The position numbers and the translations under genes are program-made. Below are positions 1-64,000 of a stretch of 64,000 nt of DNA, one piece after another. This DNA is from Bacillus pumilus (GTDB lineage: Bacteria; Bacillota; Bacilli; Bacillales; Bacillaceae). Location of the stretch: contig NZ_CP027116.1 in the NCBI RefSeq assembly GCF_003431975.1, positions 2,976,001-3,040,000 of the forward strand. Direction: 5' to 3'. Position 1 is the first letter of the stretch, and each line of letters begins with the position of its first letter. The notes beneath the pieces were generated by a model. It saw only the letters and a program-made list of their open reading frames with translations, ran no database searches and was not told the DNA's origin.

Positions 1-18
1 CCCGACTTCTTGATTCAT
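1..18 (-). CDS. Start of the next prophage gene (xkdJ position), cut by the window edge
   Basis: Only the first six codons (MNQEVG) are visible. An ATG on the minus strand at 18-16 is preceded by a strong ribosome binding site, GGGAGGTGA, which overlaps the stop codon of the upstream xkdI-like gene. In PBSX-type elements the gene after xkdI is xkdJ. Too little is present to confirm the identity. Confidence 0.5.
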
Positions 19-22
19 TTCA

Positions 23-520
23 TCACCTCCCAAAATGTCGATCGAACCAGCTTTGAAGCTTTCGATCCAGCGACTGTTCAAACATTTGCTCATAGAGCAT
101 GACAGCATGATCCCAGTAGCCATTTCCATCTATCCATTGAGAGGCAAGCATCATCCCTGTCTTTGCATTCGGATCATATTCAAAGCGGCTGCCAGCCCAT
201 CTGCCAGGCACCCATCTTCGCTCTCCACTTGAAGAAGTAGCATGTCCGTCATTGACATAGGAGGCATATTCAAGCTGCGTTCCTACTTCAAGCGTGAGAC
301 CACCTTTTGACATGAGAAAATGATTCTCCTTGTCTCCTTGTGTAAAGGAGCTGAGAAGCCGGCCTGTATCGACAGCATTCTCCTTGATGAGCTCATCCCG
401 AATGATGTCCAAAAGCTCTAGCCCCATGTCCTCTAGCCAATCTTGATATTCTGCTTTCAAGCCGCCTGTACACGCTGTTTCCAGCTGTGAAAGCAGCCGG
501 TCAAGTCCATCAATTTTCAT
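23..520 (-). CDS. xkdI: XkdI-like head-tail joining protein (HK97 gp10 family)
   Basis: This 165-residue protein is expected to be a head-to-tail connector or neck protein of a PBSX-like particle. The phrase VDTGRLLSSF near residue 50 is typical of the HK97 gp10 family, in which a conserved DTGxLxxS segment recurs. It overlaps the xkdH-like gene by 4 bases, so the two are probably translationally coupled. The order portal, protease, capsid, YqbG, XkdH, XkdI matches the PBSX and skin elements of B. subtilis. The family call is good. The exact particle role is inferred from position. Confidence 0.75.
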   Translation of the reverse strand: MKIDGLDRLLSQLETACTGGLKAEYQDWLEDMGLELLDIIRDELIKENAVDTGRLLSSFTQGDKENHFLMSKGGLTLEVGTQLEYASYVNDGHATSSSGERRWVPGRWAGSRFEYDPNAKTGMMLASQWIDGNGYWDHAVMLYEQMFEQSLDRKLQSWFDRHFGR

Positions 521-873
521 AGATTTTCCTTCCTGACTGCCATCACTTCAATGTGATGATTCTTCACTATTTTGGGCTGCTGTAACTTAAGTGAGACGCC
601 ATTCCACACCATTTTGTCATGCAGGCGAATATCACTTGCTAAAGGGAAATGGACAAGATAGGACTGATAAATCACTGTATTCGGTTCTTCTTGCACAAGT
701 GACTGATTCTTTTCTATGACATAACAAGCCAAATCTGTCAGACTGGGCGCATCGGGATAGGAAAGAGTCATTTGTAAGTCATCAGCTGGAATCCCGAATT
801 TTCCTCGGGAAGCTTCCTGATGTTCAAGGTGAAAAAGATCACAGCGGTCTGTTAATAAAGAGTGATAACTCAT
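517..873 (-). CDS. xkdH: XkdH/YqbH-like phage head completion protein
   Basis: This 118-residue protein is the size of the XkdH/YqbH family (DUF3599), small proteins coded between the capsid gene and the gp10-like gene in PBSX and skin. No enzymatic motif is visible. It overlaps the YqbG-like gene upstream by 4 bases and the xkdI-like gene downstream by 4 bases, giving a tightly packed morphogenesis operon. A head-completion role is inferred from its place between capsid and gp10-like genes. Confidence 0.7.
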   Translation of the reverse strand: MSYHSLLTDRCDLFHLEHQEASRGKFGIPADDLQMTLSYPDAPSLTDLACYVIEKNQSLVQEEPNTVIYQSYLVHFPLASDIRLHDKMVWNGVSLKLQQPKIVKNHHIEVMAVRKENL

Positions 874-1253
874 AATGGTCTCACCTTTAATTTTGTACTG
901 CCGCCAGTGAATGATGGTTCAATGTAATCGACAAGCAGGGCATATACATAAGGTTTGCCTTTCACTTGATCAGCCGCCTTCGCATATGAATAATCGCCCA
1001 TTTTTTCTGACGTATAGCCTTTCATCATAGATTCGTCATCATTCAGCATGGCAAAATATTGGGCCATTTTTAATAATGCGATTCTTGCTTTTTCAGGGAG
1101 AGGCTGATATTTTTCGTTTGAGAAATCATGACCTACGATCTGGAATACCGCAGCTTCGGCTTCGATAATATCTGCTGTCAGTCTTTCTACAGATCGATTT
1201 TTTACACGCTCAAATACAGAATAGGCTTGCAGTTCTTCAGCAGAAATGATCAT
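870..1253 (-). CDS. YqbG-like head-tail connector protein (DUF3199 type)
   Basis: This 127-residue, mostly helical protein sits directly after the major capsid gene, where skin has yqbG and many tailed phages have a gp6-like adaptor. The start ATG at 1253 is 13 bases after the capsid stop codon. It probably forms part of the connector ring under the portal. No motif gives an independent function, and the call rests on size, position and resemblance to the YqbG family. Confidence 0.65.
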   Translation of the reverse strand: MIISAEELQAYSVFERVKNRSVERLTADIIEAEAAVFQIVGHDFSNEKYQPLPEKARIALLKMAQYFAMLNDDESMMKGYTSEKMGDYSYAKAADQVKGKPYVYALLVDYIEPSFTGGSTKLKVRPL

Positions 1254-1266
1254 AGCCTGCCGTCAC

Positions 1267-2190
1267 CTACTCTTTCACTTTCATCACTTTTGCTACAGCA
1301 TCCTCTTCCTCAAATTTGCTGTCTAGCTTCGCTGTCAGAACAATAATAAATTTACGACTGCGAATATCTTTTTCTACTTCAATTCGAATATTGCGAGAAA
1401 AACCTACGATAATATTTTTAGGATGAGTCAGTAAAATATCTGATACGTCTGTTCCTTCTTCATCATAGGGCTGCATATTGGCTAGACCTTTGACAGGCAC
1501 TCCGAATGCAGAAGAAAGTCCGCCTTGAATGACCGCATCTCCTAGACTTGTCTGACGGTTTGCTACTTGATCCTTCCACTCCACCTCTAAACTTGGGGAT
1601 GTGTAGAAACGGAAATCCTGAGGTACACGTAGATATTTTGACGGCATCGCTTTATAGGCTTGTTTAAACATTTGGCGGCTAATTTCCGCTCCTTTTGCAT
1701 CTACAATATGAGATACTGCTTGTTTTCTCACGCCATCCATTTGAGCTAGAAACGGATCTGATGAAGTCGTATCCCCATTGACGATGAGCTCTTCAATATC
1801 AACTGCCGCTCGTTCCGCCAGCATTTGCATAATTGTCTGCTGAATTCCGTCTTTTTCAATATTGTTTTCAATGCTGTCGTAGGTCATGTGAATCTCTGCA
1901 ATGACCTCTTTTGCATTGAGCTGGACAGTGCTTGTCGCTGGGACAACACGGTCTTTTGCATCAAGCGCTTGGCCTTCTTCTGCTGGGCGCAAAATACGCT
2001 GGCCAAAGCCGATTTTTTCAATTTTTTGTGAATCACTTTCCATTGGAATGATGCGTGCATCATTTAAAACGGTTGGTGTGTTTTGCATCATTCTAATGAA
2101 TGTGTTGGATTGGGTTGCGTTCATGAGACCGCCGGTTTTTAAGCTGGCAAGTGTCATTTCAGCCTTGCGAATCAACTCTTGATTTCTCAT
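1267..2190 (-). CDS. xkdG: Major capsid protein XkdG
   Basis: This 307-residue protein is the major capsid (coat) protein of the PBSX-like particle. Residues 1-60 are helical and the rest shows the alternating pattern expected of an HK97-type fold. The segment MDGVRKQ near residue 150 and a C-terminal stretch rich in beta residues fit the family. The ATG at 2190 has an ideal binding site (AAGGAGG, 7 bases upstream). It lies just downstream of the protease/scaffold gene xkdF and upstream of connector genes, as in PBSX. Confidence 0.82.
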
Positions 2191-2212
2191 ACTGTTTCCT
2201 CCTTATTTCGGC

Positions 2213-3301
2213 TTATAGTAAGCCATCCCATATGGGTTTTGTCGTGTCGTTTTGTGTATCATGGATTGTTTGTTTTGACATGCCCCGCGCCTTTTCAAGC
2301 ATGTGAATTCGCTCTGAAATAGGCAAAAGCTGCTGCTCAAGCACTTGCTGCATCGCTGCTTTTTCTCTGCTGGCTGATTTCTCTAAGGAAGAGAGCTGAT
2401 GACGAATCGGTGCAACGACTTGCTCGAGCACTTTTTGAACAGGTTCTTCCCCGGTTTGATCTGTTTCTTGCTTTTCAGCCTGCTGTAAAACGTTTTCAAT
2501 GGCCATTTTTGCTTTTTCTAGCTCTCTTATTTGATCTGTCGTCAAAGCGGCCTCTTCCTTTTGTACAGCTTCTGGCCTTTCACCAATTGCTTGAAGCACA
2601 TCCTCTGTCTTCAGAATGTCCTGCATCATTGGAATAAGCTGTTCCAATGTTGCTCTTACATCCGCCTCATCACCATCACTTGACTGTAAGATTTCCAGCA
2701 GATGGTCTAAAACGTTCCAAAATGGTTGTGACATGTTTGCACCTTCCTCTTTTAAAAAGAAATGTTTCAACAAAGAAAAAAGCCCTCTCTCATTCGTTTC
2801 TTGAGATAGGAGCTGATCTTGTTCTTCTATGGGGACGATGTCCGCCGTTCCAGCCATTGAATAGCCTGTTATGTGGCCTTTCTGAATTTGTTCCCAAATC
2901 TCTTGGGAAGCCTTTGTCACAAGCACCCAAGACCCTTTTCGAATCAGCTCCCCGCCTATTTCAACATTTGCTGGAGCAATATATGATTCAACCACTTCGC
3001 CAACACCATCCTGAAAATCATGCTGCTTGTCAATATGGCGGGCATCCTTCATAAAGCCGTGGGCTGCTCTTTCAATTTCTTTTTCTGTCATAAAGTCTTG
3101 ATGTGCATCAGGCGTATTTGGTTCATACACGACACCGTACACGAGGCGATGAGCATCTTCTGCCTTTGTCAGGACACTGACCTCCTTTTGAAAGTCGGGC
3201 CGCTTTTTCTTTGCTTTCATCAAAAAGAATTTCTTCTTGTTCGCTGCTTTGTCCACGTAAGAAACATGCGTAATTTTAGCGTTTTTTAGTTCTCTTGGCA
3301 T
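2213..3301 (-). CDS. xkdF: XkdF-like prohead protease / scaffold
   Basis: This 362-residue protein combines an N-terminal phage protease-like domain (about residues 15-170, containing KEIERAAHGFM and the HxxxGxxxE-like stretch around HDFQDGVGEVVES) with a long charged, coiled-coil-rich C-terminus (about 190-340) typical of a scaffold. The family is listed as a putative phage serine protease. ATG 3301 was chosen over an in-frame TTG 18 bases upstream because AAAGGGGGTG lies at the correct distance. The C-terminal coiled coil should guide capsid assembly before being removed. Confidence 0.75.
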   Translation of the reverse strand: MPRELKNAKITHVSYVDKAANKKKFFLMKAKKKRPDFQKEVSVLTKAEDAHRLVYGVVYEPNTPDAHQDFMTEKEIERAAHGFMKDARHIDKQHDFQDGVGEVVESYIAPANVEIGGELIRKGSWVLVTKASQEIWEQIQKGHITGYSMAGTADIVPIEEQDQLLSQETNERGLFSLLKHFFLKEEGANMSQPFWNVLDHLLEILQSSDGDEADVRATLEQLIPMMQDILKTEDVLQAIGERPEAVQKEEAALTTDQIRELEKAKMAIENVLQQAEKQETDQTGEEPVQKVLEQVVAPIRHQLSSLEKSASREKAAMQQVLEQQLLPISERIHMLEKARGMSKQTIHDTQNDTTKPIWDGLL

Positions 3302-3339
3302 ATGTTCACCCCCTTTCAAAAAAGCTCACGAGCTTCTGT

Positions 3340-4797
3340 TTATTTCGTCAGCGGATCCGGCTCTGGTTGAGTCTTTTCTTCAGCTGATTTCATGCGGCTT
3401 TCTAAAGGTCGGTGATACAGCTCTTCAGGCCACTCCTCTAGCGTTTTTCCAATAATTCGTCCTGCTAGATCACGCAAATCGTTAGGTGACACTGCCCCTG
3501 CCTGAATAAATGGCGTCAGTACCTTCGCAATCTCTAATGGATCTCTAAAATCAGGACCATTTAATAGAAAACGGACATGCCAAATATCAAGATCTGGTAG
3601 GAAAAGAGTATTGAGTTTTCCTGTGATAAGATGCCGTTCGGGCTGAAATACCTGCTCTTCTGTTGTTTTACGTGCCGTATCTGCTGTTGCTTTGTTGTAG
3701 TCTTGAGATTCACCTGTGTAAATTGGCGGCAGGCGAAACGCAGAGCGGATTTTGTTCCTTGTCTTTTCATCGTATTCTAAAAAGAGCGCATCTTCTTGTA
3801 GGATCTCGGCTAGGGATTTAAAGTTCACTTTGACATTTGAAACATCTTCTTCTCCCGTTAATCCTTTTTCTGTCGGCAGACCTTCAACCTCAAGTAATAG
3901 AAATTTATGTGCATGATCAGATCCTTCAATATCGTCCATATAATCTTGAAGCTGCTGATAAGAAGATTCTGACAGCATGCCATTTTCGACAATGATGGCA
4001 CCAGGTACATGACGTCCCTGTTTAAAATAAAGGTAGTTCAGCTCTTCTGCCTTTCGTGCTCCGTACATATTGACGATGTTCCCAATCCAGCGCGGTATCC
4101 CATACGTTCCACTGCCAATTTTAAAATGAATCACTTCTGTTGCGCGAAGCGGCTCTGGTGTAGTGTCATCGTATTTGCCTGTTTCACAATGTAAAATGCG
4201 TGGATCACCATACTCCTTGAAGAATACTTTCTTTTCGTTGATCACCTGCACATATTTGCGGAATCGCTTCTTTCGATTCATGGTCTTCAATTCGCCATTT
4301 TCTGTGTACTGGAATTCGACGTCGACTGGTTCACTAAGCTTGCAAATGCGGATATGGAGTGCATCTAAATACTCGATTCCTGCCGGCTTTCCTTGCCCAT
4401 CTCGGAGCACCTCTAAAAAACCATTTCCCGTTTTCTCTCGGTCTTCAAGGACATAGCCAAGAATCACATCGGCAGACTCGTCATAGTTCATATATTTCGT
4501 AAACTCTTCAAGTCTTGTCCATTCCTTTTCTGCGGCCTTCTTTTTTGAAGGTTTTACACCTTCTCCATTAAAGTCAAAGGCGTATTCCACCCCAAACCCA
4601 AAGCCTAAAATATTCGTTTTGTACGCATCAATACATTGCTGAAGAATGGTTGAATATTCTGCCATGCTTTTTAATTCATTGATGTTGTATGGCGGTGGAA
4701 CAATGTCATCTTTTTCATAAGAAAATTCATCTGCATACATTTGTTTTGTATGATCAGACATATTTGCCTTCATAATCGTTGCTTTCAACTGTTTCAT
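3340..4797 (-). CDS. xkdE: Portal protein XkdE (PBSX family)
   Basis: This 485-residue protein is the portal through which DNA enters the head. The N-terminal region ([17 protein letters not shown], about residues 50-67) and the central [16 protein letters not shown] segment are typical of PBSX-family portals. It starts inside the last codons of xtmB (ATGA overlap) with a GAGGAGG site 8 bases upstream, which indicates translational coupling. The position between terminase and protease is the canonical packaging module order. Confidence 0.85.
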
Positions 4798-6107
4798 TGT
4801 ATGGACCTCCTCTCTCTGTTTGGACGGACACGCTCCGAGGCCGTCTGTTTCAAATCTGTCACTTCATAATCATCCAGCGCATACCAGATGGCTGATAATG
4901 TGTGCGGGTCGATTTGAAATGCATCTTCCTCTAAACGTCCATCCTTATCTGCCTTATAGGTCAGTGATTGAAGTTCGTAGATTGTATACGGACAAGCATC
5001 AGAGCAAATGATTTTCTTAAATCGTTTGATCTTTTTTGTATACTGCAAACGTGAGCCTTGAAACTTATGTGCTGCCACCATTTGAAATCCACGCTGCCGA
5101 AAATAGTGAATGGTTTTAGGTTCGGCTGCATCGGCTTTGATGAGTTCCTTTGATTCAATGAACTCTTTTAGGTCAACAGCTGTTTCATCATCTGTTTTTC
5201 CGCGGTCGTAATATTCCCAGTAAAGATATAAGTACTTTTTTTCATGATCGACGGCTAATCGGATGAGCGCATTGTATGATTCAACAAAGCCAAAATCCAT
5301 GCCTGCACGTTTCAACGGCCGGTCAATCTGCTGAATTGCTTCCAATACGTCAGCATGATTTCTTACTTCAAATTGAGGAAAAACCTTTGTGCCATTGATC
5401 CCGAAATATCCCTTTCTCGCAATGCGATAGAGGTCTGGGTCGTATTCTTTCAGCTCATCCAGCTGCTTCACATAGCTTTTAGGGAGAAATAAGTTATCTT
5501 CCGCTGTGGAGTGATGGTAGTACGTATCCTTGATGACCACGGTACGTTTTTTGTATAAAGTCTCGTCATCAAGGACAAATCGCTTCAGCTGTTCATCTCG
5601 AAAGAAATGTCTGTACGTCCAATTGTCTTGACCAACAGGATTGGTCGATAGCATCATATAAAGCGGTAAGGATGGATGCCGCAGCCTTCCAAGCAGCTCT
5701 TTAAAGCCTTCATAAGAAACCTCGGAACACTCCTCAATCCAAATAATCGAGATGTTGTTGATTGATTTCAATTTCTCAGGCTTGTCCAGTCCTTTGAATA
5801 AAATGCTGCTGCCATTTCGAAACGTCAAGGTAAGCGGCGAACTGCGGCACGTCACCACATGATCGATGCCAAGATCGCTGACGATTTCTTGTAAGAGAGA
5901 AAATGTTGATTCACGGTGCGTATCATATACTTCTCGAATGACAAGTGCAGTCCGTTTTTCTTCTAGCAGCTTTAAGATGAGCTTTAACGCAATATGATAG
6001 CTTTTAGAGGAGCCATAGCCGCCTACTAAAAATTGAAACTTTTGATTCCAATCAAATAGAAATTCTTCAAAGTGAGGATTGACTTCTTTTTCAACCAATG
6101 GCGTCAT
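4794..6107 (-). CDS. xtmB: Terminase large subunit XtmB
   Basis: This 437-residue protein is the ATP-driven DNA packaging motor and nuclease. A Walker A-like GGYGSSKS motif lies near residue 28 and a Walker B-like IIWIEECSE near residue 120. The C-terminal nuclease domain begins around residue 265 with AGMDFGF, matching the first acidic residue of terminase nucleases. It overlaps xtmA upstream and xkdE downstream by 4 bases each. In PBSX this enzyme packages roughly 13-kb pieces of host DNA, and whether this one does the same is inference. Confidence 0.87.
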
Positions 6108-6748
6108 GAGTTATCCTCTTTTCGTTTGATCATGATGTGAAGATCTTCCTCTTTTTCTTCGCGAACTGCTTTTTTTGTTTTTTCGATGGTCAGTTCAATT
6201 TGCTTCAGTCTTAATCTTCGTTCATCCTTCGCATGTGCGAGTTCCTCAAACTGTTTAATGAGACGTCTGAGTTCTCCCATCGCACGGGATTGAGCATTTA
6301 AAAACGTGGCATGCCGATCCCATGAAAACTGAAACGAATATTCTTCTGCGCTGATTTCTGGTTCCGGCTGAATGCCCTCTACTGTTTCTTCTAATGGAGA
6401 AGGCATGTATGCTGCTTTTTTCAGCTCTTTGATCATGTCCTCTTGATCTGATACATACATGATTCGCTGCGCGCGAATAATGGCAGCATATTGAATTTGA
6501 ATTTGATCCCAGATTAAATCAAGTGATGAGCGTCCATCCATTTTCTCCATGATTTCAATCGTTTCATCTGAAAGAAATTGATTGAAAATCGAGTGTGCCT
6601 GCTTTGACGGCTTTTTTTGTCTTTGCCATCCGTATCGCCTTTTCCACGATTTGACGGTATGGATTGAGACATTGTAATGATCAGCAATTTGCTGGTACGT
6701 CATCCCTTTCATATAATCCTGCTTGGCTTGCAATCGTTTATCTTTCAT
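6104..6748 (-). CDS. xtmA: Terminase small subunit XtmA
   Basis: This 214-residue protein recognises DNA for packaging. Residues 1-45 hold a helix-turn-helix ([21 protein letters not shown]) typical of small terminases, and the C-terminus is a charged coiled coil for oligomerisation. It is the first gene of the late operon. Its ATG has AGGTGA 7 bases upstream. A stronger AAAGGAGG lies 17 bases upstream and is better placed for a six-codon GTG reading frame at 6758-6738 that overlaps this start. The late promoter should lie between 6749 and 6890. Confidence 0.83.
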
Positions 6749-6779
6749 TTACATTCACCTGCCGCCTCCTTTTAATTCG

Positions 6780-6804
6780 AATGATTCCTTCTGAAGGAAT
6801 CATT
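6780..6804. promoter_or_regulatory. Perfect 25-bp palindrome upstream of the late operon
   Basis: Two 12-base arms (AATGATTCCTTC and its exact complement) flank a single central base. The palindrome lies 32 bases upstream of the xtmA start and downstream of the xpf terminator, within the only space available for a late promoter. A dimeric activator site or an mRNA hairpin is possible. There is no adjacent T-run, so it is not an obvious terminator. Confidence 0.55.
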
Positions 6805-6891
6805 TGTGTAGGGCTAGCAAACATCCGTTTGGTCTTTCTAACTATAGGTGGCAACTGTAAGACAAGCACTGCGCCTTTTATTTTGAATAAG

Positions 6892-6924
6892 AAAAAACGC
6901 CTATTCAGCTGCTTCGAATAGGCG
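6892..6924 (-). terminator. Terminator ending the early operon, overlapping the xpf stop codon
   Basis: On the minus strand a 9-bp stem (CGCCTATTC / GAATAGGCG) with a 9-base loop is followed by six T. The xpf stop codon TAG lies within the 3' arm. It separates early transcription (to xpf) from the late xtmA operon. Confidence 0.85.
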
Positions 6925-7419
6925 TTCTTGTACTTTTTTGGACATCTTTGTCCGAGCTCTTTCCATATGTTTTTGAACAGTTCCTTTTTTGACATCCAGC
7001 ATGACCGCAATCTCGCTAAACGATAATCCTTGTGTTGTATGCATAAAGAATACGTCCTTTTCTCGATCGGTTAAAACGGACAAGGCTTCGTCAATTCGTT
7101 TTTTGTCTCTCTCACTGATTTCTCTTTCTTTCTCTTGAATAAGGGTATATTCATGTGATAAAGCCTCTAACACTTCTTGATTTGCGAGGATGGTACGCTG
7201 ATAGACTGAACGTCTGTCTAGTCCTCTGCGTGCACCTGGCTCTCTTCCGATTTGAAGCCATTCTACTACGTATTCTAGATCGCTCACCATACTGGCGATC
7301 ATTTTTTTATCATGCTTGTCTTGAACGGACAGCTGATGTTCTTCTTTTTCTTTAAATGGTTCATATTGTTTTCTAGCATTCTTTAATGCTCTTTTATATT
7401 CAATGAGTAAATCTTGCAT
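6901..7419 (-). CDS. xpf: Xpf-like late positive regulator (sigma-like factor)
   Basis: This 172-residue protein resembles the PBSX late activator Xpf. The C-terminal third (from LTDREKDVFFMHTTQGLSF to TVQKHMERART, about residues 112-158) is a sigma region 4 / LuxR-type helix-turn-helix. The N-terminal part is charged and helical. In PBSX, Xpf directs transcription of the late operon that starts with xtmA. A terminator lies just upstream (7448-7499) and another overlaps its stop codon, so the gene is insulated on both sides. Read-through or a promoter hidden in the hairpin must supply its transcription. Confidence 0.78.
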   Translation of the reverse strand: MQDLLIEYKRALKNARKQYEPFKEKEEHQLSVQDKHDKKMIASMVSDLEYVVEWLQIGREPGARRGLDRRSVYQRTILANQEVLEALSHEYTLIQEKEREISERDKKRIDEALSVLTDREKDVFFMHTTQGLSFSEIAVMLDVKKGTVQKHMERARTKMSKKVQERLFEAAE

Positions 7420-7447
7420 ATTGGCTCTCTCCCTTTTTTAAGAAAAT

Positions 7448-7499
7448 AAAAAACGGACACCAATCAGTCCCCTTTTCATAGGGTCTTGATCAGTGTCCG
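7448..7499 (-). terminator. Terminator-like hairpin between xtrA and xpf
   Basis: On the minus strand, outer arms CGGACAC and GTGTCCG enclose an inner CCC/GGG stem and are followed by TTTTTT at 7453-7448. It stands about 30 bases upstream of the xpf start, so transcripts from the early promoter must read through it to express the late activator. Confidence 0.65.
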
Positions 7500-7545
7500 C
7501 AGGCTTTCCGTCTTGGACGTATTGTATTGTGATAGGTTCAGTAGA

Positions 7546-7752
7546 CTAGCTGATTTTAAAACCAATCTCGTGATCTACTCTTGCAAAATGACCTTTTGCC
7601 GTTTGAATAATGGTTTTTCCATGTTCAGGTACATCCATCTTATAAGCTGTTCCGACATTCCCATCTAACACGATGACTTGAATTTTTCCTGTTTCCATCT
7701 CACCGACGAATGTCTGGTTTTCTTGAATGAATAATTGTTTTGGCTCGTTCAT
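7546..7752 (-). CDS. xtrA: XtrA/YqaO-like small phage protein
   Basis: This 68-residue protein matches the size and beta-rich character of XtrA from PBSX and YqaO from skin (GKIQVIVLDGNVGTAYKMDVP). Function is unknown. Its ATG overlaps the TGA of the preceding frameshifted gene in an ATGA junction, so the two were translationally coupled. It precedes xpf, as in PBSX. Confidence 0.7.
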   Translation of the reverse strand: MNEPKQLFIQENQTFVGEMETGKIQVIVLDGNVGTAYKMDVPEHGKTIIQTAKGHFARVDHEIGFKIS

Positions 7753-8151
7753 GTGCTTGTCTCCTTTTTTGGTGAGGAAGTCGTTCCACCACCTAATGTA
7801 TTTAAAATGATTTCAGCTCTTGGATGCATACTATAAAACTGGGAAACTCTTAAATCGACAATCTGTAGAGGGACTTCATCCGCAATAGCATGAAGGGGCT
7901 TCTTGAATATGATGTACACTTGGCTGAAAGATGCTGACGTTTGCTGGGCGTATCAAACCTTTTTCTGCGTATGTACGCTTTTTTTGGCAGTCAGCTATAT
8001 GAAGGGGCATATTGTCGAATAAGCGAATTTCGAGTGATAGTGCACCTTTTATTTTGTGCGGGCATTGCGCTTTTGAAGCTGCTCGTATTCTTTTTATCAA
8101 TGTATCTTTTGTTAACAAAAACTCGGCCTCAATGATGAAATGGATGACCAT
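7749..8151 (-). pseudogene. xkdD: XkdD/YqaN (RusA-like) gene with a +1 frameshift
   Basis: The first frame runs from ATG 8151 (GGGAGA 7 bases upstream) for about 85 residues and hits a stop at 7876. The other frame continues without a gap near 7895 and reads LHAIADEVPLQIVDLRVSQF, then FYSMHPRAEII, to a TGA that overlaps the xtrA ATG. Joined, the product is about 134 residues, the size of YqaN/XkdD RusA-type resolvases, and its end looks like a RusA C-terminus. The break lies at a run of four C (GAAGCCCCTTC). The usual RusA aspartates are not evident, so a working nuclease is doubtful even if the frame is restored. Mutation, sequencing error and programmed frameshifting are all possible. Confidence 0.6.
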
Positions 8152-8201
8152 GTTATGATCTCCCGTCATCCTTTTCCCACTGGCGGATGTCTTGTTCGTT
8201 T

Positions 8202-8444
8202 TTACTCGCCCTTAGCAAGCATTTGAGGATTGTCATGATTTGCTTCCATCGTTTCATGTCGCCTTGATTCCTCCTTTGTTGCTTTAGCGAGCTTGGCTGC
8301 CAAGAGAGTCATGTATGTCTGCTTCTCTTCTGCTGTGGCAAAAACAAACACCGGTTTCTGATGATGAAAGGTGATCCAGCCGCCAGCTTGGACTAAACAA
8401 AGCTGCGCTTCCTTTCTCGCATCAAACGTCATCTGCTGTTTCAT
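8202..8444 (-). CDS. Small prophage protein of unknown function
   Basis: This 80-residue protein has a hydrophilic, charged C-terminus (KLAKATKEESRRHETME) and no motif I recognise. Its start overlaps the end of the 50-residue gene upstream, with AGGAGG 13 bases before ATG 8444. The tight packing with neighbours in the early region supports it being a real gene. In PBSX and skin this position is followed by replication genes, which are absent here. Confidence 0.5.
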   Translation of the reverse strand: MKQQMTFDARKEAQLCLVQAGGWITFHHQKPVFVFATAEEKQTYMTLLAAKLAKATKEESRRHETMEANHDNPQMLAKGE

Positions 8445-8574
8445 CTTCTTCTAATCCCTCCTGACTGGCCTCAAACTCTGTCTGATATCCATAACGTTTC
8501 ATTTCATATGACCAGTATGTTTTCGGATAACCAAAGTCATTCATCTGAGCTACCATTGGATGTTCGATATTCAA
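8422..8574 (-). CDS. Very small prophage early protein (about 50 residues)
   Basis: A TTG start at 8574 overlaps the TGA of the upstream HTH gene (ATTGA) and has GGGGAG 9 bases before it. The 50-residue product begins MNIEHPMVAQMNDFGYPKTY. The HPM...GYP pattern recalls small YqaI-like proteins of skin/PBSX elements, but I cannot confirm this. It overlaps the next gene by 23 bases. Confidence 0.5.
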   Translation of the reverse strand: MNIEHPMVAQMNDFGYPKTYWSYEMKRYGYQTEFEASQEGLEEDETADDV

Positions 8575-8834
8575 TCTCTTCTTCTCCCCTTCTCTTTGAA
8601 TCGCTCTTCCTTTAAAGAATTACTCATTTTGTGTAACTTTTGACCAAAAAAAAGCTCTTGAACACCTGTATTCAACAGATCTGCAATATGCTTTGCGATT
8701 TCTAAGCTAGGCTTTGTTCTGCCCATTTCTATATTTGCATAGCCGCTTGTGTACTTATAGCCCAATTTTTTCGCCATATAGGTTTGTGTTTTTCCTTGCA
8801 AGATGCGCTCTTCTCGTAAATGTTCAAGTTTCAT
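8571..8834 (-). CDS. HTH (Xre/Cro family) regulator heading the early operon
   Basis: This 87-residue protein has an N-terminal Xre-type helix-turn-helix (KTQTYMAKKLGYKYTSGYAN through NIEMGRTKPSLEIAKHIADLL, residues 15-55) and a basic tail. It is divergent from the larger repressor gene at 8993 and is the first gene of the leftward early operon, the place of a Cro-like or activator protein. One operator-like repeat (8620-8636) lies inside its own coding sequence, which suggests autoregulation or roadblock control. Confidence 0.72.
   Translation of the reverse strand: MKLEHLREERILQGKTQTYMAKKLGYKYTSGYANIEMGRTKPSLEIAKHIADLLNTGVQELFFGQKLHKMSNSLKEERFKEKGRRRD
8620..8636 (+). promoter_or_regulatory. 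Prophage operator-like repeat inside the HTH gene
   Basis: TTACTCATTTTGTGTAA, a 17-bp site with TTAC...GTAA symmetry, matches four further copies in the divergent control region. It lies within the coding sequence of the leftward HTH gene. Confidence 0.6.
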
Positions 8835-8845
8835 CTTTCCACCTC

Positions 8846-8949
8846 TTACTCAATATGTGTAATTTATATTCATTATGATAATATACACGAAAAGAGTAAG
8901 TCAATCATTTTTTATTCTTTTTGTGTAATTATTTATCTTTTCCGTGTAA
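8846..8949. promoter_or_regulatory. Repressor operator cluster (four 17-bp sites) between divergent regulators
   Basis: Sites at 8846-8862 (TTACTCAATATGTGTAA), 8883-8899 (minus strand, TTACTCTTTTCGTGTAT), 8912-8928 (TTATTCTTTTTGTGTAA) and 8933-8949 (TTATCTTTTCCGTGTAA) share the pattern TTAyTCwwTTyGTGTAA. The last two are spaced 21 bp, two helical turns. This is the expected binding layout for an Xre-type prophage repressor controlling two divergent promoters. Confidence 0.68.
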
Positions 8950-8992
8950 TCCATGATAAAATTTACTCATAACATGAAAAAAGGTGTTTCCA

Positions 8993-9370
8993 ATGGATAA
9001 TTTGACTGGAAAGATTTTAACTGAATTAAGAGAGAAGCATGGATGGAGCAAGTCAACAGTTGCTAAAAAGCTCGGATTAAAGGCGATGTCCACCTATGCC
9101 AATTGGGAATATGGCTTGAGAAAGCCCGACGGTGAGATGATTGTGAAAATCGCCGATTTATATGGGGTTTCAACGGATTATCTTCTCACAGGTAAGGACA
9201 AAGGCGTGATCGATGCCGACCTTGCAGACGATCCTGATTTGCAAATCGCATTTAAAGCTGCCTCTGATTTTTCCGAAGAAGCACGAAGACAAACCATCGA
9301 TTTTATTAACTACATTAGAGAAAAAGAGAAGCAAAAAGGCCGTCAGCCAAAACAGCGTGACGACGATTGA
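8993..9370 (+). CDS. xre: Xre-type prophage repressor
   Basis: This 125-residue protein carries an N-terminal helix-turn-helix (KSTVAKKLGLKAMSTYANWE with KPDGEMIVKIADLYGVSTDY following, about residues 20-60) and a short C-terminal helical dimerisation tail. Size and layout match the PBSX repressor Xre. ATG 8993 was preferred over a GTG 9 bases upstream because AAAGGTG lies 6 bases before it. It is divergent from the early operon, with four operator-like repeats between. No RecA-cleavable peptidase domain is present, so induction must use another route. Confidence 0.8.
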   Translation: MDNLTGKILTELREKHGWSKSTVAKKLGLKAMSTYANWEYGLRKPDGEMIVKIADLYGVSTDYLLTGKDKGVIDADLADDPDLQIAFKAASDFSEEARRQTIDFINYIREKEKQKGRQPKQRDDD

Positions 9371-9403
9371 TGATCTCTTTTCATAAAGCTTTACATTGCT
9401 GGT

Positions 9404-9427
9404 GCTGGGATAAGCCCAGCTTTTTTT
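9404..9427 (+). terminator. Terminator of the prophage repressor gene
   Basis: A 6-bp GC-rich stem (GCTGGG / CCCAGC) with a 5-base loop is followed by seven T. It marks the right end of the recognisable prophage. Confidence 0.85.
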
Positions 9428-9514
9428 ATGCCTCTTTTTCCCCTAAAAAGAGAAATCATATGAATAATATGTGACAAATTTCACCATAAATACTCTTTTT
9501 TTCACATATTTTAA

Positions 9515-9543
9515 TTGACATATAATTCTATTATTATTAATAT
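9515..9543 (+). promoter_or_regulatory. Sigma-A type promoter of the small secreted protein gene
   Basis: A perfect -35 TTGACA is followed after 17 bases by TAATAT (4 of 6 to TATAAT), 31 bases before the ATG at 9574, in a very AT-rich stretch. Confidence 0.6.
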
Positions 9544-9573
9544 ATGTATATACCAAAAAAAGGAGTGTTACCA

Positions 9574-9924
9574 ATGAAAAAATTTATGAAAGCTTGTACA
9601 TTATCTTTAGCTGCTTTAGGTGCTCTTACGTTCTTCCAAACTGAAGGTGCTCATGCAGCTGCACAGCCAAAAGAACCAGTTATAGCAAAAGCTCCTATTA
9701 TGAATAAAGTGATTACGGTGAACCGTACGCTTCCTGTCGGTTCTTCAATCGCTGTCTCCCTACCAGCAAGCCAAATTCATGTGTCGGGCGCAACATATGC
9801 GATTCAATTAGATCAAACAGCTCCTAACTTCACGTGGATTCGTGCCGTACAACGCGGTTCTGTCACAGTTTCTTACTATAATTCACTAGGCGAGCTTGTG
9901 ATTAACTATATTACTGTTCGATAA
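9574..9924 (+). CDS. Small secreted protein of unknown function
   Basis: This 116-residue precursor starts with a clear signal peptide (positively charged MKKFMK, hydrophobic core LSLAALGALTF, cleavage near AHA-A at residue 29). The mature part of about 87 residues is beta-rich (GSSIAVSLPASQIHVSGATY) and ends VINYITVR, as in small extracellular beta-sandwich proteins. ATG 9574 was chosen because AAGGAG lies 8 bases upstream. A strong promoter and its own terminator make it a single-gene unit. I do not recognise the family. Confidence 0.7.
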   Translation: MKKFMKACTLSLAALGALTFFQTEGAHAAAQPKEPVIAKAPIMNKVITVNRTLPVGSSIAVSLPASQIHVSGATYAIQLDQTAPNFTWIRAVQRGSVTVSYYNSLGELVINYITVR

Positions 9925-9948
9925 ACAATATTGCTTTACATATGAAAA

Positions 9949-9977
9949 GGCGATGACTTCATGATCATCGCCTTTTT
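9949..9977 (+). terminator. Terminator after the small secreted protein gene
   Basis: An 8-bp stem (GGCGATGA / TCATCGCC) with an 8-base loop is followed by five T. Confidence 0.85.
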
Positions 9978-10023
9978 GTATGTCTACATGTATATTCAAA
10001 GACTTCTTGCCAACGAACACCCA

Positions 10024-10058
10024 TTATGTTAACTTTTAATAAAAATAAGTTAACATAA
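10024..10058 (+). promoter_or_regulatory. BirA operator of bioB
   Basis: Two perfect 10-base inverted arms (TTATGTTAAC and GTTAACATAA) are separated by exactly 15 bases of AT. This is the layout of the biotin operator bound by the Bacillus BirA repressor. It ends 13 bases before the first bioB start codon and probably covers the promoter -10. Confidence 0.9.
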
Positions 10059-10070
10059 TGAGAGGGATTT

Positions 10071-11069
10071 ATGATGGGAAAACAAATATCTTTGTCTTGG
10101 GAAGCGATAGCGGAGAAAGCGCTGAAAAATGAACAGCTCACGTTGCAAGAAGGTCTAGACATTCTTGCAGCTGACGATAGAGAATTGTTATCTATGATGC
10201 ATGCCGCCTATCAAGTACGATTTCATTTTTTTCAAAACAAGGTGAAATTAAATATGATTTTTAATGCAAAAAGCGGATACTGCCCTGAAAACTGTGGTTA
10301 TTGCTCACAGTCGGTCATTTCAAAAGCACCGGTTGAAAGATATACCATGCTGGATCGAAAAACGATTGTGGCTGGCGCACGTGAGGCGCTCAATAGAAAA
10401 GCGGGGACTTATTGTATTGTTGCAAGCGGCAGAGCACCTTCTCACAGAGAATTAGATGAGGTAACTGCAGCAGTAAAAGAGATCACTGAGACTATGCCTT
10501 TGAAGGTGTGTGCATGTCTTGGGTTACTCAATGAAGACAAAGCGCAGCGGCTGATGGAAGCCGGTGTTCATCGGTACAATCATAATATCAATACACATCA
10601 AGATCATCATGCTCATATTACGACAACTCATACATATCATGACCGCTTGTCGACCATCGAGAAGGTCAAACAGGCGGGCATGTCACCTTGCTCAGGGGTT
10701 ATTATTGGGATGGGAGAAACGAATCAGCAAATTGTTGAAATGGCTTTTGCGCTCAGAGCCATTGATGCAGATTCAATCCCTGTTAACTTCCTCCATGCGA
10801 TCGAGGGAACACCGCTTGAGCATCAAGAACGAACACATCCAGTGACAGCATTGAAAGTGCTTGCGTTAATGCGATTTGTCAATCCTACAAAGGAAATTCG
10901 GGTATCCGGTGGCAGAGAGCTCAATTTACGGACGCTTCAACCGCTTGCCCTTTATGCGGCGAATTCCATTTTCGTAGGGGATTATTTAACAACAAAAGGT
11001 CAGCAAGTTCAAACGGATCATCACATCATTGAAGATTTAGGTTTTGAAATAGAAAAATGTGCGCTATAA
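10071..11069 (+). CDS. bioB: Biotin synthase BioB
   Basis: This 332-residue radical SAM enzyme inserts sulfur into dethiobiotin, the last step of biotin synthesis. The CPENCGYC motif (residues 67-74) holds the [4Fe-4S] cluster that binds S-adenosylmethionine. GHRYNHN-type residues and the C-terminal RVSGGREL segment are family hallmarks and probably contribute to the second cluster. Two adjacent start codons exist (10071 and 10074), and the second has the better distance from AGAGGG. A BirA operator lies immediately upstream, so biotin should repress the gene. It stands alone, without the other bio genes. Confidence 0.95.
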   Translation: MMGKQISLSWEAIAEKALKNEQLTLQEGLDILAADDRELLSMMHAAYQVRFHFFQNKVKLNMIFNAKSGYCPENCGYCSQSVISKAPVERYTMLDRKTIVAGAREALNRKAGTYCIVASGRAPSHRELDEVTAAVKEITETMPLKVCACLGLLNEDKAQRLMEAGVHRYNHNINTHQDHHAHITTTHTYHDRLSTIEKVKQAGMSPCSGVIIGMGETNQQIVEMAFALRAIDADSIPVNFLHAIEGTPLEHQERTHPVTALKVLALMRFVNPTKEIRVSGGRELNLRTLQPLALYAANSIFVGDYLTTKGQQVQTDHHIIEDLGFEIEKCAL

Positions 11070-11073
11070 AAAA

Positions 11074-11172
11074 AGTCTGCCGATTCACCGGCAGACTCAG
11101 CGTGTAGACAAACCCTCGCATTCGGTGTCAGTACTCGGCCTTCCTAGACTTCAAAGGTTTTCTATCACGCTG
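11074..11172 (-). repeat. Structured repeat element, copy A, with abutting terminator hairpin
   Basis: The 75-bp element at 11098-11172 has imperfect inverted ends (CAGCGTG A TAGA AAACC against GGTTT G TCTA CACGCTG on the minus strand) and a conserved interior (AGTCTAGGAAGG ... GAATGCGAGG). It is directly followed on the minus strand by a 9-bp hairpin (AGTCTGCCG arms, 11074-11097) and seven T. The second copy at 34011-34132 has the same arrangement with a different terminator stem. It may be a small RNA or 3' UTR element, or a MITE-like repeat. Confidence 0.7.
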
Positions 11173-11182
11173 AAAGGAAGAG

Positions 11183-11215
11183 AAAGGGCTAAAATAAAGA
11201 TCATTTTAGCCCTTT
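11183..11215 (-). terminator. Hairpin after the secreted stress-type protein gene
   Basis: A perfect 13-bp stem (AAAGGGCTAAAAT and complement) with a 7-base loop begins 11 bases past the stop codon of the 11226-11699 gene. The tract after it on the minus strand is pyrimidine-rich (CTCTTCCTTTC) but not a pure T-run, so termination may be partial. Confidence 0.6.
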
Positions 11216-11225
11216 GTCAATAAGA

Positions 11226-11699
11226 TTAGAATCTTTTATGGAAATCGACAGTGCCACTTCCATCCTCGCGGTCAAAGCTGCCGACAAATGTCCAGTTAAT
11301 ATAGCCGCCGTCACCATTGTTGACGAACGTACCATCTTCAAATACCCAAATTCCAAACGTAATACCATCATATTCAACACTATCATAGTAAACCACATTG
11401 TTCAGTCCGCTAAAGTCATGATCTTGGCTTAAATTTTGGACAACCACGTTGTAGTTTTGACCTGCTTCATAGAAGGCACTGTACGCCGCATTTTTTACAA
11501 ATCCATCACGATTTTGAGATGATTTTACTGCTTGTTCGATTTTATCGGCAATGGCTACTGGATCAATAGAAACACTTCCATCAACACCTGTTGTCGTAGC
11601 AGCTTCAGCCGTTTGACCAAAAGTCGTAAGAGATAGAGGGGCAGCAACCATTGACGTAGCGATCACAGAACTAACAAAAAATTTGCTTGTTTTTCTCAT
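11226..11699 (-). CDS. Small secreted protein (YolA-like family)
   Basis: This 157-residue precursor has a signal peptide (MRKTSKFFV, hydrophobic core, cleavage near AEA-A at residue 34). The mature part has a helical segment (AIADKIEQAVKSSQNRDGF) and a glycine/aromatic-rich beta region (GIWVFEDGTF, NGDGGYINWTFVGSF). It resembles the small secreted stress-type proteins typified by YolA of the SP-beta prophage, but this is from memory and not verified. AAAGGAGGAG lies upstream of the ATG. The function is unknown. Confidence 0.65.
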   Translation of the reverse strand: MRKTSKFFVSSVIATSMVAAPLSLTTFGQTAEAATTTGVDGSVSIDPVAIADKIEQAVKSSQNRDGFVKNAAYSAFYEAGQNYNVVVQNLSQDHDFSGLNNVVYYDSVEYDGITFGIWVFEDGTFVNNGDGGYINWTFVGSFDREDGSGTVDFHKRF

Positions 11700-11834
11700 T
11701 ATTTCTAACTCCTCCTTTAATTGGTATGTTTATGTACTACCCCTTTTTCTGTCTCTTAAACACTAAATTATGAAAAAACTTCTTTTTCTACCATTTAAGA
11801 GGATGGTTTTACTGTTTAAAAGAGCTGAAACAAC

Positions 11835-11860
11835 AAAAAACTACTCTTCTACAAGAGTAG
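11835..11860 (-). terminator. Terminator of uppP
   Basis: On the minus strand an 8-bp stem (CTACTCTT / AAGAGTAG) with a 4-base loop is followed by six T, 10 bases after the uppP stop codon. Confidence 0.85.
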
Positions 11861-11869
11861 CTTATAGCA

Positions 11870-12703
11870 TTACATAAATAGAATAAATAAAATCACACCT
11901 AGGATGATTCGGTATATCGCAAAAGGCACTAGTTTGATTTTATTGATCAGCTTGAGGAAGAATCGAACAACAAAGAGAGCCACAACAAATGCACTCACAA
12001 AGCCAACGATAAAGAATGGCAGCATATCTGTTGTTAAGTATTCAGCATTTTTTACAAGTGTTAAGAAGCTTGCTCCCGCCATAATCGGCATTGCCATAAT
12101 AAATGTAAAGTCAGCTGCCGCACGGTGATTCAAACCAAGTATAACCCCGCCTGCGATCGTCGAACCTGAGCGAGAGAAGCCTGGCCACAATGCCAAACAT
12201 TGAAACAGTCCGATATAAAGCGCCTGTTTGTAAGACATGTTATCAACAGAGCTTGTTTCTGTTTTACGTTTATTGATCCAGTCAGCGATAAGCATTAACA
12301 CTGCACCTAAAATCAAACCGACAGCGACCGTTCTCACATCAAATAAGTATTTATCAATATAATCTTCGAATAAGAAGCCTAAAATGACGGCTGGGACGAG
12401 TCCTACTGCAATTTGGGCAATGGTCAGCTTATGCCCGCTGCGTTTTTGTTCTTCGGTAATATTTTTCTTTAAGCCTAACAAGTTCAAAATACGATCCTTG
12501 AACACAATCATGACAGCTAAAATAGAGCCTAACTGAATCACGACTTTAAATGTGTTTGCCGCCTCTGGCGTAATGATTTCCTTCGACTTTAACCATAGGT
12601 CATCGACAATGATCATGTGACCTGTAGATGAGACAGGTGCATACTCTGTTAATCCTTCGACAATTCCTAAAACCAGTGCCACGAATAAATCCCATAGATT
12701 CAT
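11870..12703 (-). CDS. uppP: Undecaprenyl-diphosphatase UppP (BacA type; YubB)
   Basis: This 277-residue integral membrane enzyme removes one phosphate from undecaprenyl diphosphate to recycle the lipid carrier of cell-wall synthesis. It also gives some bacitracin resistance. Both family signatures are present: EGLTEYAPVSSTGH near residue 16 and GFSRSGSTI near residue 165. About seven hydrophobic segments follow the usual pattern. ATG 12703 was chosen over an upstream TTG because AAAGGAAAG precedes it. In B. subtilis yubB is next to yubA, as here. Confidence 0.93.
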   Translation of the reverse strand: MNLWDLFVALVLGIVEGLTEYAPVSSTGHMIIVDDLWLKSKEIITPEAANTFKVVIQLGSILAVMIVFKDRILNLLGLKKNITEEQKRSGHKLTIAQIAVGLVPAVILGFLFEDYIDKYLFDVRTVAVGLILGAVLMLIADWINKRKTETSSVDNMSYKQALYIGLFQCLALWPGFSRSGSTIAGGVILGLNHRAAADFTFIMAMPIMAGASFLTLVKNAEYLTTDMLPFFIVGFVSAFVVALFVVRFFLKLINKIKLVPFAIYRIILGVILFILFM

Positions 12704-12758
12704 GATTTTCTTTCCTTTCAATTCTGATCTTTTGAACAGGCCAAACTATCTATGTCCA

Positions 12759-12798
12759 CATAAAGACAAGCTTCCTTTATCGAAAGCTCGTCTTTATG
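12759..12798. repeat. Long inverted repeat between yubA and uppP
   Basis: CATAAAGAC-A-AGCTT pairs with AAGCT-C-GTCTTTATG, a 14-bp stem with one mismatch and a 10-base loop. There is no T-run on the minus strand immediately after it. It may be a partial terminator of yubA or a stable 5' hairpin of the uppP transcript. Confidence 0.5.
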
Positions 12799-12831
12799 AT
12801 ACTATATTTTTTTCAAAAAAAGATTATGACA

Positions 12832-13974
12832 TTAAACCTTTTCTTCTTTATACAAATTGGATCGCATTTTGAACCAATCAAACAAATGGGTCGTGATGAC
12901 CTTCAGAACGGCATACGTCGGAATCGCGACAATGATGCCGACTACGCTGAACAATTTACCTGCTGTTAATAGAACAAAGATAATCGTAATCGGATGGATA
13001 TGAAGGTTTTTCCCCATGACCTGAGGAGAAATGAATTTCCCTTCAATAAGCTGAACCACTGTCCAAACAATGATGAGTTTTAAAAGCATCACTGGTGATG
13101 TCACAAGCGCAATCACAATCGCTGGTGTAATCGCAATCGTTGGCCCAAGGTAAGGCACCACACTTGTACATGCCGCAATGATCGCTAGCAGCAGCGCATA
13201 GTCAAGTCCAATAATCAGATAACCGATTAAAAGAAGAACACCGATACAGAAGCTGACAATGATCTGTCCGAGAATATAAGAGCTCAAGCGATGGTTCATT
13301 TCGTGAAGCACGATATGTGTATGCTCTCTAAACTTATTCGGAATAAATTTCAGGAAATAGTCAGGTAGTTTTTTGCCGTCTTTTAATAAATAAAATAGAA
13401 TAAACGGAACCGTCACGATTGAAATGATGACTTCAGTGAGCGCCCCTAGGAATGTCCCCACTCCAGTAAAGGTACTTTCCAAAATCTTCGTCGCTTGACT
13501 GGATGCTTTACTGACCAATTCAGAGACGTTAAAATTCATCGTTTTCTGCGCCTGATTAATGAAGTTGCTTCCCGTTAGTTGGCGGATCTGTTCTTCTACC
13601 GTATCAACATATTTCGGAAGGTTATGAAACAGACTCATCGTTTGCGCTTGCAAAAAAGGAATAATAGACACAATGGTCACGGTAATGATGCCAATAATGA
13701 CAATATATAAAAGCAAAATCGAAAAAATCCGTTTGACTCTAAACCTCTCTAACAAGTTAACAATCGGATTTAATAAATAATATACGACTCCCGTTAAAAT
13801 AATCGGTAAGGCGATGGTTTTGACGAGTACAATGAGCGGTGTGAAAATAAAGGATGTTTTCATGAAAACAAGGATATTCAATCCGATTAATAGCAGGACG
13901 AGTAAAAAGAGAACAAACTTGTTATCAAGAAAAAATTTTCTAAATCGACTGCTCCACATTTGCATAGAATTCAT
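12832..13974 (-). CDS. yubA: AI-2E family membrane protein YubA
   Basis: This 380-residue membrane protein belongs to the AI-2E (PerM/TqsA) family of putative transporters. About eight hydrophobic segments are visible, with a long hydrophilic stretch at residues 110-165 and the family-typical sequence [15 protein letters not shown] near residue 275. Members include Na+/H+ antiporters and small-molecule exporters, and the substrate cannot be told from sequence. It sits upstream of uppP, as yubA does in B. subtilis. Confidence 0.82.
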
Positions 13975-14038
13975 ATCGTTCCTCCAAACTCGGCTATTTT
14001 ATAAATAAATTGTACACTACCTGATCATGATATAGTGG

Positions 14039-14431
14039 TCATTGTTTCAGCTTTTTTTCCCATTTCGCAATGGACATCACCCATACAATCATAATCGGCT
14101 GTCCAATCAGCCTTATCCATAGTAAGGCTTGATCTGTGCTTTCTTGCCCTGGAAATGGAATTCCCTCTCGTGCAGCAAATAGATTTGCAGGGAAAATGAG
14201 TACAAGATAGACAGCAATGGTTTTTGCTGCTGTCACTCTGACACTTGGCAGAAGCAGCAGAACCGCCAGCAGCCATTCAAGGCATGCAGTCGCATAGACC
14301 ATTACATATGGAAATGGCCAGCCTGGCATCATCCGGGCAAAACCGCCTGGCTCTATCACATGAAAAATGCCGGCTGATATGAATAAAAGCGCAAAGACGT
14401 ATGTACTTCCTATATGCAGGACACGCTTCAT
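14039..14431 (-). CDS. DoxX-like small membrane protein
   Basis: This 130-residue protein has four hydrophobic segments and the DoxX-family features SAGIFHVIEPGGFARMMP near residue 20 and a glutamate in the second helix region (ACLEWLLAVLLL). GGAGG lies 8 bases before ATG 14431. Related proteins are linked to redox or thiol stress, but no function can be assigned here. It is followed by yubA on the same strand. Confidence 0.72.
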   Translation of the reverse strand: MKRVLHIGSTYVFALLFISAGIFHVIEPGGFARMMPGWPFPYVMVYATACLEWLLAVLLLLPSVRVTAAKTIAVYLVLIFPANLFAAREGIPFPGQESTDQALLWIRLIGQPIMIVWVMSIAKWEKKLKQ

Positions 14432-14578
14432 GTTCGTTTCCTCCTCTCCCTTCTATTTGAGTATTACCCGAATGAAGGAAGAAACTACCCACTTTTCGTA
14501 CATTTATATCCTTTATGTAAGACGCATCAGCCTGTATAAAGGTTTCATCCGCTCTTCAATAAAAAGAATATTCTTTCA

Positions 14579-14605
14579 TACAAACGCTTTCAAAGCATGT
14601 ATAAT
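14579..14605 (+). promoter_or_regulatory. Promoter -10 with a cre-like site upstream of yulF
   Basis: TATAAT at 14600-14605 is preceded by TACAAACGCTTTCA (14579-14592), which matches 12 of 14 positions of the CcpA cre consensus TGWAANCGNTNWCA. The cre-like site occupies the spacer and -35 zone, a position that would give catabolite repression. Confidence 0.45.
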
Positions 14606-14632
14606 CAGAGAAAAGCAGAAGGAGGGAATGAC

Positions 14633-15637
14633 ATGGTTCGATTTGCTGTCATCGGAACGAACTGGATTACAGATCGATTCTTACAGGCCGGTGAAGGAAT
14701 GGCTGATTTTACATGTACAGCCGTCTATTCACGGTCCGCTGAAAAAGGCCAGGCCTTTGCCGACAAATACGGCATTGATACGGTTTTTACGAATTTACAA
14801 CAAATGGCGGAAAGTGATGCGTTTGATGCAGTGTATATTGCGAGTCCAAATGCTCTTCATAAGGAGCAGGCTATGTTGATGATGGAGCATCAAAAGCACG
14901 TTTTATGCGAAAAACCATTCGCCTCTCACCGAAAAGAAGTGGAAGAGATGATTGCTGCAGCGAAGAAACATCAAGTTTGTTTGATGGAAGCGATGAAAAC
15001 GACATTTCTGCCAAACTTTCTTCAAATCAAGCAGCATCTTAATCAGCTCGGGCCCATCCGGCAAGTGGTCGCTCATTACTGTAAATATTCCTCAAGATAT
15101 GATGCTTATCGAAATGGCGAGCTGCCAAATGCTTTTAAGCCTGAATTATCGAATGGTTCTTTAATGGATATCGGTGTGTACCTTGTCTACCCTGCCATCT
15201 ATTTATTTGGTCTGCCGAATCAAATCACCGCAAGAGGATATAAGCTTTCTTCTGGTGTGGATGGGAGCGGTACAGTCCTTTTACAGTATGAAGGGCATCA
15301 AGCACTTCTTTTTCATTCTAAAATTTCAACGTCTCATTTATCTGCGGAAATTCAAGGAGAGGATGCGACGATGGTGATTGATCAATTCCACCGTCCTTCA
15401 CGTATCACGATCCATGATCGTCACGGACACAAAACCGACCTCTCTCTCAAAGATGATCAGCCAGCCATGTATTATGAAATTAGTCACTTTATTGAATGTA
15501 TTCAGCAAGGATTGGGACAGTCTCCAGTCAATACGTTCGCCTTATCTGTTCAAGCCATGTCCGTCATGGACGAAGCAAGAAGGCAAATGGGCGTGCTGTA
15601 TCCTGCCGATAGACAATATGAATGGGGCATGACATGA
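14633..15637 (+). CDS. yulF: Gfo/Idh/MocA family oxidoreductase YulF
   Basis: This 334-residue protein is an NAD(P)-dependent sugar or polyol dehydrogenase-type enzyme. The N-terminal Rossmann fold starts at FAVIGTNWI, and EKPFASH near residue 96 is the conserved cofactor and catalytic lysine motif of this family. The C-terminal domain is alpha/beta, used for substrate binding. ATG 14633 follows GGAGGG by 6 bases. It precedes the chemoreceptor cluster, as yulF does in B. subtilis. The substrate is unknown. A cre-like site upstream suggests a sugar-related role. Confidence 0.82.
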   Translation: MVRFAVIGTNWITDRFLQAGEGMADFTCTAVYSRSAEKGQAFADKYGIDTVFTNLQQMAESDAFDAVYIASPNALHKEQAMLMMEHQKHVLCEKPFASHRKEVEEMIAAAKKHQVCLMEAMKTTFLPNFLQIKQHLNQLGPIRQVVAHYCKYSSRYDAYRNGELPNAFKPELSNGSLMDIGVYLVYPAIYLFGLPNQITARGYKLSSGVDGSGTVLLQYEGHQALLFHSKISTSHLSAEIQGEDATMVIDQFHRPSRITIHDRHGHKTDLSLKDDQPAMYYEISHFIECIQQGLGQSPVNTFALSVQAMSVMDEARRQMGVLYPADRQYEWGMT

Positions 15638-15639
15638 TG

Positions 15640-15683
15640 AACAAAGGGCGAACATGATGTGTATTGTTCGCCCTTTGTTTTTT
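15640..15683. terminator. Bidirectional terminator between yulF and the DJ-1 family gene
   Basis: A 12-bp stem (AAAGGGCGAACA and complement with a small mismatch) is followed by a T-rich tract on the plus strand. A weaker T-run exists on the other side. Confidence 0.8.
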
Positions 15684-15699
15684 GTTTTAGGTCAATTGT

Positions 15700-16224
15700 T
15701 TAGGTTGCCGCTAACACATCCGCAAATGCTTTTACATATGGAGGAAGATCCGGCGGACGTCTACTAGAGACGAGATGACCATCTGTGACGACTGCCTCAT
15801 CGAACCATTCCGCACCAGCATTAGTCATATCATCTTTAATACCAGGTGTACTTGTCACTTTTTTGCCTTGCAGGATTCCTGCTGAAATCAGCACCCAGCC
15901 AGCATGGCAAATTTGCCCGATTGGTTTCGCCTTTGCATCAAATGCACGGACGATGTCTAATACTTCTGGATAACGGCGTAGTTTATCCGGCGCCCAGCCT
16001 CCAGGGACAAGCACAGCATCATATTCATCCGCTTGAATGGAATAGAAATCTGCATCAGATACAGCCGGCACACCATACTTTCCAATGTACTCATGATTTG
16101 CTTTTTCTCCTACAAGATGAACAGTTGCCCCTTCTTCTCTTAAACGCAGAACCGGATACCATAGCTCTAAATCTTCAAAATCATCACTGACAAACGCAAT
16201 GACCTTCTTATCTGATAAACGCAT
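15700..16224 (-). CDS. DJ-1/PfpI family protein (YraA/YfkM type)
   Basis: This 174-residue protein has the DJ-1/PfpI fold. The nucleophilic cysteine is in GQICHAGW near residue 106, the conserved acid in DDFEDLELWYP near residue 17, and VLVPGGWAPDKLR is the family loop. Relatives in B. subtilis (YraA, YfkM) are general stress proteins associated with repair or degradation of glycated or aldehyde-damaged proteins. It is a single-gene unit. Specific activity is not proven by sequence. Confidence 0.85.
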   Translation of the reverse strand: MRLSDKKVIAFVSDDFEDLELWYPVLRLREEGATVHLVGEKANHEYIGKYGVPAVSDADFYSIQADEYDAVLVPGGWAPDKLRRYPEVLDIVRAFDAKAKPIGQICHAGWVLISAGILQGKKVTSTPGIKDDMTNAGAEWFDEAVVTDGHLVSSRRPPDLPPYVKAFADVLAAT

Positions 16225-16276
16225 AACATCTCTCCTATTCTTTTGATTTCCTCTATTGTACGAGATGATCTCTTAA

Positions 16277-16308
16277 AAAGAAAAGCGGTTCCCCTTGAGG
16301 AGAACCAC
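16277..16308 (-). terminator. Terminator of the tlpB-like receptor gene
   Basis: On the minus strand GTGGTTCTCC pairs with GGGGAACCGC (one mismatch) and is followed by TTTTCTTTTT, just past the receptor stop codon. Confidence 0.8.
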
Positions 16309-16314
16309 TTGGCC

Positions 16315-18303
16315 TTATTCGCTGATCTTGAATTTTTTAATTAAATCACGTAACTCTTCCGCCATTTGGGAAAGTGTTGTAGAGGAAGAACTAATTTCTT
16401 CCATAGAAGCAAGCTGCTCTTCAGCAGATGCGGCGATATCTTGGATGCTTGCTGAGCTCTCTCGTGATACATCTGCAATGTCATTCACTGCTTTAGAAAT
16501 TTGCTCAGATCCTTTTGAAAGTTCACGTACCGTTGTATTCATTTCATTCATTCTTGTTGCAATTTCCGCTGTTTGCTCATTGATTTGTGAGAAGCTTTCT
16601 TTCGTTTGATCAGTAATGGAAAGACCATTCTTCACTTCTTCATTCACGGATTTGAACATATTTTGAGACGTTTCGATTTCAGAGACGATTTCTTTTACAA
16701 GCTTTTCAATCTCTTTTGCTGAATCAGATGATTGAACAGCAAGTTTACGTACTTCTTCTGCGACAACAGAGAAGCCTCTGCCTGATTCGCCTGCACGTGC
16801 TGCTTCAATGGCGGCATTGAGTGCAAGTAAATTCGTTTGATCTGCAATGCCGTTAATCACGCCTAGGATGTTTGTGATATCTTTTGATTTATGCTCCAGC
16901 CCGTTGATCACCCCTTCAGCTTCTTTCACTGAATGATCGATCGTCTTCATTTGGCCGACGGTTTGCTCCACAAGCTGTCCGCCTGTTTCTGCGACTGTTT
17001 TTGATTGAATAGATGAGGCTGTGATGACATCAGACGTTTCTGCAACCTCGGTCAGACCTTCATTCATTTGTTTTAAATGAGTCGCACTTTGCTCGACCAT
17101 TTCACTTTGATTTTCGTTACCGTTTGAGAATGATTCAATAGATGATGTAATATGTTCTGTTGCTTTAGTTGTTTGACCCGCACTTGCCGTCAGTTCTTCA
17201 GATGAAGAAGCCACGTTTTCTACAGATGTTTGTACAGCCTGAATAACATCTCTTAGAGACTCACTCATTTCATTAAAGCTTGTGCCAAGCTGTCCAATTT
17301 CATCTTTTGACCTGACATTAATTTTTTCTGTTAAATCTCCCTCACTGATCTTCTTTGAAGAAGAGACAAGCATAGAAAGTGGTTTTGTAATGGAGCGGAT
17401 GATCAAGAAGATCAAAATTCCACCAATGATAAGCGCGCCTGCTAAAATGATAGCGGCCATGTTAAAGACTGGCTGTGCAGCTTCTTCTACCTCTGTCACA
17501 AACATCGTACCGACAATTTTCCAGCCAGTCGCTTTATTTGTGGTGAACTCCATTTGCTTTTCTTTTCCTTCAAACATGTAACTCATAGAACCTTCATCCT
17601 GTGAATACAGCTTTTCTAACCATTCACCAGATAATTTTGTTCCTGCTTTTTTCGTTGGATGGGCAACAAATGTACGGTCTGGACTTCCGATAAAGGCATA
17701 GCCTTGTTTCCCAATGTTAATGCTATTTGACTCTTTTACTAGATTTGCAATGTTTAAGTTCATGGCAATAACTCCTGATCCGTCCTCTAATTTTTTAGAG
17801 ATTGTGACCACAAGCGTACCGGTTGATGCTGTTGGATACGGTGCTGAAACAGACAGCTCACCGTTTTTCGCCCAGCCGTCTTTATACCAATCCCGCTCTG
17901 TTGCGACATAGTCAGCAGGCATTTTTTTATTAGGATATCTTGAAAACACTTTGCCGTCATTTGAAGCGACAAAAATGCCTTCTGTGTCATCATTCATACT
18001 CATGAATTGCTCAAAGCGTCCTTGAATATCTGTCGTTCCTTTTTGCTTGAGCTTTTTCTCTGTGATCCATTTGCTAAAGAAATCGGCTGCGTCAGTTTTC
18101 ACTTTGACAACCTTCGTAATATTTTTATCTAGCTGCTCCACGTTTTCTTTAGCGCTTTGCATGATTTGATCATTCAAAGAGGTGCTTGCCGTATGATATG
18201 AAGAGAATGCCAATACAATAATTGGGCATAAGAGAATAAATAAGAAAGAGAATACAAGCTTTTTTGAAATAGATGGCTTTCTGAAATACTGTATGAATTT
18301 CAT
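16315..18303 (-). CDS. tlpB: Methyl-accepting chemotaxis protein (TlpB position)
   Basis: This 662-residue transmembrane chemoreceptor has TM1 at about 17-37, an extracellular dCache-type sensor at 38-280, TM2 at 281-303, HAMP at 304-358 and a signalling hairpin. The hairpin tip is [20 protein letters not shown], which contacts CheA and CheW. It would report an extracellular ligand to the flagellar motor. It is the last of four tandem paralogues. The symbol follows the B. subtilis order (tgl, mcpB, tlpA, mcpA, tlpB), and paralogue identity within the array is less certain than the family. A sigma-D type promoter lies upstream. Confidence 0.85.
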
Positions 18304-18337
18304 AAAAAAGAAAACTCCTTTTAGTAAGATAGTATAT

Positions 18338-18364
18338 ATATCGGAAGTACTACTGGGTTGTTTA
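18338..18364 (-). promoter_or_regulatory. Sigma-D promoter of the tlpB-like gene
   Basis: On the minus strand TAAA is followed after 15 bases by TCCGATAT. The B. subtilis motility consensus is TAAA-N14-16-GCCGATAT, so 11 of 12 positions match. It lies 35 bases upstream of the ATG. Confidence 0.82.
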
Positions 18365-18425
18365 CTTTTTTAACTTATTAAAGTCTAAATAAGTCCAAAT
18401 TACCCAAAATATATGCACTGAATGG

Positions 18426-18454
18426 AAAAACACCTGGCGTTTAGACGCCAGGTG
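18426..18454 (-). terminator. Terminator of the mcpA-like receptor gene
   Basis: A 9-bp GC-rich stem (CACCTGGCG / CGCCAGGTG) with a 6-base loop is followed by five T on the minus strand. Confidence 0.88.
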
Positions 18455-18468
18455 TTTCCCTGTAGCTC

Positions 18469-20445
18469 TTACATTTTAAATTGTTTAATGAGCTCTCTTA
18501 GCTCTTCTGCCATCTGAGATAAAGTGGCAGAGGATGAGCTGATTTCTTCCATTGATGCCAGCTGTTCCTCTGCGGACGCTGCGATATCTTGGAAGCCTGC
18601 AGAACTTTCTCGTGAAAGCTCTTTGATTTGATTGACTGCTTGTGAAATATCGTTCGAGCCATGCGAGAGTTCTTTGGCCGATCCGTTCATTTGTTTCATT
18701 TGTTCTGTCATTTGTGATGTTTTATCGGTGATTCTCTCAAAGCTTACTTTCGTTTCATCTGTAATATTTAATCCAGATTGTACTTCACCCGCTACTTGTT
18801 TAAACATTTCCTGTGACTTTTCAATTTCCTCTACAATCTCGTTCGTCAAACTTTCAATTTCCTTTGAAGAGCTTCCTGATTGCTCTGCCAGCTTACGAAC
18901 TTCTTCTGCAACCACAGAGAAACCTCTGCCTGCTTCACCTGCTCGAGCAGCCTCTATCGCAGCATTTAAAGCTAGAAGATTCGTCTGGTCAGCAATGCCG
19001 TTAATCACACCGAGAATGTTTGTAATATCCTTTGATTTCTGCTCTAAGCCTTGAATAACAAGCTCTGCTTCTTTTACTGCCTGCTCAATCGTTTGCATTT
19101 GACCTGCTGTTTTTTGAACGAGTTCTCCACCAGTCTGAGCCGTTTTGCTCGTTTCAATCGACGATTCCATCATATGAGAGGTCGTATCGACCATATGCGA
19201 TAAGCTGCGATCCATGTCATTCAACTGGACTGAGCTTTTTTCGATCATATCGTTTTGATGTTCAGTGCTGTTCGAGAACTGTTCAATAGATGATGTGATA
19301 TGCTCGGTCGCTTGTGCCGTCTGACCCGCACTTGCTGTTAATTCCTCAGAGGAGGCAGCCACATTTTCAATGGAATTCTGAACAGCTTGGATGACTTGTT
19401 TGAGTTTTGCCGACATCTCGTTAAAGCTCTGCGCAAGTTTACCGATTTCATCGTACGTACGAACTTCAATATGCTGGGTCAGATCACCCTGACTGATTTT
19501 CTCAGCCGATTCAGAGAGCTCTATCAGTGGCTTTCGAATCGATTTAATAATAAAATAAATTGCGATTCCGCCAACGACAATCGCAGCTGCCAGTATGATC
19601 ATTGTTAAGTCGAGCACTGGCTGTGCTGCTTCTTTGACTTCGTTCACATACATTGTCCCAGCAATCTTCCAGCCTGTCGCTTCATTTGTGTCAAAAAACA
19701 TTTCTTTTGGCTGTCCATTGTATTCATATTCGAAGCTGCCTTGTTTTTTTTCATACATTTTCGAGACAAAATCACCTGTCAATTTCGTCCCGCCCTTGGT
19801 TGTTTTATGAGCAACATAGCGCTGATCTGCGGTTGCGACAAACGCATAGCCTTCTTGACCAATTTTGATGCTGTTTGTATCTTTCACCACCGTGTTCAAG
19901 CGAACATTCATCCCGATCACCCCAGAACCATCCGCTAATTGTTCTGATATTGTGATGAGCAGGTCATCAGATGATTTATCGACAAAAGGATTTGAAATGA
20001 TGAGTTTTTTCTCTCCCATCGACTGTTGAAACCATGGTTCGTTTTTTGCATTTGCTGCACTTCCTTTGTGGATCTCTGAATATTCAGTTAGTTTACCATT
20101 TTGATCTGAAACGAATACTCCCACTACATCTTCATCTGTTTCCGATAATTGCTCTAATTTCACCTTGAGTAAATCCTTGTTTTTAGCTGACAATTCACTC
20201 TTTTTCACGGATTTAGATAAATAGGATACGATATCAATTTTAGGTTGTACATCTTTGTTAATAAGTTCGTTTAATTGCTGAACACCATTTGCAGCACTAG
20301 ACATAATCTCATCATTGAGGGAATTTGATGCCACTTCATAAGAAAATGCGGCCAATACGAGAATTGGCACTAGGAGAATCGCTAAGAATGCGGTAATTAA
20401 TTTCTTCGACATCGTAAAGTGTTTAAAAAAGTTGATTTTTTTCAT
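18469..20445 (-). CDS. mcpA: Methyl-accepting chemotaxis protein (McpA position)
   Basis: This 658-residue chemoreceptor has TM1 at about 17-37, a variable dCache sensor at 38-278, TM2 at 279-300, HAMP and the conserved signalling tip [20 protein letters not shown]. Its sensor domain differs strongly from its three neighbours, so it should sense a different ligand. It is monocistronic by its own terminator. No good sigma-D site is visible upstream, and a sigma-A-like TTGAAA-N17-AAGAAT is present instead. The symbol is from synteny. Confidence 0.83.
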
Positions 20446-20488
20446 TACTCTACTCCTTTTGAATTATGATTTGTGGTCTTTCACCTCT

Positions 20489-20517
20489 ATTCTTAGGTAA
20501 TACGAATCGTTTTTCAA
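20489..20517 (-). promoter_or_regulatory. Possible sigma-A promoter of the mcpA-like gene
   Basis: On the minus strand TTGAAA is followed after 17 bases by AAGAAT, 44 bases before the ATG. The -10 matches only 4 of 6, so this is tentative. It is noted because the sigma-D pattern of the neighbours is missing here. Confidence 0.35.
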
Positions 20518-20582
20518 GGTATAATGTTCGATAAATAATTAAAATGAGTAATATTGCCTATTTCTTTTGGTTTAGTATAATG

Positions 20583-20609
20583 AAAAAAGAGCCCTAGCTG
20601 AAGGGCTCT
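20583..20609 (-). terminator. Terminator of the tlpA-like receptor gene
   Basis: An 8-bp stem (AGAGCCCT / AGGGCTCT) with a 6-base loop is followed by six T on the minus strand. Confidence 0.88.
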
Positions 20610-20620
20610 TTTCATTATGT

Positions 20621-22612
20621 CTATTCGACTTTAAATTTGCTGATTAAATCACGCAATTCTTCTGCCATAGAAGAGAGTGTAGCAGAGGACGAACTGATTT
20701 CTTCCATTGATGCAAGCTGTTCTTCCGCTGAAGCAGCAATGTCTTGAATGTTTGCGGAGCTTTCGCGTGAGACGTCTGCGATCTCACGAACAGCCTCGGA
20801 CACATGTGCTGAGCCTTTGAAAAGCTGGATCACTGTTTGATTCATCGTTTGGAGATTGTCTGAAATTTCTTTTGTCATTTCGAAAATATTGTGGAAGCTG
20901 ACTCTTGTTTGTTCAGTGAAGCTTAAGCCTGATTGAACTTCTCGGTTCACCGTAGTGAATACTTCCTGTGATACATCGATGTCTTGAACGATTTCTTTGA
21001 TCAAATTCTCAATTTCCTTCGCCGAATTGGCTGATTGAACAGCCAGCTTTCTTACTTCTTCTGCTACAACAGAGAAGCCTCTGCCAGATTCCCCAGCTCT
21101 TGCTGCCTCGATTGCTGCATTTAGTGCAAGTAAATTCGTTTGATCTGCAATTCCATTGATGACACCAAGAATTTGTGTAATGTCTTTTGACTTACTTTCA
21201 AGAGCGCTGATGACATTCTCTGCTTTTTTGACGGACTGATCAATGACATTCATCTGAGAAGCGGTTTTTTCCACGAGCTGTCCGCCTTCCCCTGCGATAT
21301 CTGTTGATTTGATCGATGAAGCAGTAATGGATTCAGCCGACTCATTCATGTGCTGAAGGCCTCGGTTCATTTCCTCTAACTCGTCTGAGCTGGATTCGAC
21401 TTTGTCATTTTGACTTTCATTTCCGCTGGAGAATTGTTCAATGGCTAGTGTAATATGCTCTGTTGCTTTACTTGTTTGTCCTGCGCTGGCGGTCAGTTCT
21501 TCTGATGAAGAAGCGACATTTTCAACTGAGGTTTGAACGGCACCAATGAGGGTTCTTAATGAGTCGATCATTGTATTAAAGCCCTTCCCAACTTGTCCAA
21601 TTTCATCATCTGATTGGATCTGAAGCTTATCGCGTAAATCGCCTTCGCTGACTTTTTTCGAGAAACGGGCAAGGTTGGATAATCTTTTAGATATAGAGCG
21701 GACGATAAAGAAGATGATGATCCCTGCTACAATAAGTGTGACACTGAACACGATAATGGCTGTATTGAAAACGGGCTTTGCCGCATCTTCTACTTCTGAG
21801 ACGAGCATCGTTCCACCGATTTTCCAGCCAGTTATTTTATTGGTCACATACGCAACCTTTTTATCTGTTCCTTTGAATGTATAGCTGCCGCTTCCTTCTT
21901 TGTCTTTAAAAATAATATTTGCCAGACTCTCATTGACCTGACTCCCTGACTTTTCGGTTGGGTCTGCTAAAACTGTTTTATCCTTCTCCATAATAAAGGC
22001 ATAGCCTTTTTGCCCAATTTTGATTTCCTTTAACTTTTGAAGCAGGCTGTCAATTTCCATATCAAGTCCAATGACACCTGAACCATCTTTCATTTTTTGA
22101 GCAATCGTGATGACCATTTTGCCTGTAGAGGCTGCTACATATGGTTTTGTGATGACTTGTTTGCCGTTTTCTGCATTGAGTGCCTCTTGGTACCATGGAC
22201 GCTCTCTTGGATCGTAGCCATCAGGCATCTTTTGAACTGGGTATTGCATAAACAATCCCTTTTCGGAGCCTGCATAGATAGCCGAAACATCCTTTTCATT
22301 AATTTTTCCAAATTGTTGCAATTCTTTAATGGTTGCATTTCTATTTTTTTCTTGAAGATTAGACGCTTTAAGTGTGTCTGTAAACAGGGTCACAGCATCT
22401 GCTTTGTTTCCAATATTCTCATTGATTAAGGTGTCAAATGCATTGACTTGACTCATCGCACTGCCCATAATCTGCTTGTCTAGCTCAGTCTTTGAAGTGA
22501 AAAATGCACTAATTGTCAGTGCAACGGTTGGCAGGATGAGGACTACCAAAAAGGCAATAATTAATTTTTTTGAAATGGATGGTTTTTTTAACCATTGGAT
22601 CATTTTTCCCAT
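20621..22612 (-). CDS. tlpA: Methyl-accepting chemotaxis protein (TlpA position)
   Basis: This 663-residue chemoreceptor has TM1 near 17-37, a dCache sensor at 38-282, TM2 near 283-305, HAMP and signalling hairpin with the tip [20 protein letters not shown]. The sensor contains the family stretch [21 protein letters not shown]. It is third in the tandem array and has its own terminator. Upstream, TCCGATAA at 22652-22645 (minus) resembles a sigma-D -10, with TAAA one or two bases closer than ideal. Symbol by synteny. Confidence 0.84.
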
Positions 22613-22644
22613 TTTCTCTTTCCCCCTTTACTTCTCTAAAGTTA

Positions 22645-22652
22645 TTATCGGA
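22645..22652 (-). promoter_or_regulatory. Weak sigma-D type -10 upstream of the tlpA-like gene
   Basis: TCCGATAA on the minus strand matches 6 of 8 bases of the sigma-D -10. The nearest TAAA gives a 13-base spacer instead of 14-16. Confidence 0.4.
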
Positions 22653-22693
22653 TGAAAGGTTTATTTTTAGAGGCTGGAAATGATGTTTAAAGA

Positions 22694-22723
22694 TAAAAAA
22701 AATACCCAGACAATTCTGGATAT
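22694..22723 (-). terminator. Terminator of the mcpB-like receptor gene
   Basis: On the minus strand ATATCCAGA pairs with TCTGGGTAT around a 4-base loop and is followed by an eight-base T-run. Confidence 0.87.
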
Positions 22724-22737
22724 TTTTTCATCATTTT

Positions 22738-24729
22738 TTAATCAATTTTAAATTGACTTGTGAGCTCTTTTAGTTCCTCTGCCATGTTGGCAAGTGTCAC
22801 AGATGAGGATGTGATTTCTTCCATTGATGCCAGCTGCTCTTCCGCAGAAGCCGCAATGTCCTGGATGTTTGCCGCACTTTCTCTAGAGACTTGGCGCATC
22901 TCCTGCATGGCTTGTGAAACAAGCTTTGAACCGCTCGATAGGTCAATCGCCGTATCGTTTAATTGCGTCAGTTTTTTCGACATTCCTTCTGCCGCCTCAT
23001 AAATGTTCTGGAAGCTTTCTTTTGTTTCTTCTGTCATTCCGAGACCTGCATGTACTTCTCGATTGACTGCTTTGAACATATCTTGAGATTTAGCAATTTC
23101 TAACACAATTTCTTGAATGAGCTTTTCAATTTCTTTCGCTGAATCTGCGGACTGGACAGCTAATTTTCTCACTTCTTCTGCAACGACGGAGAAGCCGCGT
23201 CCAGATTCACCTGCTCTTGCTGCTTCGATGGCTGCATTAAGCGCAAGTAAATTCGTTTGATCTGCAATGCCGTTAATGACATTCAAGATGCTCGTAATAT
23301 CTTTAGACTTGTATTCTAATTGCTTTATGACTTGTTCTGCTTCTTGTACAGATGTATCAATATGTTTCATTTGGCTCGCTGTGCTTTCAACAATTCGGCC
23401 GCCTTGACCAGCTGCCTCTGTCGATTGAAGCGAAACAGCAGCCACTTCTGATGACGTATGTGACATGTCTTGTAATCCATCATTCATTGCCACAAGCTGA
23501 TTCGTACTAGATTCGACTTTCTCGTTTTGCGCGTCATTTCCATTTGAAAATTGTTCAATCGACATCGTGATATGCTCAGTGGCTTGACTTGTTTGGCTGG
23601 CACTTGCGGTCAGCTCCTCGGAAGCAGAAGCCACATTGTCGACAGACTGCTGAACCGCTCGAATGACATCACGAAGAGATTCACTCATTTTGCTAAAGCT
23701 TCGCGTGAGATCTCCTATTTCATCTTTCGACTTGGTTTCAAGGGTTTCGGTTAAATCCCCTTCACTCACTTTGGTTGAGAAATCAACAAGCTTTCGAAGT
23801 CCGATTGTAATCGATCGAACGATGAAGAAGATCGCGATGCCGCCAAGGATAAATGAAGAAATTAAAAGAATAATGGCAGAATTCCAAACTGGCTGTGCTG
23901 CTTCTTCTGTTTCTGATACAAACATCGTTCCAGCAATTTTCCAACCTGTTAAATCATTAGTCACAAAAACGAGACGCTTTTGTTCTCCTTTATTCTCATA
24001 AGTTGACGTTCCTTCTTTGCCGCTGTAAAGGATAGATGAAATATTTCCAGTGACCTGAGATCCTGATTTCTCTTCTGGATGGGCTACAATTTGCTTATTT
24101 TTATTTGCAATAATTGGGTATCCTTCTCGTCCAATTTTAATCTCTTTTATTTTATCAACAATGTCTTGCACATCAATGTCGATTCCGATCGCTCCCGACC
24201 CGTCCTTCAGGCGCTGGGCAATCGTGACAACCATGCCGTTTGTTGTGGCAGAAATGTATGGATTAGTGACAACTGGCTCACCACTTTTATCCTGCATAGC
24301 TAGTTGATACCAATCGCGTGTTGTTGGATCATAGCCTTTTGGCATATCTACTTTAGGAAACTGAATGAAATCACGCTTTTTACTTGCTGCATAAAACCCA
24401 ACCACATCATCTTCATTGATTTTACTGTATATCTCAAAATGCTCATACAGCTCGTCCTGGTTGTTCTTTTTAAAATCTGCAGCAGTAGATGTTTCAGTAA
24501 AGAGTTTTACTGCGTTTTCCTTATTGATCAGCTTTTGCTGGATCATGTCATTCAGTTCATTGACTCTTGCGTTTGCTCCGTACATGATTTCATGATCTAA
24601 TTCTTCTTTGGCAATCTGATATGAAATCGTACTGAGTGTAATAATTGGCAAGACGAGAACGAGTGTGAATGAAATGATCAGTCTCTTTGAAATCGATGGT
24701 TTTTTCAACCATTTTATTGCACTTTTCAT
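22738..24729 (-). CDS. mcpB: Methyl-accepting chemotaxis protein (McpB position)
   Basis: This 663-residue chemoreceptor has TM1 near 17-37, a dCache sensor at 38-282 ([20 protein letters not shown] is typical), TM2 near 283-305, HAMP and the signalling tip [20 protein letters not shown]. It is the first gene of the array, divergent from tgl. In B. subtilis the gene here is mcpB, the asparagine receptor. Whether this one senses asparagine cannot be told. A sigma-D type promoter precedes it. Confidence 0.85.
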
Positions 24730-24758
24730 GTTTTTCCTCCTTTTAAACGATATGTTAT

Positions 24759-24785
24759 ATATCGGACAGCTTCATATTATTTTCA
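24759..24785 (-). promoter_or_regulatory. Sigma-D promoter of the mcpB-like gene
   Basis: On the minus strand TGAA is followed after 15 bases by TCCGATAT. The -10 matches 7 of 8 and the -35 matches 3 of 4 positions of the motility consensus. Confidence 0.72.
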
Positions 24786-24853
24786 TGTTTTTCAAATAAA
24801 AAGGATGCTTTTTTGTTTATTTTCACAAATAGATTCCTTGCCCAAGCACCCTG

Positions 24854-24862
24854 CATACGCTA
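24854..24862 (+). promoter_or_regulatory. Sigma-K type -10 element upstream of tgl
   Basis: CATACGCTA fits the late mother-cell sigma-K -10 consensus CATAnnnTA perfectly. A clear -35 is not visible. The spacing implies a very short leader with GGAGG at 24871-24875 almost at the RNA 5' end. Confidence 0.5.
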
Positions 24863-24885
24863 ATACAAAAGGAGGCGCTTTTCAT

Positions 24886-25626
24886 ATGATTATCCTTTCA
24901 GGACAGCCAGTGACAAATGAGCAGCTGGCTTCATTTCAGCTAGAAGGACAAAAGCGGATCATTTTGATGCAGTTACAAGCCTCAAATGTTATGTATCGCT
25001 ACAGGCAAGCATCAGATTTGTTATTTGAAGTCACATTGAGATCGAATATTATGAATGCTGCAAGAGATTTGAATAAAAGTGGTGCCTCATTTGCCATCTT
25101 TCAAAGGTCTCGTGCAAATGACGCATTTTGGCGTGTATCGGAAGCAGGAGCACTAGAGCTACGCTATCAAGTGGAACCATCTACAGGGATTAAAGACATT
25201 TTTGAAAATGGATCACAATATGCATTTGAATGTGCCACGGCAATTGTCATCGTATTTTATATGGGGGTCCTGCAAACGGTGGGAGAAGAGAAGTTTAATC
25301 GAAGACTTCGCAGCTTAACGCTTTATGACTGGCACTATGATACATTGTCGATTTATACAGAGCGTGGGAATGACTTTATTTATGGAGATTGCTTATATTT
25401 TGAAAATCCAGAGTTTAGCTATCAGCAGTCACAGTGGCGCGGGGAAAATGTGATTTACTTAGGTGAAGATCAATATTACGGACATGGACTTGGGATTTTA
25501 ACAGCAGCAGAAATAATCGATAAATTGAATAAGAGAAGACGGCCAGGTGCTGTTCAATCTGCTTATCTACTGCCGCAGACTACCCGGATGGATGTGATTT
25601 ATCTTAGGCAAATGTTTGGTAGCTAA
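24886..25626 (+). CDS. tgl: Spore coat protein-glutamine gamma-glutamyltransferase Tgl
   Basis: This 246-residue transglutaminase cross-links spore coat proteins by epsilon-(gamma-glutamyl)lysine bonds late in sporulation. The catalytic cysteine lies in YAFECATAIVIVFY near residue 116, the same position as in B. subtilis Tgl. A downstream glutamate and histidine (ENPEFSYQQSQW, YYGHGLGI) supply the rest of the active site. ATG 24886 follows GGAGG. A sigma-K type -10 lies upstream, consistent with mother-cell expression. Confidence 0.93.
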   Translation: MIILSGQPVTNEQLASFQLEGQKRIILMQLQASNVMYRYRQASDLLFEVTLRSNIMNAARDLNKSGASFAIFQRSRANDAFWRVSEAGALELRYQVEPSTGIKDIFENGSQYAFECATAIVIVFYMGVLQTVGEEKFNRRLRSLTLYDWHYDTLSIYTERGNDFIYGDCLYFENPEFSYQQSQWRGENVIYLGEDQYYGHGLGILTAAEIIDKLNKRRRPGAVQSAYLLPQTTRMDVIYLRQMFGS

Positions 25627-25629
25627 AAA

Positions 25630-25663
25630 AAGCCTCTTGTCTATTGGTTATGACAAGGGGCTT
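25630..25663. terminator. Bidirectional terminator between tgl and the small downstream gene
   Basis: A 12-bp stem (AAGCCTCTTGTC / GACAAGGGGCTT, one wobble) has T-rich tracts on both sides. The last five codons and stop of the minus-strand gene lie inside its arm. Confidence 0.82.
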
Positions 25664-25896
25664 TTGTATGCCTTGCGTTTATGATAATCTTGCAGCGTGC
25701 CAAGCATCGTGTTCGCAAGGATCTCCATTTTTTCTAAGTCTTTTCTAGTGACTGGCGGATCGTGCCGGCTCCATTTTACGTAACGAACAAAATAGTAGTG
25801 TCGAATGGGCGTAAGGACGGCAGGAGAGTGTGGGAATTCATCAAACCAACATTCAATTTGTCCTTTTTTACGGTATGAATGTTTTAAGATGTCCAT
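25648..25896 (-). CDS. Conserved small protein of unknown function
   Basis: This 82-residue basic protein is rich in aromatic residues (RHYYFVRYVKWSRHD) and has no motif I recognise. The position after tgl corresponds to the small gene yuzH of B. subtilis, but I cannot confirm homology. The 3' end is embedded in the shared terminator. It is probably cytoplasmic, since no signal or membrane segment is visible. Confidence 0.55.
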   Translation of the reverse strand: MDILKHSYRKKGQIECWFDEFPHSPAVLTPIRHYYFVRYVKWSRHDPPVTRKDLEKMEILANTMLGTLQDYHKRKAYKSPLS

Positions 25897-25920
25897 CCTG
25901 TCACACCACCTAGCATGATT

Positions 25921-26952
25921 TTATATGCGCGTCAGTTCGTGCATAATCTCTTCAACGGTTAAAATGGAGTGAATACGGCCAACACCCTGTCCTGCCCAAA
26001 GAGCCATTTGATCAGGGTTCCCTGCGGCAGCAGCGGCTTTTCGCATCGGTGTCGTCCATACATGCTGAACTGGATAAGGAAGCACCCTCTCTTCATTTTT
26101 TCTTTCTTCCTCCATCCATTCGTTCACAATTCCTCTTGCTCTTTTCCCTGAAAAAAGCCTTGTGATCTTGGTTTCACTGCTTTCCGCCTGCAAAATCGCC
26201 TTTTTGTATACGTCTGCTGCTGCACTTTCCTGGCTGGCTAAAAATCTTGTGCCGATTTGAACCGCATCCGCTCCAAGCGCTAGAGCGGCTTTCACTCCTG
26301 CTCGATCTGTGATCCCGCCTGCAGCAATCAATGGTACTCGGCAGAGCGGCTTGACATCGGTTATCAGACTAAAAAGTCCCAAGAGGGCATCTCCTCTTGA
26401 AGGTAAAAAGGTACCACGATGTCCCCCTGCTTCGCTTCCTTGCAGAACAATGGCATCCATTCCTTTCTCCTCTAAAAGCAGTGCCTCCTCTTTTGTTGTG
26501 GCGGTTCCAATTAAAAGAATCCCCTTTTGTTTGAAGCGTTGAATGGTTTGTTCATTTGGACAAGCGAAAGTAAAGGAAACGACCGGTACTTCTTCTTCCA
26601 GAAGAATGTTGATTTTCTGTTCAAAATCACCCCACAGTGCTTCTTCGCTTGGCATACGATCAGCTGGCGGATATGCAGGCAGCCGCTTTTCCCAAAACGC
26701 TACGTCTTCTTTTTTGGGTTCAGAAATTGGCTCTGGAACAAACACATTGACCTGAAACTGGCGGGGTGTCAGCTGTTTGACCTGTTTGATTTGCTGCCTC
26801 ATATTGTCAGGCTGCACATACCCACTTGCCAAGCTGCCAAGTCCCCCGTACTGTGAAACAGTGGCTGCCAGCTGCGGTGTCACAGCTCCTCCGGCCATTG
26901 GCGCTTGGATGATTCCATATTCGATTTGCAATAATGTCGTGATATCCCCCAT
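25921..26952 (-). CDS. Nitronate monooxygenase family flavoprotein
   Basis: This 343-residue TIM-barrel FMN enzyme belongs to the nitronate monooxygenase (2-nitropropane dioxygenase) family. It shows the N-terminal PMAGGAVTPQLAA, the FMN phosphate-binding AAGGITDRAGVKAALALGAD and the QIGTRFLAS segments. It oxidises alkyl nitronates such as propionate 3-nitronate, which detoxifies them. The FabK enoyl reductase is a related alternative, but here no fatty acid genes are nearby. The strong GGGGGA binding site precedes ATG 26952. I do not recall this gene at the matching B. subtilis locus, so it may be a local insertion. Confidence 0.85.
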   Translation of the reverse strand: MGDITTLLQIEYGIIQAPMAGGAVTPQLAATVSQYGGLGSLASGYVQPDNMRQQIKQVKQLTPRQFQVNVFVPEPISEPKKEDVAFWEKRLPAYPPADRMPSEEALWGDFEQKINILLEEEVPVVSFTFACPNEQTIQRFKQKGILLIGTATTKEEALLLEEKGMDAIVLQGSEAGGHRGTFLPSRGDALLGLFSLITDVKPLCRVPLIAAGGITDRAGVKAALALGADAVQIGTRFLASQESAAADVYKKAILQAESSETKITRLFSGKRARGIVNEWMEEERKNEERVLPYPVQHVWTTPMRKAAAAAGNPDQMALWAGQGVGRIHSILTVEEIMHELTRI

Positions 26953-27060
26953 TTATTTCCCCCATTTCTTTTGTCGTTTCTATAAAACCATACCCTTTTT
27001 ATGCGAAACAAATCTCTGCCTATCCGAAGAAATTTCTCTTACCTAAAGTTTACCAAGCAA

Positions 27061-27090
27061 AAAAACCTCGTCAAGCGCTACGAGGTTTTT
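27061..27090. terminator. Bidirectional terminator at the yugS 3' end
   Basis: AAAAACCTCG pairs with CGAGGTTTTT around a 10-base loop, with T-runs usable on either strand. The yugS stop codon overlaps one arm. Confidence 0.83.
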
Positions 27091-28381
27091 AGGAGAAATG
27101 AACCTTCTTGATTTCAATGGTTCGAATATGGTGATCTTCTGCATCTATGATGGTAAATTTACAGCCTTCTGCTTCAATCGTATCCCCAATCTCAAAATCA
27201 AATTTATGCGTCATCATCCAGCCGGCAATTGTATCAACATCATCATTCTCAATGGCTAAATCCAATAAATCATTCACTTCATCAATCAAGGCTTTCCCAT
27301 CCATTACATAGTGGAAATCACCTTTTTTAACGATGTGAGGGGTTTCATCTTGATCATATTCGTCTCGAATTTCGCCCACAATTTCCTCTAATATGTCCTC
27401 TACTGTGACAAGTCCGGCTGTTCCTCCATATTCGTCTACGAGCACCGACATATGAATTCGTTCCTTTTGCATCAAAATGAGCAATTCTTGAATAGGAGTG
27501 CTTTCAATCACCCGAATGACCGGACGCATTAAGTCTTCAATCGTCACATCTTGATTTAAAAAGCTCGCCTTGAACACATCTTTGCTATTGATGACACCAA
27601 TCACATGATCTTTGTCTTCTTTAATGACAGGGTAACGTGTGTACCTTTCGTTTAGCATATAATGCGTCACGTCTTCAAGCGTCTGTTCAATCTCTATGGC
27701 TGAAATTTCTGTACGAGGGATCATGATCTCTCTCGCCACTCGGTTATCAAATTCAAAGATTTTATTCACATATTTGTACTCAGATTGGTTAATTTCGCCC
27801 TTCTCATAGCTTTCAGATAAAATGAGACGCAATTCTTCCTCACTGATCGCCACTTCATGTTCTTTGACAGAATGAAAACCGAATAATTTTACAATGCCTC
27901 TCGCCGCCCCATTTAATGCTTTAATAAATGGGTACATGACTTTATAGAAAAAGATGAGCGGTTTTGCTGTGATAAGGCTGACCGCCTCTGCCTTTTGAAT
28001 GGCGATCGTTTTAGGCGCCAGTTCCCCAACAACGACATGTAAAAACGTAATGATCACAAACGCAATGATAAACGATAGAATGTCTATTAATGCGGAATGA
28101 AGCGCTAGCTTTTCAAAAAGTGGATGCAGGAAATGTTCTACCGTCGGCTCGCCCAGCCACCCTAAGCCTAAAGCCGTGATGGTAATGCCAAGTTGACAGG
28201 CAGATAAATATTCATCAAGATTTGATATGAGCTTTTGAACATGAATGGCTCTCTTATCACCGCTTTCAATCAGTTGATTGATTTTAGAGCCTCTAATTTT
28301 CACAATCGCAAATTCAGTGACAACAAAAAATGCTGTCGCAGCAATGAGTAAAATGACTAAAAATACGTTTAAAATATACAA
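27089..28381 (-). CDS. yugS: CorC/HlyC family membrane protein YugS (CNNM + CBS + CorC domains)
   Basis: This 430-residue protein has an N-terminal CNNM/DUF21 membrane domain (residues 1-180, about four hydrophobic segments, ACQLGITITALGLGWLGEPT), a CBS pair (about 205-335) and a C-terminal CorC_HlyC domain. The family includes magnesium and cobalt efflux or resistance proteins. The start is a TTG at 28381 lying right at the end of a terminator-like hairpin. The only good ribosome binding site (AGGAGGTGAG) is on the other side of that hairpin. No later methionine fits the family N-terminus. Transported ion is inferred only from family. Confidence 0.85.
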   Translation of the reverse strand: MYILNVFLVILLIAATAFFVVTEFAIVKIRGSKINQLIESGDKRAIHVQKLISNLDEYLSACQLGITITALGLGWLGEPTVEHFLHPLFEKLALHSALIDILSFIIAFVIITFLHVVVGELAPKTIAIQKAEAVSLITAKPLIFFYKVMYPFIKALNGAARGIVKLFGFHSVKEHEVAISEEELRLILSESYEKGEINQSEYKYVNKIFEFDNRVAREIMIPRTEISAIEIEQTLEDVTHYMLNERYTRYPVIKEDKDHVIGVINSKDVFKASFLNQDVTIEDLMRPVIRVIESTPIQELLILMQKERIHMSVLVDEYGGTAGLVTVEDILEEIVGEIRDEYDQDETPHIVKKGDFHYVMDGKALIDEVNDLLDLAIENDDVDTIAGWMMTHKFDFEIGDTIEAEGCKFTIIDAEDHHIRTIEIKKVHFS

Positions 28382-28420
28382 AAAAAACCCTTACCTAACA
28401 ATGGTAAGGGCTCACCTCCT
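28380..28420 (-). terminator. Terminator-like hairpin between the yugS ribosome binding site and its TTG start
   Basis: On the minus strand AGGAGGTGAG (28420-28411) is followed at once by an 8-bp stem (CCCTTACC / GGTAAGGG, 7-base loop, 28410-28388) and eight T (28387-28380). The last two T are the start of the TTG codon. Folding the stem would shorten the effective Shine-Dalgarno to start distance from 33 to about 10 bases. It also has every feature of an intrinsic terminator after yugP. Confidence 0.75.
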
Positions 28421-28430
28421 CTGGCATCAA

Positions 28431-29114
28431 TTAATCATTACGGCCATTTAGGAAGATCATTACAAAACGGAGCAATTCAAATAAGGAGACAAGGGCCGCT
28501 GCGACGTACGTAAGAGCTGCAGCATTTAACACCTTGTTCACGCCTCTTTCTTCACTGCTTCTAATGATTCCTTCTGAAACAATGATATCTTTTGCACGAG
28601 AACTTGCATTAAACTCGACAGGCAATGTCACAAGCTGAAAGAACACAGCCGCTGAGAACAAAATGATCCCAAGCCCGATTAAGTTAAGGCTGCCGAGCAA
28701 GATTCCACCAAGGAAAAGAAGCGGGGCAACACCAGATGCAAAGTTCACGACAGGAAAGATTTTATGTCTCAACACAAGCGCACCATAGGATTCTTGATGC
28801 TGCAAGGCATGTCCAACCTCGTGTGATGCAACTGAAATGGCCGATATGGAATGGCCATAGTACACAGGTTCAGATAAGCGAACCACACGCTGCGTCGGGT
28901 CGTAATGATCAGTCAAAGTTCCTCTTACCGGTTCAACAGGCACGTCGTATAACCCGTTGCGATCTAAAATATATCGAGCGGTTTCCGCACCTGTTTTCAT
29001 ACTGGCAGCTTCAACCTTTGAATACTTTTCAAAATTATTCTTTACCTTAAATTGTGCCCAAAATGATAATCCCAATGCGGCAAATGTTAAAAAATAAAAA
29101 AACAGCATGCTCAT
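28431..29114 (-). CDS. yugP: Membrane zinc metallopeptidase YugP
   Basis: This 227-residue protein belongs to the YugP family of membrane zinc peptidases. The HEVGH motif (SVASHEVGHALQHQ, near residue 94) provides the zinc ligands and catalytic glutamate. One hydrophobic segment precedes the active site and three follow it (around 120-170 and 190-220). The N-terminus is membrane inserted with little signal. Substrates are unknown. yugS follows within 50 bases and may be co-transcribed subject to the hairpin between them. Confidence 0.88.
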   Translation of the reverse strand: MSMLFFYFLTFAALGLSFWAQFKVKNNFEKYSKVEAASMKTGAETARYILDRNGLYDVPVEPVRGTLTDHYDPTQRVVRLSEPVYYGHSISAISVASHEVGHALQHQESYGALVLRHKIFPVVNFASGVAPLLFLGGILLGSLNLIGLGIILFSAAVFFQLVTLPVEFNASSRAKDIIVSEGIIRSSEERGVNKVLNAAALTYVAAALVSLFELLRFVMIFLNGRND

Positions 29115-29185
29115 CAGCTTCCTTTTATTTTATATATTTATTTACAATTTTAAAGACTTTTATGTAGCGTGTACAGCAAAAAGCA

Positions 29186-29410
29186 CTAGGTCTTTTTGAG
29201 GGGAACAACTGCGCCAATGAAAAAGAAGAACACACCTAAGCATGCTGTATAAAAGGTTACCGTTCCGTATAGATCTTGAAAAAAATGAAGCCATGAAAAA
29301 TCATTCATAAAATGATTGACAGTATTCAAGTCAAACACAAGTAAGATGACAGCCGATGATAAACAGTGCGCACCGATAAAAAGAAGTACGGTCTTTTGAA
29401 CGAACGACAT
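29186..29410 (-). CDS. Small membrane protein of unknown function
   Basis: From ATG 29410 (GGAGGG 7 bases upstream) the product has 74 residues with two hydrophobic helices (TVLLFIGAHCLSSAVILLVF and FYTACLGVFFFFIGAVV) and a basic C-terminus. It is read divergently from the yugO channel gene. I do not recognise the family. Confidence 0.55.
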   Translation of the reverse strand: MSFVQKTVLLFIGAHCLSSAVILLVFDLNTVNHFMNDFSWLHFFQDLYGTVTFYTACLGVFFFFIGAVVPLKKT

Positions 29411-29536
29411 TCGAATTCCCTCCTTCTTCTCTTTTATTTTAAGATATGGAATCTGTTTTAATACATGACGAAGATGAAAAAATGTTTCCTTAATCGGGCA
29501 TACTGACATTAGCAGTCTCCTGAAAGGAAGAGTCCA

Positions 29537-30523
29537 ATGAAATCAAACCGAATCTTTATCGCTTGGCTAAGGTGGCCACTGTATCTTCGAATTGCCATCA
29601 TCATCTGCTTCTTACTGCTCTTTTTTGGACAATTAATCGTCTTGCTGGAACCGAAGCAGTATCATACGATCTTTGATGGGATCTGGTGGGCCCTCATTAC
29701 AGTCGCGACGGTCGGCTATGGTGATTTTGTTCCGCAAACCATGCCCGGACAAATCGCAGGTATGGCGCTGATTTTGATCGGGGCAAGCTTTGTCACGGCT
29801 TATTTTGCAACACTTGCTGCCGCTGTGTTCAGTAAGCAGCACCATTATGTAGAAGGGAAGGTCGCCTTTAAAGGGAAAGGACATCTCATTATCGTCGGTT
29901 GGAATGAAAAAACAAACAAACTGCTTCAGTCGTTTCAAACGATTGATCCAGCTATGCCGATTGTGCTGATTGATGACTCCTTAAAGGAAGGGCCTCTACT
30001 AGAGAATGTTCATTTTATTAGAGGGCATGGGACTGAGGATGGCACACTACGCAAAGCCAATATTACCGGTGCAGACGCACTGATGATTACCGCAGATCAG
30101 CACGAAAATGAAGTAACAGCCGATATGCAGAGTGTTTTAACATTACTTGCAGCAAAAGGATTAAACCCGTCGCTCTACTGTTTAATTGAAATCTTAACAG
30201 ATCGATATGTGAAAAATGCCGAGCGTGCTGGAGCGAGTCAAGTCATTCATACCTCTGATGCAGTCAATCATTTAATGGTCGAGCACTTTCTTTTAAAGGA
30301 ACAGCTCAAATCGCTAAAGAAAAAACGACATATGACTTTGCATAAACATGTAACCACCATACCGATCCCAGCTTCACTAGCTGGAGAAACATTCTTAACA
30401 GCCCTCCATCACTTTTTAGAGCATCATGTGATCATTGTCGGCGTACAAAAAAAAGAAGGACCCATGATGAATCCTCCCTTTGGCTATGAACTGCATCCAG
30501 AAGATGAACTCATTAGCCTTTAA
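29537..30523 (+). CDS. yugO: Potassium channel YugO
   Basis: This 328-residue protein combines a two-helix pore domain (TM at about 14-35 and 75-97) with the selectivity filter TVGYGDF (residues 55-61), and a cytoplasmic RCK domain (TrkA-N Rossmann fold GHLIIVGWNEKTNKLL, about 113-240, plus a C-terminal part). In B. subtilis YugO releases potassium in biofilms, giving electrical signalling and triggering KinC. The gene overlaps the convergent yugN by 4 bases. Confidence 0.93.
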   Translation: MKSNRIFIAWLRWPLYLRIAIIICFLLLFFGQLIVLLEPKQYHTIFDGIWWALITVATVGYGDFVPQTMPGQIAGMALILIGASFVTAYFATLAAAVFSKQHHYVEGKVAFKGKGHLIIVGWNEKTNKLLQSFQTIDPAMPIVLIDDSLKEGPLLENVHFIRGHGTEDGTLRKANITGADALMITADQHENEVTADMQSVLTLLAAKGLNPSLYCLIEILTDRYVKNAERAGASQVIHTSDAVNHLMVEHFLLKEQLKSLKKKRHMTLHKHVTTIPIPASLAGETFLTALHHFLEHHVIIVGVQKKEGPMMNPPFGYELHPEDELISL

Positions 30524-30921
30524 AGCAGTGCGTCTTCTAATTCTTTGACGAGCGAAAAGCCAATCTCAGTATATGCTTTTGATACTTCTCCATCTTTCTC
30601 TTTTGGTTCTTGGAATTGGTTAAAGGATGCTCCCACATTTCCCACCATCGCATGATCATCTAATTTATCTTGATAAACATGCTTTAAGAGAAAGGGATCT
30701 CCCAGTTTCACCACAACGCCTGGCTGATCCAGCTGGCCTTTTTCTGCTGTAAAAGGAACTCTGAGAAAGGTATAGCCATCACGGTTATCAATTTTATAAT
30801 CAAAATACCCGTGATCATAATCCCAGTTGCCATTAATGACATAACCGAGCGGCTTCATGGTCTCTTCTAAATGGTAAAGTGAAAAGCTTTCACCAGGCAG
30901 TCTGGATGGTACATGAATCAT
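30520..30921 (-). CDS. yugN: YugN-like protein
   Basis: This 133-residue cytoplasmic protein belongs to the YugN-like family of unknown function. ATG 30921 was chosen because GGAGGG lies 6 bases upstream and the resulting length fits the family. It is acidic, with a beta-rich centre (NRDGYTFLRVPFTAEKGQ). The gene is convergent with yugO and shares 4 bases with it. Confidence 0.8.
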   Translation of the reverse strand: MIHVPSRLPGESFSLYHLEETMKPLGYVINGNWDYDHGYFDYKIDNRDGYTFLRVPFTAEKGQLDQPGVVVKLGDPFLLKHVYQDKLDDHAMVGNVGASFNQFQEPKEKDGEVSKAYTEIGFSLVKELEDALL

Positions 30922-30964
30922 ACGAAACCCTCCTTTTTGTATAGGGTTCGTTAAAGAGAGGAAT

Positions 30965-31168
30965 TCATACATTACCTCTCGTGATTTGTACATTGTTTGT
31001 AAAAGCGGCATCCAATAAGCTTTGATTGGTTAATTGATTCGTCTCGTTATCACTGCCAGCACCTTCTGTATCCTTCACAGCACACATAGGACAAATACGT
31101 CCGACATTGCCAAAATTGACAATTGCCTGACCAGAAATGTCGTGAATGTAAATATGATTTGTTCTCAT
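30965..31168 (-). CDS. GerPA/GerPF-like spore protein
   Basis: This 67-residue protein resembles the GerPA/GerPF family of small spore proteins that help germinants cross the coat. The telling part is SGQAIVNFGNVGRICP followed by GAGSDNETNQLTNQS, which parallels the SGG(V/I)xNFGD...GSGxxNTGD pattern of that family. AGGAGGGTGA lies 6 bases before the ATG. It contains two cysteines (CPMC), which is not typical of GerPA. Family assignment is by eye. The gene is solitary rather than in a gerP operon. Confidence 0.6.
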   Translation of the reverse strand: MRTNHIYIHDISGQAIVNFGNVGRICPMCAVKDTEGAGSDNETNQLTNQSLLDAAFTNNVQITRGNV

Positions 31169-31240
31169 GTTTCACCCTCCTCTACTCATTATTCTATGTG
31201 CAGAACATAGGGAGGCTTGCACAGGAACCATGAGAACTTA

Positions 31241-31275
31241 AAAAAGGCACACCCTTTGATAAGGTGTGCCTTTTT
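31241..31275. terminator. Terminator of pgi
   Basis: AAAAAGGCACACC pairs with GGTGTGCCTTTTT around a 9-base loop, giving usable T-runs on both strands. Confidence 0.87.
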
Positions 31276-31279
31276 ATTC

Positions 31280-32635
31280 TTACGATTGTTTCAGACGGCT
31301 TTCAAGCTCTGCTTTTTTCTCTTCGAAGCCTGGTTTTCCTAATAAAGCAAACATATTCACTTTATACGCTTCTACGCCAGGCTGGTCGAATGGATTGACG
31401 CCTAGTAAATATCCAGACATCGCACATGCTTTTTCAAAGAAGTAAACGAGGTAACCGAATGTATAAGCATCCATCTCAGGAATTGTCACGATGAGATTTG
31501 GTACTTTTCCATCAGTATGAGCAAGCATCGTTCCTTCAAATGCCTTTTTGTTGACGAAATCAACCGTTTTTCCTGCCAGATAATTCAAACCGTCAAGATC
31601 CTGTTCTTCTGCTTCAATCACAAGCTCATGCCGAGGCTTGTCTACATTGACGATTGTTTCAAACAAGTCTCTTCTTCCTTCTTGGACATATTGACCAAGT
31701 GAATGAAGATCTGTTGAGAAGTTCGCAGATGAAGGGTAAATTCCTTTTTCATCTTTCCCTTCACTTTCACCGAACAATTGCTTCCACCATTCTGAGAAGT
31801 ATTGCAGGCCTGGCTCATAGTTAATCAGCATTTCAATCGTTCTGCCTTTATTGTAAAGGACATTACGGACGACAGCATATTGGTACGCCGCATTCTCAGA
31901 AAGCTCAGATGAAGCGAAGTCTTCACTTGCTTTTGCCGCACCTTCCATCATCTGATCAATGTCTGCCCCGCTTACAGCGATTGGCAATAGACCCACTGCT
32001 GTTAATACTGAATAGCGTCCACCTACATCATCTGGGATGATAAATGATTCGTAGCCTTCTTCCGTTGCTAATGTTTTCAGTGCACCTCGTGCCTTGTCAG
32101 TTGTCGCATAAATACGTTTTTTCGCTTCTTCAGCACCGTATTTTTCAATGAGGAGCTTTTTAAAGATGCGGAATGCGATCGCTGGCTCTGTTGTCGTACC
32201 AGATTTTGAAATCACGTTAATAGAGAAATCTGCATCTTCCAATAGATCCATCACATCTGTTAAATAAGAGGAACTGATGTTGTTTCCAATAAAAATGATT
32301 TGCGGTGTCTTGCGTTTGCCTTTTGGCAGCGTGTTATAGAACGAGTGATTCAAAAATTCAATCGCCGCACGTGCACCAAGATAAGAGCCGCCGATTCCGA
32401 CAACAAGCAAAACATCAGAGTCAGATTTAATTTTATCTGCACTTTTTTTAATGCGAGCAAATTCTTCGCGATCATATTGCTTCGGTAAGTCAACCCAGCC
32501 TAAATAATCACTGCCTGCACCCGTTTGTTCATGAATATTATGATGGGCCACCTTCACAAAATCTTTTAGATATGTAAGCTCATGCTCTTGAAAGAAAGGT
32601 AACGCTTTCGAGTAGTCAAATTGAATATGTGTCAT
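31280..32635 (-). CDS. pgi: Glucose-6-phosphate isomerase
   Basis: This 451-residue enzyme interconverts glucose 6-phosphate and fructose 6-phosphate. [11 protein letters not shown] (about 77-87), the sugar-phosphate-binding [10 protein letters not shown] (about 144-153) and the C-terminal GVEAYK with catalytic lysine are all present. It is very close in sequence to the 450-residue B. subtilis enzyme. ATG 32635 was chosen 10 bases after GGAGGG. It is a single-gene unit between yugN and yugK. Confidence 0.97.
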
Positions 32636-32723
32636 CGCTTGTAAGCCCTCCATTACGTTAGTTCTGTCCCTTTCACTTTAGCGGAACTAGCTATTGAAAT
32701 CAAGTGATCGTCACTCGCATAGC

Positions 32724-32753
32724 AAAAAGCCGTTTCTCGCTATGAGAAACGGC
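32724..32753 (-). terminator. Terminator of yugK
   Basis: A perfect 10-bp stem (GCCGTTTCTC / GAGAAACGGC) with a 5-base loop is followed by five T on the minus strand. Confidence 0.9.
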
Positions 32754-32761
32754 AAGCTGAA

Positions 32762-33934
32762 TTATAAAGAAGCTTTCAAAATAGAAAGAATGTCATCACG
32801 ACCAAGTTTCATAAAGTTACCAAACCCACCGTATTCCATTTCTTTCGCCGCAATGTCGGCAATTTTGTCCAGTTGATCTTCACCAATGTCATAATCTGCT
32901 AGACGGTTTGGTGCACCGAGGCTTGTCCAGAAGGCTGACAATTTGTCGATTCCTTCTAATGCGATATCACGATCTGATTTTCCTTCTGTCTCGATGTCAA
33001 ACATGCTTAGCATGAGGTTTTTAAAGCGTTCTACATTGTGATCGAGTGTATGACGCATCCAATTTGGGAAGAGGATAGCAAGTCCACCTGCATGCGGAAT
33101 GTCATAGACAGCCGATACAGCATGCTCAATCGTATGAGAAGCCCAGTCACCAAAGTAGCCCATTTGCAGCGTGCCATTTAAAGCAATGGTTCCTGCATAC
33201 AGGATCGTTTCGCGGTGCTCATAGTTTTGTAAGTCTTCAAGTAGCTTTGGTGCTGTCTCGATGACTGTTTGAAGAACAGCAAAACACATTCGATCTTGTA
33301 GCGGTGTGTTTTTTACATTATGAAAGTATTGCTCGAAGACGTGGCTCATCATATCGACCATGCCATACACCGTCTGGTTTTCTGGCACAGAATATGTATG
33401 CTCAGGGTCTAGGATGGAAAAAGCAGGGTGAGTCACGGAACTGCCCCACACATATTTTTCATTCGTTTCCCAGTTTGTGATGACAGAGTCAGGATTCATT
33501 TCTGAACCAGTTGCTGCAAGTGTCAGCACTGTGCCAAATGGCAATGCTTTTTGAGCGGTTGTTTTCTTTGAGATAATGTCCCAAACATCTCCGTCATACT
33601 CTGCTCCAGCCGCAATTGCTTTTGTACAGTCGATCACACTTCCGCCGCCAACGGCTAATAAGAAATCAATCTTTTCCTTTTGGCAGATGTCGATTCCCTT
33701 TTTCACTGTGTTGAGGCGCGGGTTTGGTTCAACACCTGATAGCTCAAATACTTCGGCTCCTGCTTCATTTAACGCGCTGATGACATTGTCATAAAGACCA
33801 TTTTTCTTAATGCTGCCACCGCCATATACAAGTAACACTCGTTTTCCATAACGAGCGAGTTCGCTTTTTAGTCCCTCTAGTTGTCCTTTTCCAAACATTA
33901 ATTTCGTTGGATTATAGTAAATAAAGTTTTCCAT
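32762..33934 (-). CDS. yugK: NADH-dependent butanol-type iron alcohol dehydrogenase YugK
   Basis: This 390-residue group III (iron-dependent) alcohol dehydrogenase reduces aldehydes such as butyraldehyde with NAD(P)H. The coenzyme-binding [15 protein letters not shown] (near residue 95) and the metal-binding [12 protein letters not shown] region with surrounding histidines are conserved. ATG 33934 with GGAG upstream gives a length equal to family members. It is a tandem paralogue of the next gene, as yugK/yugJ are in B. subtilis. Unlike the neighbour, it has PDSVI in place of SGSVI after SEMN. Confidence 0.9.
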
Positions 33935-34010
33935 CTGTTGATACATCTCCTTACAGTGTATAGACTCAAAAACAGGAAAGATTACTGTAACATATGTACA
34001 CGTTGAACTC

Positions 34011-34132
34011 AAAAAAAAGATAGCTGCATGAAAGCAGCTATCCAGTGTGTAGACAAACCCTCGCATTCTTTGTCAGGTCTGCGCTCCGGCGCTCTCGCCC
34101 TTCCTAGACTACAAAGGTTTTCTATCACGCTG
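34011..34132 (-). repeat. Structured repeat element, copy B, with abutting terminator hairpin
   Basis: The 90-bp element at 34043-34132 shares both ends and the interior AGTCTAGGAAGG / GAATGCGAGG blocks with copy A (11098-11172), but has a longer variable arm (GGCGCTCTCG region). On the minus strand it begins 10 bases after the yugJ stop codon. It is followed directly by a different 9-bp stem (GATAGCTGC / GCAGCTATC, 34019-34042) and eight T, so it forms the 3' UTR and terminator of yugJ. Confidence 0.72.
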
Positions 34133-34142
34133 AGTTGTTCGT

Positions 34143-35306
34143 TTATAAAGAAGCATTCAAAATAGCTAGAACATCTTCTTTGTTAAGCTTTTTAAATTGA
34201 CCAAATTCACCACGTGCCATTGCACGGTCTGCAATTAAATCCATTTTCTCATCGTTGATATCATAATCCGCTAAACGATTTGGTGCACCAAGACTTGTCC
34301 AGAAAGCTGACAATTTGTCGATTCCTTCTAAGCCTACTTCTTCGTCTGTTTTGCCCGCAGGGTCCACATCGAATACACGTACCGCTAATTGTTTAAAGCG
34401 GCCTGGGTTTTCCTGAATGACATGCTTCATCCAGTTCGGGAACAAGATCGCAAGTCCGCCGGCATGAGGGATATCATAAACAGCAGATACCGCATGCTCA
34501 ATGTTGTGAGATGCCCAGTCACCACGAGCCCCCATTGACAGCATCCCATTGAGCGCAATGGTGCCAGTGAATAAGATGGTTTCACGCAGCTCATAGTTCT
34601 CTAGATCGTTGATCAGCTTCGGTGCTGTTTCAATGACCGTACGAAGAAGTCCTTCACACATACGATCTTGATAAGGCGTATTTTCAGTGTGATGGAAGTA
34701 TTGTTCAAACACGTGAGACATCATGTCAACCATACCATAAATTGTATGGTTTTTTGGCACAGTAAATGTGTTCACTGGGTCAAGAATAGAGAATTTAGGG
34801 AAGACTGCTGGACTGCCCCAGCCATACTTCTCGTTTGTTTCCCAATTTGTAATAACTGATCCAGAGTTCATTTCAGAACCTGTTGCAGCAAGTGTTAATA
34901 CCGTACCAAATGGGATAGCTTCCATTGGGACATGCTTACGAGTGACAATATCCCAAGCATCTCCATCGTACTTCGCACCAGCTGCGATCGCTTTTGTTGC
35001 GTCAATGACACTTCCGCCGCCGACTGCCAAAATAAAATCAACGTTGTTCTCTTTGCAAAGCTCAACGCCTTTTCTGACGGTTGTTAAGCGTGGGTTTGGT
35101 TCAACACCAGCAAGTTCAGTGATTTCAGCACCTGATTCTTTTAAAATGCTGACAACTTGGTCATAAAGGCCATTTCGTTTAATACTGCCTCCACCATATA
35201 CAAGCAATACGTTTTTTCCGTAGTGTTTGAGTTCATCTGAAAGGGCAGATACTTCTCCCTTTCCAAACATTAATTTTGTTGGGTTCCAATAAGTAAATCG
35301 ATCCAT
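34143..35306 (-). CDS. yugJ: NADH-dependent butanol-type iron alcohol dehydrogenase YugJ
   Basis: This 387-residue iron alcohol dehydrogenase is paralogous to YugK and has the same motifs ([30 protein letters not shown]). ATG 35306 follows GAGGAGG by 7 bases and gives exactly the length of B. subtilis YugJ. It is expressed from upstream of 35306 and ends in the structured repeat plus terminator, so it appears to be transcribed separately from yugK. The physiological substrate is not determined by sequence. Confidence 0.9.
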
Positions 35307-35450
35307 GTGATCTCCTCCTCGGGCTACATTATGCGCCTCAATCATTCCAAAAGTAAAGTAATTTGCTTTAATCCATTTTCTTACGCATAGTTTGGCTAAA
35401 AATCTGCAAAATATAAATGTATTGATGCTGTAGCGAAAGGAGGAATCACG

Positions 35451-35687
35451 ATGAGTGCTATTCAACGTATTGCCCTCGTGCTCACGATTATTGGTGCTAT
35501 TAACTGGGGACTAATCGGCTTTTTTCAATTTGACTTAGTAGCAGCGATCTTTGGCGGACAAGGTGCTGCATTATCACGTATTATTTATGGTCTTGTTGGA
35601 ATTGCAGGTCTTGTCAATCTTGGTCTATTGTTCAAGCCAAGTGAAGAAGCTGTTCGCCGTGACGAGCCAAATCCAGAGGTTCGCTAA
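35451..35687 (+). CDS. yuzA: DUF378 small membrane protein YuzA
   Basis: This 78-residue protein has two hydrophobic helices ([19 protein letters not shown] and [18 protein letters not shown]) with the INWGL motif of the DUF378 family. The C-terminus is charged. AAAGGAGG lies before ATG 35451. It is divergent from yugJ. Function is unknown. Confidence 0.85.
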
Positions 35688-35698
35688 AGAAAAGGACA

Positions 35699-35757
35699 TA
35701 AAAAAAGGCTACCTATAAGAGGCAGCCTAAGGCACCGTTTGAAGCGGTGCTTTTTTT
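35699..35757. terminator. Back-to-back terminators between yuzA and yugI
   Basis: GCACCG / CGGTGC followed by seven T (35732-35757) serves yuzA on the plus strand. GGCTGCC / GGTAGCC followed by seven T on the minus strand (35727-35700) serves yugI. Confidence 0.85.
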
Positions 35758-36148
35758 ATTTCTTGATAAGATCTTTACGGTTAGATTGCTCAATCCACTC
35801 TTCAAGTTTATCTTTAAGTGTATTGAAACCTTGTGGTGCAGCAGCTTCTTCTTTCACTTGCTGTGGTCTTTGTTTCTTTGGTTTGCTTTCTTTTCTTTCA
35901 GGTGCATCTTGTGTCGCACGGATAGAAAGGCTGATTTTACCTGCATTTTCATCAACAGAAAGAACTTTTACTTGTACTTCGTCACCAATTGAAAGGTGCT
36001 CGTTGATGTCTTTTACAAAGCCATGTGTTACTTCAGAAATATGCACAAGTCCTTGAGTTTCTTCATCTAATGCAACAAACGCACCATACGCTTGTAATCC
36101 TGTTACTTTACCAGTGTAAACACTGCCTACTTCAAACTTTGTCGCCAT
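35756..36148 (-). CDS. yugI: S1-domain RNA-binding protein YugI (general stress protein 13 type)
   Basis: This 130-residue protein has one S1 RNA-binding domain at residues 1-72 (VGSVYTGKVTGLQAYGAFVA and GLVHISEV are the classic S1 signatures). A charged linker and a helical C-terminus (FNTLKDKLEEWIEQSN) follow. Relatives bind ribosomes or RNA in stress. A possible promoter TTGCGT-N17-TATAGT lies about 60 bases upstream on the minus strand. Confidence 0.9.
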   Translation of the reverse strand: MATKFEVGSVYTGKVTGLQAYGAFVALDEETQGLVHISEVTHGFVKDINEHLSIGDEVQVKVLSVDENAGKISLSIRATQDAPERKESKPKKQRPQQVKEEAAAPQGFNTLKDKLEEWIEQSNRKDLIKK

Positions 36149-36261
36149 GATAACAACTCCTAAATAAATGTTTTAATATTCGTTTATACGCAATTAAAAA
36201 CTATATCATAGAAAGGTCAGTTACGCAAAATATTTTTTAATGAGGTTTAGATCCGATCAAA

Positions 36262-36348
36262 AGGGGGAATACCTGAAAACAAGAATGCTTTCTAGTATTC
36301 CCCCCTAATTTGAGAGGCATGAGTCCTGATGGATTGATGCCTTTTTTT
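36262..36348 (+). ncRNA. Candidate small RNA or orphan terminator on the plus strand between yugI and alaT
   Basis: Two hairpins lie in tandem. The first (AGGGGGAATAC / GTATTCCCCC, 36262-36306) could end alaT on the minus strand, with a short T4 tract. The second (AGGCAT-AGTCC ... GGATT-ATGCCT, 36315-36342) is followed by seven T only on the plus strand, where no gene lies upstream. A plus-strand RNA starting in 36150-36260 is therefore possible. No convincing promoter was seen. Confidence 0.35.
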
Positions 36349-37540
36349 ATTTTATGATGACAGGTGCTTCTTCTTTCACTTGTCGATTCTGTAAAAAGCG
36401 CTGCATTCTTGAAAGTGATTCCTGTAGATGGTCAAGAGACGACGCATATGAACAACGAATATGACCTTCACCACTCGGGCCGAAGACATTCCCAGGGACT
36501 ACGGCTACTTTTTCACTAAGGAGCAGCTCCTCAGCAAATTGTTCTGACGTCATGCCCGTGCTTTTAATGGACGGGAATGCATAAAATGCGCCGTTTGGCT
36601 GGTGGCATGTCAGTCCTAATTCATTCAAGGAGCCGACAAACAAATTACGGCGTCTTCTGTAGCTTTTCTTCATTTTCTCAACATCTTCAAGTCCATTTTT
36701 CAACGCTTCTTCCGCTGCATATTGTGCCATCGCGGGCGCGCACATCATAGAATATTGGTGTATTTTCAGCATGGCATCACGCAGTACAGGTGGTGCTGCC
36801 ACATACCCTAAGCGCCAGCCTGTCATGGCAAACCCCTTTGAAAAGCCTGAAATCAGGATCGTTCTTTCCTTCATATCTTGGATTGCTGCGACGCTTGTAA
36901 AAGCTTCATCGTATGTCAGCTCTGCGTAAATCTCATCTGTGATAATGAGAAGGTCATGCTCTTTTGCAAATTGGGCAATATCTTCAAGCTCTTCCTTTGA
37001 ATAGACAGAGCCAGTTGGATTTGACGGTGAGCAAAGCAGAATGGCTTTTGTCTTCGGCGTCAGCTTCGTACGAAGATCCGCAGAGTCTGCTTTAAAATCT
37101 TTTTCAGCCGATGTACTTAAATAAACAGGCACTCCACCTGCAAGTGTCGTAAGAGCCCCGTATGCTACGAAGCAAGGCTCTGGAATGATGACCTCATCCC
37201 CGCTGTTTAAAATCGCACGAAAGGCCAAATCAAGTGCCTGGCTTCCGCCAACTGAGATAATGAGTTCTTCTTCGGGACTGTAGTCAATGTGAAACCGCTT
37301 ATATAAATAGTGGCTCAGTTCTTTTCGCAAAGATAACAGCCCTGCATTCGCCGTATAAGAGGTAAGCCCTTGTTCTAATGACATAATACTTGCTTCTCTG
37401 ACATTCCAAGCTGTCACAAAATCTGGCTCGCCGACACCAAGGGAAATGACGCCTTCCATTGTGGCTGCCAAATCAAAGAATTTTCGAATACCTGACGGCT
37501 GAATGCTTTGTACCGTTTCAGATAAATAAGACTTTTTCAT
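36347..37540 (-). CDS. alaT: Alanine transaminase AlaT (YugH)
   Basis: This 397-residue class I/II aminotransferase is the main alanine-synthesising enzyme in B. subtilis (AlaT). The pyridoxal phosphate lysine is in ISGFSKGFAMTGWRLGY near residue 235, and SPSNPTGSVYS and the C-terminal IRCSYASS arginine bind substrate and cofactor. Its ATG directly follows the alaR stop codon, so the two form an operon and are coupled. AlaR activates the operon in the presence of alanine in B. subtilis. Confidence 0.9.
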   Translation of the reverse strand: MKKSYLSETVQSIQPSGIRKFFDLAATMEGVISLGVGEPDFVTAWNVREASIMSLEQGLTSYTANAGLLSLRKELSHYLYKRFHIDYSPEEELIISVGGSQALDLAFRAILNSGDEVIIPEPCFVAYGALTTLAGGVPVYLSTSAEKDFKADSADLRTKLTPKTKAILLCSPSNPTGSVYSKEELEDIAQFAKEHDLLIITDEIYAELTYDEAFTSVAAIQDMKERTILISGFSKGFAMTGWRLGYVAAPPVLRDAMLKIHQYSMMCAPAMAQYAAEEALKNGLEDVEKMKKSYRRRRNLFVGSLNELGLTCHQPNGAFYAFPSIKSTGMTSEQFAEELLLSEKVAVVPGNVFGPSGEGHIRCSYASSLDHLQESLSRMQRFLQNRQVKEEAPVIIK

Positions 37541-38041
37541 TTAAGGTGACACCACGATTCTTTTGTCATCGTCTCCTGTTTCAAACACTTTCCCATCATG
37601 TTTATATCTCTTCAAAATAAAGTGGGTAGTTGTTGAAACAACGGAATCAAGTGTCGATAATTTTTCAGATACGAAGCGGGCAATATCAGACATAGACCTT
37701 CCGCGAATCACGACAGATAAATCGTAAACACCTGACATGAGATAGACAGACTCCACTTCCTGAAAGCGATAAATACGTTCAGCAATTTCATCAAACCCGA
37801 CACCTCTTTTTGGTGTCACTTTGACATCGATCATTGCTGTGACGCCTTCGTGACCATCCACTTTACGCCAGTCAATCATGGTTGAATAATCAATAATGAC
37901 TTTTTGATCTTCAAGTTTTTGAATAATGGCTTCTGCTTCTTCTGTTGTCACACCTGCCATTTTTGCAATTGTATTTAAGTCGGCGCGGCTGTTTTCATCT
38001 AAAATCTCTAATATTTCAGTTTCTTTTTCAGTTAGTTTCAT
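37541..38041 (-). CDS. alaR: Lrp/AsnC family regulator AlaR (YugG)
   Basis: This 166-residue Lrp-type regulator has an N-terminal winged helix-turn-helix (LNTIAKMAGVTTEEAEAII, residues 20-40) and a C-terminal RAM ligand-binding domain (VESVYLMSGVYDLSVVIRG). ATG 38041 was selected for its GAGGTGTG binding site and because the length equals that of B. subtilis AlaR. It controls its own operon with alaT. The ligand is alanine by homology. Confidence 0.88.
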   Translation of the reverse strand: MKLTEKETEILEILDENSRADLNTIAKMAGVTTEEAEAIIQKLEDQKVIIDYSTMIDWRKVDGHEGVTAMIDVKVTPKRGVGFDEIAERIYRFQEVESVYLMSGVYDLSVVIRGRSMSDIARFVSEKLSTLDSVVSTTTHFILKRYKHDGKVFETGDDDKRIVVSP

Positions 38042-38217
38042 TTTGAATTCACACCTCAGATTGTAAAAGCTAGTTTTAAAAAATCTTCTGAACATTATAG
38101 CACGTTTTTCTCATTATGCTAAGCAGGGAAAAGATGCTAACCATAGCTTAAAATCCACTTTTTAGGGTACAATACAGTCACCTAACAGAGAGAGTATCAA
38201 GTATCGGAGTGATGAGT

Positions 38218-39042
38218 GTGGACATTGTTCAGCCAGCTTATATGAAAAGTAAATTCGGTTTAGACATCTATTACGAGCACTATCCAAATAAGGGGAAGAA
38301 AACATTGATCTTAATTCACGGTCTCTTCTCTTCTACTTTCAGCTATCGAAAGCTCATCCCGCTTCTGAAACAAGACTTCAATTTAATTGCAATCGATTTG
38401 CCGCCATTTGGACAGTCCGAAAAGTCGAATACGTTTATTTACAGCTATCGTAACATGGGAAAGATCATTATTGAGCTAGCTGGTTACTTACAAATTCAGC
38501 ACGCAATACTAGTCGGTCATTCGATGGGCGGACAAATAGCTTTATACGCTGCTTCTGAACGGCCAGACCTATTCGAAAAGGCGGTACTTTTGTGCAGCTC
38601 AGGTTATTTAAATAAGTCGAAGAGATCGCTTGTGTATAGCACGTATATTCCTTATTTTTATTTATATCTCAAAAGAAAGCTTTTAAAACAAGGCATTATG
38701 AAAAATTTAACAGCCGTTGTACATGATCATTCCATCATTGATCAAGAGATGGTAGACGGCTATTTAAAGCCTTTTTCTAATGATCAAATTTTCCGAGGGA
38801 TCTTTCGCTTAATTCGGCACCGGGAAGGGGATTTGACCTCAGATATTCTAAAGAAAATGGAGACACCTGTACTGCTCATTTGGGGTGAGGAAGATCGGAT
38901 TGTTCCGATTCACATAGGAGAAAGACTGCACAAAGATCTGCCGAATTCGACCTTGCATGCATTAAAAAAAACCGGGCACCTCATTCCTGAGGAAAATCCG
39001 GTCTTTGTGTCTGATCAAATTGGACATTTCAGCTTGTCTTAG
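38218..39042 (+). CDS. yugF: Alpha/beta hydrolase YugF
   Basis: This 274-residue alpha/beta hydrolase has the nucleophile elbow GHSMGGQ (near residue 100), an oxyanion HG motif (LIHGLFSSTF), an acidic residue in LLIWGEEDRIVP and a histidine in KTGHLIPEE, so the catalytic triad looks complete. The substrate is unknown. A GTG at 38218 was preferred to the ATG at 38212 because GGAG lies 8 bases upstream, but both are possible. It is divergent from alaR and overlaps the convergent yugE by 4 bases. Confidence 0.85.
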   Translation: MDIVQPAYMKSKFGLDIYYEHYPNKGKKTLILIHGLFSSTFSYRKLIPLLKQDFNLIAIDLPPFGQSEKSNTFIYSYRNMGKIIIELAGYLQIQHAILVGHSMGGQIALYAASERPDLFEKAVLLCSSGYLNKSKRSLVYSTYIPYFYLYLKRKLLKQGIMKNLTAVVHDHSIIDQEMVDGYLKPFSNDQIFRGIFRLIRHREGDLTSDILKKMETPVLLIWGEEDRIVPIHIGERLHKDLPNSTLHALKKTGHLIPEENPVFVSDQIGHFSLS

Positions 39043-39299
39043 CGTGTGCAGGAGCTACTGTCTCGTATGACAAAAAGCTGATTCGCCACCTGCTGACAGT
39101 TCTCTATTGGCAGGAGCTGCTCAAAAGAGTGATGATAAATGGCTTGTATGTCTTTTGCTAAAGATAACGGGTCTTCTGCGTCGTATAATGCACTAATGAC
39201 GTCAGCAGGCTCCGTTTCATAAAAGTCCTCTCCATATTGAAAAGGGTCCCATGCCTTAATGACATGAATCATCTCTTCTACAGCTTGACTATCTTTCAT
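39039..39299 (-). CDS. yugE: YugE-like small protein
   Basis: This 86-residue acidic, helical protein equals the length of B. subtilis YugE when started at ATG 39299. DUF1871-type features (IKAWDPFQYGEDFYETE) are visible. Function is unknown. It overlaps the convergent yugF gene at the 3' end and is divergent from patB. Confidence 0.78.
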   Translation of the reverse strand: MKDSQAVEEMIHVIKAWDPFQYGEDFYETEPADVISALYDAEDPLSLAKDIQAIYHHSFEQLLPIENCQQVANQLFVIRDSSSCTR

Positions 39300-39381
39300 C
39301 GGTATCACCGCTTATAATAAATTTTGTGATGTTTATTTTAGCACAACCAACAATGGTTGAAAAACGGCTAGAGGTGGTTTC

Positions 39382-40557
39382 ATGAATTTCGACGAACAGA
39401 TCATACGTAAAGGTTCAAAATCAGTGAAATGGGATCAAGCAGAGTCTTTGTTCCTGACAACAGATGCGCTGCCAATGTGGGTAGCAGATATGGATTTTAA
39501 AGCGCCGCAGGTCGTCCTTGATGCATTAAAAGAACGATTGGATCATGGCGTATTTGGCTATGCCTTTCAAGATCAGGATACGCAGCAGGCAGTGGCTGAC
39601 TGGCTTAAAAGAAGACATGGATGGACCATTAGAGCAGATGATGTCACCTTCACACCTGGGATCGTCACAGCACTTAGTTTTGCAGTCCAAGCCTATACAG
39701 CGCCAAATGACGAAGTCGTCATACAGTCACCAGTATATACGCCTTTTTATCAAATGATTGAGCGAAATGGACGAATAGTCTCAACTAACCCTTTAAAAAT
39801 AGAAAACAACCGCTATCTCATGGATTTTGATGATTTAGAGAAAAAACTAAGCAGACCAGAGGCAAAGCTCATGTTTCTATGTCATCCGCATAATCCATCC
39901 GGAAGAGCATGGTCAAAAGAGGAATTACAGCGTGTAGGAGAACTATGTGTGAAGCATGGTGTCATAGTCGTTTCAGATGAGATTCATTCTGATTTAATGC
40001 TATACGGAAAACCACATGTGCCATTTGCAAGCCTTTCTGACGACATTGCCCATATGACAGTGACGTGTATTGCGCCAAGTAAAACATTTAATTTAGCTGG
40101 GCTCCAAGCATCTGCCATTATCATTTCCGATGAAGAAAAAAGAACTCTTTTCACCAATGAATTGCAACGAAACGGACTGGCCAAACTGAACGCATTTGCC
40201 ATTCCTGCGATGGAAGCAGCATACCGCCACGGAGATGAGTGGCTCGATGCACTTGTTCTTTATCTCGAAAACAATATGAAGATCGCAATGGACTATATTG
40301 ACGAACATCTTCCAAACATTCGTTATATGAAACCAGATGCTTCTTATTTATTGTGGCTGGACGTTCGGGATTATCAATTCAGTCAAGCGGACTTGAAACG
40401 GAATTTGTTGAAAAAAGGTAAAGTCATTTTAGAGCTTGGTCACGTTTACGGACACGAAGGAGACGGCTTTATTCGGATGAATCTTGGCTGTCCTGCTTCC
40501 ACAGTCAAAGAAGGGTTGAAACGCCTTCGTCAAGCGTTCACGCAATCAGCCACATAA
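39382..40557 (+). CDS. patB: Cystathionine beta-lyase / aminotransferase PatB
   Basis: This 391-residue pyridoxal phosphate enzyme is of the MalY/PatB type. It cleaves cystathionine and related thioethers and releases volatile sulfur compounds in B. subtilis. The cofactor lysine is in IAPSKTFNLAGLQAS near residue 232, and HPHNPSGR is the conserved cofactor loop. It lies directly upstream of kinB with a terminator between, matching B. subtilis order. Confidence 0.9.
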   Translation: MNFDEQIIRKGSKSVKWDQAESLFLTTDALPMWVADMDFKAPQVVLDALKERLDHGVFGYAFQDQDTQQAVADWLKRRHGWTIRADDVTFTPGIVTALSFAVQAYTAPNDEVVIQSPVYTPFYQMIERNGRIVSTNPLKIENNRYLMDFDDLEKKLSRPEAKLMFLCHPHNPSGRAWSKEELQRVGELCVKHGVIVVSDEIHSDLMLYGKPHVPFASLSDDIAHMTVTCIAPSKTFNLAGLQASAIIISDEEKRTLFTNELQRNGLAKLNAFAIPAMEAAYRHGDEWLDALVLYLENNMKIAMDYIDEHLPNIRYMKPDASYLLWLDVRDYQFSQADLKRNLLKKGKVILELGHVYGHEGDGFIRMNLGCPASTVKEGLKRLRQAFTQSAT

Positions 40558-40571
40558 GATCTATACGAACG

Positions 40572-40600
40572 AAAGAACATCCTCACGGGTGTTCTTTTTA
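40572..40600 (+). terminator. Terminator of patB
   Basis: An 11-bp stem (AAAGAACATCC / GGGTGTTCTTT, one wobble) with a 4-base loop ends in a T-rich tract. Confidence 0.82.
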
Positions 40601-40690
40601 AAGAAAAAAACCCTCCTTTTATCATATCTACTTTCTAGATGAGATGATATAATGAGAGGAATTACAATTATTTGCGAGGAGAGCATTTAA

Positions 40691-41983
40691 ATGGAAATGT
40701 TCAAGGATTTTCTGCTCCATGTATCTTTTATTCTATTTCCAATCTTTTTATATCATGCGCTATGGCTAAGCCGGACCCCTGCTCATTTCCCAAAAACGAA
40801 TAAGCTGCTCATCACAGCATTCGCATCCATCTCTTCAGCACTATGTATCATGTATCCAGTTGGTTCGATTTTAGACTTGCAGACTGGGCTTCAATCTATT
40901 CCTCTTGTACTTGCGATTTTATACGGAGGATATACTGCAGGGATCGCCACCATCTTGATAAGTTCCCTGGTCAAATTCGTGATGTATGGCTCTTTCTTAT
41001 GGATTGGACTCATTGTTGTACCGATTTACTTTTTCATCCCCTTTCTGTTCTACCGGAAATGGCGTCAATACCCGAAGCTGAAAAAGCTGATGTATGGAGT
41101 GCTTATCGGTTTATCAAAAGGATTCTTTATTTACATTGGACTGTTTGCAGTCAGCTTAATGGAATACAGCCCAGCCTTTATTATGCAGCAAAAGTTCCTT
41201 GAGTTATTTTTCTCAACCCTTTACTACATATTCTTCCTTGTGCTAAGTATCTATTCCATTGAATTCATCAAAGAAAATGCACAAATGAGAACACAGCTTG
41301 TCCAATCTGAAAAGCTAACCATTGTAAGTGAGCTCGCTGCAAGCGTCGCCCATGAGGTGCGCAATCCGCTGACAGTCGTGAGAGGCTTTATCCAATTGCT
41401 CTTTTCTAGTGACAATGCAAAAGAGCCGTCAACCAATAAAGATTATAAAAATCTCGTTCTGTCTGAGTTAGACCGGGCGCAGGATATTATCACGAGTTAT
41501 CTTGACATTGCAAAACAAAACTATTATCAAATTGAATCTCTGAATCTATCTCAATTACTCGAGGAATGTGCATCCCTGATGACATCCTATGCGAATTTCA
41601 AATCGGTCACGATTCATCAATCCATTGAACCAGACTTATACATTCAAGGTGATGAAACGAAGATCAAGCAAGTCCTGATTAATTTAATCAAAAATGCGAT
41701 TGAAGCAGCCCCAGAACACGAAGGGAAAATTGAACTTTTTGCTTCAAAAGACAATCATAAAATATGCCTTTATTTCGTGGATAACGGTGTCGGTATGACA
41801 GAAAGTCAAATGAAAAAGCTTGGCGAACCATATTACACCTTGAAAAATAAAGGGACTGGACTAGGGCTGACAGTGACATTTTCTATCATTGAAAATCATC
41901 ATGGAACTATTCGTTTCAAAAGCTCGTTGCAATCTGGGACAACCGTCACTGTGAAGTTTCCTGAAGATACAAGAAGAAAATGA
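40691..41983 (+). CDS. kinB: Sporulation sensor histidine kinase KinB
   Basis: This 430-residue membrane kinase feeds the Spo0F-Spo0B-Spo0A phosphorelay. Six hydrophobic segments (about 8-200) form a 5TM-5TMR/LytS-like sensor. The phosphoacceptor histidine is in SVAHEVRNPLTVV near residue 222, and the N (NLIKNAIEAA), G1 (DNGVGM) and G2 (GTGLGL) boxes of the ATPase domain follow. In B. subtilis it requires the lipoprotein KapB co-encoded downstream. Here a small gene on the opposite strand lies between kinB and kapB. Confidence 0.92.
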   Translation: MEMFKDFLLHVSFILFPIFLYHALWLSRTPAHFPKTNKLLITAFASISSALCIMYPVGSILDLQTGLQSIPLVLAILYGGYTAGIATILISSLVKFVMYGSFLWIGLIVVPIYFFIPFLFYRKWRQYPKLKKLMYGVLIGLSKGFFIYIGLFAVSLMEYSPAFIMQQKFLELFFSTLYYIFFLVLSIYSIEFIKENAQMRTQLVQSEKLTIVSELAASVAHEVRNPLTVVRGFIQLLFSSDNAKEPSTNKDYKNLVLSELDRAQDIITSYLDIAKQNYYQIESLNLSQLLEECASLMTSYANFKSVTIHQSIEPDLYIQGDETKIKQVLINLIKNAIEAAPEHEGKIELFASKDNHKICLYFVDNGVGMTESQMKKLGEPYYTLKNKGTGLGLTVTFSIIENHHGTIRFKSSLQSGTTVTVKFPEDTRRK

Positions 41984-42163
41984 TCAATCCATTTTTTTTG
42001 ACCTTTTTTCATCTATCCGCTCCTGCTTCTTAGACGCACGAACGATGAGACGAAAGCAAATAAATGCAGCAATAAAGAAAACCACCGTGGTGATTGCCGC
42101 TGGGATGTACTCCCTTTTATCTTCAGGAAAATACAGTAGAAAGAGTGCGATGAACGACAGCAT
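41984..42163 (-). CDS. Small membrane protein between kinB and kapB, opposite strand
   Basis: From ATG 42163 the 59-residue product has two hydrophobic segments (MLSFIALFLLYF, IPAAITTVVFFIAAFICF) and a basic tail ending KRSKKMD. GGGGGGA lies 7 bases upstream. The stop codon touches the kinB stop codon with no gap. I do not recognise the family. If real, kapB probably needs its own promoter or read-through across an antisense gene. Confidence 0.5.
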   Translation of the reverse strand: MLSFIALFLLYFPEDKREYIPAAITTVVFFIAAFICFRLIVRASKKQERIDEKRSKKMD

Positions 42164-42253
42164 TCGCCATTCCCCCCTTTGCTCGTTTACTTCACTATAT
42201 TGGCTAAAAGAAATGAAATACCTTCCTGCGAGAAGGAAATGGAGGAATTTCAC

Positions 42254-42646
42254 ATGACAAACATTCAAATTGGACAAGTTGTGAAAGGATTTTATAAAAC
42301 AGGTGTTTACGTTGGGGAAGTGACAGCAGTGAAACCATCGGCCTATCTCGTTCAAGTAAAAGCCGTTCTGACACATCCCACTCAAGGCGACTTGCATCAT
42401 CCAAAAGAAGCAGACGTGCCTTTTTTCCAAGAAAGACGGGCTTTGGCCTATCGTGAACAGACGAATATCCCTCATCATATGGTAAAGCCTTATGATGGCG
42501 GCATACCAGATTATCAAGTATCACTAAAAGAAGCCGTAGAAAAATTAAAACAAACACTCCGTGTGGATGATTCCAAATGGGCTGAAAAATCAAGAGCATG
42601 CCTATCTTCTCTCGAAAAAGATTATTTTCCAGAAGACGCCCGCTAA
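42254..42646 (+). CDS. kapB: Kinase-associated protein KapB
   Basis: This 130-residue protein is the KinB partner KapB. ATG 42254 has GGAGG 8 bases upstream and yields the family length. The KapB domain is seen in QIGQVVKGFYKTGVYVGEVT and FFQERRALAYREQTNIP. In B. subtilis KapB is needed for KinB-driven sporulation and may anchor near the membrane. The gene overlaps the convergent kapD by 4 bases. Confidence 0.87.
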   Translation: MTNIQIGQVVKGFYKTGVYVGEVTAVKPSAYLVQVKAVLTHPTQGDLHHPKEADVPFFQERRALAYREQTNIPHHMVKPYDGGIPDYQVSLKEAVEKLKQTLRVDDSKWAEKSRACLSSLEKDYFPEDAR

Positions 42647-43260
42647 TCAGCCGAATCAAAAAAGTGTGAGAAATCGATCAGCTCACCAATTTTAGTTGTT
42701 TGCGGATTTTCCACATAGGCTCTGTCTTTTTCAAAAAGGGTTAACAGCTGATAAGTCGTCATGGCATCATCAAGTGCTTTATGATGCTTACCAGCTCCTT
42801 CGCTTCCGTATTCCTTTGCCGCTTTGCGAAGCCCTGTCAGTGTGCGATCACCAAAAAAGGTTTTATATTCAAAGGCAAGATCCCTCAGCTTCCCCTTAAA
42901 AGGAAAGGTAATGTGATTGAGCATACAGTTTTGCTTCAGCACCTTCATGTCCATATTGCCCCACGTAATAATCTCACAATCCTCTCCCTCATCAAGTAAC
43001 ACGAGCTTCTCGATAAAAGCCTCAAAGGAAATTCCGCTCTCTACATCCTGCTGCGTAATACCGAGGAAAGATTTACAGCGCTTTGTCAGCTTGGGGAACT
43101 TTTTCGGTTTGACGTAGCTAGAGAACGTGTCTATGATCGTTTCATCCGCCGCTTTCACTACCCCAGCTTCAATGATTTCAGGGAAAAAATTTTGCGGATG
43201 ATACTTTCCATCAGGCATCGTAAATTCAAAATCGACCACAAGCACCGTCTTCTGTTCCAC
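42643..43260 (-). CDS. kapD: DEDDh 3'-5' exonuclease KapD, inhibitor of the KinB pathway
   Basis: This 205-residue exonuclease-fold protein has the DEDD residues in VVDFEFTMP (near residue 10), in WGNMDMKV, and in HHKALDDAMTT near residue 165 with the histidine of the DEDDh type. The GTG start at 43260 was chosen because AGGTG precedes it by 6 bases and the length then equals B. subtilis KapD. KapD inhibits the KinB pathway in B. subtilis. It is convergent with kapB. Confidence 0.85.
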   Translation of the reverse strand: MEQKTVLVVDFEFTMPDGKYHPQNFFPEIIEAGVVKAADETIIDTFSSYVKPKKFPKLTKRCKSFLGITQQDVESGISFEAFIEKLVLLDEGEDCEIITWGNMDMKVLKQNCMLNHITFPFKGKLRDLAFEYKTFFGDRTLTGLRKAAKEYGSEGAGKHHKALDDAMTTYQLLTLFEKDRAYVENPQTTKIGELIDFSHFFDSAD

Positions 43261-43469
43261 CGGTTTCACCTCACTCTCTCGTCAGTTTTTCATTCTGATA
43301 TCATTATATTAAGACGGACCTTGAAATCACTTCATTTTCTTGAAAATAATGCAGATTCACTATGCCCAACCTATTCATCGGATGAAAGATCGTTTATTTT
43401 CCTTTATAATTATTAAGGAACACGAAATAAATAAAGAAGGTGGTCTCTATCACAAACAGGAAGAAAAAC

Positions 43470-44657
43470 TTGTACATCATGTGGTTTGTGAACTTTTTTG
43501 TATCGGCTAGTATTACAATGATCGTCCCTTTTTTATCACTTTACATAGAATCTCTTGATAGCAGCTATTCAAATGAATTTGTTCAAAGGTGGAGCGGCTA
43601 TGTCTTTGGGGTCACGTTTTTAACAGCCTTTCTGATTTCTCCGATTTGGGGACGGATTGGTGACCGTCATGGCTATAAAAAGATTTTGCTCATTAACGGG
43701 ATTGGAATTGCAACAAGCATTCTATTAATGGGGCTTGTGCAAACCGTTTATCAACTATTTGCACTGCGGCTTTTCATGGGGCTTGTCACAGGTTTTATCT
43801 CGACTTCAATGGCACTGATTTCTGCACAGACGGAAAAGGCAACTGCAGGTAAAACCCTTGGAACGATGCAGATGAGTAATGTCGCCGGAGGATTGTTTGG
43901 TCCATTGATGGGCGGATTCATGGCAGACAGCGTCGGATTTATTTATACCTTTTTCCTCACAGCAGCTGTCATTTATGTATCAGCGATTGTGATTATTTTC
44001 GGAGTGAAAGAACAGCCCATCCGTTCAAAAGAAGCAAAGCGCGTGTCTTACTCACGGAAGGATGTGCTCGTTCATATTTTCAAACAGCCTTTGCTTGTGG
44101 TCACAATGCTTTTAACGTTTATTACACAAGTAGGGAACTTTAGCATTCAGCCACTTTTGGCTTTATACATTCATGATTTACACGGTCCGGTGAATCTCGC
44201 TTTTTATGCAGGGCTTGCGTTCTCTGCAACTGGACTTGGCAATTTGCTCTTTACGCGTAAATGGGGAGATCTCGGAGATCGAATTGGTCACGACAAGGTG
44301 CTGCTTGCCCTTCTCATCCTCTCCTCTATTTTATTTATCCCGCAAGCGATGGCGGATTCCTACGTGATGTTAGTCATTTACCGTTTTCTATACGGGATGG
44401 CACTTGGCGGGATTATTCCTTGTACGACGGCGTATATTCGGATTAAAGCACCTGCCTCTATGCAAGGGGAAGTACTCGGATACAATGTCAGCTTCCGCTT
44501 TCTTGGGAATGTCGTCGGCCCGGTGATTGGCGGCATTGTAGCGAGTCATTACGGGATTCCAGCTGTCTTTTATGTCACTGCCGGCATTTTTCTGTTTGGC
44601 GCGTTATTTTTATGGGCGGTACGCTCGCATGCGAAGGCAAAAGAAAGGGGTGTCTGA
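43470..44657 (+). CDS. yuxJ: MFS multidrug-type transporter YuxJ
   Basis: This protein of about 395 residues has 12 hydrophobic segments and the major facilitator motif GRIGDRHGYKK between helices 2 and 3. Sequences such as MGLVTGFISTSMALIS and GEVLGYNVSFRFLGNVVGP are typical of drug-efflux members. The start is uncertain: TTG 43470 (AGGAAG 6 bases upstream), GTG 43440 and ATG 43479 are all possible. It precedes pbpD with a terminator overlapping its stop codon. Confidence 0.82.
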   Translation: MYIMWFVNFFVSASITMIVPFLSLYIESLDSSYSNEFVQRWSGYVFGVTFLTAFLISPIWGRIGDRHGYKKILLINGIGIATSILLMGLVQTVYQLFALRLFMGLVTGFISTSMALISAQTEKATAGKTLGTMQMSNVAGGLFGPLMGGFMADSVGFIYTFFLTAAVIYVSAIVIIFGVKEQPIRSKEAKRVSYSRKDVLVHIFKQPLLVVTMLLTFITQVGNFSIQPLLALYIHDLHGPVNLAFYAGLAFSATGLGNLLFTRKWGDLGDRIGHDKVLLALLILSSILFIPQAMADSYVMLVIYRFLYGMALGGIIPCTTAYIRIKAPASMQGEVLGYNVSFRFLGNVVGPVIGGIVASHYGIPAVFYVTAGIFLFGALFLWAVRSHAKAKERGV

Positions 44658-44681
44658 TCCAGCATCAGATACTCCTTTTTC
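44648..44681 (+). terminator. Terminator overlapping the yuxJ stop codon
   Basis: A 12-bp stem (GGGGTGTCTGAT / ATCAGATACTCC, with wobbles) and 5-base loop are followed by five T. The TGA stop codon lies in the 5' arm. Confidence 0.82.
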
Positions 44682-44798
44682 TTGCGTAGAAGCCATCTTC
44701 AATAGGCTTCACACCTATTCTTTTCTAAAAATAACCTTCTCGTATTCGCAAAAGAATGGTACGATATGGCTAGAAAATTGAAGAAAGTGAGTGACCTC

Positions 44799-46667
44799 AT
44801 GTTTCGTGCAATAATTGGTTGGTTATTACTTGCTGCCCTCATCCCATTGTTTGTTCTGACTTTTTATCTATCAAAGGAAGAAGCTGCAAGTGTAAAGCCT
44901 GTTAACGAAGTGCTTGATCAAAAAATCAAGCTGGAAAAGATAGATTTTTCCCAAAACAGTTATATGTATGACCGAGATGGTTCTCTCATCTCCGAGATCG
45001 TCTCAAACGATGAGAACCGAGTGTTCGTAAAGTACGATAAAATTCCTGATCATGTGAAGGAGCTGTTCCTCCGCTCAGAGGACCGAAACTTTTATGACCA
45101 TAAAGGCATTGACTTTATGGGAGTTGTGCGTGCGCTTGCCTCAAACGTTAAAAGCCATGGCATTAGCCAAGGCGCAAGTACGATCACACAGCAGTTATCC
45201 CGTAACTTATATTTAAGCCATGAACGATCGTTCACCCGAAAGTTTACAGAGCTGCTCTATTCCTATGAATTAGAGCGAAAATTCTCGAAAGATGAAATTC
45301 TCGAAAGCTATTTAAATACGATTTATTTCAGCAATGGCGTTTACGGTGTCGGTTCTGCAGCTCATTACTATTTTGATAAGCCGCTTAGTTCTTTAACGCT
45401 TGCACAGATGGCATTTATCTCTGCCATCCCAAACAACCCAACACTTTATGACCCATTAAAGCAATTCAAGCACACGAAGAAACGCCAAGAACGACTTCTT
45501 GGTATTTTGAAAAAAGATGGCGTCATCACCAAAAAGCAATACAAAAAAGCCGTTAAAGAAAAAATCAGCCTCTCATTAAGTGAGAAGAAAAACCTTTACC
45601 CTGATTATGTGACATATGCCAATGAGGAATTTACCGATCTTGTGGCGGATCAGGAAGGCTTTACAAAACGCTTGAAGAAGGCCAAAACAGATGGAGCGAA
45701 AAAGGCCATACAAAAAGAATTATCTGAAAAGGTGAGTGCCCTCCTTCAGGATGGCGTAAAGATTTATACGGCACTTGATCCTTCCTTACAGCAACGAGCC
45801 GTTTATCAGCTCAATGCACAATTGCCTTACCAAGGCGTAGAAGGCGGATCTGCGGTCATTAATCATCAAACGCATCAAATTGTCGCACTTGCTGGTGGAA
45901 AGAACTATAAGAAGTTTGATTTCAACTACGCCTATCAAGCGCAAAGACAGCCTGGTTCTGCGATTAAGCCGCTCTTAGACTATGGTCCTTACATTGACCA
46001 AACCGGTGCAACGGCTTCAAGCAAAATCAGTGCTGGCAAGTTTTGCAGCAGCGGATATTGTCCGCAGAACTATAGCCATAAAACATATGGAACCGTCACA
46101 CTTGAAACAGCCTTTAAAAATTCTTACAATACCCCTGCGATCCGAATGCTGGATACAGTCGGTGTCAAAAAAGGCTTCAGCTATTTAGAAAAGTTCTCAT
46201 TCGAACATATCGTAGCAGATGATTATCGCCTTCCTTCTGCACTTGGCGGATTTACGAAGGGCTTCTCACCGCTAGAAATAACAGATGCGTATACCGTCTT
46301 TGGCAATCAAGGCACTTACACGCAAAGTCATTCGATTACAAAGGTAACAGACTTAAACGGTAAAACACTTTACAAGTGGAAAGAGTCGCCGAAGCAAGTG
46401 TATTCTCAGCGTACGAATGACACAATGCGTAAACTGCTTTCTTCCGTTGTAAAAAGTGGAACAGGGAAAAAAGCGAATTTCAATTCCCCTTACATCGGTG
46501 GTAAAACAGGAACATCCAATGACTACAAAGACATTTGGTTTGTTGGACTGACAGATCAATATACGATGGGGGTATGGGTTGGTAGAGACCGAGGAACGGT
46601 TGAATCAATTTATCGCTCAAGCCCGCACTTACGTATATGGAAAAATACGATGCAATACGCCAGATAA
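44799..46667 (+). CDS. pbpD: Class A penicillin-binding protein 4 PbpD
   Basis: This 622-residue bifunctional cell-wall synthase has an N-terminal membrane anchor (about 4-26). Its glycosyltransferase domain carries the active-site motifs SEDRNFYDHKGID and GASTITQQLSRNLYLS. Its transpeptidase domain has SAIK (PGSAIKPL, active serine), SYN (FKNSYNTPA) and KTG (GGKTGTSNDY). It polymerises and cross-links peptidoglycan outside the membrane. ATG 44799 was chosen as it starts the anchor and follows AAAGTGAG. Confidence 0.94.
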   Translation: MFRAIIGWLLLAALIPLFVLTFYLSKEEAASVKPVNEVLDQKIKLEKIDFSQNSYMYDRDGSLISEIVSNDENRVFVKYDKIPDHVKELFLRSEDRNFYDHKGIDFMGVVRALASNVKSHGISQGASTITQQLSRNLYLSHERSFTRKFTELLYSYELERKFSKDEILESYLNTIYFSNGVYGVGSAAHYYFDKPLSSLTLAQMAFISAIPNNPTLYDPLKQFKHTKKRQERLLGILKKDGVITKKQYKKAVKEKISLSLSEKKNLYPDYVTYANEEFTDLVADQEGFTKRLKKAKTDGAKKAIQKELSEKVSALLQDGVKIYTALDPSLQQRAVYQLNAQLPYQGVEGGSAVINHQTHQIVALAGGKNYKKFDFNYAYQAQRQPGSAIKPLLDYGPYIDQTGATASSKISAGKFCSSGYCPQNYSHKTYGTVTLETAFKNSYNTPAIRMLDTVGVKKGFSYLEKFSFEHIVADDYRLPSALGGFTKGFSPLEITDAYTVFGNQGTYTQSHSITKVTDLNGKTLYKWKESPKQVYSQRTNDTMRKLLSSVVKSGTGKKANFNSPYIGGKTGTSNDYKDIWFVGLTDQYTMGVWVGRDRGTVESIYRSSPHLRIWKNTMQYAR

Positions 46668-46685
46668 ACAGGAGGTTTGATTGCG

Positions 46686-47096
46686 ATGCATTCAACACAT
46701 CCACCCCATTTAATTTTATTTGACGGTGTCTGCAACGTGTGCAGCGGCGCTGTTCAATTTGTCATTAAGCGTGATCCGAATGAGCGAATGATGTTCGCTT
46801 CATTACAATCAGATGCAGGGCAACGGATTTTAAAGGAAAATGGTTTGCCTTTAGATGAATTTAATTCATTCATTTATATTGAAGAAGGCACCCTTTATAC
46901 AAAATCAACAGGTATCTTAAAAGCTGCGCGTCATTTAAAAGGGATCTACAGATGGAGCTATTTACTCCTTGCCATTCCGCGACCTATCCGCGATTGGCTT
47001 TATGAGCGGATGGCGAAAAATCGCTACAAATGGTTCGGCCAAAAAACATCTTGTATGATGCCTACACCTGATATTCAAAAACGGTTTCTTTCATAA
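46686..47096 (+). CDS. yuxK: DCC-family thiol-disulfide oxidoreductase YuxK
   Basis: This 136-residue protein belongs to the DCC (DUF393) family. The redox CxxC motif is in FDGVCNVCSGAVQF near residue 13, and the C-terminal helical part ends with a conserved W-F-G and CMMPTP segment. It is expected to have a thioredoxin-like fold. The substrate is unknown. ATG 46686 is 10 bases after AGGAGG. It follows pbpD closely and may be co-transcribed. Confidence 0.85.
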   Translation: MHSTHPPHLILFDGVCNVCSGAVQFVIKRDPNERMMFASLQSDAGQRILKENGLPLDEFNSFIYIEEGTLYTKSTGILKAARHLKGIYRWSYLLLAIPRPIRDWLYERMAKNRYKWFGQKTSCMMPTPDIQKRFLS

Positions 47097-47098
47097 AA

Positions 47099-47128
47099 AA
47101 AGCATCCTCCAATAATGGAGGATGCTTT
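47099..47128. terminator. Bidirectional terminator between yuxK and yufK
   Basis: AAAGCATCCTCC pairs perfectly with GGAGGATGCTTT around a 6-base loop, with T-rich tracts at both ends. Confidence 0.87.
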
Positions 47129-47138
47129 CTTTGTCTGT

Positions 47139-47696
47139 TTAAGCAGGCAGACTCGCCATAACACTGTTATAAAGCTTAATAAATAAGTACAAAATGCCGA
47201 TTAAAAACGTAGCCCAAAACAGCAAAATAAACATCATAAATCCAATTAAATTCAGCATGGAAAGCGATTGATAAATGCGAACCACAACCCAGATGAAATA
47301 AACAAGACTTGCTAACGCAAATAGTCCGACAAGCAGAATCAGCTGCTGCGTCAATAGAAATGCCAGCAAGCTGGCAAATAAATAAACAACGGATGCAATC
47401 CGAATTTTCTTTAAGTTCTCCCCTTCAGGATCTTTCGCAAAAAAGAGCAGTGCTAGCTCTAACACCGTATCTGCAATCAGTTTTAAGGCAGATAAAATCA
47501 TAAAATAAACAAGTGCAAAAGCGGCAAAGAGAGCAAGACGAATGCCCTGTTCTGAGAAAAATTCCAGCATCCCTTTTAAAATACCTGCTTGAGTCAAGAA
47601 ATCAGTCGTGATTCCTACTGTAAAAATCGAAAAAGCAGAGCTGAATAGTAAAATTGAAATCAGTGGAAAATATCCAGTCAAATATGTATTTTTCAT
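47139..47696 (-). CDS. yufK: YufK-like membrane protein
   Basis: This 185-residue protein has about six hydrophobic helices and equals the length of B. subtilis YufK when started at ATG 47696 (AAAGGATC upstream). The family function is unknown. It is convergent with yuxK and divergent from malK. Confidence 0.8.
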   Translation of the reverse strand: MKNTYLTGYFPLISILLFSSAFSIFTVGITTDFLTQAGILKGMLEFFSEQGIRLALFAAFALVYFMILSALKLIADTVLELALLFFAKDPEGENLKKIRIASVVYLFASLLAFLLTQQLILLVGLFALASLVYFIWVVVRIYQSLSMLNLIGFMMFILLFWATFLIGILYLFIKLYNSVMASLPA

Positions 47697-47881
47697 AAAT
47701 AGATCCTTTCTCATAAGCTCACATTTATTATGGCTCACTTAAAACGGATTGACAAGATGATTTGAAAGTAAACTAGCAGTAAAATCAAATTTATGATTTT
47801 GCACGTACATTCCTTCACAAACTTACATTTTCCCGTTAAAGTATTACTATTACGAAAAAATTGTGCGTTAGGGGTATACTC

Positions 47882-49483
47882 GTGAAAAAAACATTAAGAT
47901 TGCAAACACGGCTGACGATTTTTGTTTGTATCGTTGTCCTGATCTCCCTTTGTATTACATTTTTTACGATCTGGTCGGAAACAGCTAAGAACATTCATCA
48001 GCAAGAGCGTGATATCGCCCTCTCCACTGCCAAAATGGTCGCAGAGGCTCCGATTACAGCGAAATCATTAGAAGAAAATCAATCCTATTCAGCACTGCGT
48101 CAATACACAACAAAAGTTCAGCGAATCACGAAAACCGAATTCGTTGTTGTGATGGATATGAATGGCATCCGTAAAACTCATCCAAACCCGCAGAAGATCG
48201 GGAAGCCGTTTGCTGGCGGTGATGAAAAACCAGCATTACAGGGTAAAGAACATATTAGTACGGCTTCTGGAACACTTGGCAGATCCATGCGTGCGTTTGT
48301 TCCTGTGTATGATCAAGATGGAAAACAACTCGGCGCTGTCGCAGTAGGGATTACGTTAAAGGAAATTGACTTGATTATTCATCAAAGCCTACTTCCTCTC
48401 TACTTCGTCACATCGCTTAGTCTTCTTTCTGGAATCATCGGCGCACTCATTGTGGCACGAAAAGTGAAGAAGATTATGTTTGGACTAGAGCCAGATGAGA
48501 TTGCCACATTATTAAAAGAACGAAGCGCCATGCTAGAATCAACAAAAGAAGGGATTCTTGCGGTCGATCAGCACGGTAAAATTAAGCTGGCCAATGCTGA
48601 AGCCAAACGGCTCTTTCATAATATGGGCATTAAGGTTGACCCTAGAGAACAAGATGTTCAGACCCTCCTCCCTTCAAGCGGTTTAAAGCAAGTCATTGAC
48701 ACACGCAAGCCGCTGCTTGACCGTGATGTGAGAATGAACGGACTGGAGCTCGTCTTTAACGAGGTGCCGATCACGGTAAAGGGTGAGATTGTCGGAGCGA
48801 TTGCCACCTTCCGTGACAAAACAGAAGTCAAACACTTGGCTGAGCAACTAAGCGGGGTCAAAATGTATGCAAATGCCCTCCGTGCTCAGTCACATGAATT
48901 TATGAACAAACTGCATGTCATTTTAGGATTGGTTCAGCTCAAAAATTACGATGACCTTGGCACCTATATCAAAGATATTGCGATCTATCAGCAAACAGAA
49001 ACAAATGAAATCATCAACCATGTGAAAAACTCTGTTTTAGCAGGATTTTTATTAGGAAAACAAAGCTACATTAGGGAACAAGGTGCGACCTTAGAAGTAA
49101 TATGCAGCACACAAGTCCCAAATTCAGAGGACCCGGCCGTGACGCATGATCTCATTACCGTCATTGGCAACCTGTTAAATAACGCACTCGATGCGGTTTC
49201 TCATACTCAGACAAAAAACATCTCGATCTCATTCCGATACGTCCACGAGCAGCTTCATATTGAGATTACGGACACAGGTGTTGGTCTCACAAAAGAAGAA
49301 CAAGACATGATGTTTGATCAAGGCTTTTCAACAAAAGGAGAAGACAGAGGATTCGGGCTCTACTTCGTTGACCAAAGCATTAAAAAATTGAACGGGCATT
49401 TGATTGTCACGAGTGAAAAAGGAGAAGGAACGACCTTTAGTCTCCGCATTCCGTATAAACAAAAGGAGGATTCACATGATTAA
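47882..49483 (+). CDS. malK: Malate sensor histidine kinase MalK (YufL)
   Basis: This 533-residue CitA/DcuS-type kinase has TM1 near 12-34, a periplasmic PAS-like ligand domain to about residue 170, TM2 near 171-193, a cytoplasmic PAS domain ([20 protein letters not shown]) and the kinase core ([17 protein letters not shown] with the phospho-histidine, [21 protein letters not shown]). It senses extracellular malate. The GTG start 47882 has AGGGG 7 bases upstream and gives exactly the B. subtilis length. It overlaps malR by 8 bases. Confidence 0.92.
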
Positions 49484-50183
49484 TGTGTTAATAGTAGAAG
49501 ATGATCCAATGGTTGGGGAGCTGAACAAACGCTACCTGACCCAAATAGATGGCTTTGAATTAAAAGGAATCGCCACCTCTTTTGAACAGGCCCTGAATAT
49601 TTTAAAAAAAGAAGCCATTCACCTTGTGTTGCTCGATATTTATATGCCTGGACAAAATGGACTGGCTCTATTATCAGAAATTCGCAAGCAAAATCATTCT
49701 GTTGATGTTATTGTCATATCAGCCGCCAATGAAGTCGACGTAGTCCAGCAAACGATGCGAAACGGAGCCGTTGATTATTTAATCAAGCCCTTTGAGTTCG
49801 AACGATTCCAATCAGCACTGGCAGAATATAAACGAAAACATGCCTTGTACCAAACGATGAACAGCATCTCACAAAATGATTTAGATGCGAAGCTCTTTCA
49901 TAAAAAAGCAGAAGCGGAAAAAGTCCTTCTGCCAAAAGGCCTGACAAAAAGTACACTCAAACTCATCTGGACAAGTATTCAATCATTCGGTCATCAGGCT
50001 TTCACGACCGAAGACCTAGCCAACCATACAGAAATCTCTCAAGTCTCCATTAGAAAATACTTGAAATTCCTTGAGGACATCGAAGTAGTTGATGTCGAAA
50101 TGGCATACGGGACAATTGGACGCCCTGTTTTTCAATACAAACTTAGTACAAGCAATATGAATTTGATTCAGCAATATTTATAA
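49476..50183 (+). CDS. malR: Malate response regulator MalR (YufM)
   Basis: This 235-residue CitB-type response regulator has a receiver domain ([14 protein letters not shown], phospho-acceptor aspartate in [24 protein letters not shown]) and a C-terminal helix-turn-helix ([20 protein letters not shown]). With MalK it activates malate uptake and use. ATG 49476 has GGAGG 6 bases upstream. Its predicted target maeN lies 5.3 kb downstream, beyond nupNOPQ, as in B. subtilis. Confidence 0.92.
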
Positions 50184-50190
50184 TTTGACA

Positions 50191-50224
50191 CATCTGACCT
50201 TTCTTAGAGGCCAGATGTTTTTTT
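50191..50224 (+). terminator. Terminator of malKR
   Basis: CATCTG(A)CCT pairs with AGG(C)CAGATG and is followed by seven T. Confidence 0.85.
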
Positions 50225-50227
50225 ATG

Positions 50228-50577
50228 GCACACGATGTAACAAACCCCTTGATATCAACGGTTTCACTGTAGTAGAGCACATCACAAAAGCGGCATTATA
50301 TCATATTTCTGCACATAAAAAGACATCGAATTTCGCCTTTTAACATTTTTTTAAAAATAAAACAAATTTCTATTTATTTATTCGATTGGAAATGATAAAT
50401 TATGATTGATTAGTTCAACGAGATATAAGTCTGATGTCTTACATCTTCTCTCCTTCCCTCCATAAGTTTCAGGAGAAAACAGGATAAAATACCCTGTTCC
50501 ACAGGGCGAGAAGAGGTAGATCATTCTTTTTTCGCGAGACTTTTCTGAAACTTTTAAATTTTATAGGGGGTTATGTT
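50228..50577 (+). promoter_or_regulatory. 350-nt leader and control region of nupN
   Basis: No gene is visible here. An AT-rich part (50340-50410) should hold the promoter. Then come several foldable segments. AAGTTTCAG (50466-50474) can pair with CTGAAACTT (50545-50553). CCCTGT can pair with either the upstream ACAGG or the downstream ACAGGG, which excludes both at once. GCGA-AAGA can pair with TCTT-TCGC. A CodY-like box overlaps the end. No purine-riboswitch core was seen. Confidence 0.5.
50539..50553 (+). promoter_or_regulatory. CodY-like box upstream of nupN
   Basis: ACTTTTCTGAAACTT matches 13 of 15 positions of the CodY consensus AATTTTCWGAAAATT. It lies just before the nupN ribosome binding site. 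From memory, the B. subtilis orthologue is in the CodY regulon. Confidence 0.6.
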
Positions 50578-51660
50578 TTGAAGAAGCGCAAAATTGGACT
50601 TGCATTGTCCTTAGTCGTAGCAGCAGGAACCATCCTTGGAGCATGCGGCAACTCTGGCTCAAACAGCGGTGAAAGCAAAAAAGATAAAGATCAATTCACT
50701 GTTGCAATGGTAACTGACGTCGGTGGTGTCGATGACAAATCGTTTAACCAATCCGCTTGGGAAGGTTTACAAGCGTTTGGAAAAGACAACAATCTAAAAA
50801 AAGGTAAAAACGGCTTTGATTATTTACAATCTAAATCAGATGCTGACTATACAACAAACTTAAACACACTTGCTCGTGAGAAATTCGATCTAATTTACGG
50901 AATTGGTTTCTTAATGGAAGATGCTATATCTGAAATTGCAGACCAACGTAAGAAAAACCACTTTGCTATCGTTGATGCAGTCGTGAAAAAAGACAACGTA
51001 GCTAGCATTGTGTTCAACGAAAACGAAGGATCATTCCTTGTGGGTGTTGCGGCTGCTCTTTCTACAAAATCAAACAAAATTGGTTTTGTTGGCGGCGTTG
51101 ATTCTGAATTAGTCAGAAAATTCGAAGTCGGTTTCCGTGCAGGCGTTGAAGCAGCTAACCCGAAAGCAAAAGTAGAAGTGAAATATGCTGGTGCATTCGA
51201 TAAAGCAGACATCGGTAAAGCAACAGCTGAAAGCATGTACAAATCTGGCGTTGACATCATTTATCATGCAGCTGGCGGCACTGGAACTGGTGTCTTCACA
51301 GAAGCGAAAAACCTGAAAAAAGCAGATCCTAACCGTAAAGTTTGGGTCATCGGTGTAGATAAAGACCAGTATGACGAAGGAAAAGTACCTGGAACAAAAC
51401 AAAGTGTCACCCTTACTTCTATGGTTAAGAAAGTAGACACAGCGGTACAAGACTTAACGACGAAAGCAAAAGAAGATAAGTTCCCTGGCGGCGAAGTGAT
51501 CACATATGGTCTGAAAGAAGGCGCTCTTGACATTTCTCCATCTCAGGACAACCTTAGTAAAGATGTATTAAAGAAAATTGAAGAATGGAAACAAAAAATC
51601 ATCAAGGGTGAAATTAAAATCCCTGCAACACGTGATGAACTAAAAGATTTTAAAGCTTAA
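50578..51660 (+). CDS. nupN: Guanosine/nucleoside-binding lipoprotein NupN (YufN, BMP family)
   Basis: This 360-residue lipoprotein captures purine nucleosides outside the cell for the NupOPQ importer. A lipoprotein signal ([12 protein letters not shown], lipobox LGAC with the modified cysteine at residue 23) is followed by a serine-rich linker and a BMP-family binding domain ([41 protein letters not shown]). The start is TTG with AGGGGG 7 bases upstream. A partial terminator after it suggests more binding protein than ATPase is made. Confidence 0.93.
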
Positions 51661-51737
51661 TTTGAGCATCGGGATAAGCGCGTCTTATCCCCTTGTTTCT
51701 CCTTTACCTCCTCTTTATTCGTAAAAGGTGGTAAAAG

Positions 51738-51770
51738 AAAAGCTGCAGCCTCGTTTTGCAGCTTTTCTTT
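51738..51770 (+). terminator. Attenuating hairpin between nupN and nupO
   Basis: A perfect 10-bp stem (AAAAGCTGCA / TGCAGCTTTT) with a 9-base loop and a T-rich tail lies inside the operon, 50 bases before nupO. Confidence 0.72.
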
Positions 51771-51819
51771 TGCTAGTTTTTATCTTCATCAGCACCCTAA
51801 AAAAGGAGCGGTTAAACCT

Positions 51820-53355
51820 GTGGATTATGTCATTGAAATGTTGAATATACGCAAAGAATTCCCTGGCATTGTAGCAAACGACAACATTACGCTGCAGCTA
51901 AAAAAGGGCGAAATTCATGCGCTGCTTGGTGAAAACGGCGCTGGAAAATCAACGCTCATGAACGTGCTTTTCGGTCTTTACCAGCCTGAAAAAGGTGAAA
52001 TCAAGGTACACGGAAAACCTGTGACCATCTCTAGTCCGAATGATGCGAGTGATTTAGGCATCGGTATGGTGCATCAACACTTTATGCTTGTCGATACCTT
52101 CACCGTCGCTGAAAACATTATCTTAGGAAAAGAGCCCAAAAAATTTGGAAAGATCGACAAAGAACAAGCCATACAGCAAGTACAAGAGCTTTCTGACCGC
52201 TATGGTTTAAAAATAGACCCTGCCGCAAAAGTATCTGACATCTCTGTCGGCATGCAGCAGCGTGCAGAAATCTTAAAAACTCTTTATCGCGGCGCTGACA
52301 TTTTGATCTTCGACGAACCAACAGCCGTTTTAACACCTCAAGAAATTAAAGAACTCATACAAATCATGAAAAACTTAATCAATGAAGGCAAATCCATTAT
52401 CTTAATTACCCATAAGCTGAAAGAGATTATGGATGCCTGTCATCGTGTGACCATTATCCGAAAAGGTCAAGGCATTCGGACGCTTGATGTGGAGAGCACA
52501 AATAAAGATGAACTTGCAAGCCTTATGGTCGGCCGTGAAGTTTCATTTAAAACAGACAAAAAAGACGCCTCACCTGCTGAGGAAGTGCTTCAAATTCAAG
52601 ACCTTACTGTAAAAGATGCGCGAGGAATAGAAGCGGTCAAACATCTCAATCTCTCAGTAAAGGCTGGCGAAATTGTCGGAATTGCCGGGGTAGATGGCAA
52701 TGGTCAATCTGAATTAATTGAAGCGATTACCGGACTAAAAAAATCAGAGTCTGGCACGATCATGCTTAACGGGAAAGCCATTCAAAATCTCCCGCCTCGT
52801 AAGGTGACCGAATCAGGAATTGGACATATTCCACAAGACCGTCATAAACACGGACTTGTGCTTGATTTTTCAATTGGAGAAAATATTTCCTTACAAACGT
52901 ATTATCAGCGTCCATACTCAAAATTCGGCTTGATGAATATGAAAAATATTTATCAAAAAGCAAAACGAATTATCTCCGAGTATGACGTAAGAACACCAAG
53001 TGAATATACAGAGGCGCGCGCCCTGTCAGGCGGGAATCAGCAAAAAGCCATTATTGGCCGTGAAGTTGACCGCAATCCTGATTTATTAATTGCCGCTCAG
53101 CCGACACGAGGACTTGATGTTGGTGCAATTGAATTTGTTCATAAGCGTCTCATAGAGCAAAGGGACACAGGCAAAGCCGTCCTGCTCATCTCTTTTGAGC
53201 TTGATGAAATTATCAATGTCAGTGATAAAATTGCTGTTATTTTCGAAGGAAGCATTATAGCCATCGTTGATCCAAAAGAAACAACAGAGCAAGAGCTTGG
53301 TCTATTAATGGCTGGAAGTACGCAACAGGAAGTGGGGAAAGAAGCAAATGTCTAA
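51820..53355 (+). CDS. nupO: Nucleoside ABC transporter ATPase NupO (YufO)
   Basis: This 511-residue protein has two fused ABC domains. The first is canonical (Walker A GENGAGKST, signature ISVGMQQR, Walker B LIFDEPTAVL). The second is altered, with GVDGNGQSE for Walker A and LIAAQPTRGLD for Walker B, where the usual aspartate-glutamate is replaced. This degeneracy is normal for the sugar/nucleoside family (RbsA-like). It drives import with NupP and NupQ. The start is GTG, and the gene overlaps nupP by 8 bases. Confidence 0.93.
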   Translation: MDYVIEMLNIRKEFPGIVANDNITLQLKKGEIHALLGENGAGKSTLMNVLFGLYQPEKGEIKVHGKPVTISSPNDASDLGIGMVHQHFMLVDTFTVAENIILGKEPKKFGKIDKEQAIQQVQELSDRYGLKIDPAAKVSDISVGMQQRAEILKTLYRGADILIFDEPTAVLTPQEIKELIQIMKNLINEGKSIILITHKLKEIMDACHRVTIIRKGQGIRTLDVESTNKDELASLMVGREVSFKTDKKDASPAEEVLQIQDLTVKDARGIEAVKHLNLSVKAGEIVGIAGVDGNGQSELIEAITGLKKSESGTIMLNGKAIQNLPPRKVTESGIGHIPQDRHKHGLVLDFSIGENISLQTYYQRPYSKFGLMNMKNIYQKAKRIISEYDVRTPSEYTEARALSGGNQQKAIIGREVDRNPDLLIAAQPTRGLDVGAIEFVHKRLIEQRDTGKAVLLISFELDEIINVSDKIAVIFEGSIIAIVDPKETTEQELGLLMAGSTQQEVGKEANV

Positions 53356-54394
53356 TCGCTTAACAAATCTGCTCATTCCGCTTATAGCCATTGTACTTGG
53401 CCTTTTCGTTGGGGCCATTATTATGCTGGCGAGCGGTTATAGTGTCATCGAAGGCTATGGCGCCCTTTGGAATGGCGTCTTCGGTGAAACCTATTATATG
53501 GGAGAAACTATCAGACAAGTCACACCTTATATTTTATCAGGACTTGCTGTTGCTTTTGCCTTTCGGACTGGCCTCTTTAATATCGGTGTAGAAGGTCAAA
53601 TGCTGATTGGCTGGGTAGCTGCTGTCTGGATCGGCACAACTGTCCATGCACCTATGTATATTCATCTGCCGCTTGCACTCATTACCGCAGCAGCTGCTGG
53701 TGCATTATGGGGCTTTATTCCTGGGTTTTTAAAAGCTCGTTTTTATGTTCATGAAGTCATTGTCACGATCATGATGAACTACATTGCCCTTCATGTCACA
53801 AACTATTTGATCTCGAATGTCTTAACAAATAATAAAGATAAAACAGAGAAAATTGATGCCACTGCCTCTCTTCGCTCTGGATTTTTTGAACAAATCACCG
53901 ATTTCTCCCGGATGCATAATGGTATTTTTGTTGCCATTATCGCTGCGGTTGTGATGTGGGTCATTATTCAAAAAACGTCTAAAGGATTTGAATTGCGGGC
54001 TGTTGGAATGAACCAGCAGGCATCCCATTATGCCGGTATGAACGTTCGCCGCAACATTATTTATGCGATGCTCATTTCAGGTGCTTTTGCAGGTCTCGCA
54101 GGCGCAATGGAAGGTCTTGGCACCTTTGAATATGCTTCTATTAAAGGCTCGTTTACCGGTGTCGGTTTTGATGGAATCGCTGTTGCTTTATTAGGCGGTA
54201 ACACAGCCGTTGGTGTCGTATTAGCCGCATTGTTGCTAGGTGGATTGAAGGTCGGTGCTTTAAACATGCCGCTTGAATCTGGCGTACCGACTGAGGTCGT
54301 TGATATTGTCATTGCGATCATTATTCTTTTCGTCGCCTCAAGCTATATTATCCGTCTTGTGATGAACCAAATGAAGAAAAAGGGGGGAAAATAA
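53348..54394 (+). CDS. nupP: Nucleoside ABC transporter permease NupP (YufP)
   Basis: This 348-residue permease has about eight to ten hydrophobic helices and belongs to the branched-chain amino acid/nucleoside permease family. FRTGLFNIGVEGQMLIGW near residue 75 and the loop NYIALHVTNYLI fit the BmpC-type nucleoside permeases. It pairs with NupQ in the membrane. It overlaps nupO and abuts nupQ with no gap, so all are co-transcribed. Confidence 0.91.
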   Translation: MSNRLTNLLIPLIAIVLGLFVGAIIMLASGYSVIEGYGALWNGVFGETYYMGETIRQVTPYILSGLAVAFAFRTGLFNIGVEGQMLIGWVAAVWIGTTVHAPMYIHLPLALITAAAAGALWGFIPGFLKARFYVHEVIVTIMMNYIALHVTNYLISNVLTNNKDKTEKIDATASLRSGFFEQITDFSRMHNGIFVAIIAAVVMWVIIQKTSKGFELRAVGMNQQASHYAGMNVRRNIIYAMLISGAFAGLAGAMEGLGTFEYASIKGSFTGVGFDGIAVALLGGNTAVGVVLAALLLGGLKVGALNMPLESGVPTEVVDIVIAIIILFVASSYIIRLVMNQMKKKGGK

Positions 54395-55354
54395 GTGGGA
54401 TTTCTGCAAATTCTTGAAATCATCGTCCCGGCAACACTTGTCTATGCTGCACCACTTATTTTAACCGCTCTTGGAGGCGTCTTTTCAGAAAGATCAGGTG
54501 TTGTGAATATCGGTCTTGAAGGTTTGATGGTCGTCGGAGCATTTTCCAGTATTATCTTTAACTTGTTTTTTGCTGATACGTTTGGCGCCATGACCCCGTG
54601 GCTTGGGCTCCTCGTCGGAATGGCGATTGGCGGATTGTTCTCTTTAATCCATGCCGTTGCGACCATTACATTCCGAGCAGATCAAACGGTCAGTGGTGTT
54701 GCGATTAACATGCTCGCACTTGGCGCTACGCTGTTTGTCGTGAAACTCATTTACGGAAAAGCACAAACAGATAAAATTACAGAGCCTTTCTATAAAGGAG
54801 ATATCCCCCTTTTAAGTGACATTCCGATTATTGGCGATATTTTCTTTAAAGACGTTTACTATACGTCCATCCTTGCTTTAGCTCTTGCAGTTGTTGCTTG
54901 GTTTGTTTTATTTAAAATGCCGTTTGGTCTCCGTCTTCGTGCAGTCGGAGAGCATCCTATGGCTGCTGATACAATGGGTATTAAAGTGTACAAGATGCGC
55001 TATATCGGCGTTTTCATTAGCGGTCTGTTTGGCGGTCTTGGCGGAGCAGTTTATGCATCGACCATCGCACTTGATTTCTCACATGCTACCATTACTGGAC
55101 AAGGCTTCATTGCACTCGCTGCACTTGTCTTCGGTAAATGGCACCCATTCGGCGCAATGGGCGCTGCTTTATTCTTTGGATTTGCTCAAAGTTTAAGCAT
55201 TATTGGCTCTCTCCTACCACTATTCCAAGATATTCCGAACGTGTATATGCTCATTGCACCATATGTGCTGACCATCCTAGCACTCACTGGCTTCATCGGC
55301 AGAGCAGATGCACCGAAAGCACTTGGGACACCTTATTTAAAAGGAAAACGTTAA
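54395..55354 (+). CDS. nupQ: Nucleoside ABC transporter permease NupQ (YufQ)
   Basis: This 319-residue permease is the second membrane subunit of the nucleoside importer. FSERSGVVNIGLEGLMVVGA near residue 30 is the counterpart of the NupP motif, and GLRLRAVGEHPMAADTMGI is the cytoplasmic coupling loop that meets the ATPase. The GTG start directly follows the nupP stop codon. A strong terminator ends the operon. Confidence 0.92.
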   Translation: MGFLQILEIIVPATLVYAAPLILTALGGVFSERSGVVNIGLEGLMVVGAFSSIIFNLFFADTFGAMTPWLGLLVGMAIGGLFSLIHAVATITFRADQTVSGVAINMLALGATLFVVKLIYGKAQTDKITEPFYKGDIPLLSDIPIIGDIFFKDVYYTSILALALAVVAWFVLFKMPFGLRLRAVGEHPMAADTMGIKVYKMRYIGVFISGLFGGLGGAVYASTIALDFSHATITGQGFIALAALVFGKWHPFGAMGAALFFGFAQSLSIIGSLLPLFQDIPNVYMLIAPYVLTILALTGFIGRADAPKALGTPYLKGKR

Positions 55355-55370
55355 ATACGATGTATGATCA

Positions 55371-55406
55371 ATCCCCTGAAGGATAAACTACCTTCAGGGG
55401 ATTTTT
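55371..55406 (+). terminator. Terminator of the nupNOPQ operon
   Basis: A perfect 12-bp stem (ATCCCCTGAAGG and complement) with an 8-base loop is followed by five T. Confidence 0.92.
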
Positions 55407-55433
55407 GTATGATAAAAATAGAAAAACTCCTGT

Positions 55434-55500
55434 TTATTTTACTTTTATTACACTTAATTTAGTTTAATAAATAGATGAGTGTCACAGAATCTTCTACAAT
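55434..55500 (+). promoter_or_regulatory. Putative MalR site and promoter of maeN
   Basis: Two direct repeats, TTATTTTAC (55434-55442) and TTATTACAC (55445-55453), start exactly 11 bases apart. TACAAT at 55495-55500 resembles a -10, with no good -35 before it. This layout suggests a promoter that needs an activator, and MalR is the natural candidate. Confidence 0.45.
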
Positions 55501-55529
55501 TGAGACAAATAGCATTTGGGGGTGTTTAT

Positions 55530-56867
55530 GTGGCTAATACACAACAATTGAAATCGATTACAGACGATTCTGACAATAATAAAAGCGTTTTCCGTAAGAT
55601 CATGTCTTGGAAAATTGGTGTTATTGACTTACCTGTGTATTTAGTACTTGCAGCGATTATTTTAACTGCCGCTTATTTTAATAAAATTCCAGCAAATATG
55701 CTTGGTGGTTTCGCTGTTATTATGATTTTGGGGATTTTCCTTGGGGATATAGGACAACGTATTCCGATCTTAAAAGATATTGGTGGACCAGCAATTCTTT
55801 CTTTATTCGTACCATCATTCCTAGTCTTTTTTCATGTTCTGAATCCGAACTCGTTGGAAGCGGTTACGTCTCTGATGAAAACGTCGAACTTCCTTTACTT
55901 CTATATTTCTGCTCTTGTAGTAGGTAGTATTCTTGGAATGCAGAGAACGGTTTTAGTACAAGGCCTTATTCGTATGTTTGTACCTCTTGTTGCAGGTACA
56001 ATTGCAGCCGTGACTGCTGGAATTCTTGTTGGTCTTTTAGTTGGTTACACACCGCATCATTCGTTCTTCTTTATTATCGTTCCGATTATTGCCGGTGGTG
56101 TTGGTGAAGGGATTTTGCCATTATCTATTGCTTATTCACAAATTCTTGGTGTATCAGCAGAGTCATTAATTTCTCAATTAATTCCTGCTGCCGTCATTGG
56201 GAACGTCATTGCCATTATCTGTGCTGGCGCAATGAAAAAGCTTGGTGAAAAACGTCCTGAACTAAACGGGAATGGCCGTCTTGTTAAATCAAAAGAAGCA
56301 AATGAAATTTTTGAGCAGCCTGATATGGATACAAAAGTAGATTTCGGGTTAATGGGTGCAGGTGTACTCGTTGCTTGTACAACCTTTATCTTTGGTGGTT
56401 TGTTAGAAAGCTTTGTTCATATTCCAGGTCCAATCTTAATGATTGTACTTGCCGCTTTAATCAAATACTTAAATGTGATGCCTCAGCATCTGCAAGATGG
56501 CTCACAGCAGTTCTACAAGTTTGTATCAAGAAGCTTTACATGGCCACTTATGGTCGGTCTAGGGATTCTATACATTCCACTTGACGATGTAGCAACAGTG
56601 ATTTCGATTCCATTTGTTTGTGTATGTATTGCTGTCGTTCTTGGAATGGTTGGTTCTGGTTACTTTGTTGGAAAATTGATGAACATGTACCCAGTAGAAT
56701 CTGCAATTGTGACTGGATGTCACAGTGGGCTTGGCGGTACTGGTGACGTTGCGATTCTTTCCGCTTCAGGAAGAATGGGTCTGATGCCTTTCGCACAAGT
56801 ATCTACACGTCTTGGCGGAGCAGCAACTGTCATTTGTGCAACGATCTTACTTAGAATGTTTACTTAA
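55530..56867 (+). CDS. maeN: Na+/malate symporter MaeN (2-hydroxycarboxylate transporter family)
   Basis: This 445-residue membrane protein imports malate with sodium. It has about 11 hydrophobic segments and the family signature GGVGEGILPLSIAYSQ in the first re-entrant loop, with CHSGLGGTGDVAILSAS as its counterpart near the C-terminus. GTG 55530 was chosen 5 bases after GGGGGTG. In B. subtilis it is activated by MalKR, which is encoded 5 kb upstream here. Confidence 0.92.
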   Translation: MANTQQLKSITDDSDNNKSVFRKIMSWKIGVIDLPVYLVLAAIILTAAYFNKIPANMLGGFAVIMILGIFLGDIGQRIPILKDIGGPAILSLFVPSFLVFFHVLNPNSLEAVTSLMKTSNFLYFYISALVVGSILGMQRTVLVQGLIRMFVPLVAGTIAAVTAGILVGLLVGYTPHHSFFFIIVPIIAGGVGEGILPLSIAYSQILGVSAESLISQLIPAAVIGNVIAIICAGAMKKLGEKRPELNGNGRLVKSKEANEIFEQPDMDTKVDFGLMGAGVLVACTTFIFGGLLESFVHIPGPILMIVLAALIKYLNVMPQHLQDGSQQFYKFVSRSFTWPLMVGLGILYIPLDDVATVISIPFVCVCIAVVLGMVGSGYFVGKLMNMYPVESAIVTGCHSGLGGTGDVAILSASGRMGLMPFAQVSTRLGGAATVICATILLRMFT

Positions 56868-56877
56868 TCAAACAATA

Positions 56878-56914
56878 AAAAGCATGAGCTCTATAAAGGG
56901 CACATGCTTTTTTT
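56878..56914 (+). terminator. Terminator of maeN
   Basis: AAAGCATG pairs with CATGCTTT, with a small inner stem, and is followed by a T-run. Confidence 0.82.
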
Positions 56915-56938
56915 ATATTTCTTTTCTCCTATAAGACT

Positions 56939-57148
56939 TTATTCTTCAGCAGAGACCACTCGTATATATTCTCTTGGCTGGAATGGATATTGCCTTGCCT
57001 CTTGATAGGTCATATAGAGAAGATGTTCTGAAAACAACGGCCATTCACTTTCCGCCTGCCATCTTTTTTGATCATTTCGTTCTATGAAGAATGCTCCTCC
57101 TAAAATCGTGCAGAATATGCTTAAGCTGATGCCCGCTTTTAATTTCAT
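56939..57148 (-). CDS. yufS: YufS-like small protein
   Basis: This 69-residue protein has an N-terminal hydrophobic helix (AGISLSIFCTILGGAFF) and a charged remainder, so it is membrane anchored or secreted. ATG 57148 follows AAGGAG by 8 bases. It lies between maeN and mrpA as yufS does in B. subtilis. The function is unknown. Confidence 0.7.
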   Translation of the reverse strand: MKLKAGISLSIFCTILGGAFFIERNDQKRWQAESEWPLFSEHLLYMTYQEARQYPFQPREYIRVVSAEE

Positions 57149-57303
57149 GTAATCAGCTCCTTTAAGAAAAGCATGTACGAAATACAAAACAATATACAAT
57201 GAGTTTCATTTTTGATAAAATATTTTTGTGGTCAAAAGAACTCAAAACAAATGCAGTTTGCTGTAAATCAGTTCAAACCAATGCACTATGTCTGTATTTA
57301 CGC

Positions 57304-57309
57304 TATAAT
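57304..57309 (+). promoter_or_regulatory. Possible -10 element of the mrp operon
   Basis: A perfect TATAAT lies 58 bases upstream of mrpA, but no good -35 is seen at 16-18 bases. A small palindrome (GTTCTTTAGAAC) follows it. Confidence 0.4.
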
Positions 57310-57366
57310 TTTATTTACCAGTTCTTTAGAACGTGAATTTATATTGATTGAAGGAGGTTTATTTTC

Positions 57367-59772
57367 TTGCAGCTTATTCACTTCGCCATCCTATCGCCTT
57401 TTTTGCTTGCGTTTGTTGTGCCTTTTCTTTTTAAATACGTAAAACGTATACATACAGGATGGTTTGTTCTTATCTTGCCTATTCTATTATTTATCTATTT
57501 TGTCCAGATGATTACGATGACATCAAATGGACGAACGTTATTTTCACAGGTCGAATGGATTCCTTCACTTGGAATGAATTTCACTGTGTATGTAGACGGT
57601 CTTAGTTTGTTATTTGCCCTATTGATTACAGGTATTGGCGCACTTGTCGTCTTATACAGTATTTTCTACTTATCGAAGGAAAAAGAACAGCTCGGCTCTT
57701 TTTATACGTATTTGTTAATGTTCATGACCGCTATGCTCGGTGTCGTTCTATCTGACAACATGGTGGTTCTTTACTTGTTTTGGGAGCTAACTAGTATCTC
57801 TTCCTTCCTGCTCATTGGATATTGGTATAAGCGGGAGCGCTCACGTTATGGAGCGACAAAATCACTGCTAATTACCGTTTTTGGCGGATTAGCTATGCTC
57901 GGTGGTTTTATCCTCCTCTATCTGATTACTGATTCATTTAGTATTCGTGAAGCAGTCAATCAGCTTCAGCTCATTATGGCATCACCTTACTTTATCCCTG
58001 CCATGATTCTGATCTTACTTGGTGCCTTTACAAAATCAGCGCAGTTTCCTTTCTATATCTGGCTGCCTGATGCGATGGAAGCACCAACTCCTGTGAGCAG
58101 TTATTTGCATTCTGCCACAATGGTAAAAGCCGGTATCTACCTTGTAGCCCGCTTTAGTCCCATCTTTGCTATATCAGAGGTATGGTTTTGGACCATATCC
58201 ATCGTTGGACTTGTGACGTTATTTTGGGGATCATTCCATGCCGTTCGTCAAAACGATTTAAAAGCCATTCTTGCCTTTTCTACCGTTAGTCAGCTCGGAA
58301 TGATTATGCTTATGCTTGGTGTAGGTGCAGCTGCAATTCATGAAAACAAACCCGCCTATTTCGGTGCGGCCGTTCTCGCTGCGATCTTCCATTTAATTAA
58401 TCATGCCACGTTTAAAGGCAGTCTCTTTATGGCGGCTGGTATCATCGATCATGAAACCGGTACCCGTGACATTCGGAAGTTAGGCGGTTTAATGACCATT
58501 ATGCCGATTACCTTTACAATTACGTTAATCGGTACATTTTCTATGGCTGGTCTCCCGCCATTTAACGGTTTCTTAAGTAAAGAGCTGTTTTTCACAAGTA
58601 TGGTGCGCATTTCTGAGGTCAGTTTTACTGACATTTCAACATGGGGCACTATTTTCCCAGCCGTTGCTTGGCTTGCTAGTGTATTTACGTTCATTTACAG
58701 TATGATGCTTCTCTTTAAAACATTTAGAGGCAATCTTCAGTTAGATCAATTAGAGAAAAAGCCGCATGAAGCACCGATTGGTATGCTCATCCCGCCAATT
58801 ATCCTTGCTGCACTTGTGGTCACCTTTTTCTTCTTCCCAAATATTCTAGCTTATTCTGTCATTGAACCTGCAATTGCAGCCATTATTCCTGATGCAATTG
58901 ATCCAGGAAAACGGTTTGTTGTCAAAATTGAAGCATGGCACGGCTTTCAGCCAGAGCTCTATATGACAATGGGTGTTGTCGCTTTAGGGATTATCGGATA
59001 TTTGACGTTGTCAAAATGGCGTCCAATCTACAATATCTTTAAGGAAAAATGGTCATTTAACTCCTTATATGACCGTTCACTGATCGGCTTAGAAAAAGGC
59101 TCCTATCGCCTAACAAATAGTTATATGACTGGTTTCCTTCGTGATTACCTTGTCTATGTGTTTGGATTCATGATTATCGTGCTTGGGGGCGTGATGTTTT
59201 ATCAGAATGCCTTTTCATTTAATATGGAGCATGCTGCTCCAGTCGGCACATACGAGGTCATTCTATCATTAGTCATGATAGCCGCAACCCTCACGACTGT
59301 GTTTGCTCGTTCTCGCTTAACAGCCATTATCGGTTTAGGTGTCATGGGGTATACGCTGTCACTATTTTTTGTTATTTTCAGGGCACCTGACCTTGCCCTC
59401 ACCCAGTTAATTATTGAAACAATTTCTGTTGCACTGTTTTTACTTTGCTTCTATCACTTGCCACAACTGAGCATGAAGCAAAAAACGAGGAAATTTAAAA
59501 TGACCAATCTCATCATTTCAGTAGGTGTTGGAGTCATTGTGACATGCCTTGCTTTCGCTTCCACAAGCAATCAGTCACTTGATACGATTGCGTCTTACTT
59601 TATTGAAAACAGCTACAAGCTTGCAGGCGGAGACAACATTGTCAATGTCATCCTTGTTGATTTCAGGGGCTTTGATACACTGTTTGAAATTACCGTGCTG
59701 GCGATTGCGGCACTTGGTATTTATGGATTATTAAAGACTCATGGAAAACGGAAGAGAGGAGTGCGTCGATGA
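57367..59772 (+). CDS. mrpA: Na+/H+ antiporter subunit MrpA
   Basis: This 801-residue protein is the largest subunit of the seven-part Mrp cation/proton antiporter, related to NuoL of respiratory complex I. About 20 hydrophobic helices are visible. The N-terminal two thirds are NuoL-like (FWELTSISSFLLIGYW, the AFTKSAQFPFYIWLPDAMEAPTPVS stretch with its proton-path lysine), and the C-terminus carries an MrpB-like extension. The start is TTG with GGAGG 9 bases upstream. The operon gives sodium and alkali tolerance. Confidence 0.95.
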   Translation: MQLIHFAILSPFLLAFVVPFLFKYVKRIHTGWFVLILPILLFIYFVQMITMTSNGRTLFSQVEWIPSLGMNFTVYVDGLSLLFALLITGIGALVVLYSIFYLSKEKEQLGSFYTYLLMFMTAMLGVVLSDNMVVLYLFWELTSISSFLLIGYWYKRERSRYGATKSLLITVFGGLAMLGGFILLYLITDSFSIREAVNQLQLIMASPYFIPAMILILLGAFTKSAQFPFYIWLPDAMEAPTPVSSYLHSATMVKAGIYLVARFSPIFAISEVWFWTISIVGLVTLFWGSFHAVRQNDLKAILAFSTVSQLGMIMLMLGVGAAAIHENKPAYFGAAVLAAIFHLINHATFKGSLFMAAGIIDHETGTRDIRKLGGLMTIMPITFTITLIGTFSMAGLPPFNGFLSKELFFTSMVRISEVSFTDISTWGTIFPAVAWLASVFTFIYSMMLLFKTFRGNLQLDQLEKKPHEAPIGMLIPPIILAALVVTFFFFPNILAYSVIEPAIAAIIPDAIDPGKRFVVKIEAWHGFQPELYMTMGVVALGIIGYLTLSKWRPIYNIFKEKWSFNSLYDRSLIGLEKGSYRLTNSYMTGFLRDYLVYVFGFMIIVLGGVMFYQNAFSFNMEHAAPVGTYEVILSLVMIAATLTTVFARSRLTAIIGLGVMGYTLSLFFVIFRAPDLALTQLIIETISVALFLLCFYHLPQLSMKQKTRKFKMTNLIISVGVGVIVTCLAFASTSNQSLDTIASYFIENSYKLAGGDNIVNVILVDFRGFDTLFEITVLAIAALGIYGLLKTHGKRKRGVRR

Positions 59773-60200
59773 GAAAAATTGATACGAATGATATGCTTTT
59801 ACAAGTCACAACCAAAATCACTGCATTCATCATCCTGCTCTTCTCCCTTCACCTGTTTCTTGCGGGACATAACAATCCTGGCGGAGGATTTATTGGCGGC
59901 TTAATGAGTGCGAGCGCTGTCGTCCTTCTACTCTTAGCCTACGATCTGAAGACAGTAAGACGCATTCTGCCATTTAACTTTATCTATGTTGCAGGTGTGG
60001 GGCTGCTTATTGCGCTATTGACTGGTATGGGATCTTTCCTGTTCGGTGCTCCTTTTCTATCCCATACCTTTGGTTATTTTCAATTACCGATTTTAGGGAA
60101 AACAGAGCTGGCAACAGCCGTCCTGTTTGATATCGGTGTGTATTTGGTTGTTGTCGGTGTCACCATGACCATTATTCAAACGATTGGAGAGAAGGAATAA
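59769..60200 (+). CDS. mrpB: Na+/H+ antiporter subunit MrpB
   Basis: This 143-residue membrane subunit has four hydrophobic helices. The GHNNPGGGFIGGL motif near residue 38 is typical of MrpB. It starts within the last codons of mrpA (4-base overlap) and shares one base with mrpC, which indicates tightly coupled translation. Confidence 0.94.
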   Translation: MRKIDTNDMLLQVTTKITAFIILLFSLHLFLAGHNNPGGGFIGGLMSASAVVLLLLAYDLKTVRRILPFNFIYVAGVGLLIALLTGMGSFLFGAPFLSHTFGYFQLPILGKTELATAVLFDIGVYLVVVGVTMTIIQTIGEKE

Positions 60201-60541
60201 TGGAATTTCTAATGTCTATTCTCGTCGGAATTATCTTTATGACGGCGACCTATTTACTGCTTTCAAAAAGCCTTTTACGGGTCATCGTTGGGACTGCTGT
60301 TTTGAGCCACGGTGTCCATTTACTTCTATTAACAATGGGTGGCTTAAAAAAAGGTGCTCCTCCCATTTTAACTGAGGGGATCACATCCTATGTAGATCCA
60401 TTGCCACAAGCATTAATTTTAACGGCTATTGTCATTTCGTTTGGTGTGACATCATTTCTACTCGTCATGGCCTTCCGAGCCTTCCAAGAGCTGCGAACAG
60501 ATGACATGGATCAAATGAGAGGAAATGATCAGCTTGAATAA
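60200..60541 (+). CDS. mrpC: Na+/H+ antiporter subunit MrpC
   Basis: This 113-residue subunit is a homologue of NuoK, with three hydrophobic helices. The family-typical LSHGVHLLLL and LPQALILTAIVISFGVT segments are present; the latter includes the conserved polar helix. It overlaps mrpD by 17 bases. Confidence 0.94.
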   Translation: MEFLMSILVGIIFMTATYLLLSKSLLRVIVGTAVLSHGVHLLLLTMGGLKKGAPPILTEGITSYVDPLPQALILTAIVISFGVTSFLLVMAFRAFQELRTDDMDQMRGNDQLE

Positions 60542-62012
60542 TCTCGTTATATTACCTATTTTAGTACCAGTTCTATCCGCTACATTGCTGATTTTTATGA
60601 ATAAAAATATCATGCTGTCTAGAGGTTTTAGCGTTTTTGCGTCTCTTACAGCGATCGCGTGCAATCTATTTTTGGTCCAAACGATTTTCACAAATGGGAT
60701 TCAAACACTTAATTTAGGCGGCTGGAAAGCACCATTTGGCATTGCGCTTGTAGCTGATCAGTTTGCTGCACTGCTCGTACTGACCGCTTCCATTGTTGGG
60801 CTTGTCACAGTGCTTTTTTCCTTTCGAACAATTGGAAAAGAAAGAGAGCGACTGTTCTATTATTCCGGCGTACAGTTCTTGTTAGCTGGCGTGAGCGGCG
60901 CCTTTTTAACAGGAGATATTTTCAACTTGTTTGTATTCTTTGAATTGCTGCTGATGGCGTCATACATGCTCATTGTGCTGGGCGGATCAAAACCGCAGCT
61001 TCGTGAATCACTCAAATACATTGTGTTTAATATCATCTCATCGGCTTTATTTATCGTCGGTGTCGCTTGTTTATATGCAGTCACTGGTACACTGAATATG
61101 GCTGATTTAAGTGTGAAGATCGCTGAATCAGGGCAAACAGGATTAATCACTGTCATTTCCATTCTGTTCATGATTGTATTTGGCTTAAAAGCTGGGATCT
61201 TCCCGCTTTATTTCTGGCTTCCAGGATCGTATCATGCACCGCCAGCAGCGATTTCCGCTCTATTTGGTGCTTTGCTGACAAAGGTTGGCTTGTATGCGAT
61301 TGCCAGGGTCTTCACGCTAATTTTTATACACGATACAGGATTCACTCATACATTTATGGCGTGGCTGGCCGCACTGACGGTAATATTCGGCGTGATTGGC
61401 TCGATTGCCTATTCCGATGTGCAAAAGATCGTGATTTATAACATTGTGACAGCGGTGGGGGTCATTTTATTTGGAATTGCTGCCAATACTCCTGCATCGC
61501 TCCAAGGGGCCATTTATTATCTCATTCACGACATGGTCATCAAAGGCGCTTTATTTATGCTAGCAGGTGCACTCCTTGTGTACGCTGGCACAAACAATCT
61601 GAAAAAAATGGGCGGGCTGATTCAATCACAGCCACTTCTCGGCTGGATGTTTTTCATATCCGCATTATCCCTTGCAGGAATCCCGCCGCTTAGCGGGTTT
61701 GTAGGAAAGTTGAAAATTGTGGAAGGCGGCTTTTCAGCTGGGTATATGACTTTTTCTATCCTTGTCTTATTATCCAGCCTTCTTGTCCTTTATAGTGTCA
61801 TGAGGATTTTCATGCTCGCATTTTGGGGCGAGGAACAGGATCTGCCAAGAAGAAAACCGTCAATAAAAGGAATGGTGTATCCAGGCGTACTGCTTGTCGT
61901 CTTATCGCTTGCGATTGGATTAGGAACAGAGTTCATTGCTCCTTACATCAATCAAGCTGCGGAAATGCTTTCAACACCAGAAAAATATATTCAAGCTGTG
62001 CTGAAGGAGTAG
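60525..62012 (+). CDS. mrpD: Na+/H+ antiporter subunit MrpD
   Basis: This 495-residue subunit is related to NuoM/NuoN proton-channel subunits and has about 14 helices. The conserved glutamate lies in FNLFVFFELLLMASYML near residue 137 and the lysine in GLKAGIFPLYFWLPGSYHAPP near residue 220. It begins inside mrpC with GAGAGG upstream and abuts mrpE. Confidence 0.95.
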   Translation: MISLNNLVILPILVPVLSATLLIFMNKNIMLSRGFSVFASLTAIACNLFLVQTIFTNGIQTLNLGGWKAPFGIALVADQFAALLVLTASIVGLVTVLFSFRTIGKERERLFYYSGVQFLLAGVSGAFLTGDIFNLFVFFELLLMASYMLIVLGGSKPQLRESLKYIVFNIISSALFIVGVACLYAVTGTLNMADLSVKIAESGQTGLITVISILFMIVFGLKAGIFPLYFWLPGSYHAPPAAISALFGALLTKVGLYAIARVFTLIFIHDTGFTHTFMAWLAALTVIFGVIGSIAYSDVQKIVIYNIVTAVGVILFGIAANTPASLQGAIYYLIHDMVIKGALFMLAGALLVYAGTNNLKKMGGLIQSQPLLGWMFFISALSLAGIPPLSGFVGKLKIVEGGFSAGYMTFSILVLLSSLLVLYSVMRIFMLAFWGEEQDLPRRKPSIKGMVYPGVLLVVLSLAIGLGTEFIAPYINQAAEMLSTPEKYIQAVLKE

Positions 62013-62018
62013 ATGAAC

Positions 62019-62498
62019 ATGGCCTTTCAAATATTATTAAACGCTCTCCTCGCCTTTACCTGGATGTTTATGAATGATACATACACGGCCTCAGGCTTTG
62101 TATCAGGATATATACTTGGGATGGTCGCTATTTTTATGCTGCGGCGTTTCTTCCCGCAACGTTTTTACGGCTTTGCTCTTTATTCCATTTTCAAGCTAGT
62201 GGTCATTTTCATTCGAGAACTGCTTCTTGCCAATTTAAGTGTGCTCAAGACGATTTTGTCTCCGAAGCTTCAAATCAAGCCAGGGATATTCGCCTTTCGT
62301 ACAGACTTAAAACGGGATTGGGAAATTACTGTGCTGGCTAATTTAATTACGTTGACTCCAGGAACACTCGTAATCGATATATCAGATGATCGATCGATTT
62401 TATACATTCATGCGATGGATATTGAAGATGCTGAAAAAGCCATTCATGATATTCGTGTATCATTTGAAAAAGCCATTCAGGAGGTGAGCAGTAAATAA
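62019..62498 (+). CDS. mrpE: Na+/H+ antiporter subunit MrpE
   Basis: This 159-residue subunit has two or three N-terminal helices and a cytoplasmic C-terminal domain (LANLITLTPGTLVIDISDD, the family signature). ATG 62019 was preferred over ATG 62013 because AAGGAG is then 9 rather than 3 bases away. It shares a base with mrpF. Confidence 0.92.
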   Translation: MAFQILLNALLAFTWMFMNDTYTASGFVSGYILGMVAIFMLRRFFPQRFYGFALYSIFKLVVIFIRELLLANLSVLKTILSPKLQIKPGIFAFRTDLKRDWEITVLANLITLTPGTLVIDISDDRSILYIHAMDIEDAEKAIHDIRVSFEKAIQEVSSK

Positions 62499-62779
62499 TG
62501 GATACCATTTTACAAATATCACTCGGCATTCTCGCCTTGTCTACTTTACTTTTTGTCATTCGGGTCATTAAAGGACCCTCCATTCCAGACCGTGTGAGTG
62601 CACTTGATGCGGTAGGGATTAATTTAATTGGGATGACAGCCATTGTGTCCATCTTACTGAAGACAACTACATTCTTTGAGATTGTTTTACTGCTCGGCAT
62701 TCTTGCGTTTATCGGCACCGTCGCTTTTTCTAAATTCCTTGAGAAAGGGGAAGTGATTGAAAATGATCGTCATCGCTAA
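62498..62779 (+). CDS. mrpF: Na+/H+ antiporter subunit MrpF
   Basis: This 93-residue subunit has three hydrophobic helices with the family motif [19 protein letters not shown] after helix 1. In some bacteria MrpF also exports cholate and other organic anions. It overlaps mrpG. Confidence 0.93.
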
Positions 62780-63137
62780 AGCCATCGTGATCTTTTTCAT
62801 CTTGCTTGGCGCCATTTTGTGTCTCGTCTCAGCTATTGGTTTACTTCGATTGCCAGATGTTTATACACGTATGCATGCTGCGTCAAAAGCTTCAACACTT
62901 GGTGTTGTCCTGATATTAGTTGGGGTATTCTTTCATGAATGGTTTCTTGCCGGCATCATCTCTGCGAAGATTTTGCTCGGGATTGTCTTTATCTTCTTAA
63001 CAGCTCCAGTCGGGGCACACTTGATTGGAAGAGCCGCCTACAATACTGGGGTCAAGATGGACAAACGAAGCGTCCAAGATGATTATGGCGGTTTTCGCAA
63101 CTTCGTGATTAAACGAAAAGAAGACTCGTATCTATAA
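62763..63137 (+). CDS. mrpG: Na+/H+ antiporter subunit MrpG
   Basis: This 124-residue subunit closes the operon. It has three helices and the family motif [20 protein letters not shown] near residue 27. ATG 62763 was chosen because GGGGAAG lies 9 bases upstream and gives the B. subtilis length. Confidence 0.93.
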
Positions 63138-63155
63138 AGCTTTTGTCAATTGAAT

Positions 63156-63181
63156 GAAGGCCCTCACATGTGAGGGCCTTC
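63156..63181 (+). terminator. Terminator of the mrp operon
   Basis: A perfect 11-bp stem (GAAGGCCCTCA and complement) with a CATG loop is followed by ATTTATTTC. Confidence 0.75.
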
Positions 63182-63203
63182 ATTTATTTCTACCGCTAAA
63201 CCT

Positions 63204-63236
63204 AAAAAAAGCTTCCGCTGCACCGGGAGCTTTTTT
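63204..63236. terminator. Terminator of yuxO, usable on both strands
   Basis: AAGCTTCC pairs with GGGAGCTT around an 8-base loop. T-runs of six and seven bases flank it on either strand. The yuxO stop codon is immediately adjacent. Confidence 0.83.
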
Positions 63237-63624
63237 ATATACGATCAATGACAGCAAGTGTGCACCTTGACGTACAGATGTGCCGGTCTCGATCATCCTT
63301 TATATCGATTTGAAATACCATCGTACGGCGCCCTACATGTACAGGAACAGCTGTCGCTGTCACCACGCCATCACGCACAGATTTTAAATGATTGGCATTG
63401 ATTTCAATACCTGAGCAAACCTGCTGGGTTAAGTCTAAATGAGCCGCAGCCCCCATGCTTGCCACTGTTTCTGCAAGAGCAGCAGATGCTCCTCCATGCA
63501 GGAGTCCAAATGGCTGTTTTGTTCTGTGATCAACTGGCATTGTGGCCACGCAGCGTGATTTATTGCACTCTACAATCTCAATCCCCAGTGCTTCAAGCAA
63601 TGTATTTGATTCACTCACTTCCAT
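63235..63624 (-). CDS. yuxO: Hotdog-fold thioesterase YuxO (DHNA-CoA / PaaI type)
   Basis: This 129-residue hotdog-fold protein has the active-site segment LLHGGASAALAETVASMG near residue 41, with histidine and glutamate as expected for PaaI/DHNA-CoA thioesterases. Relatives hydrolyse 1,4-dihydroxy-2-naphthoyl-CoA in menaquinone synthesis, and the substrate here is inferred. It follows comA by 23 bases and is probably co-transcribed with it, as in B. subtilis. Confidence 0.88.
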   Translation of the reverse strand: MEVSESNTLLEALGIEIVECNKSRCVATMPVDHRTKQPFGLLHGGASAALAETVASMGAAAHLDLTQQVCSGIEINANHLKSVRDGVVTATAVPVHVGRRTMVFQIDIKDDRDRHICTSRCTLAVIDRI

Positions 63625-63647
63625 CAGGATTCTCTCCCTTCACCCGT

Positions 63648-64000
63648 TTACAGCACACTTTCAGATTTTGCAATTAACACCGCTTCAGTTCGTGATCCTA
63701 CATTCAGCTTATTAAAGATGGACGTCAAACTATATTCAATCGAGCGTTTGCTCAAATGAAGCACATCGGCAATCTCTTGGTTCGTATATCCTTTTTCCAC
63801 TTCTCTGAGGATCAAACACTCCCGCTCTGTTAACAGATCGTGATCGGTCTGCTGCGCCTGTTCTGGCTTTTCTTGCTGTTGTGAAATTAATTTCTTTAAA
63901 TAGGATAGCTGAATGACAACTTCTCCTTGCAATGTGCGGTGTATGTATTCAATAATTTTGTCCTTTGTCTCTGTTTTACTAATGGCACCGTGCAATCCAG
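63648..64000 (-). CDS. comA: Competence response regulator ComA, C-terminal part (cut by window edge)
   Basis: About 117 residues are visible, with the 5' end beyond the window. The C-terminal LuxR-type helix-turn-helix is clear (LTERECLILREVEKGYTNQE to KRSIEYSLTSIFNKLNVGSR). The stretch before it is the end of the receiver domain and linker (KTETKDKIIEYIHRTLQGEVV). ComA, phosphorylated by ComP, activates srf and competence genes. The neighbouring yuxO supports the call. Confidence 0.9.
   Translation of the reverse strand, partial: GLHGAISKTETKDKIIEYIHRTLQGEVVIQLSYLKKLISQQQEKPEQAQQTDHDLLTERECLILREVEKGYTNQEIADVLHLSKRSIEYSLTSIFNKLNVGSRTEAVLIAKSESVL

Follow-up and report, generated by a model that had tools for sequence, protein, structure and literature searches.

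Copies A and B, two repeats in a 64,000-nt stretch of the Bacillus pumilus genome (GCF_003431975.1, NZ_CP027116.1, positions 2,976,001 to 3,040,000 of the forward strand, hereafter the window), are decayed members of a MITE family of about 175 bp. A MITE that copies terminator hairpins, with IS1182-family transposons as its probable partner, is very probably the best explanation of both. A new small RNA family, a 3' UTR element or a MITE had been considered in the initial annotation, and the last of these was borne out: the family is short, repeated and dispersed, its ends are inverted repeats, its target is usually duplicated, relatives have empty sites, and there is a candidate for an autonomous partner. 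The family accounts for dozens of repeated gene-end segments in Bacillus which could be mistaken for new RNAs.

The MITE family in the host genome

Fifty-four copies with a recognisable right end were counted in the host genome, and 46 of them also had the left end. The two-ended copies were mostly 173-178 bp long, bounded by imperfect terminal inverted repeats, CAGATTGTTGACAAA on the left and CAGCGTGTAGACAAA on the right, which were identical at 12 of 15 positions. The core AAACCCTCGCATTC had 47 exact and 8 one-mismatch matches on both strands, a copy number that ruled out a chance likeness of two sequences. With up to two mismatches allowed, 80 matches were obtained, whereas the reversed pattern gave 11; noise therefore accounts for part of the 25 two-mismatch matches. 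In a plasmid search, partial matches were found in 4 records (2 Stutzerimonas, 1 Klebsiella and 1 Bacillus), all with less than 80% of the query covered.

The two copies in the window

Inspection of the sequence confirmed the positions given in the initial annotation for the common ends, for the interior blocks and for the hairpins directly next to the two elements, each with 7-8 T on the minus strand. Its recognition of two related elements stood, while its lengths of 75 and 90 bp were too short; the extents in Table 1 were set by BLAST alignment to a full-length family copy. By this alignment copy A retained the right end, the outer stem and the left hairpin, with the central hairpin (element positions ~98-140) and the extreme left end missing. 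The 13-bp hairpin formerly described as separate from copy A turned out to be the left hairpin of the element itself. Copy B retained the right end and the outer stem; its left 54 bp including the left hairpin was gone and its middle was shortened. Unlike the duplicated family members, both copies have a hairpin on one side only, and at copy A the duplicate on the far side is missing. Copies A and B folded better than shuffles (z about -4.2).

Table 1. Features at copies A and B, with positions in the window.
Feature	Position	Strand	Basis
Biotin synthase-like radical SAM gene, owner of the terminator targeted by copy A	10071..11069	+	ORF; Radical_SAM and BATS domains
Host terminator hairpin after bioB, target site of copy A	11074..11097	.	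Sequence; one hairpin at empty site in G003 and G008
MITE copy A, ~126 bp	11098..11223	-	BLAST to full-length copy; empty site in G003
Right terminal inverted repeat of copy A, CAGCGTGTAGACAAA	11098..11112	+	Sequence
Left hairpin of the element in copy A, covarying across the family	11180..11218	-	Alignment, covariation
Small gene with signal-like N terminus (by eye), convergent with bioB	11226..11699	-	ORF; no Pfam match
Second iron-containing alcohol dehydrogenase, same direction, beyond copy B	32762..33934	-	Within ORF 32762-34066; Fe-ADH
Host terminator hairpin, target site of copy B, single copy remaining	34019..34042	.	Sequence; empty sites in G003 and G008
MITE copy B, ~91 bp	34043..34133	-	Sequence; BLAST to full-length copy
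Right terminal inverted repeat of copy B, CAGTGTGTAGACAAA	34043..34057	+	Sequence
Iron-containing alcohol dehydrogenase ORF, stop 9 bp from copy B	34143..35465	-	ORF; Fe-ADH

The name yugJ for the ORF next to copy B comes from the initial annotation. A terminator-like hairpin at 15641-15681 was rejected as a third copy, the match being weak.

Duplication of terminator hairpins at the target site

Target-site duplications, a check proposed in the initial annotation, were found in the family: an identical or near-identical segment of 17-30 bp, in most cases an entire terminator hairpin of the host, lay on both flanks in 39 of the 46 two-ended copies, the threshold for a flank pair being the 99.5th percentile of the scores for 2,070 mismatched pairs. 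Thirty-six flank pairs scored above the maximum of these mismatched pairs. The left flank copy held an unbroken stem of at least 7 bp (G-T allowed) in 35 of the 39 duplications. Under a stricter definition, the centres of hairpin and duplication lay no more than 1 nt apart in 32 of 34 host cases and in 50 of 51 from public contigs, and the duplication began with A in 30/34 and 47/51, respectively. Of the 39 targets, 35 had four or more A among the 8 nt preceding the left hairpin (background ~2.3 A in 8) and 31 had four or more T among the 8 nt following the right one; by their sequence, the targets look like two-way terminators. Once the hairpin is duplicated, a stop signal can survive on either side of the element.

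Duplications above threshold were absent at both window copies, namely copy A, which is L038, and copy B, which is outside the 46. The other six two-ended host copies lacking one were L003, L006, L027, L029, L044 and L049, and 12 of 72 two-ended copies from public contigs had none.

The abutting hairpins at the two window copies have unrelated stems, and conserved placement in spite of this had been read as an argument for RNA-level selection. That argument fails, since the stem is the target site of a transposon: insertion takes place at the foot of terminator hairpins, which leaves each copy directly next to a hairpin of unrelated sequence. Conserved placement is target choice, which needs no RNA-level selection and is no proof of RNA function.

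Empty and filled sites in relatives

Sites A and B were both empty in genomes G003 and G008, with a single hairpin at site A and one hairpin plus T run at site B. At the L031 and L035 sites of G003 the two flanks overlapped by one hairpin, which is the form of an empty site, and the L035 site was empty in the same way in G016. The L031 site was filled in G000 and G016, and in G021 it was filled in the opposite orientation, judged by the first bases; the terminator at L031 thus appears to have been targeted recurrently.

The hairpin loop at site A is the exact reverse complement of the G003 loop, and the loops at L031 and L035 are closer to the reverse complement. Loop inversion was rejected as an insertion signature, because the filled L031 ortholog of G016 shows the opposite orientation, and at site B there is no loop inversion.

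IS1182-family transposons as candidate partners

The host genome contains 11 full-length IS1182-family genes (NCBIfam NF033551), and DDE transposase domains were present in both of the two genes tested. The transposases seen were 454-478 aa long; the MITE, far too short at 175 bp, encodes none, and if it belongs to the IS1182 family it can only be a non-autonomous derivative. Its left end was identical at 13/15 positions and its right end at 14/15 to the left end of a 1505-bp IS, and each of its ends was identical at 12/15 to the right end of this IS. The best end match crosses sides, from MITE right to IS left. The MITE interior had no similarity to the tested IS loci beyond matches of 10-15 bases, the best of them at the ends, and therefore the MITE is not a simple deletion derivative of the IS types seen here.

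Flanks were taken at 8 loci from the 11 full-length host genes. Duplicated hairpins were present at five of them (L093, L094 with one mismatch, L095, L097 and L099), two were nested in each other, and one had hairpins on both sides with no recognisable left end. In other genomes all 10 full-length IS loci examined (L146-L155) had duplicated hairpins; L156-L160, which carry broken or incomplete IS genes, gave no usable duplication. At L150 the order is hairpin-MITE-hairpin-IS-hairpin, so that MITE and IS share one terminator in three hairpin copies. The target type is thus common to the MITE and the IS1182-family transposons, and this, with the similar ends, makes it likely that transposases of the IS1182 family in the same genome mobilise the MITE in trans.

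Group IIC introns insert beside terminator hairpins, and the MITE likewise prefers terminators, which would suit a remnant of such an intron or of another retroelement. This origin is hardly credible: inverted-repeat ends and duplication of a complete hairpin are not known as intron features, the 39 target duplications contradict it, there is a DDE transposon whose ends are similar, and no group II intron family was found at E 1 in the 8 loci scanned.

Comparison with known systems and proposed insertion mechanism

Direct repeats of the IS1182 family are listed as variable and long, and part of the hairpin duplication finding may already be familiar to IS specialists. The family, according to the available text of the sources, may or may not duplicate its target on transposition and is able to recognise a DNA structure (PMC12056078), and is over-represented between convergent genes (PMC9208149). 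A 4-bp repeat is listed for one member in the available part of PMC3196728, therefore hairpin duplication would not be universal in the family. Members of the IS1182 family carry their own transposase, whereas the MITE has none and its interior is unrelated.

IS1272 and TnSha1 of staphylococci belong to the same transposase family as the Bacillus IS and have 16-bp inverted repeats (Furi et al. 2016 PMC4923244; Wan et al. 2017 PMC5678879). In the available text of both papers, which cite a Siguier review for palindrome targets, the targets are, as for the Bacillus MITE and IS, hairpin-forming inverted repeats including terminators, with no primary sequence consensus, and several insertions lie just downstream of genes. 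However, the hairpin is described there as partly deleted or replaced with no target duplication, whereas the Bacillus MITE duplicates it in the large majority of two-ended copies (39/46). Duplication through attack at the 5' foot of a cruciform is given as an alternative only (Wan et al., PMC5678879, Fig 13 legend, pathway b).

The bacterial MITEs RUP, BOX and SPRITE are likewise short repeats with structured transcripts, SPRITE having a terminator-like sequence, but none of them is described in the available text of PMC10969869 as duplicating a host terminator as target site, as the Bacillus MITE does. IS elements inserting in REP palindromes (PMC1525189, available text) are also transposons aimed at palindromic extragenic DNA; their target is a repeated sequence family, whereas the MITE uses terminator hairpins of many sequences. 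No account of this MITE or of a demonstrated whole-terminator duplication was found in the article listings and passages covered by the literature searches.

In the proposed mechanism, an IS1182-family transposase supplied in trans would move the MITE, joining the element ends at the 5' foot of the terminator hairpin on each strand. The joining would be simplest while the hairpin is extruded as a cruciform, and fill-in would then copy the complete hairpin. Transcription arriving from either direction could, after insertion, still run into a hairpin followed by its T run once past the element, and the cost to the host should therefore be small. If true, insertion of the MITE and IS1182 would be a self-repairing way into terminators. 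The copies offer many natural examples of a hairpin-duplicating route which the available text of one paper draws as no more than a possibility for this transposase family, and they lie in Bacillus, a genus with excellent laboratory strains. Two testable questions are raised, how a DDE transposase recognises DNA shape instead of sequence, and whether terminator duplication makes such insertions tolerable.

RNA fold, covariation and Rfam matches

Fifteen of 48 consensus pairs changed on both sides, with 99.0% of cells pairing, a result reached by 0 of 500 shuffles, in a test whose structure was itself derived from the alignment under test, whose shuffles took no account of relatedness and whose tree was poorly resolved. 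By helix, the both-sided changes comprised eight pairs in helix 1, five in helix 5 and one each in helices 4 and 6; 8 of 15 pairs covaried in the left hairpin, more than in any other part, and 7 of 17 in the central part. Paired substitutions in the closing stem, a test suggested in the initial annotation, were found in none of its 16 pairs (helices 2 and 3), and covariation of this stem was accordingly rejected. Where a Watson-Crick pair had changed on one side, the parsimony events gave 32 G-U against 13 A-C (binomial p 0.007), whereas the equivalent changes in unpaired columns leaned oppositely, 39:60 (Fisher p 0.0006). This wobble asymmetry gives independent, modest support to minus as the functional strand, as had been claimed. 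Transposition alone does not explain the covariation and the wobble asymmetry inside the element, and an RNA-level constraint on the element is plausible.

It is nevertheless very unlikely that selection on RNA function holds a structured 3' UTR element or small RNA beside terminators. Such a reading would draw on the covariation, on the G-U excess and on the fold of a full copy with its flanks at z -10, but hairpin duplications, empty sites and opposite orientations in one terminator show that transposition determines the placement, the closing stem is without both-sided change, no Rfam family matched at curated score, the covariation test has the limits given with it, and the two arms of a DNA palindrome may correct each other with no selection on RNA. 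Later co-option of the mobile element as a portable terminator or 3'-end stabiliser, through its own left hairpin and U-rich tract, is less improbable yet doubtful. The strongly covarying left hairpin is followed by GTCTTCTTTT and could replace the host hairpin, whose T run is shortened on the element side; against this, for each of the four compared sites there is at least one close relative with an empty site, which makes these copies look dispensable. For the preferred MITE and IS1182 reading, a tentative extension, less likely than not, is that cruciform-directed, terminator-duplicating insertion by Bacillus IS1182-type transposons and the MITE is combined with an RNA fold selected on one strand, which would make the MITE a ready-made 3' UTR module.

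The earlier statement that the element matches no named RNA family held, and a new Rfam-type RNA was rejected, with no Rfam 15 match at curated score in the window or in the element at 8 family loci. DucS, a structured RNA of Bacillus altitudinis described in the available text of PMC10504365, was a further candidate, which played no part in this conclusion. For the copy B region at E up to 10, the best match was sbrA (E 0.15), on the terminator and below the cut-off. In the 8 family loci at E up to 1, three matches were below the cut-off, two of them (STnc40, E 0.03, and Phe_leader) in the copy region of L012, and a SAM riboswitch was identified in L022, outside the element.

Repeat family and its distribution

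The two copies in the window belonged to a family of non-autonomous elements (MITE), whose complete unit was about 175 bp and ran in the order CAGATTGTTGACAAAGGGC..., a left hairpin, ...GTCTTCTTTT, an outer stem enclosing a central hairpin, and ...GGGTTTGTCTACACGCTG at the end. In the 3.94-Mb host genome, the core AAACCCTCGCATTC had 47 exact and 8 single-mismatch matches, and allowing up to two mismatches gave 80, versus 11 for the reversed pattern. Loci were fetched at the places of the core matches, minus some two-mismatch ones; 54 distinct right ends were recognised in these 62 loci, with the left end as well in 46.

The shared ends and inner blocks which the initial annotation described at 11098-11172 and 34043-34132 were borne out by the sequence, as was the abutting of each copy on an unrelated 9-bp hairpin and T run of the minus strand. 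Both copies folded more stably than shuffled sequences. The annotation had matched them to no named RNA family, and an Rfam search of the window likewise gave none at the curated score; for copy B the strongest weak match (sbrA, E 0.15) was located on the terminator. Another hairpin at 15641-15681 (AACAAAGGGCGAACA...) resembled the MITE left hairpin and lay between two convergent ORFs; it is probably an ordinary terminator.

Copies of the MITE in the window
Feature	Position	Basis	Remarks
MITE copy A	11098-11223	comparison with full unit	without central hairpin and extreme left end
MITE copy B	34043-34133	comparison with full unit	whole left hairpin lost, middle shortened

By BLAST, 21 of 41 genomes contained the element: 21/25 in the host genus and 0/16 in other genera. 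An exact-pattern scan gave at least 120 stretches; among the matches listed, 80 had titles, all Bacillus, covering B. pumilus, altitudinis, safensis, xiamenensis, zhangzhouensis, australimaris, stratosphericus, swezeyi, paralicheniformis, haynesii, glycinifermentans, inaquosorum, spizizenii, tequilensis and a Bacillus sp. Partial matches were seen in plasmid records labelled Stutzerimonas and Klebsiella (NZ_CP078511.1, NZ_CP078512.1, CP063894.1), possibly as contamination. No prior description of the family was found in the literature searched, a scope that excluded specialist databases and most subscription journals.

Duplication of terminator hairpins

Most full copies had the same hairpin on either side of the MITE. 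With all 2,070 mismatched pairs as reference, the flank pairs of 39 of the 46 two-ended copies in the host genome exceeded the 99.5th percentile, and those of 36 exceeded the maximum. The duplicated stretch was 17-30 bp long, and the left hairpin copy held an uninterrupted stem of 7 bp or longer in 35 of the 39 duplications. The seven copies with no duplication above threshold were L003, L006, L027, L029, L038 (window copy A), L044 and L049. Of the two-ended copies in public contigs retrieved by the exact pattern, 60/72 exceeded the 99.5th percentile of mismatched pairs, a few of which scored equally high because this set contained orthologous sites; a stem of 7 bp or longer was present in 55/60, versus 1/60 when shuffled. 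A stricter definition of duplication retained 34/41 own and 51/69 public copies, in which hairpin and duplication centres agreed within 1 nt in 32/34 and 50/51, and the duplication usually had A at its start and T at its end.

The 8 nt before the left hairpin held at least four A in 35/39 cases and T runs came after the right one in 31/39, a pattern expected for bidirectional terminators. The ORFs neighbouring 54 copies were convergent in 31, co-directional in 18, divergent in one and unclear in four, by a rough automatic reading that misread at least window copy B, whose flanking genes both ran in the same direction.

Sites in related genomes were also compared. The L031 and L035 sites in G003, and the L035 site in G016, had a single hairpin by which the query flanks overlapped, and both window sites were empty in G003 and G008. 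The L031 terminator was occupied in G016, and in G021 in the opposite orientation, judged by the first bases of the element; therefore it was probably hit more than once. The conserved placement, formerly read as RNA-level selection, no longer counts as an argument for RNA.

The loops of terminator hairpins seemed inverted between related species with the stems kept (window 11074-11097, L031 and L035, each against G003); this had no tie to insertion and possibly came from a general process of palindrome inversion.

Relation to IS1182-family transposons

The host genome had 11 full-length IS1182-family transposase genes, and DDE transposase domains were present in both types tested. The left ends of these elements were CAGATTGTAGAGAAA and CAGCTTGTAGACAAA. 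The MITE ends matched the left end of the 1505-bp IS at 13/15 and 14/15 positions, and its right end at 12/15 each. BLAST gave no IS origin for the MITE interior. Duplicated hairpins were found in five of the eight host IS loci fetched; two were nested, with one sitting in the other's palindromic end, and one had hairpins on both sides with no recognisable left end. In L096 and L100 (host genome near 1.48 Mb), one IS1182-family element lay inside the palindromic end of another type, and this end was duplicated. All ten full-length IS loci examined from other genomes of the genus (L146-L155) also had duplicated hairpins. In L150 (about 1166-2953, genome G049), a MITE and a complete IS1182-family element stood side by side in a single terminator, whose hairpin was present three times. 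By its ends and its target, the MITE family is tied to IS1182-family transposons, with target duplication of the whole terminator, and these transposons are the likely engine moving it.

In the proposed mechanism, each MITE end would be attached to the 5' foot of the hairpin on one of the two strands; the resulting single-stranded gaps would be the hairpin itself, and fill-in would duplicate it. Such joining on a cruciform, with duplication, is drawn as pathway b by Wan et al. (PMC5678879), who report that IS1272 itself replaces the hairpin. The copies in Bacillus agree with pathway b. Furi et al. (PMC4923244) reported that TnSha1 and IS1272, whose targets included terminators, deleted hairpins and made no duplication. 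According to PMC12056078, IS1182-related transposases may or may not duplicate the target, and a structure may be what they recognise; therefore the family was already known to vary. After insertion the MITE is located in 3' untranslated regions, where transcription from either side would cross it and could encounter a hairpin followed by a T run of its own.

Possible constraint on the folded element

Covariation was examined in 65 of 66 available copies, using a structure predicted from the alignment itself. Changes on both sides were found in 15 of 48 consensus pairs: eight in the left hairpin, and five, one and one in three inner helices. The closing stem, for which paired substitutions had been proposed as a check, had none. 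Arm-to-arm correction of DNA palindromes could be an alternative source of the paired changes.

In a parsimony count on a FastTree tree, single changes starting from Watson-Crick pairs led to G-U in 32 cases, A-C in 13 and other mismatches in 9. Equivalent changes in unpaired columns leaned the opposite way (39 to 60), and all paired columns combined gave 49 to 37. This bias, read from a weak tree and from copies that may convert one another, favours constraint on a single strand, minus in the window, and agrees with the functional strand first assigned. An RNA role of the element is possible.

The flanking hairpins of L035 (element at 525-698) differed by a compensatory stem change from T-A to G-C, as if both palindrome arms had been corrected jointly.
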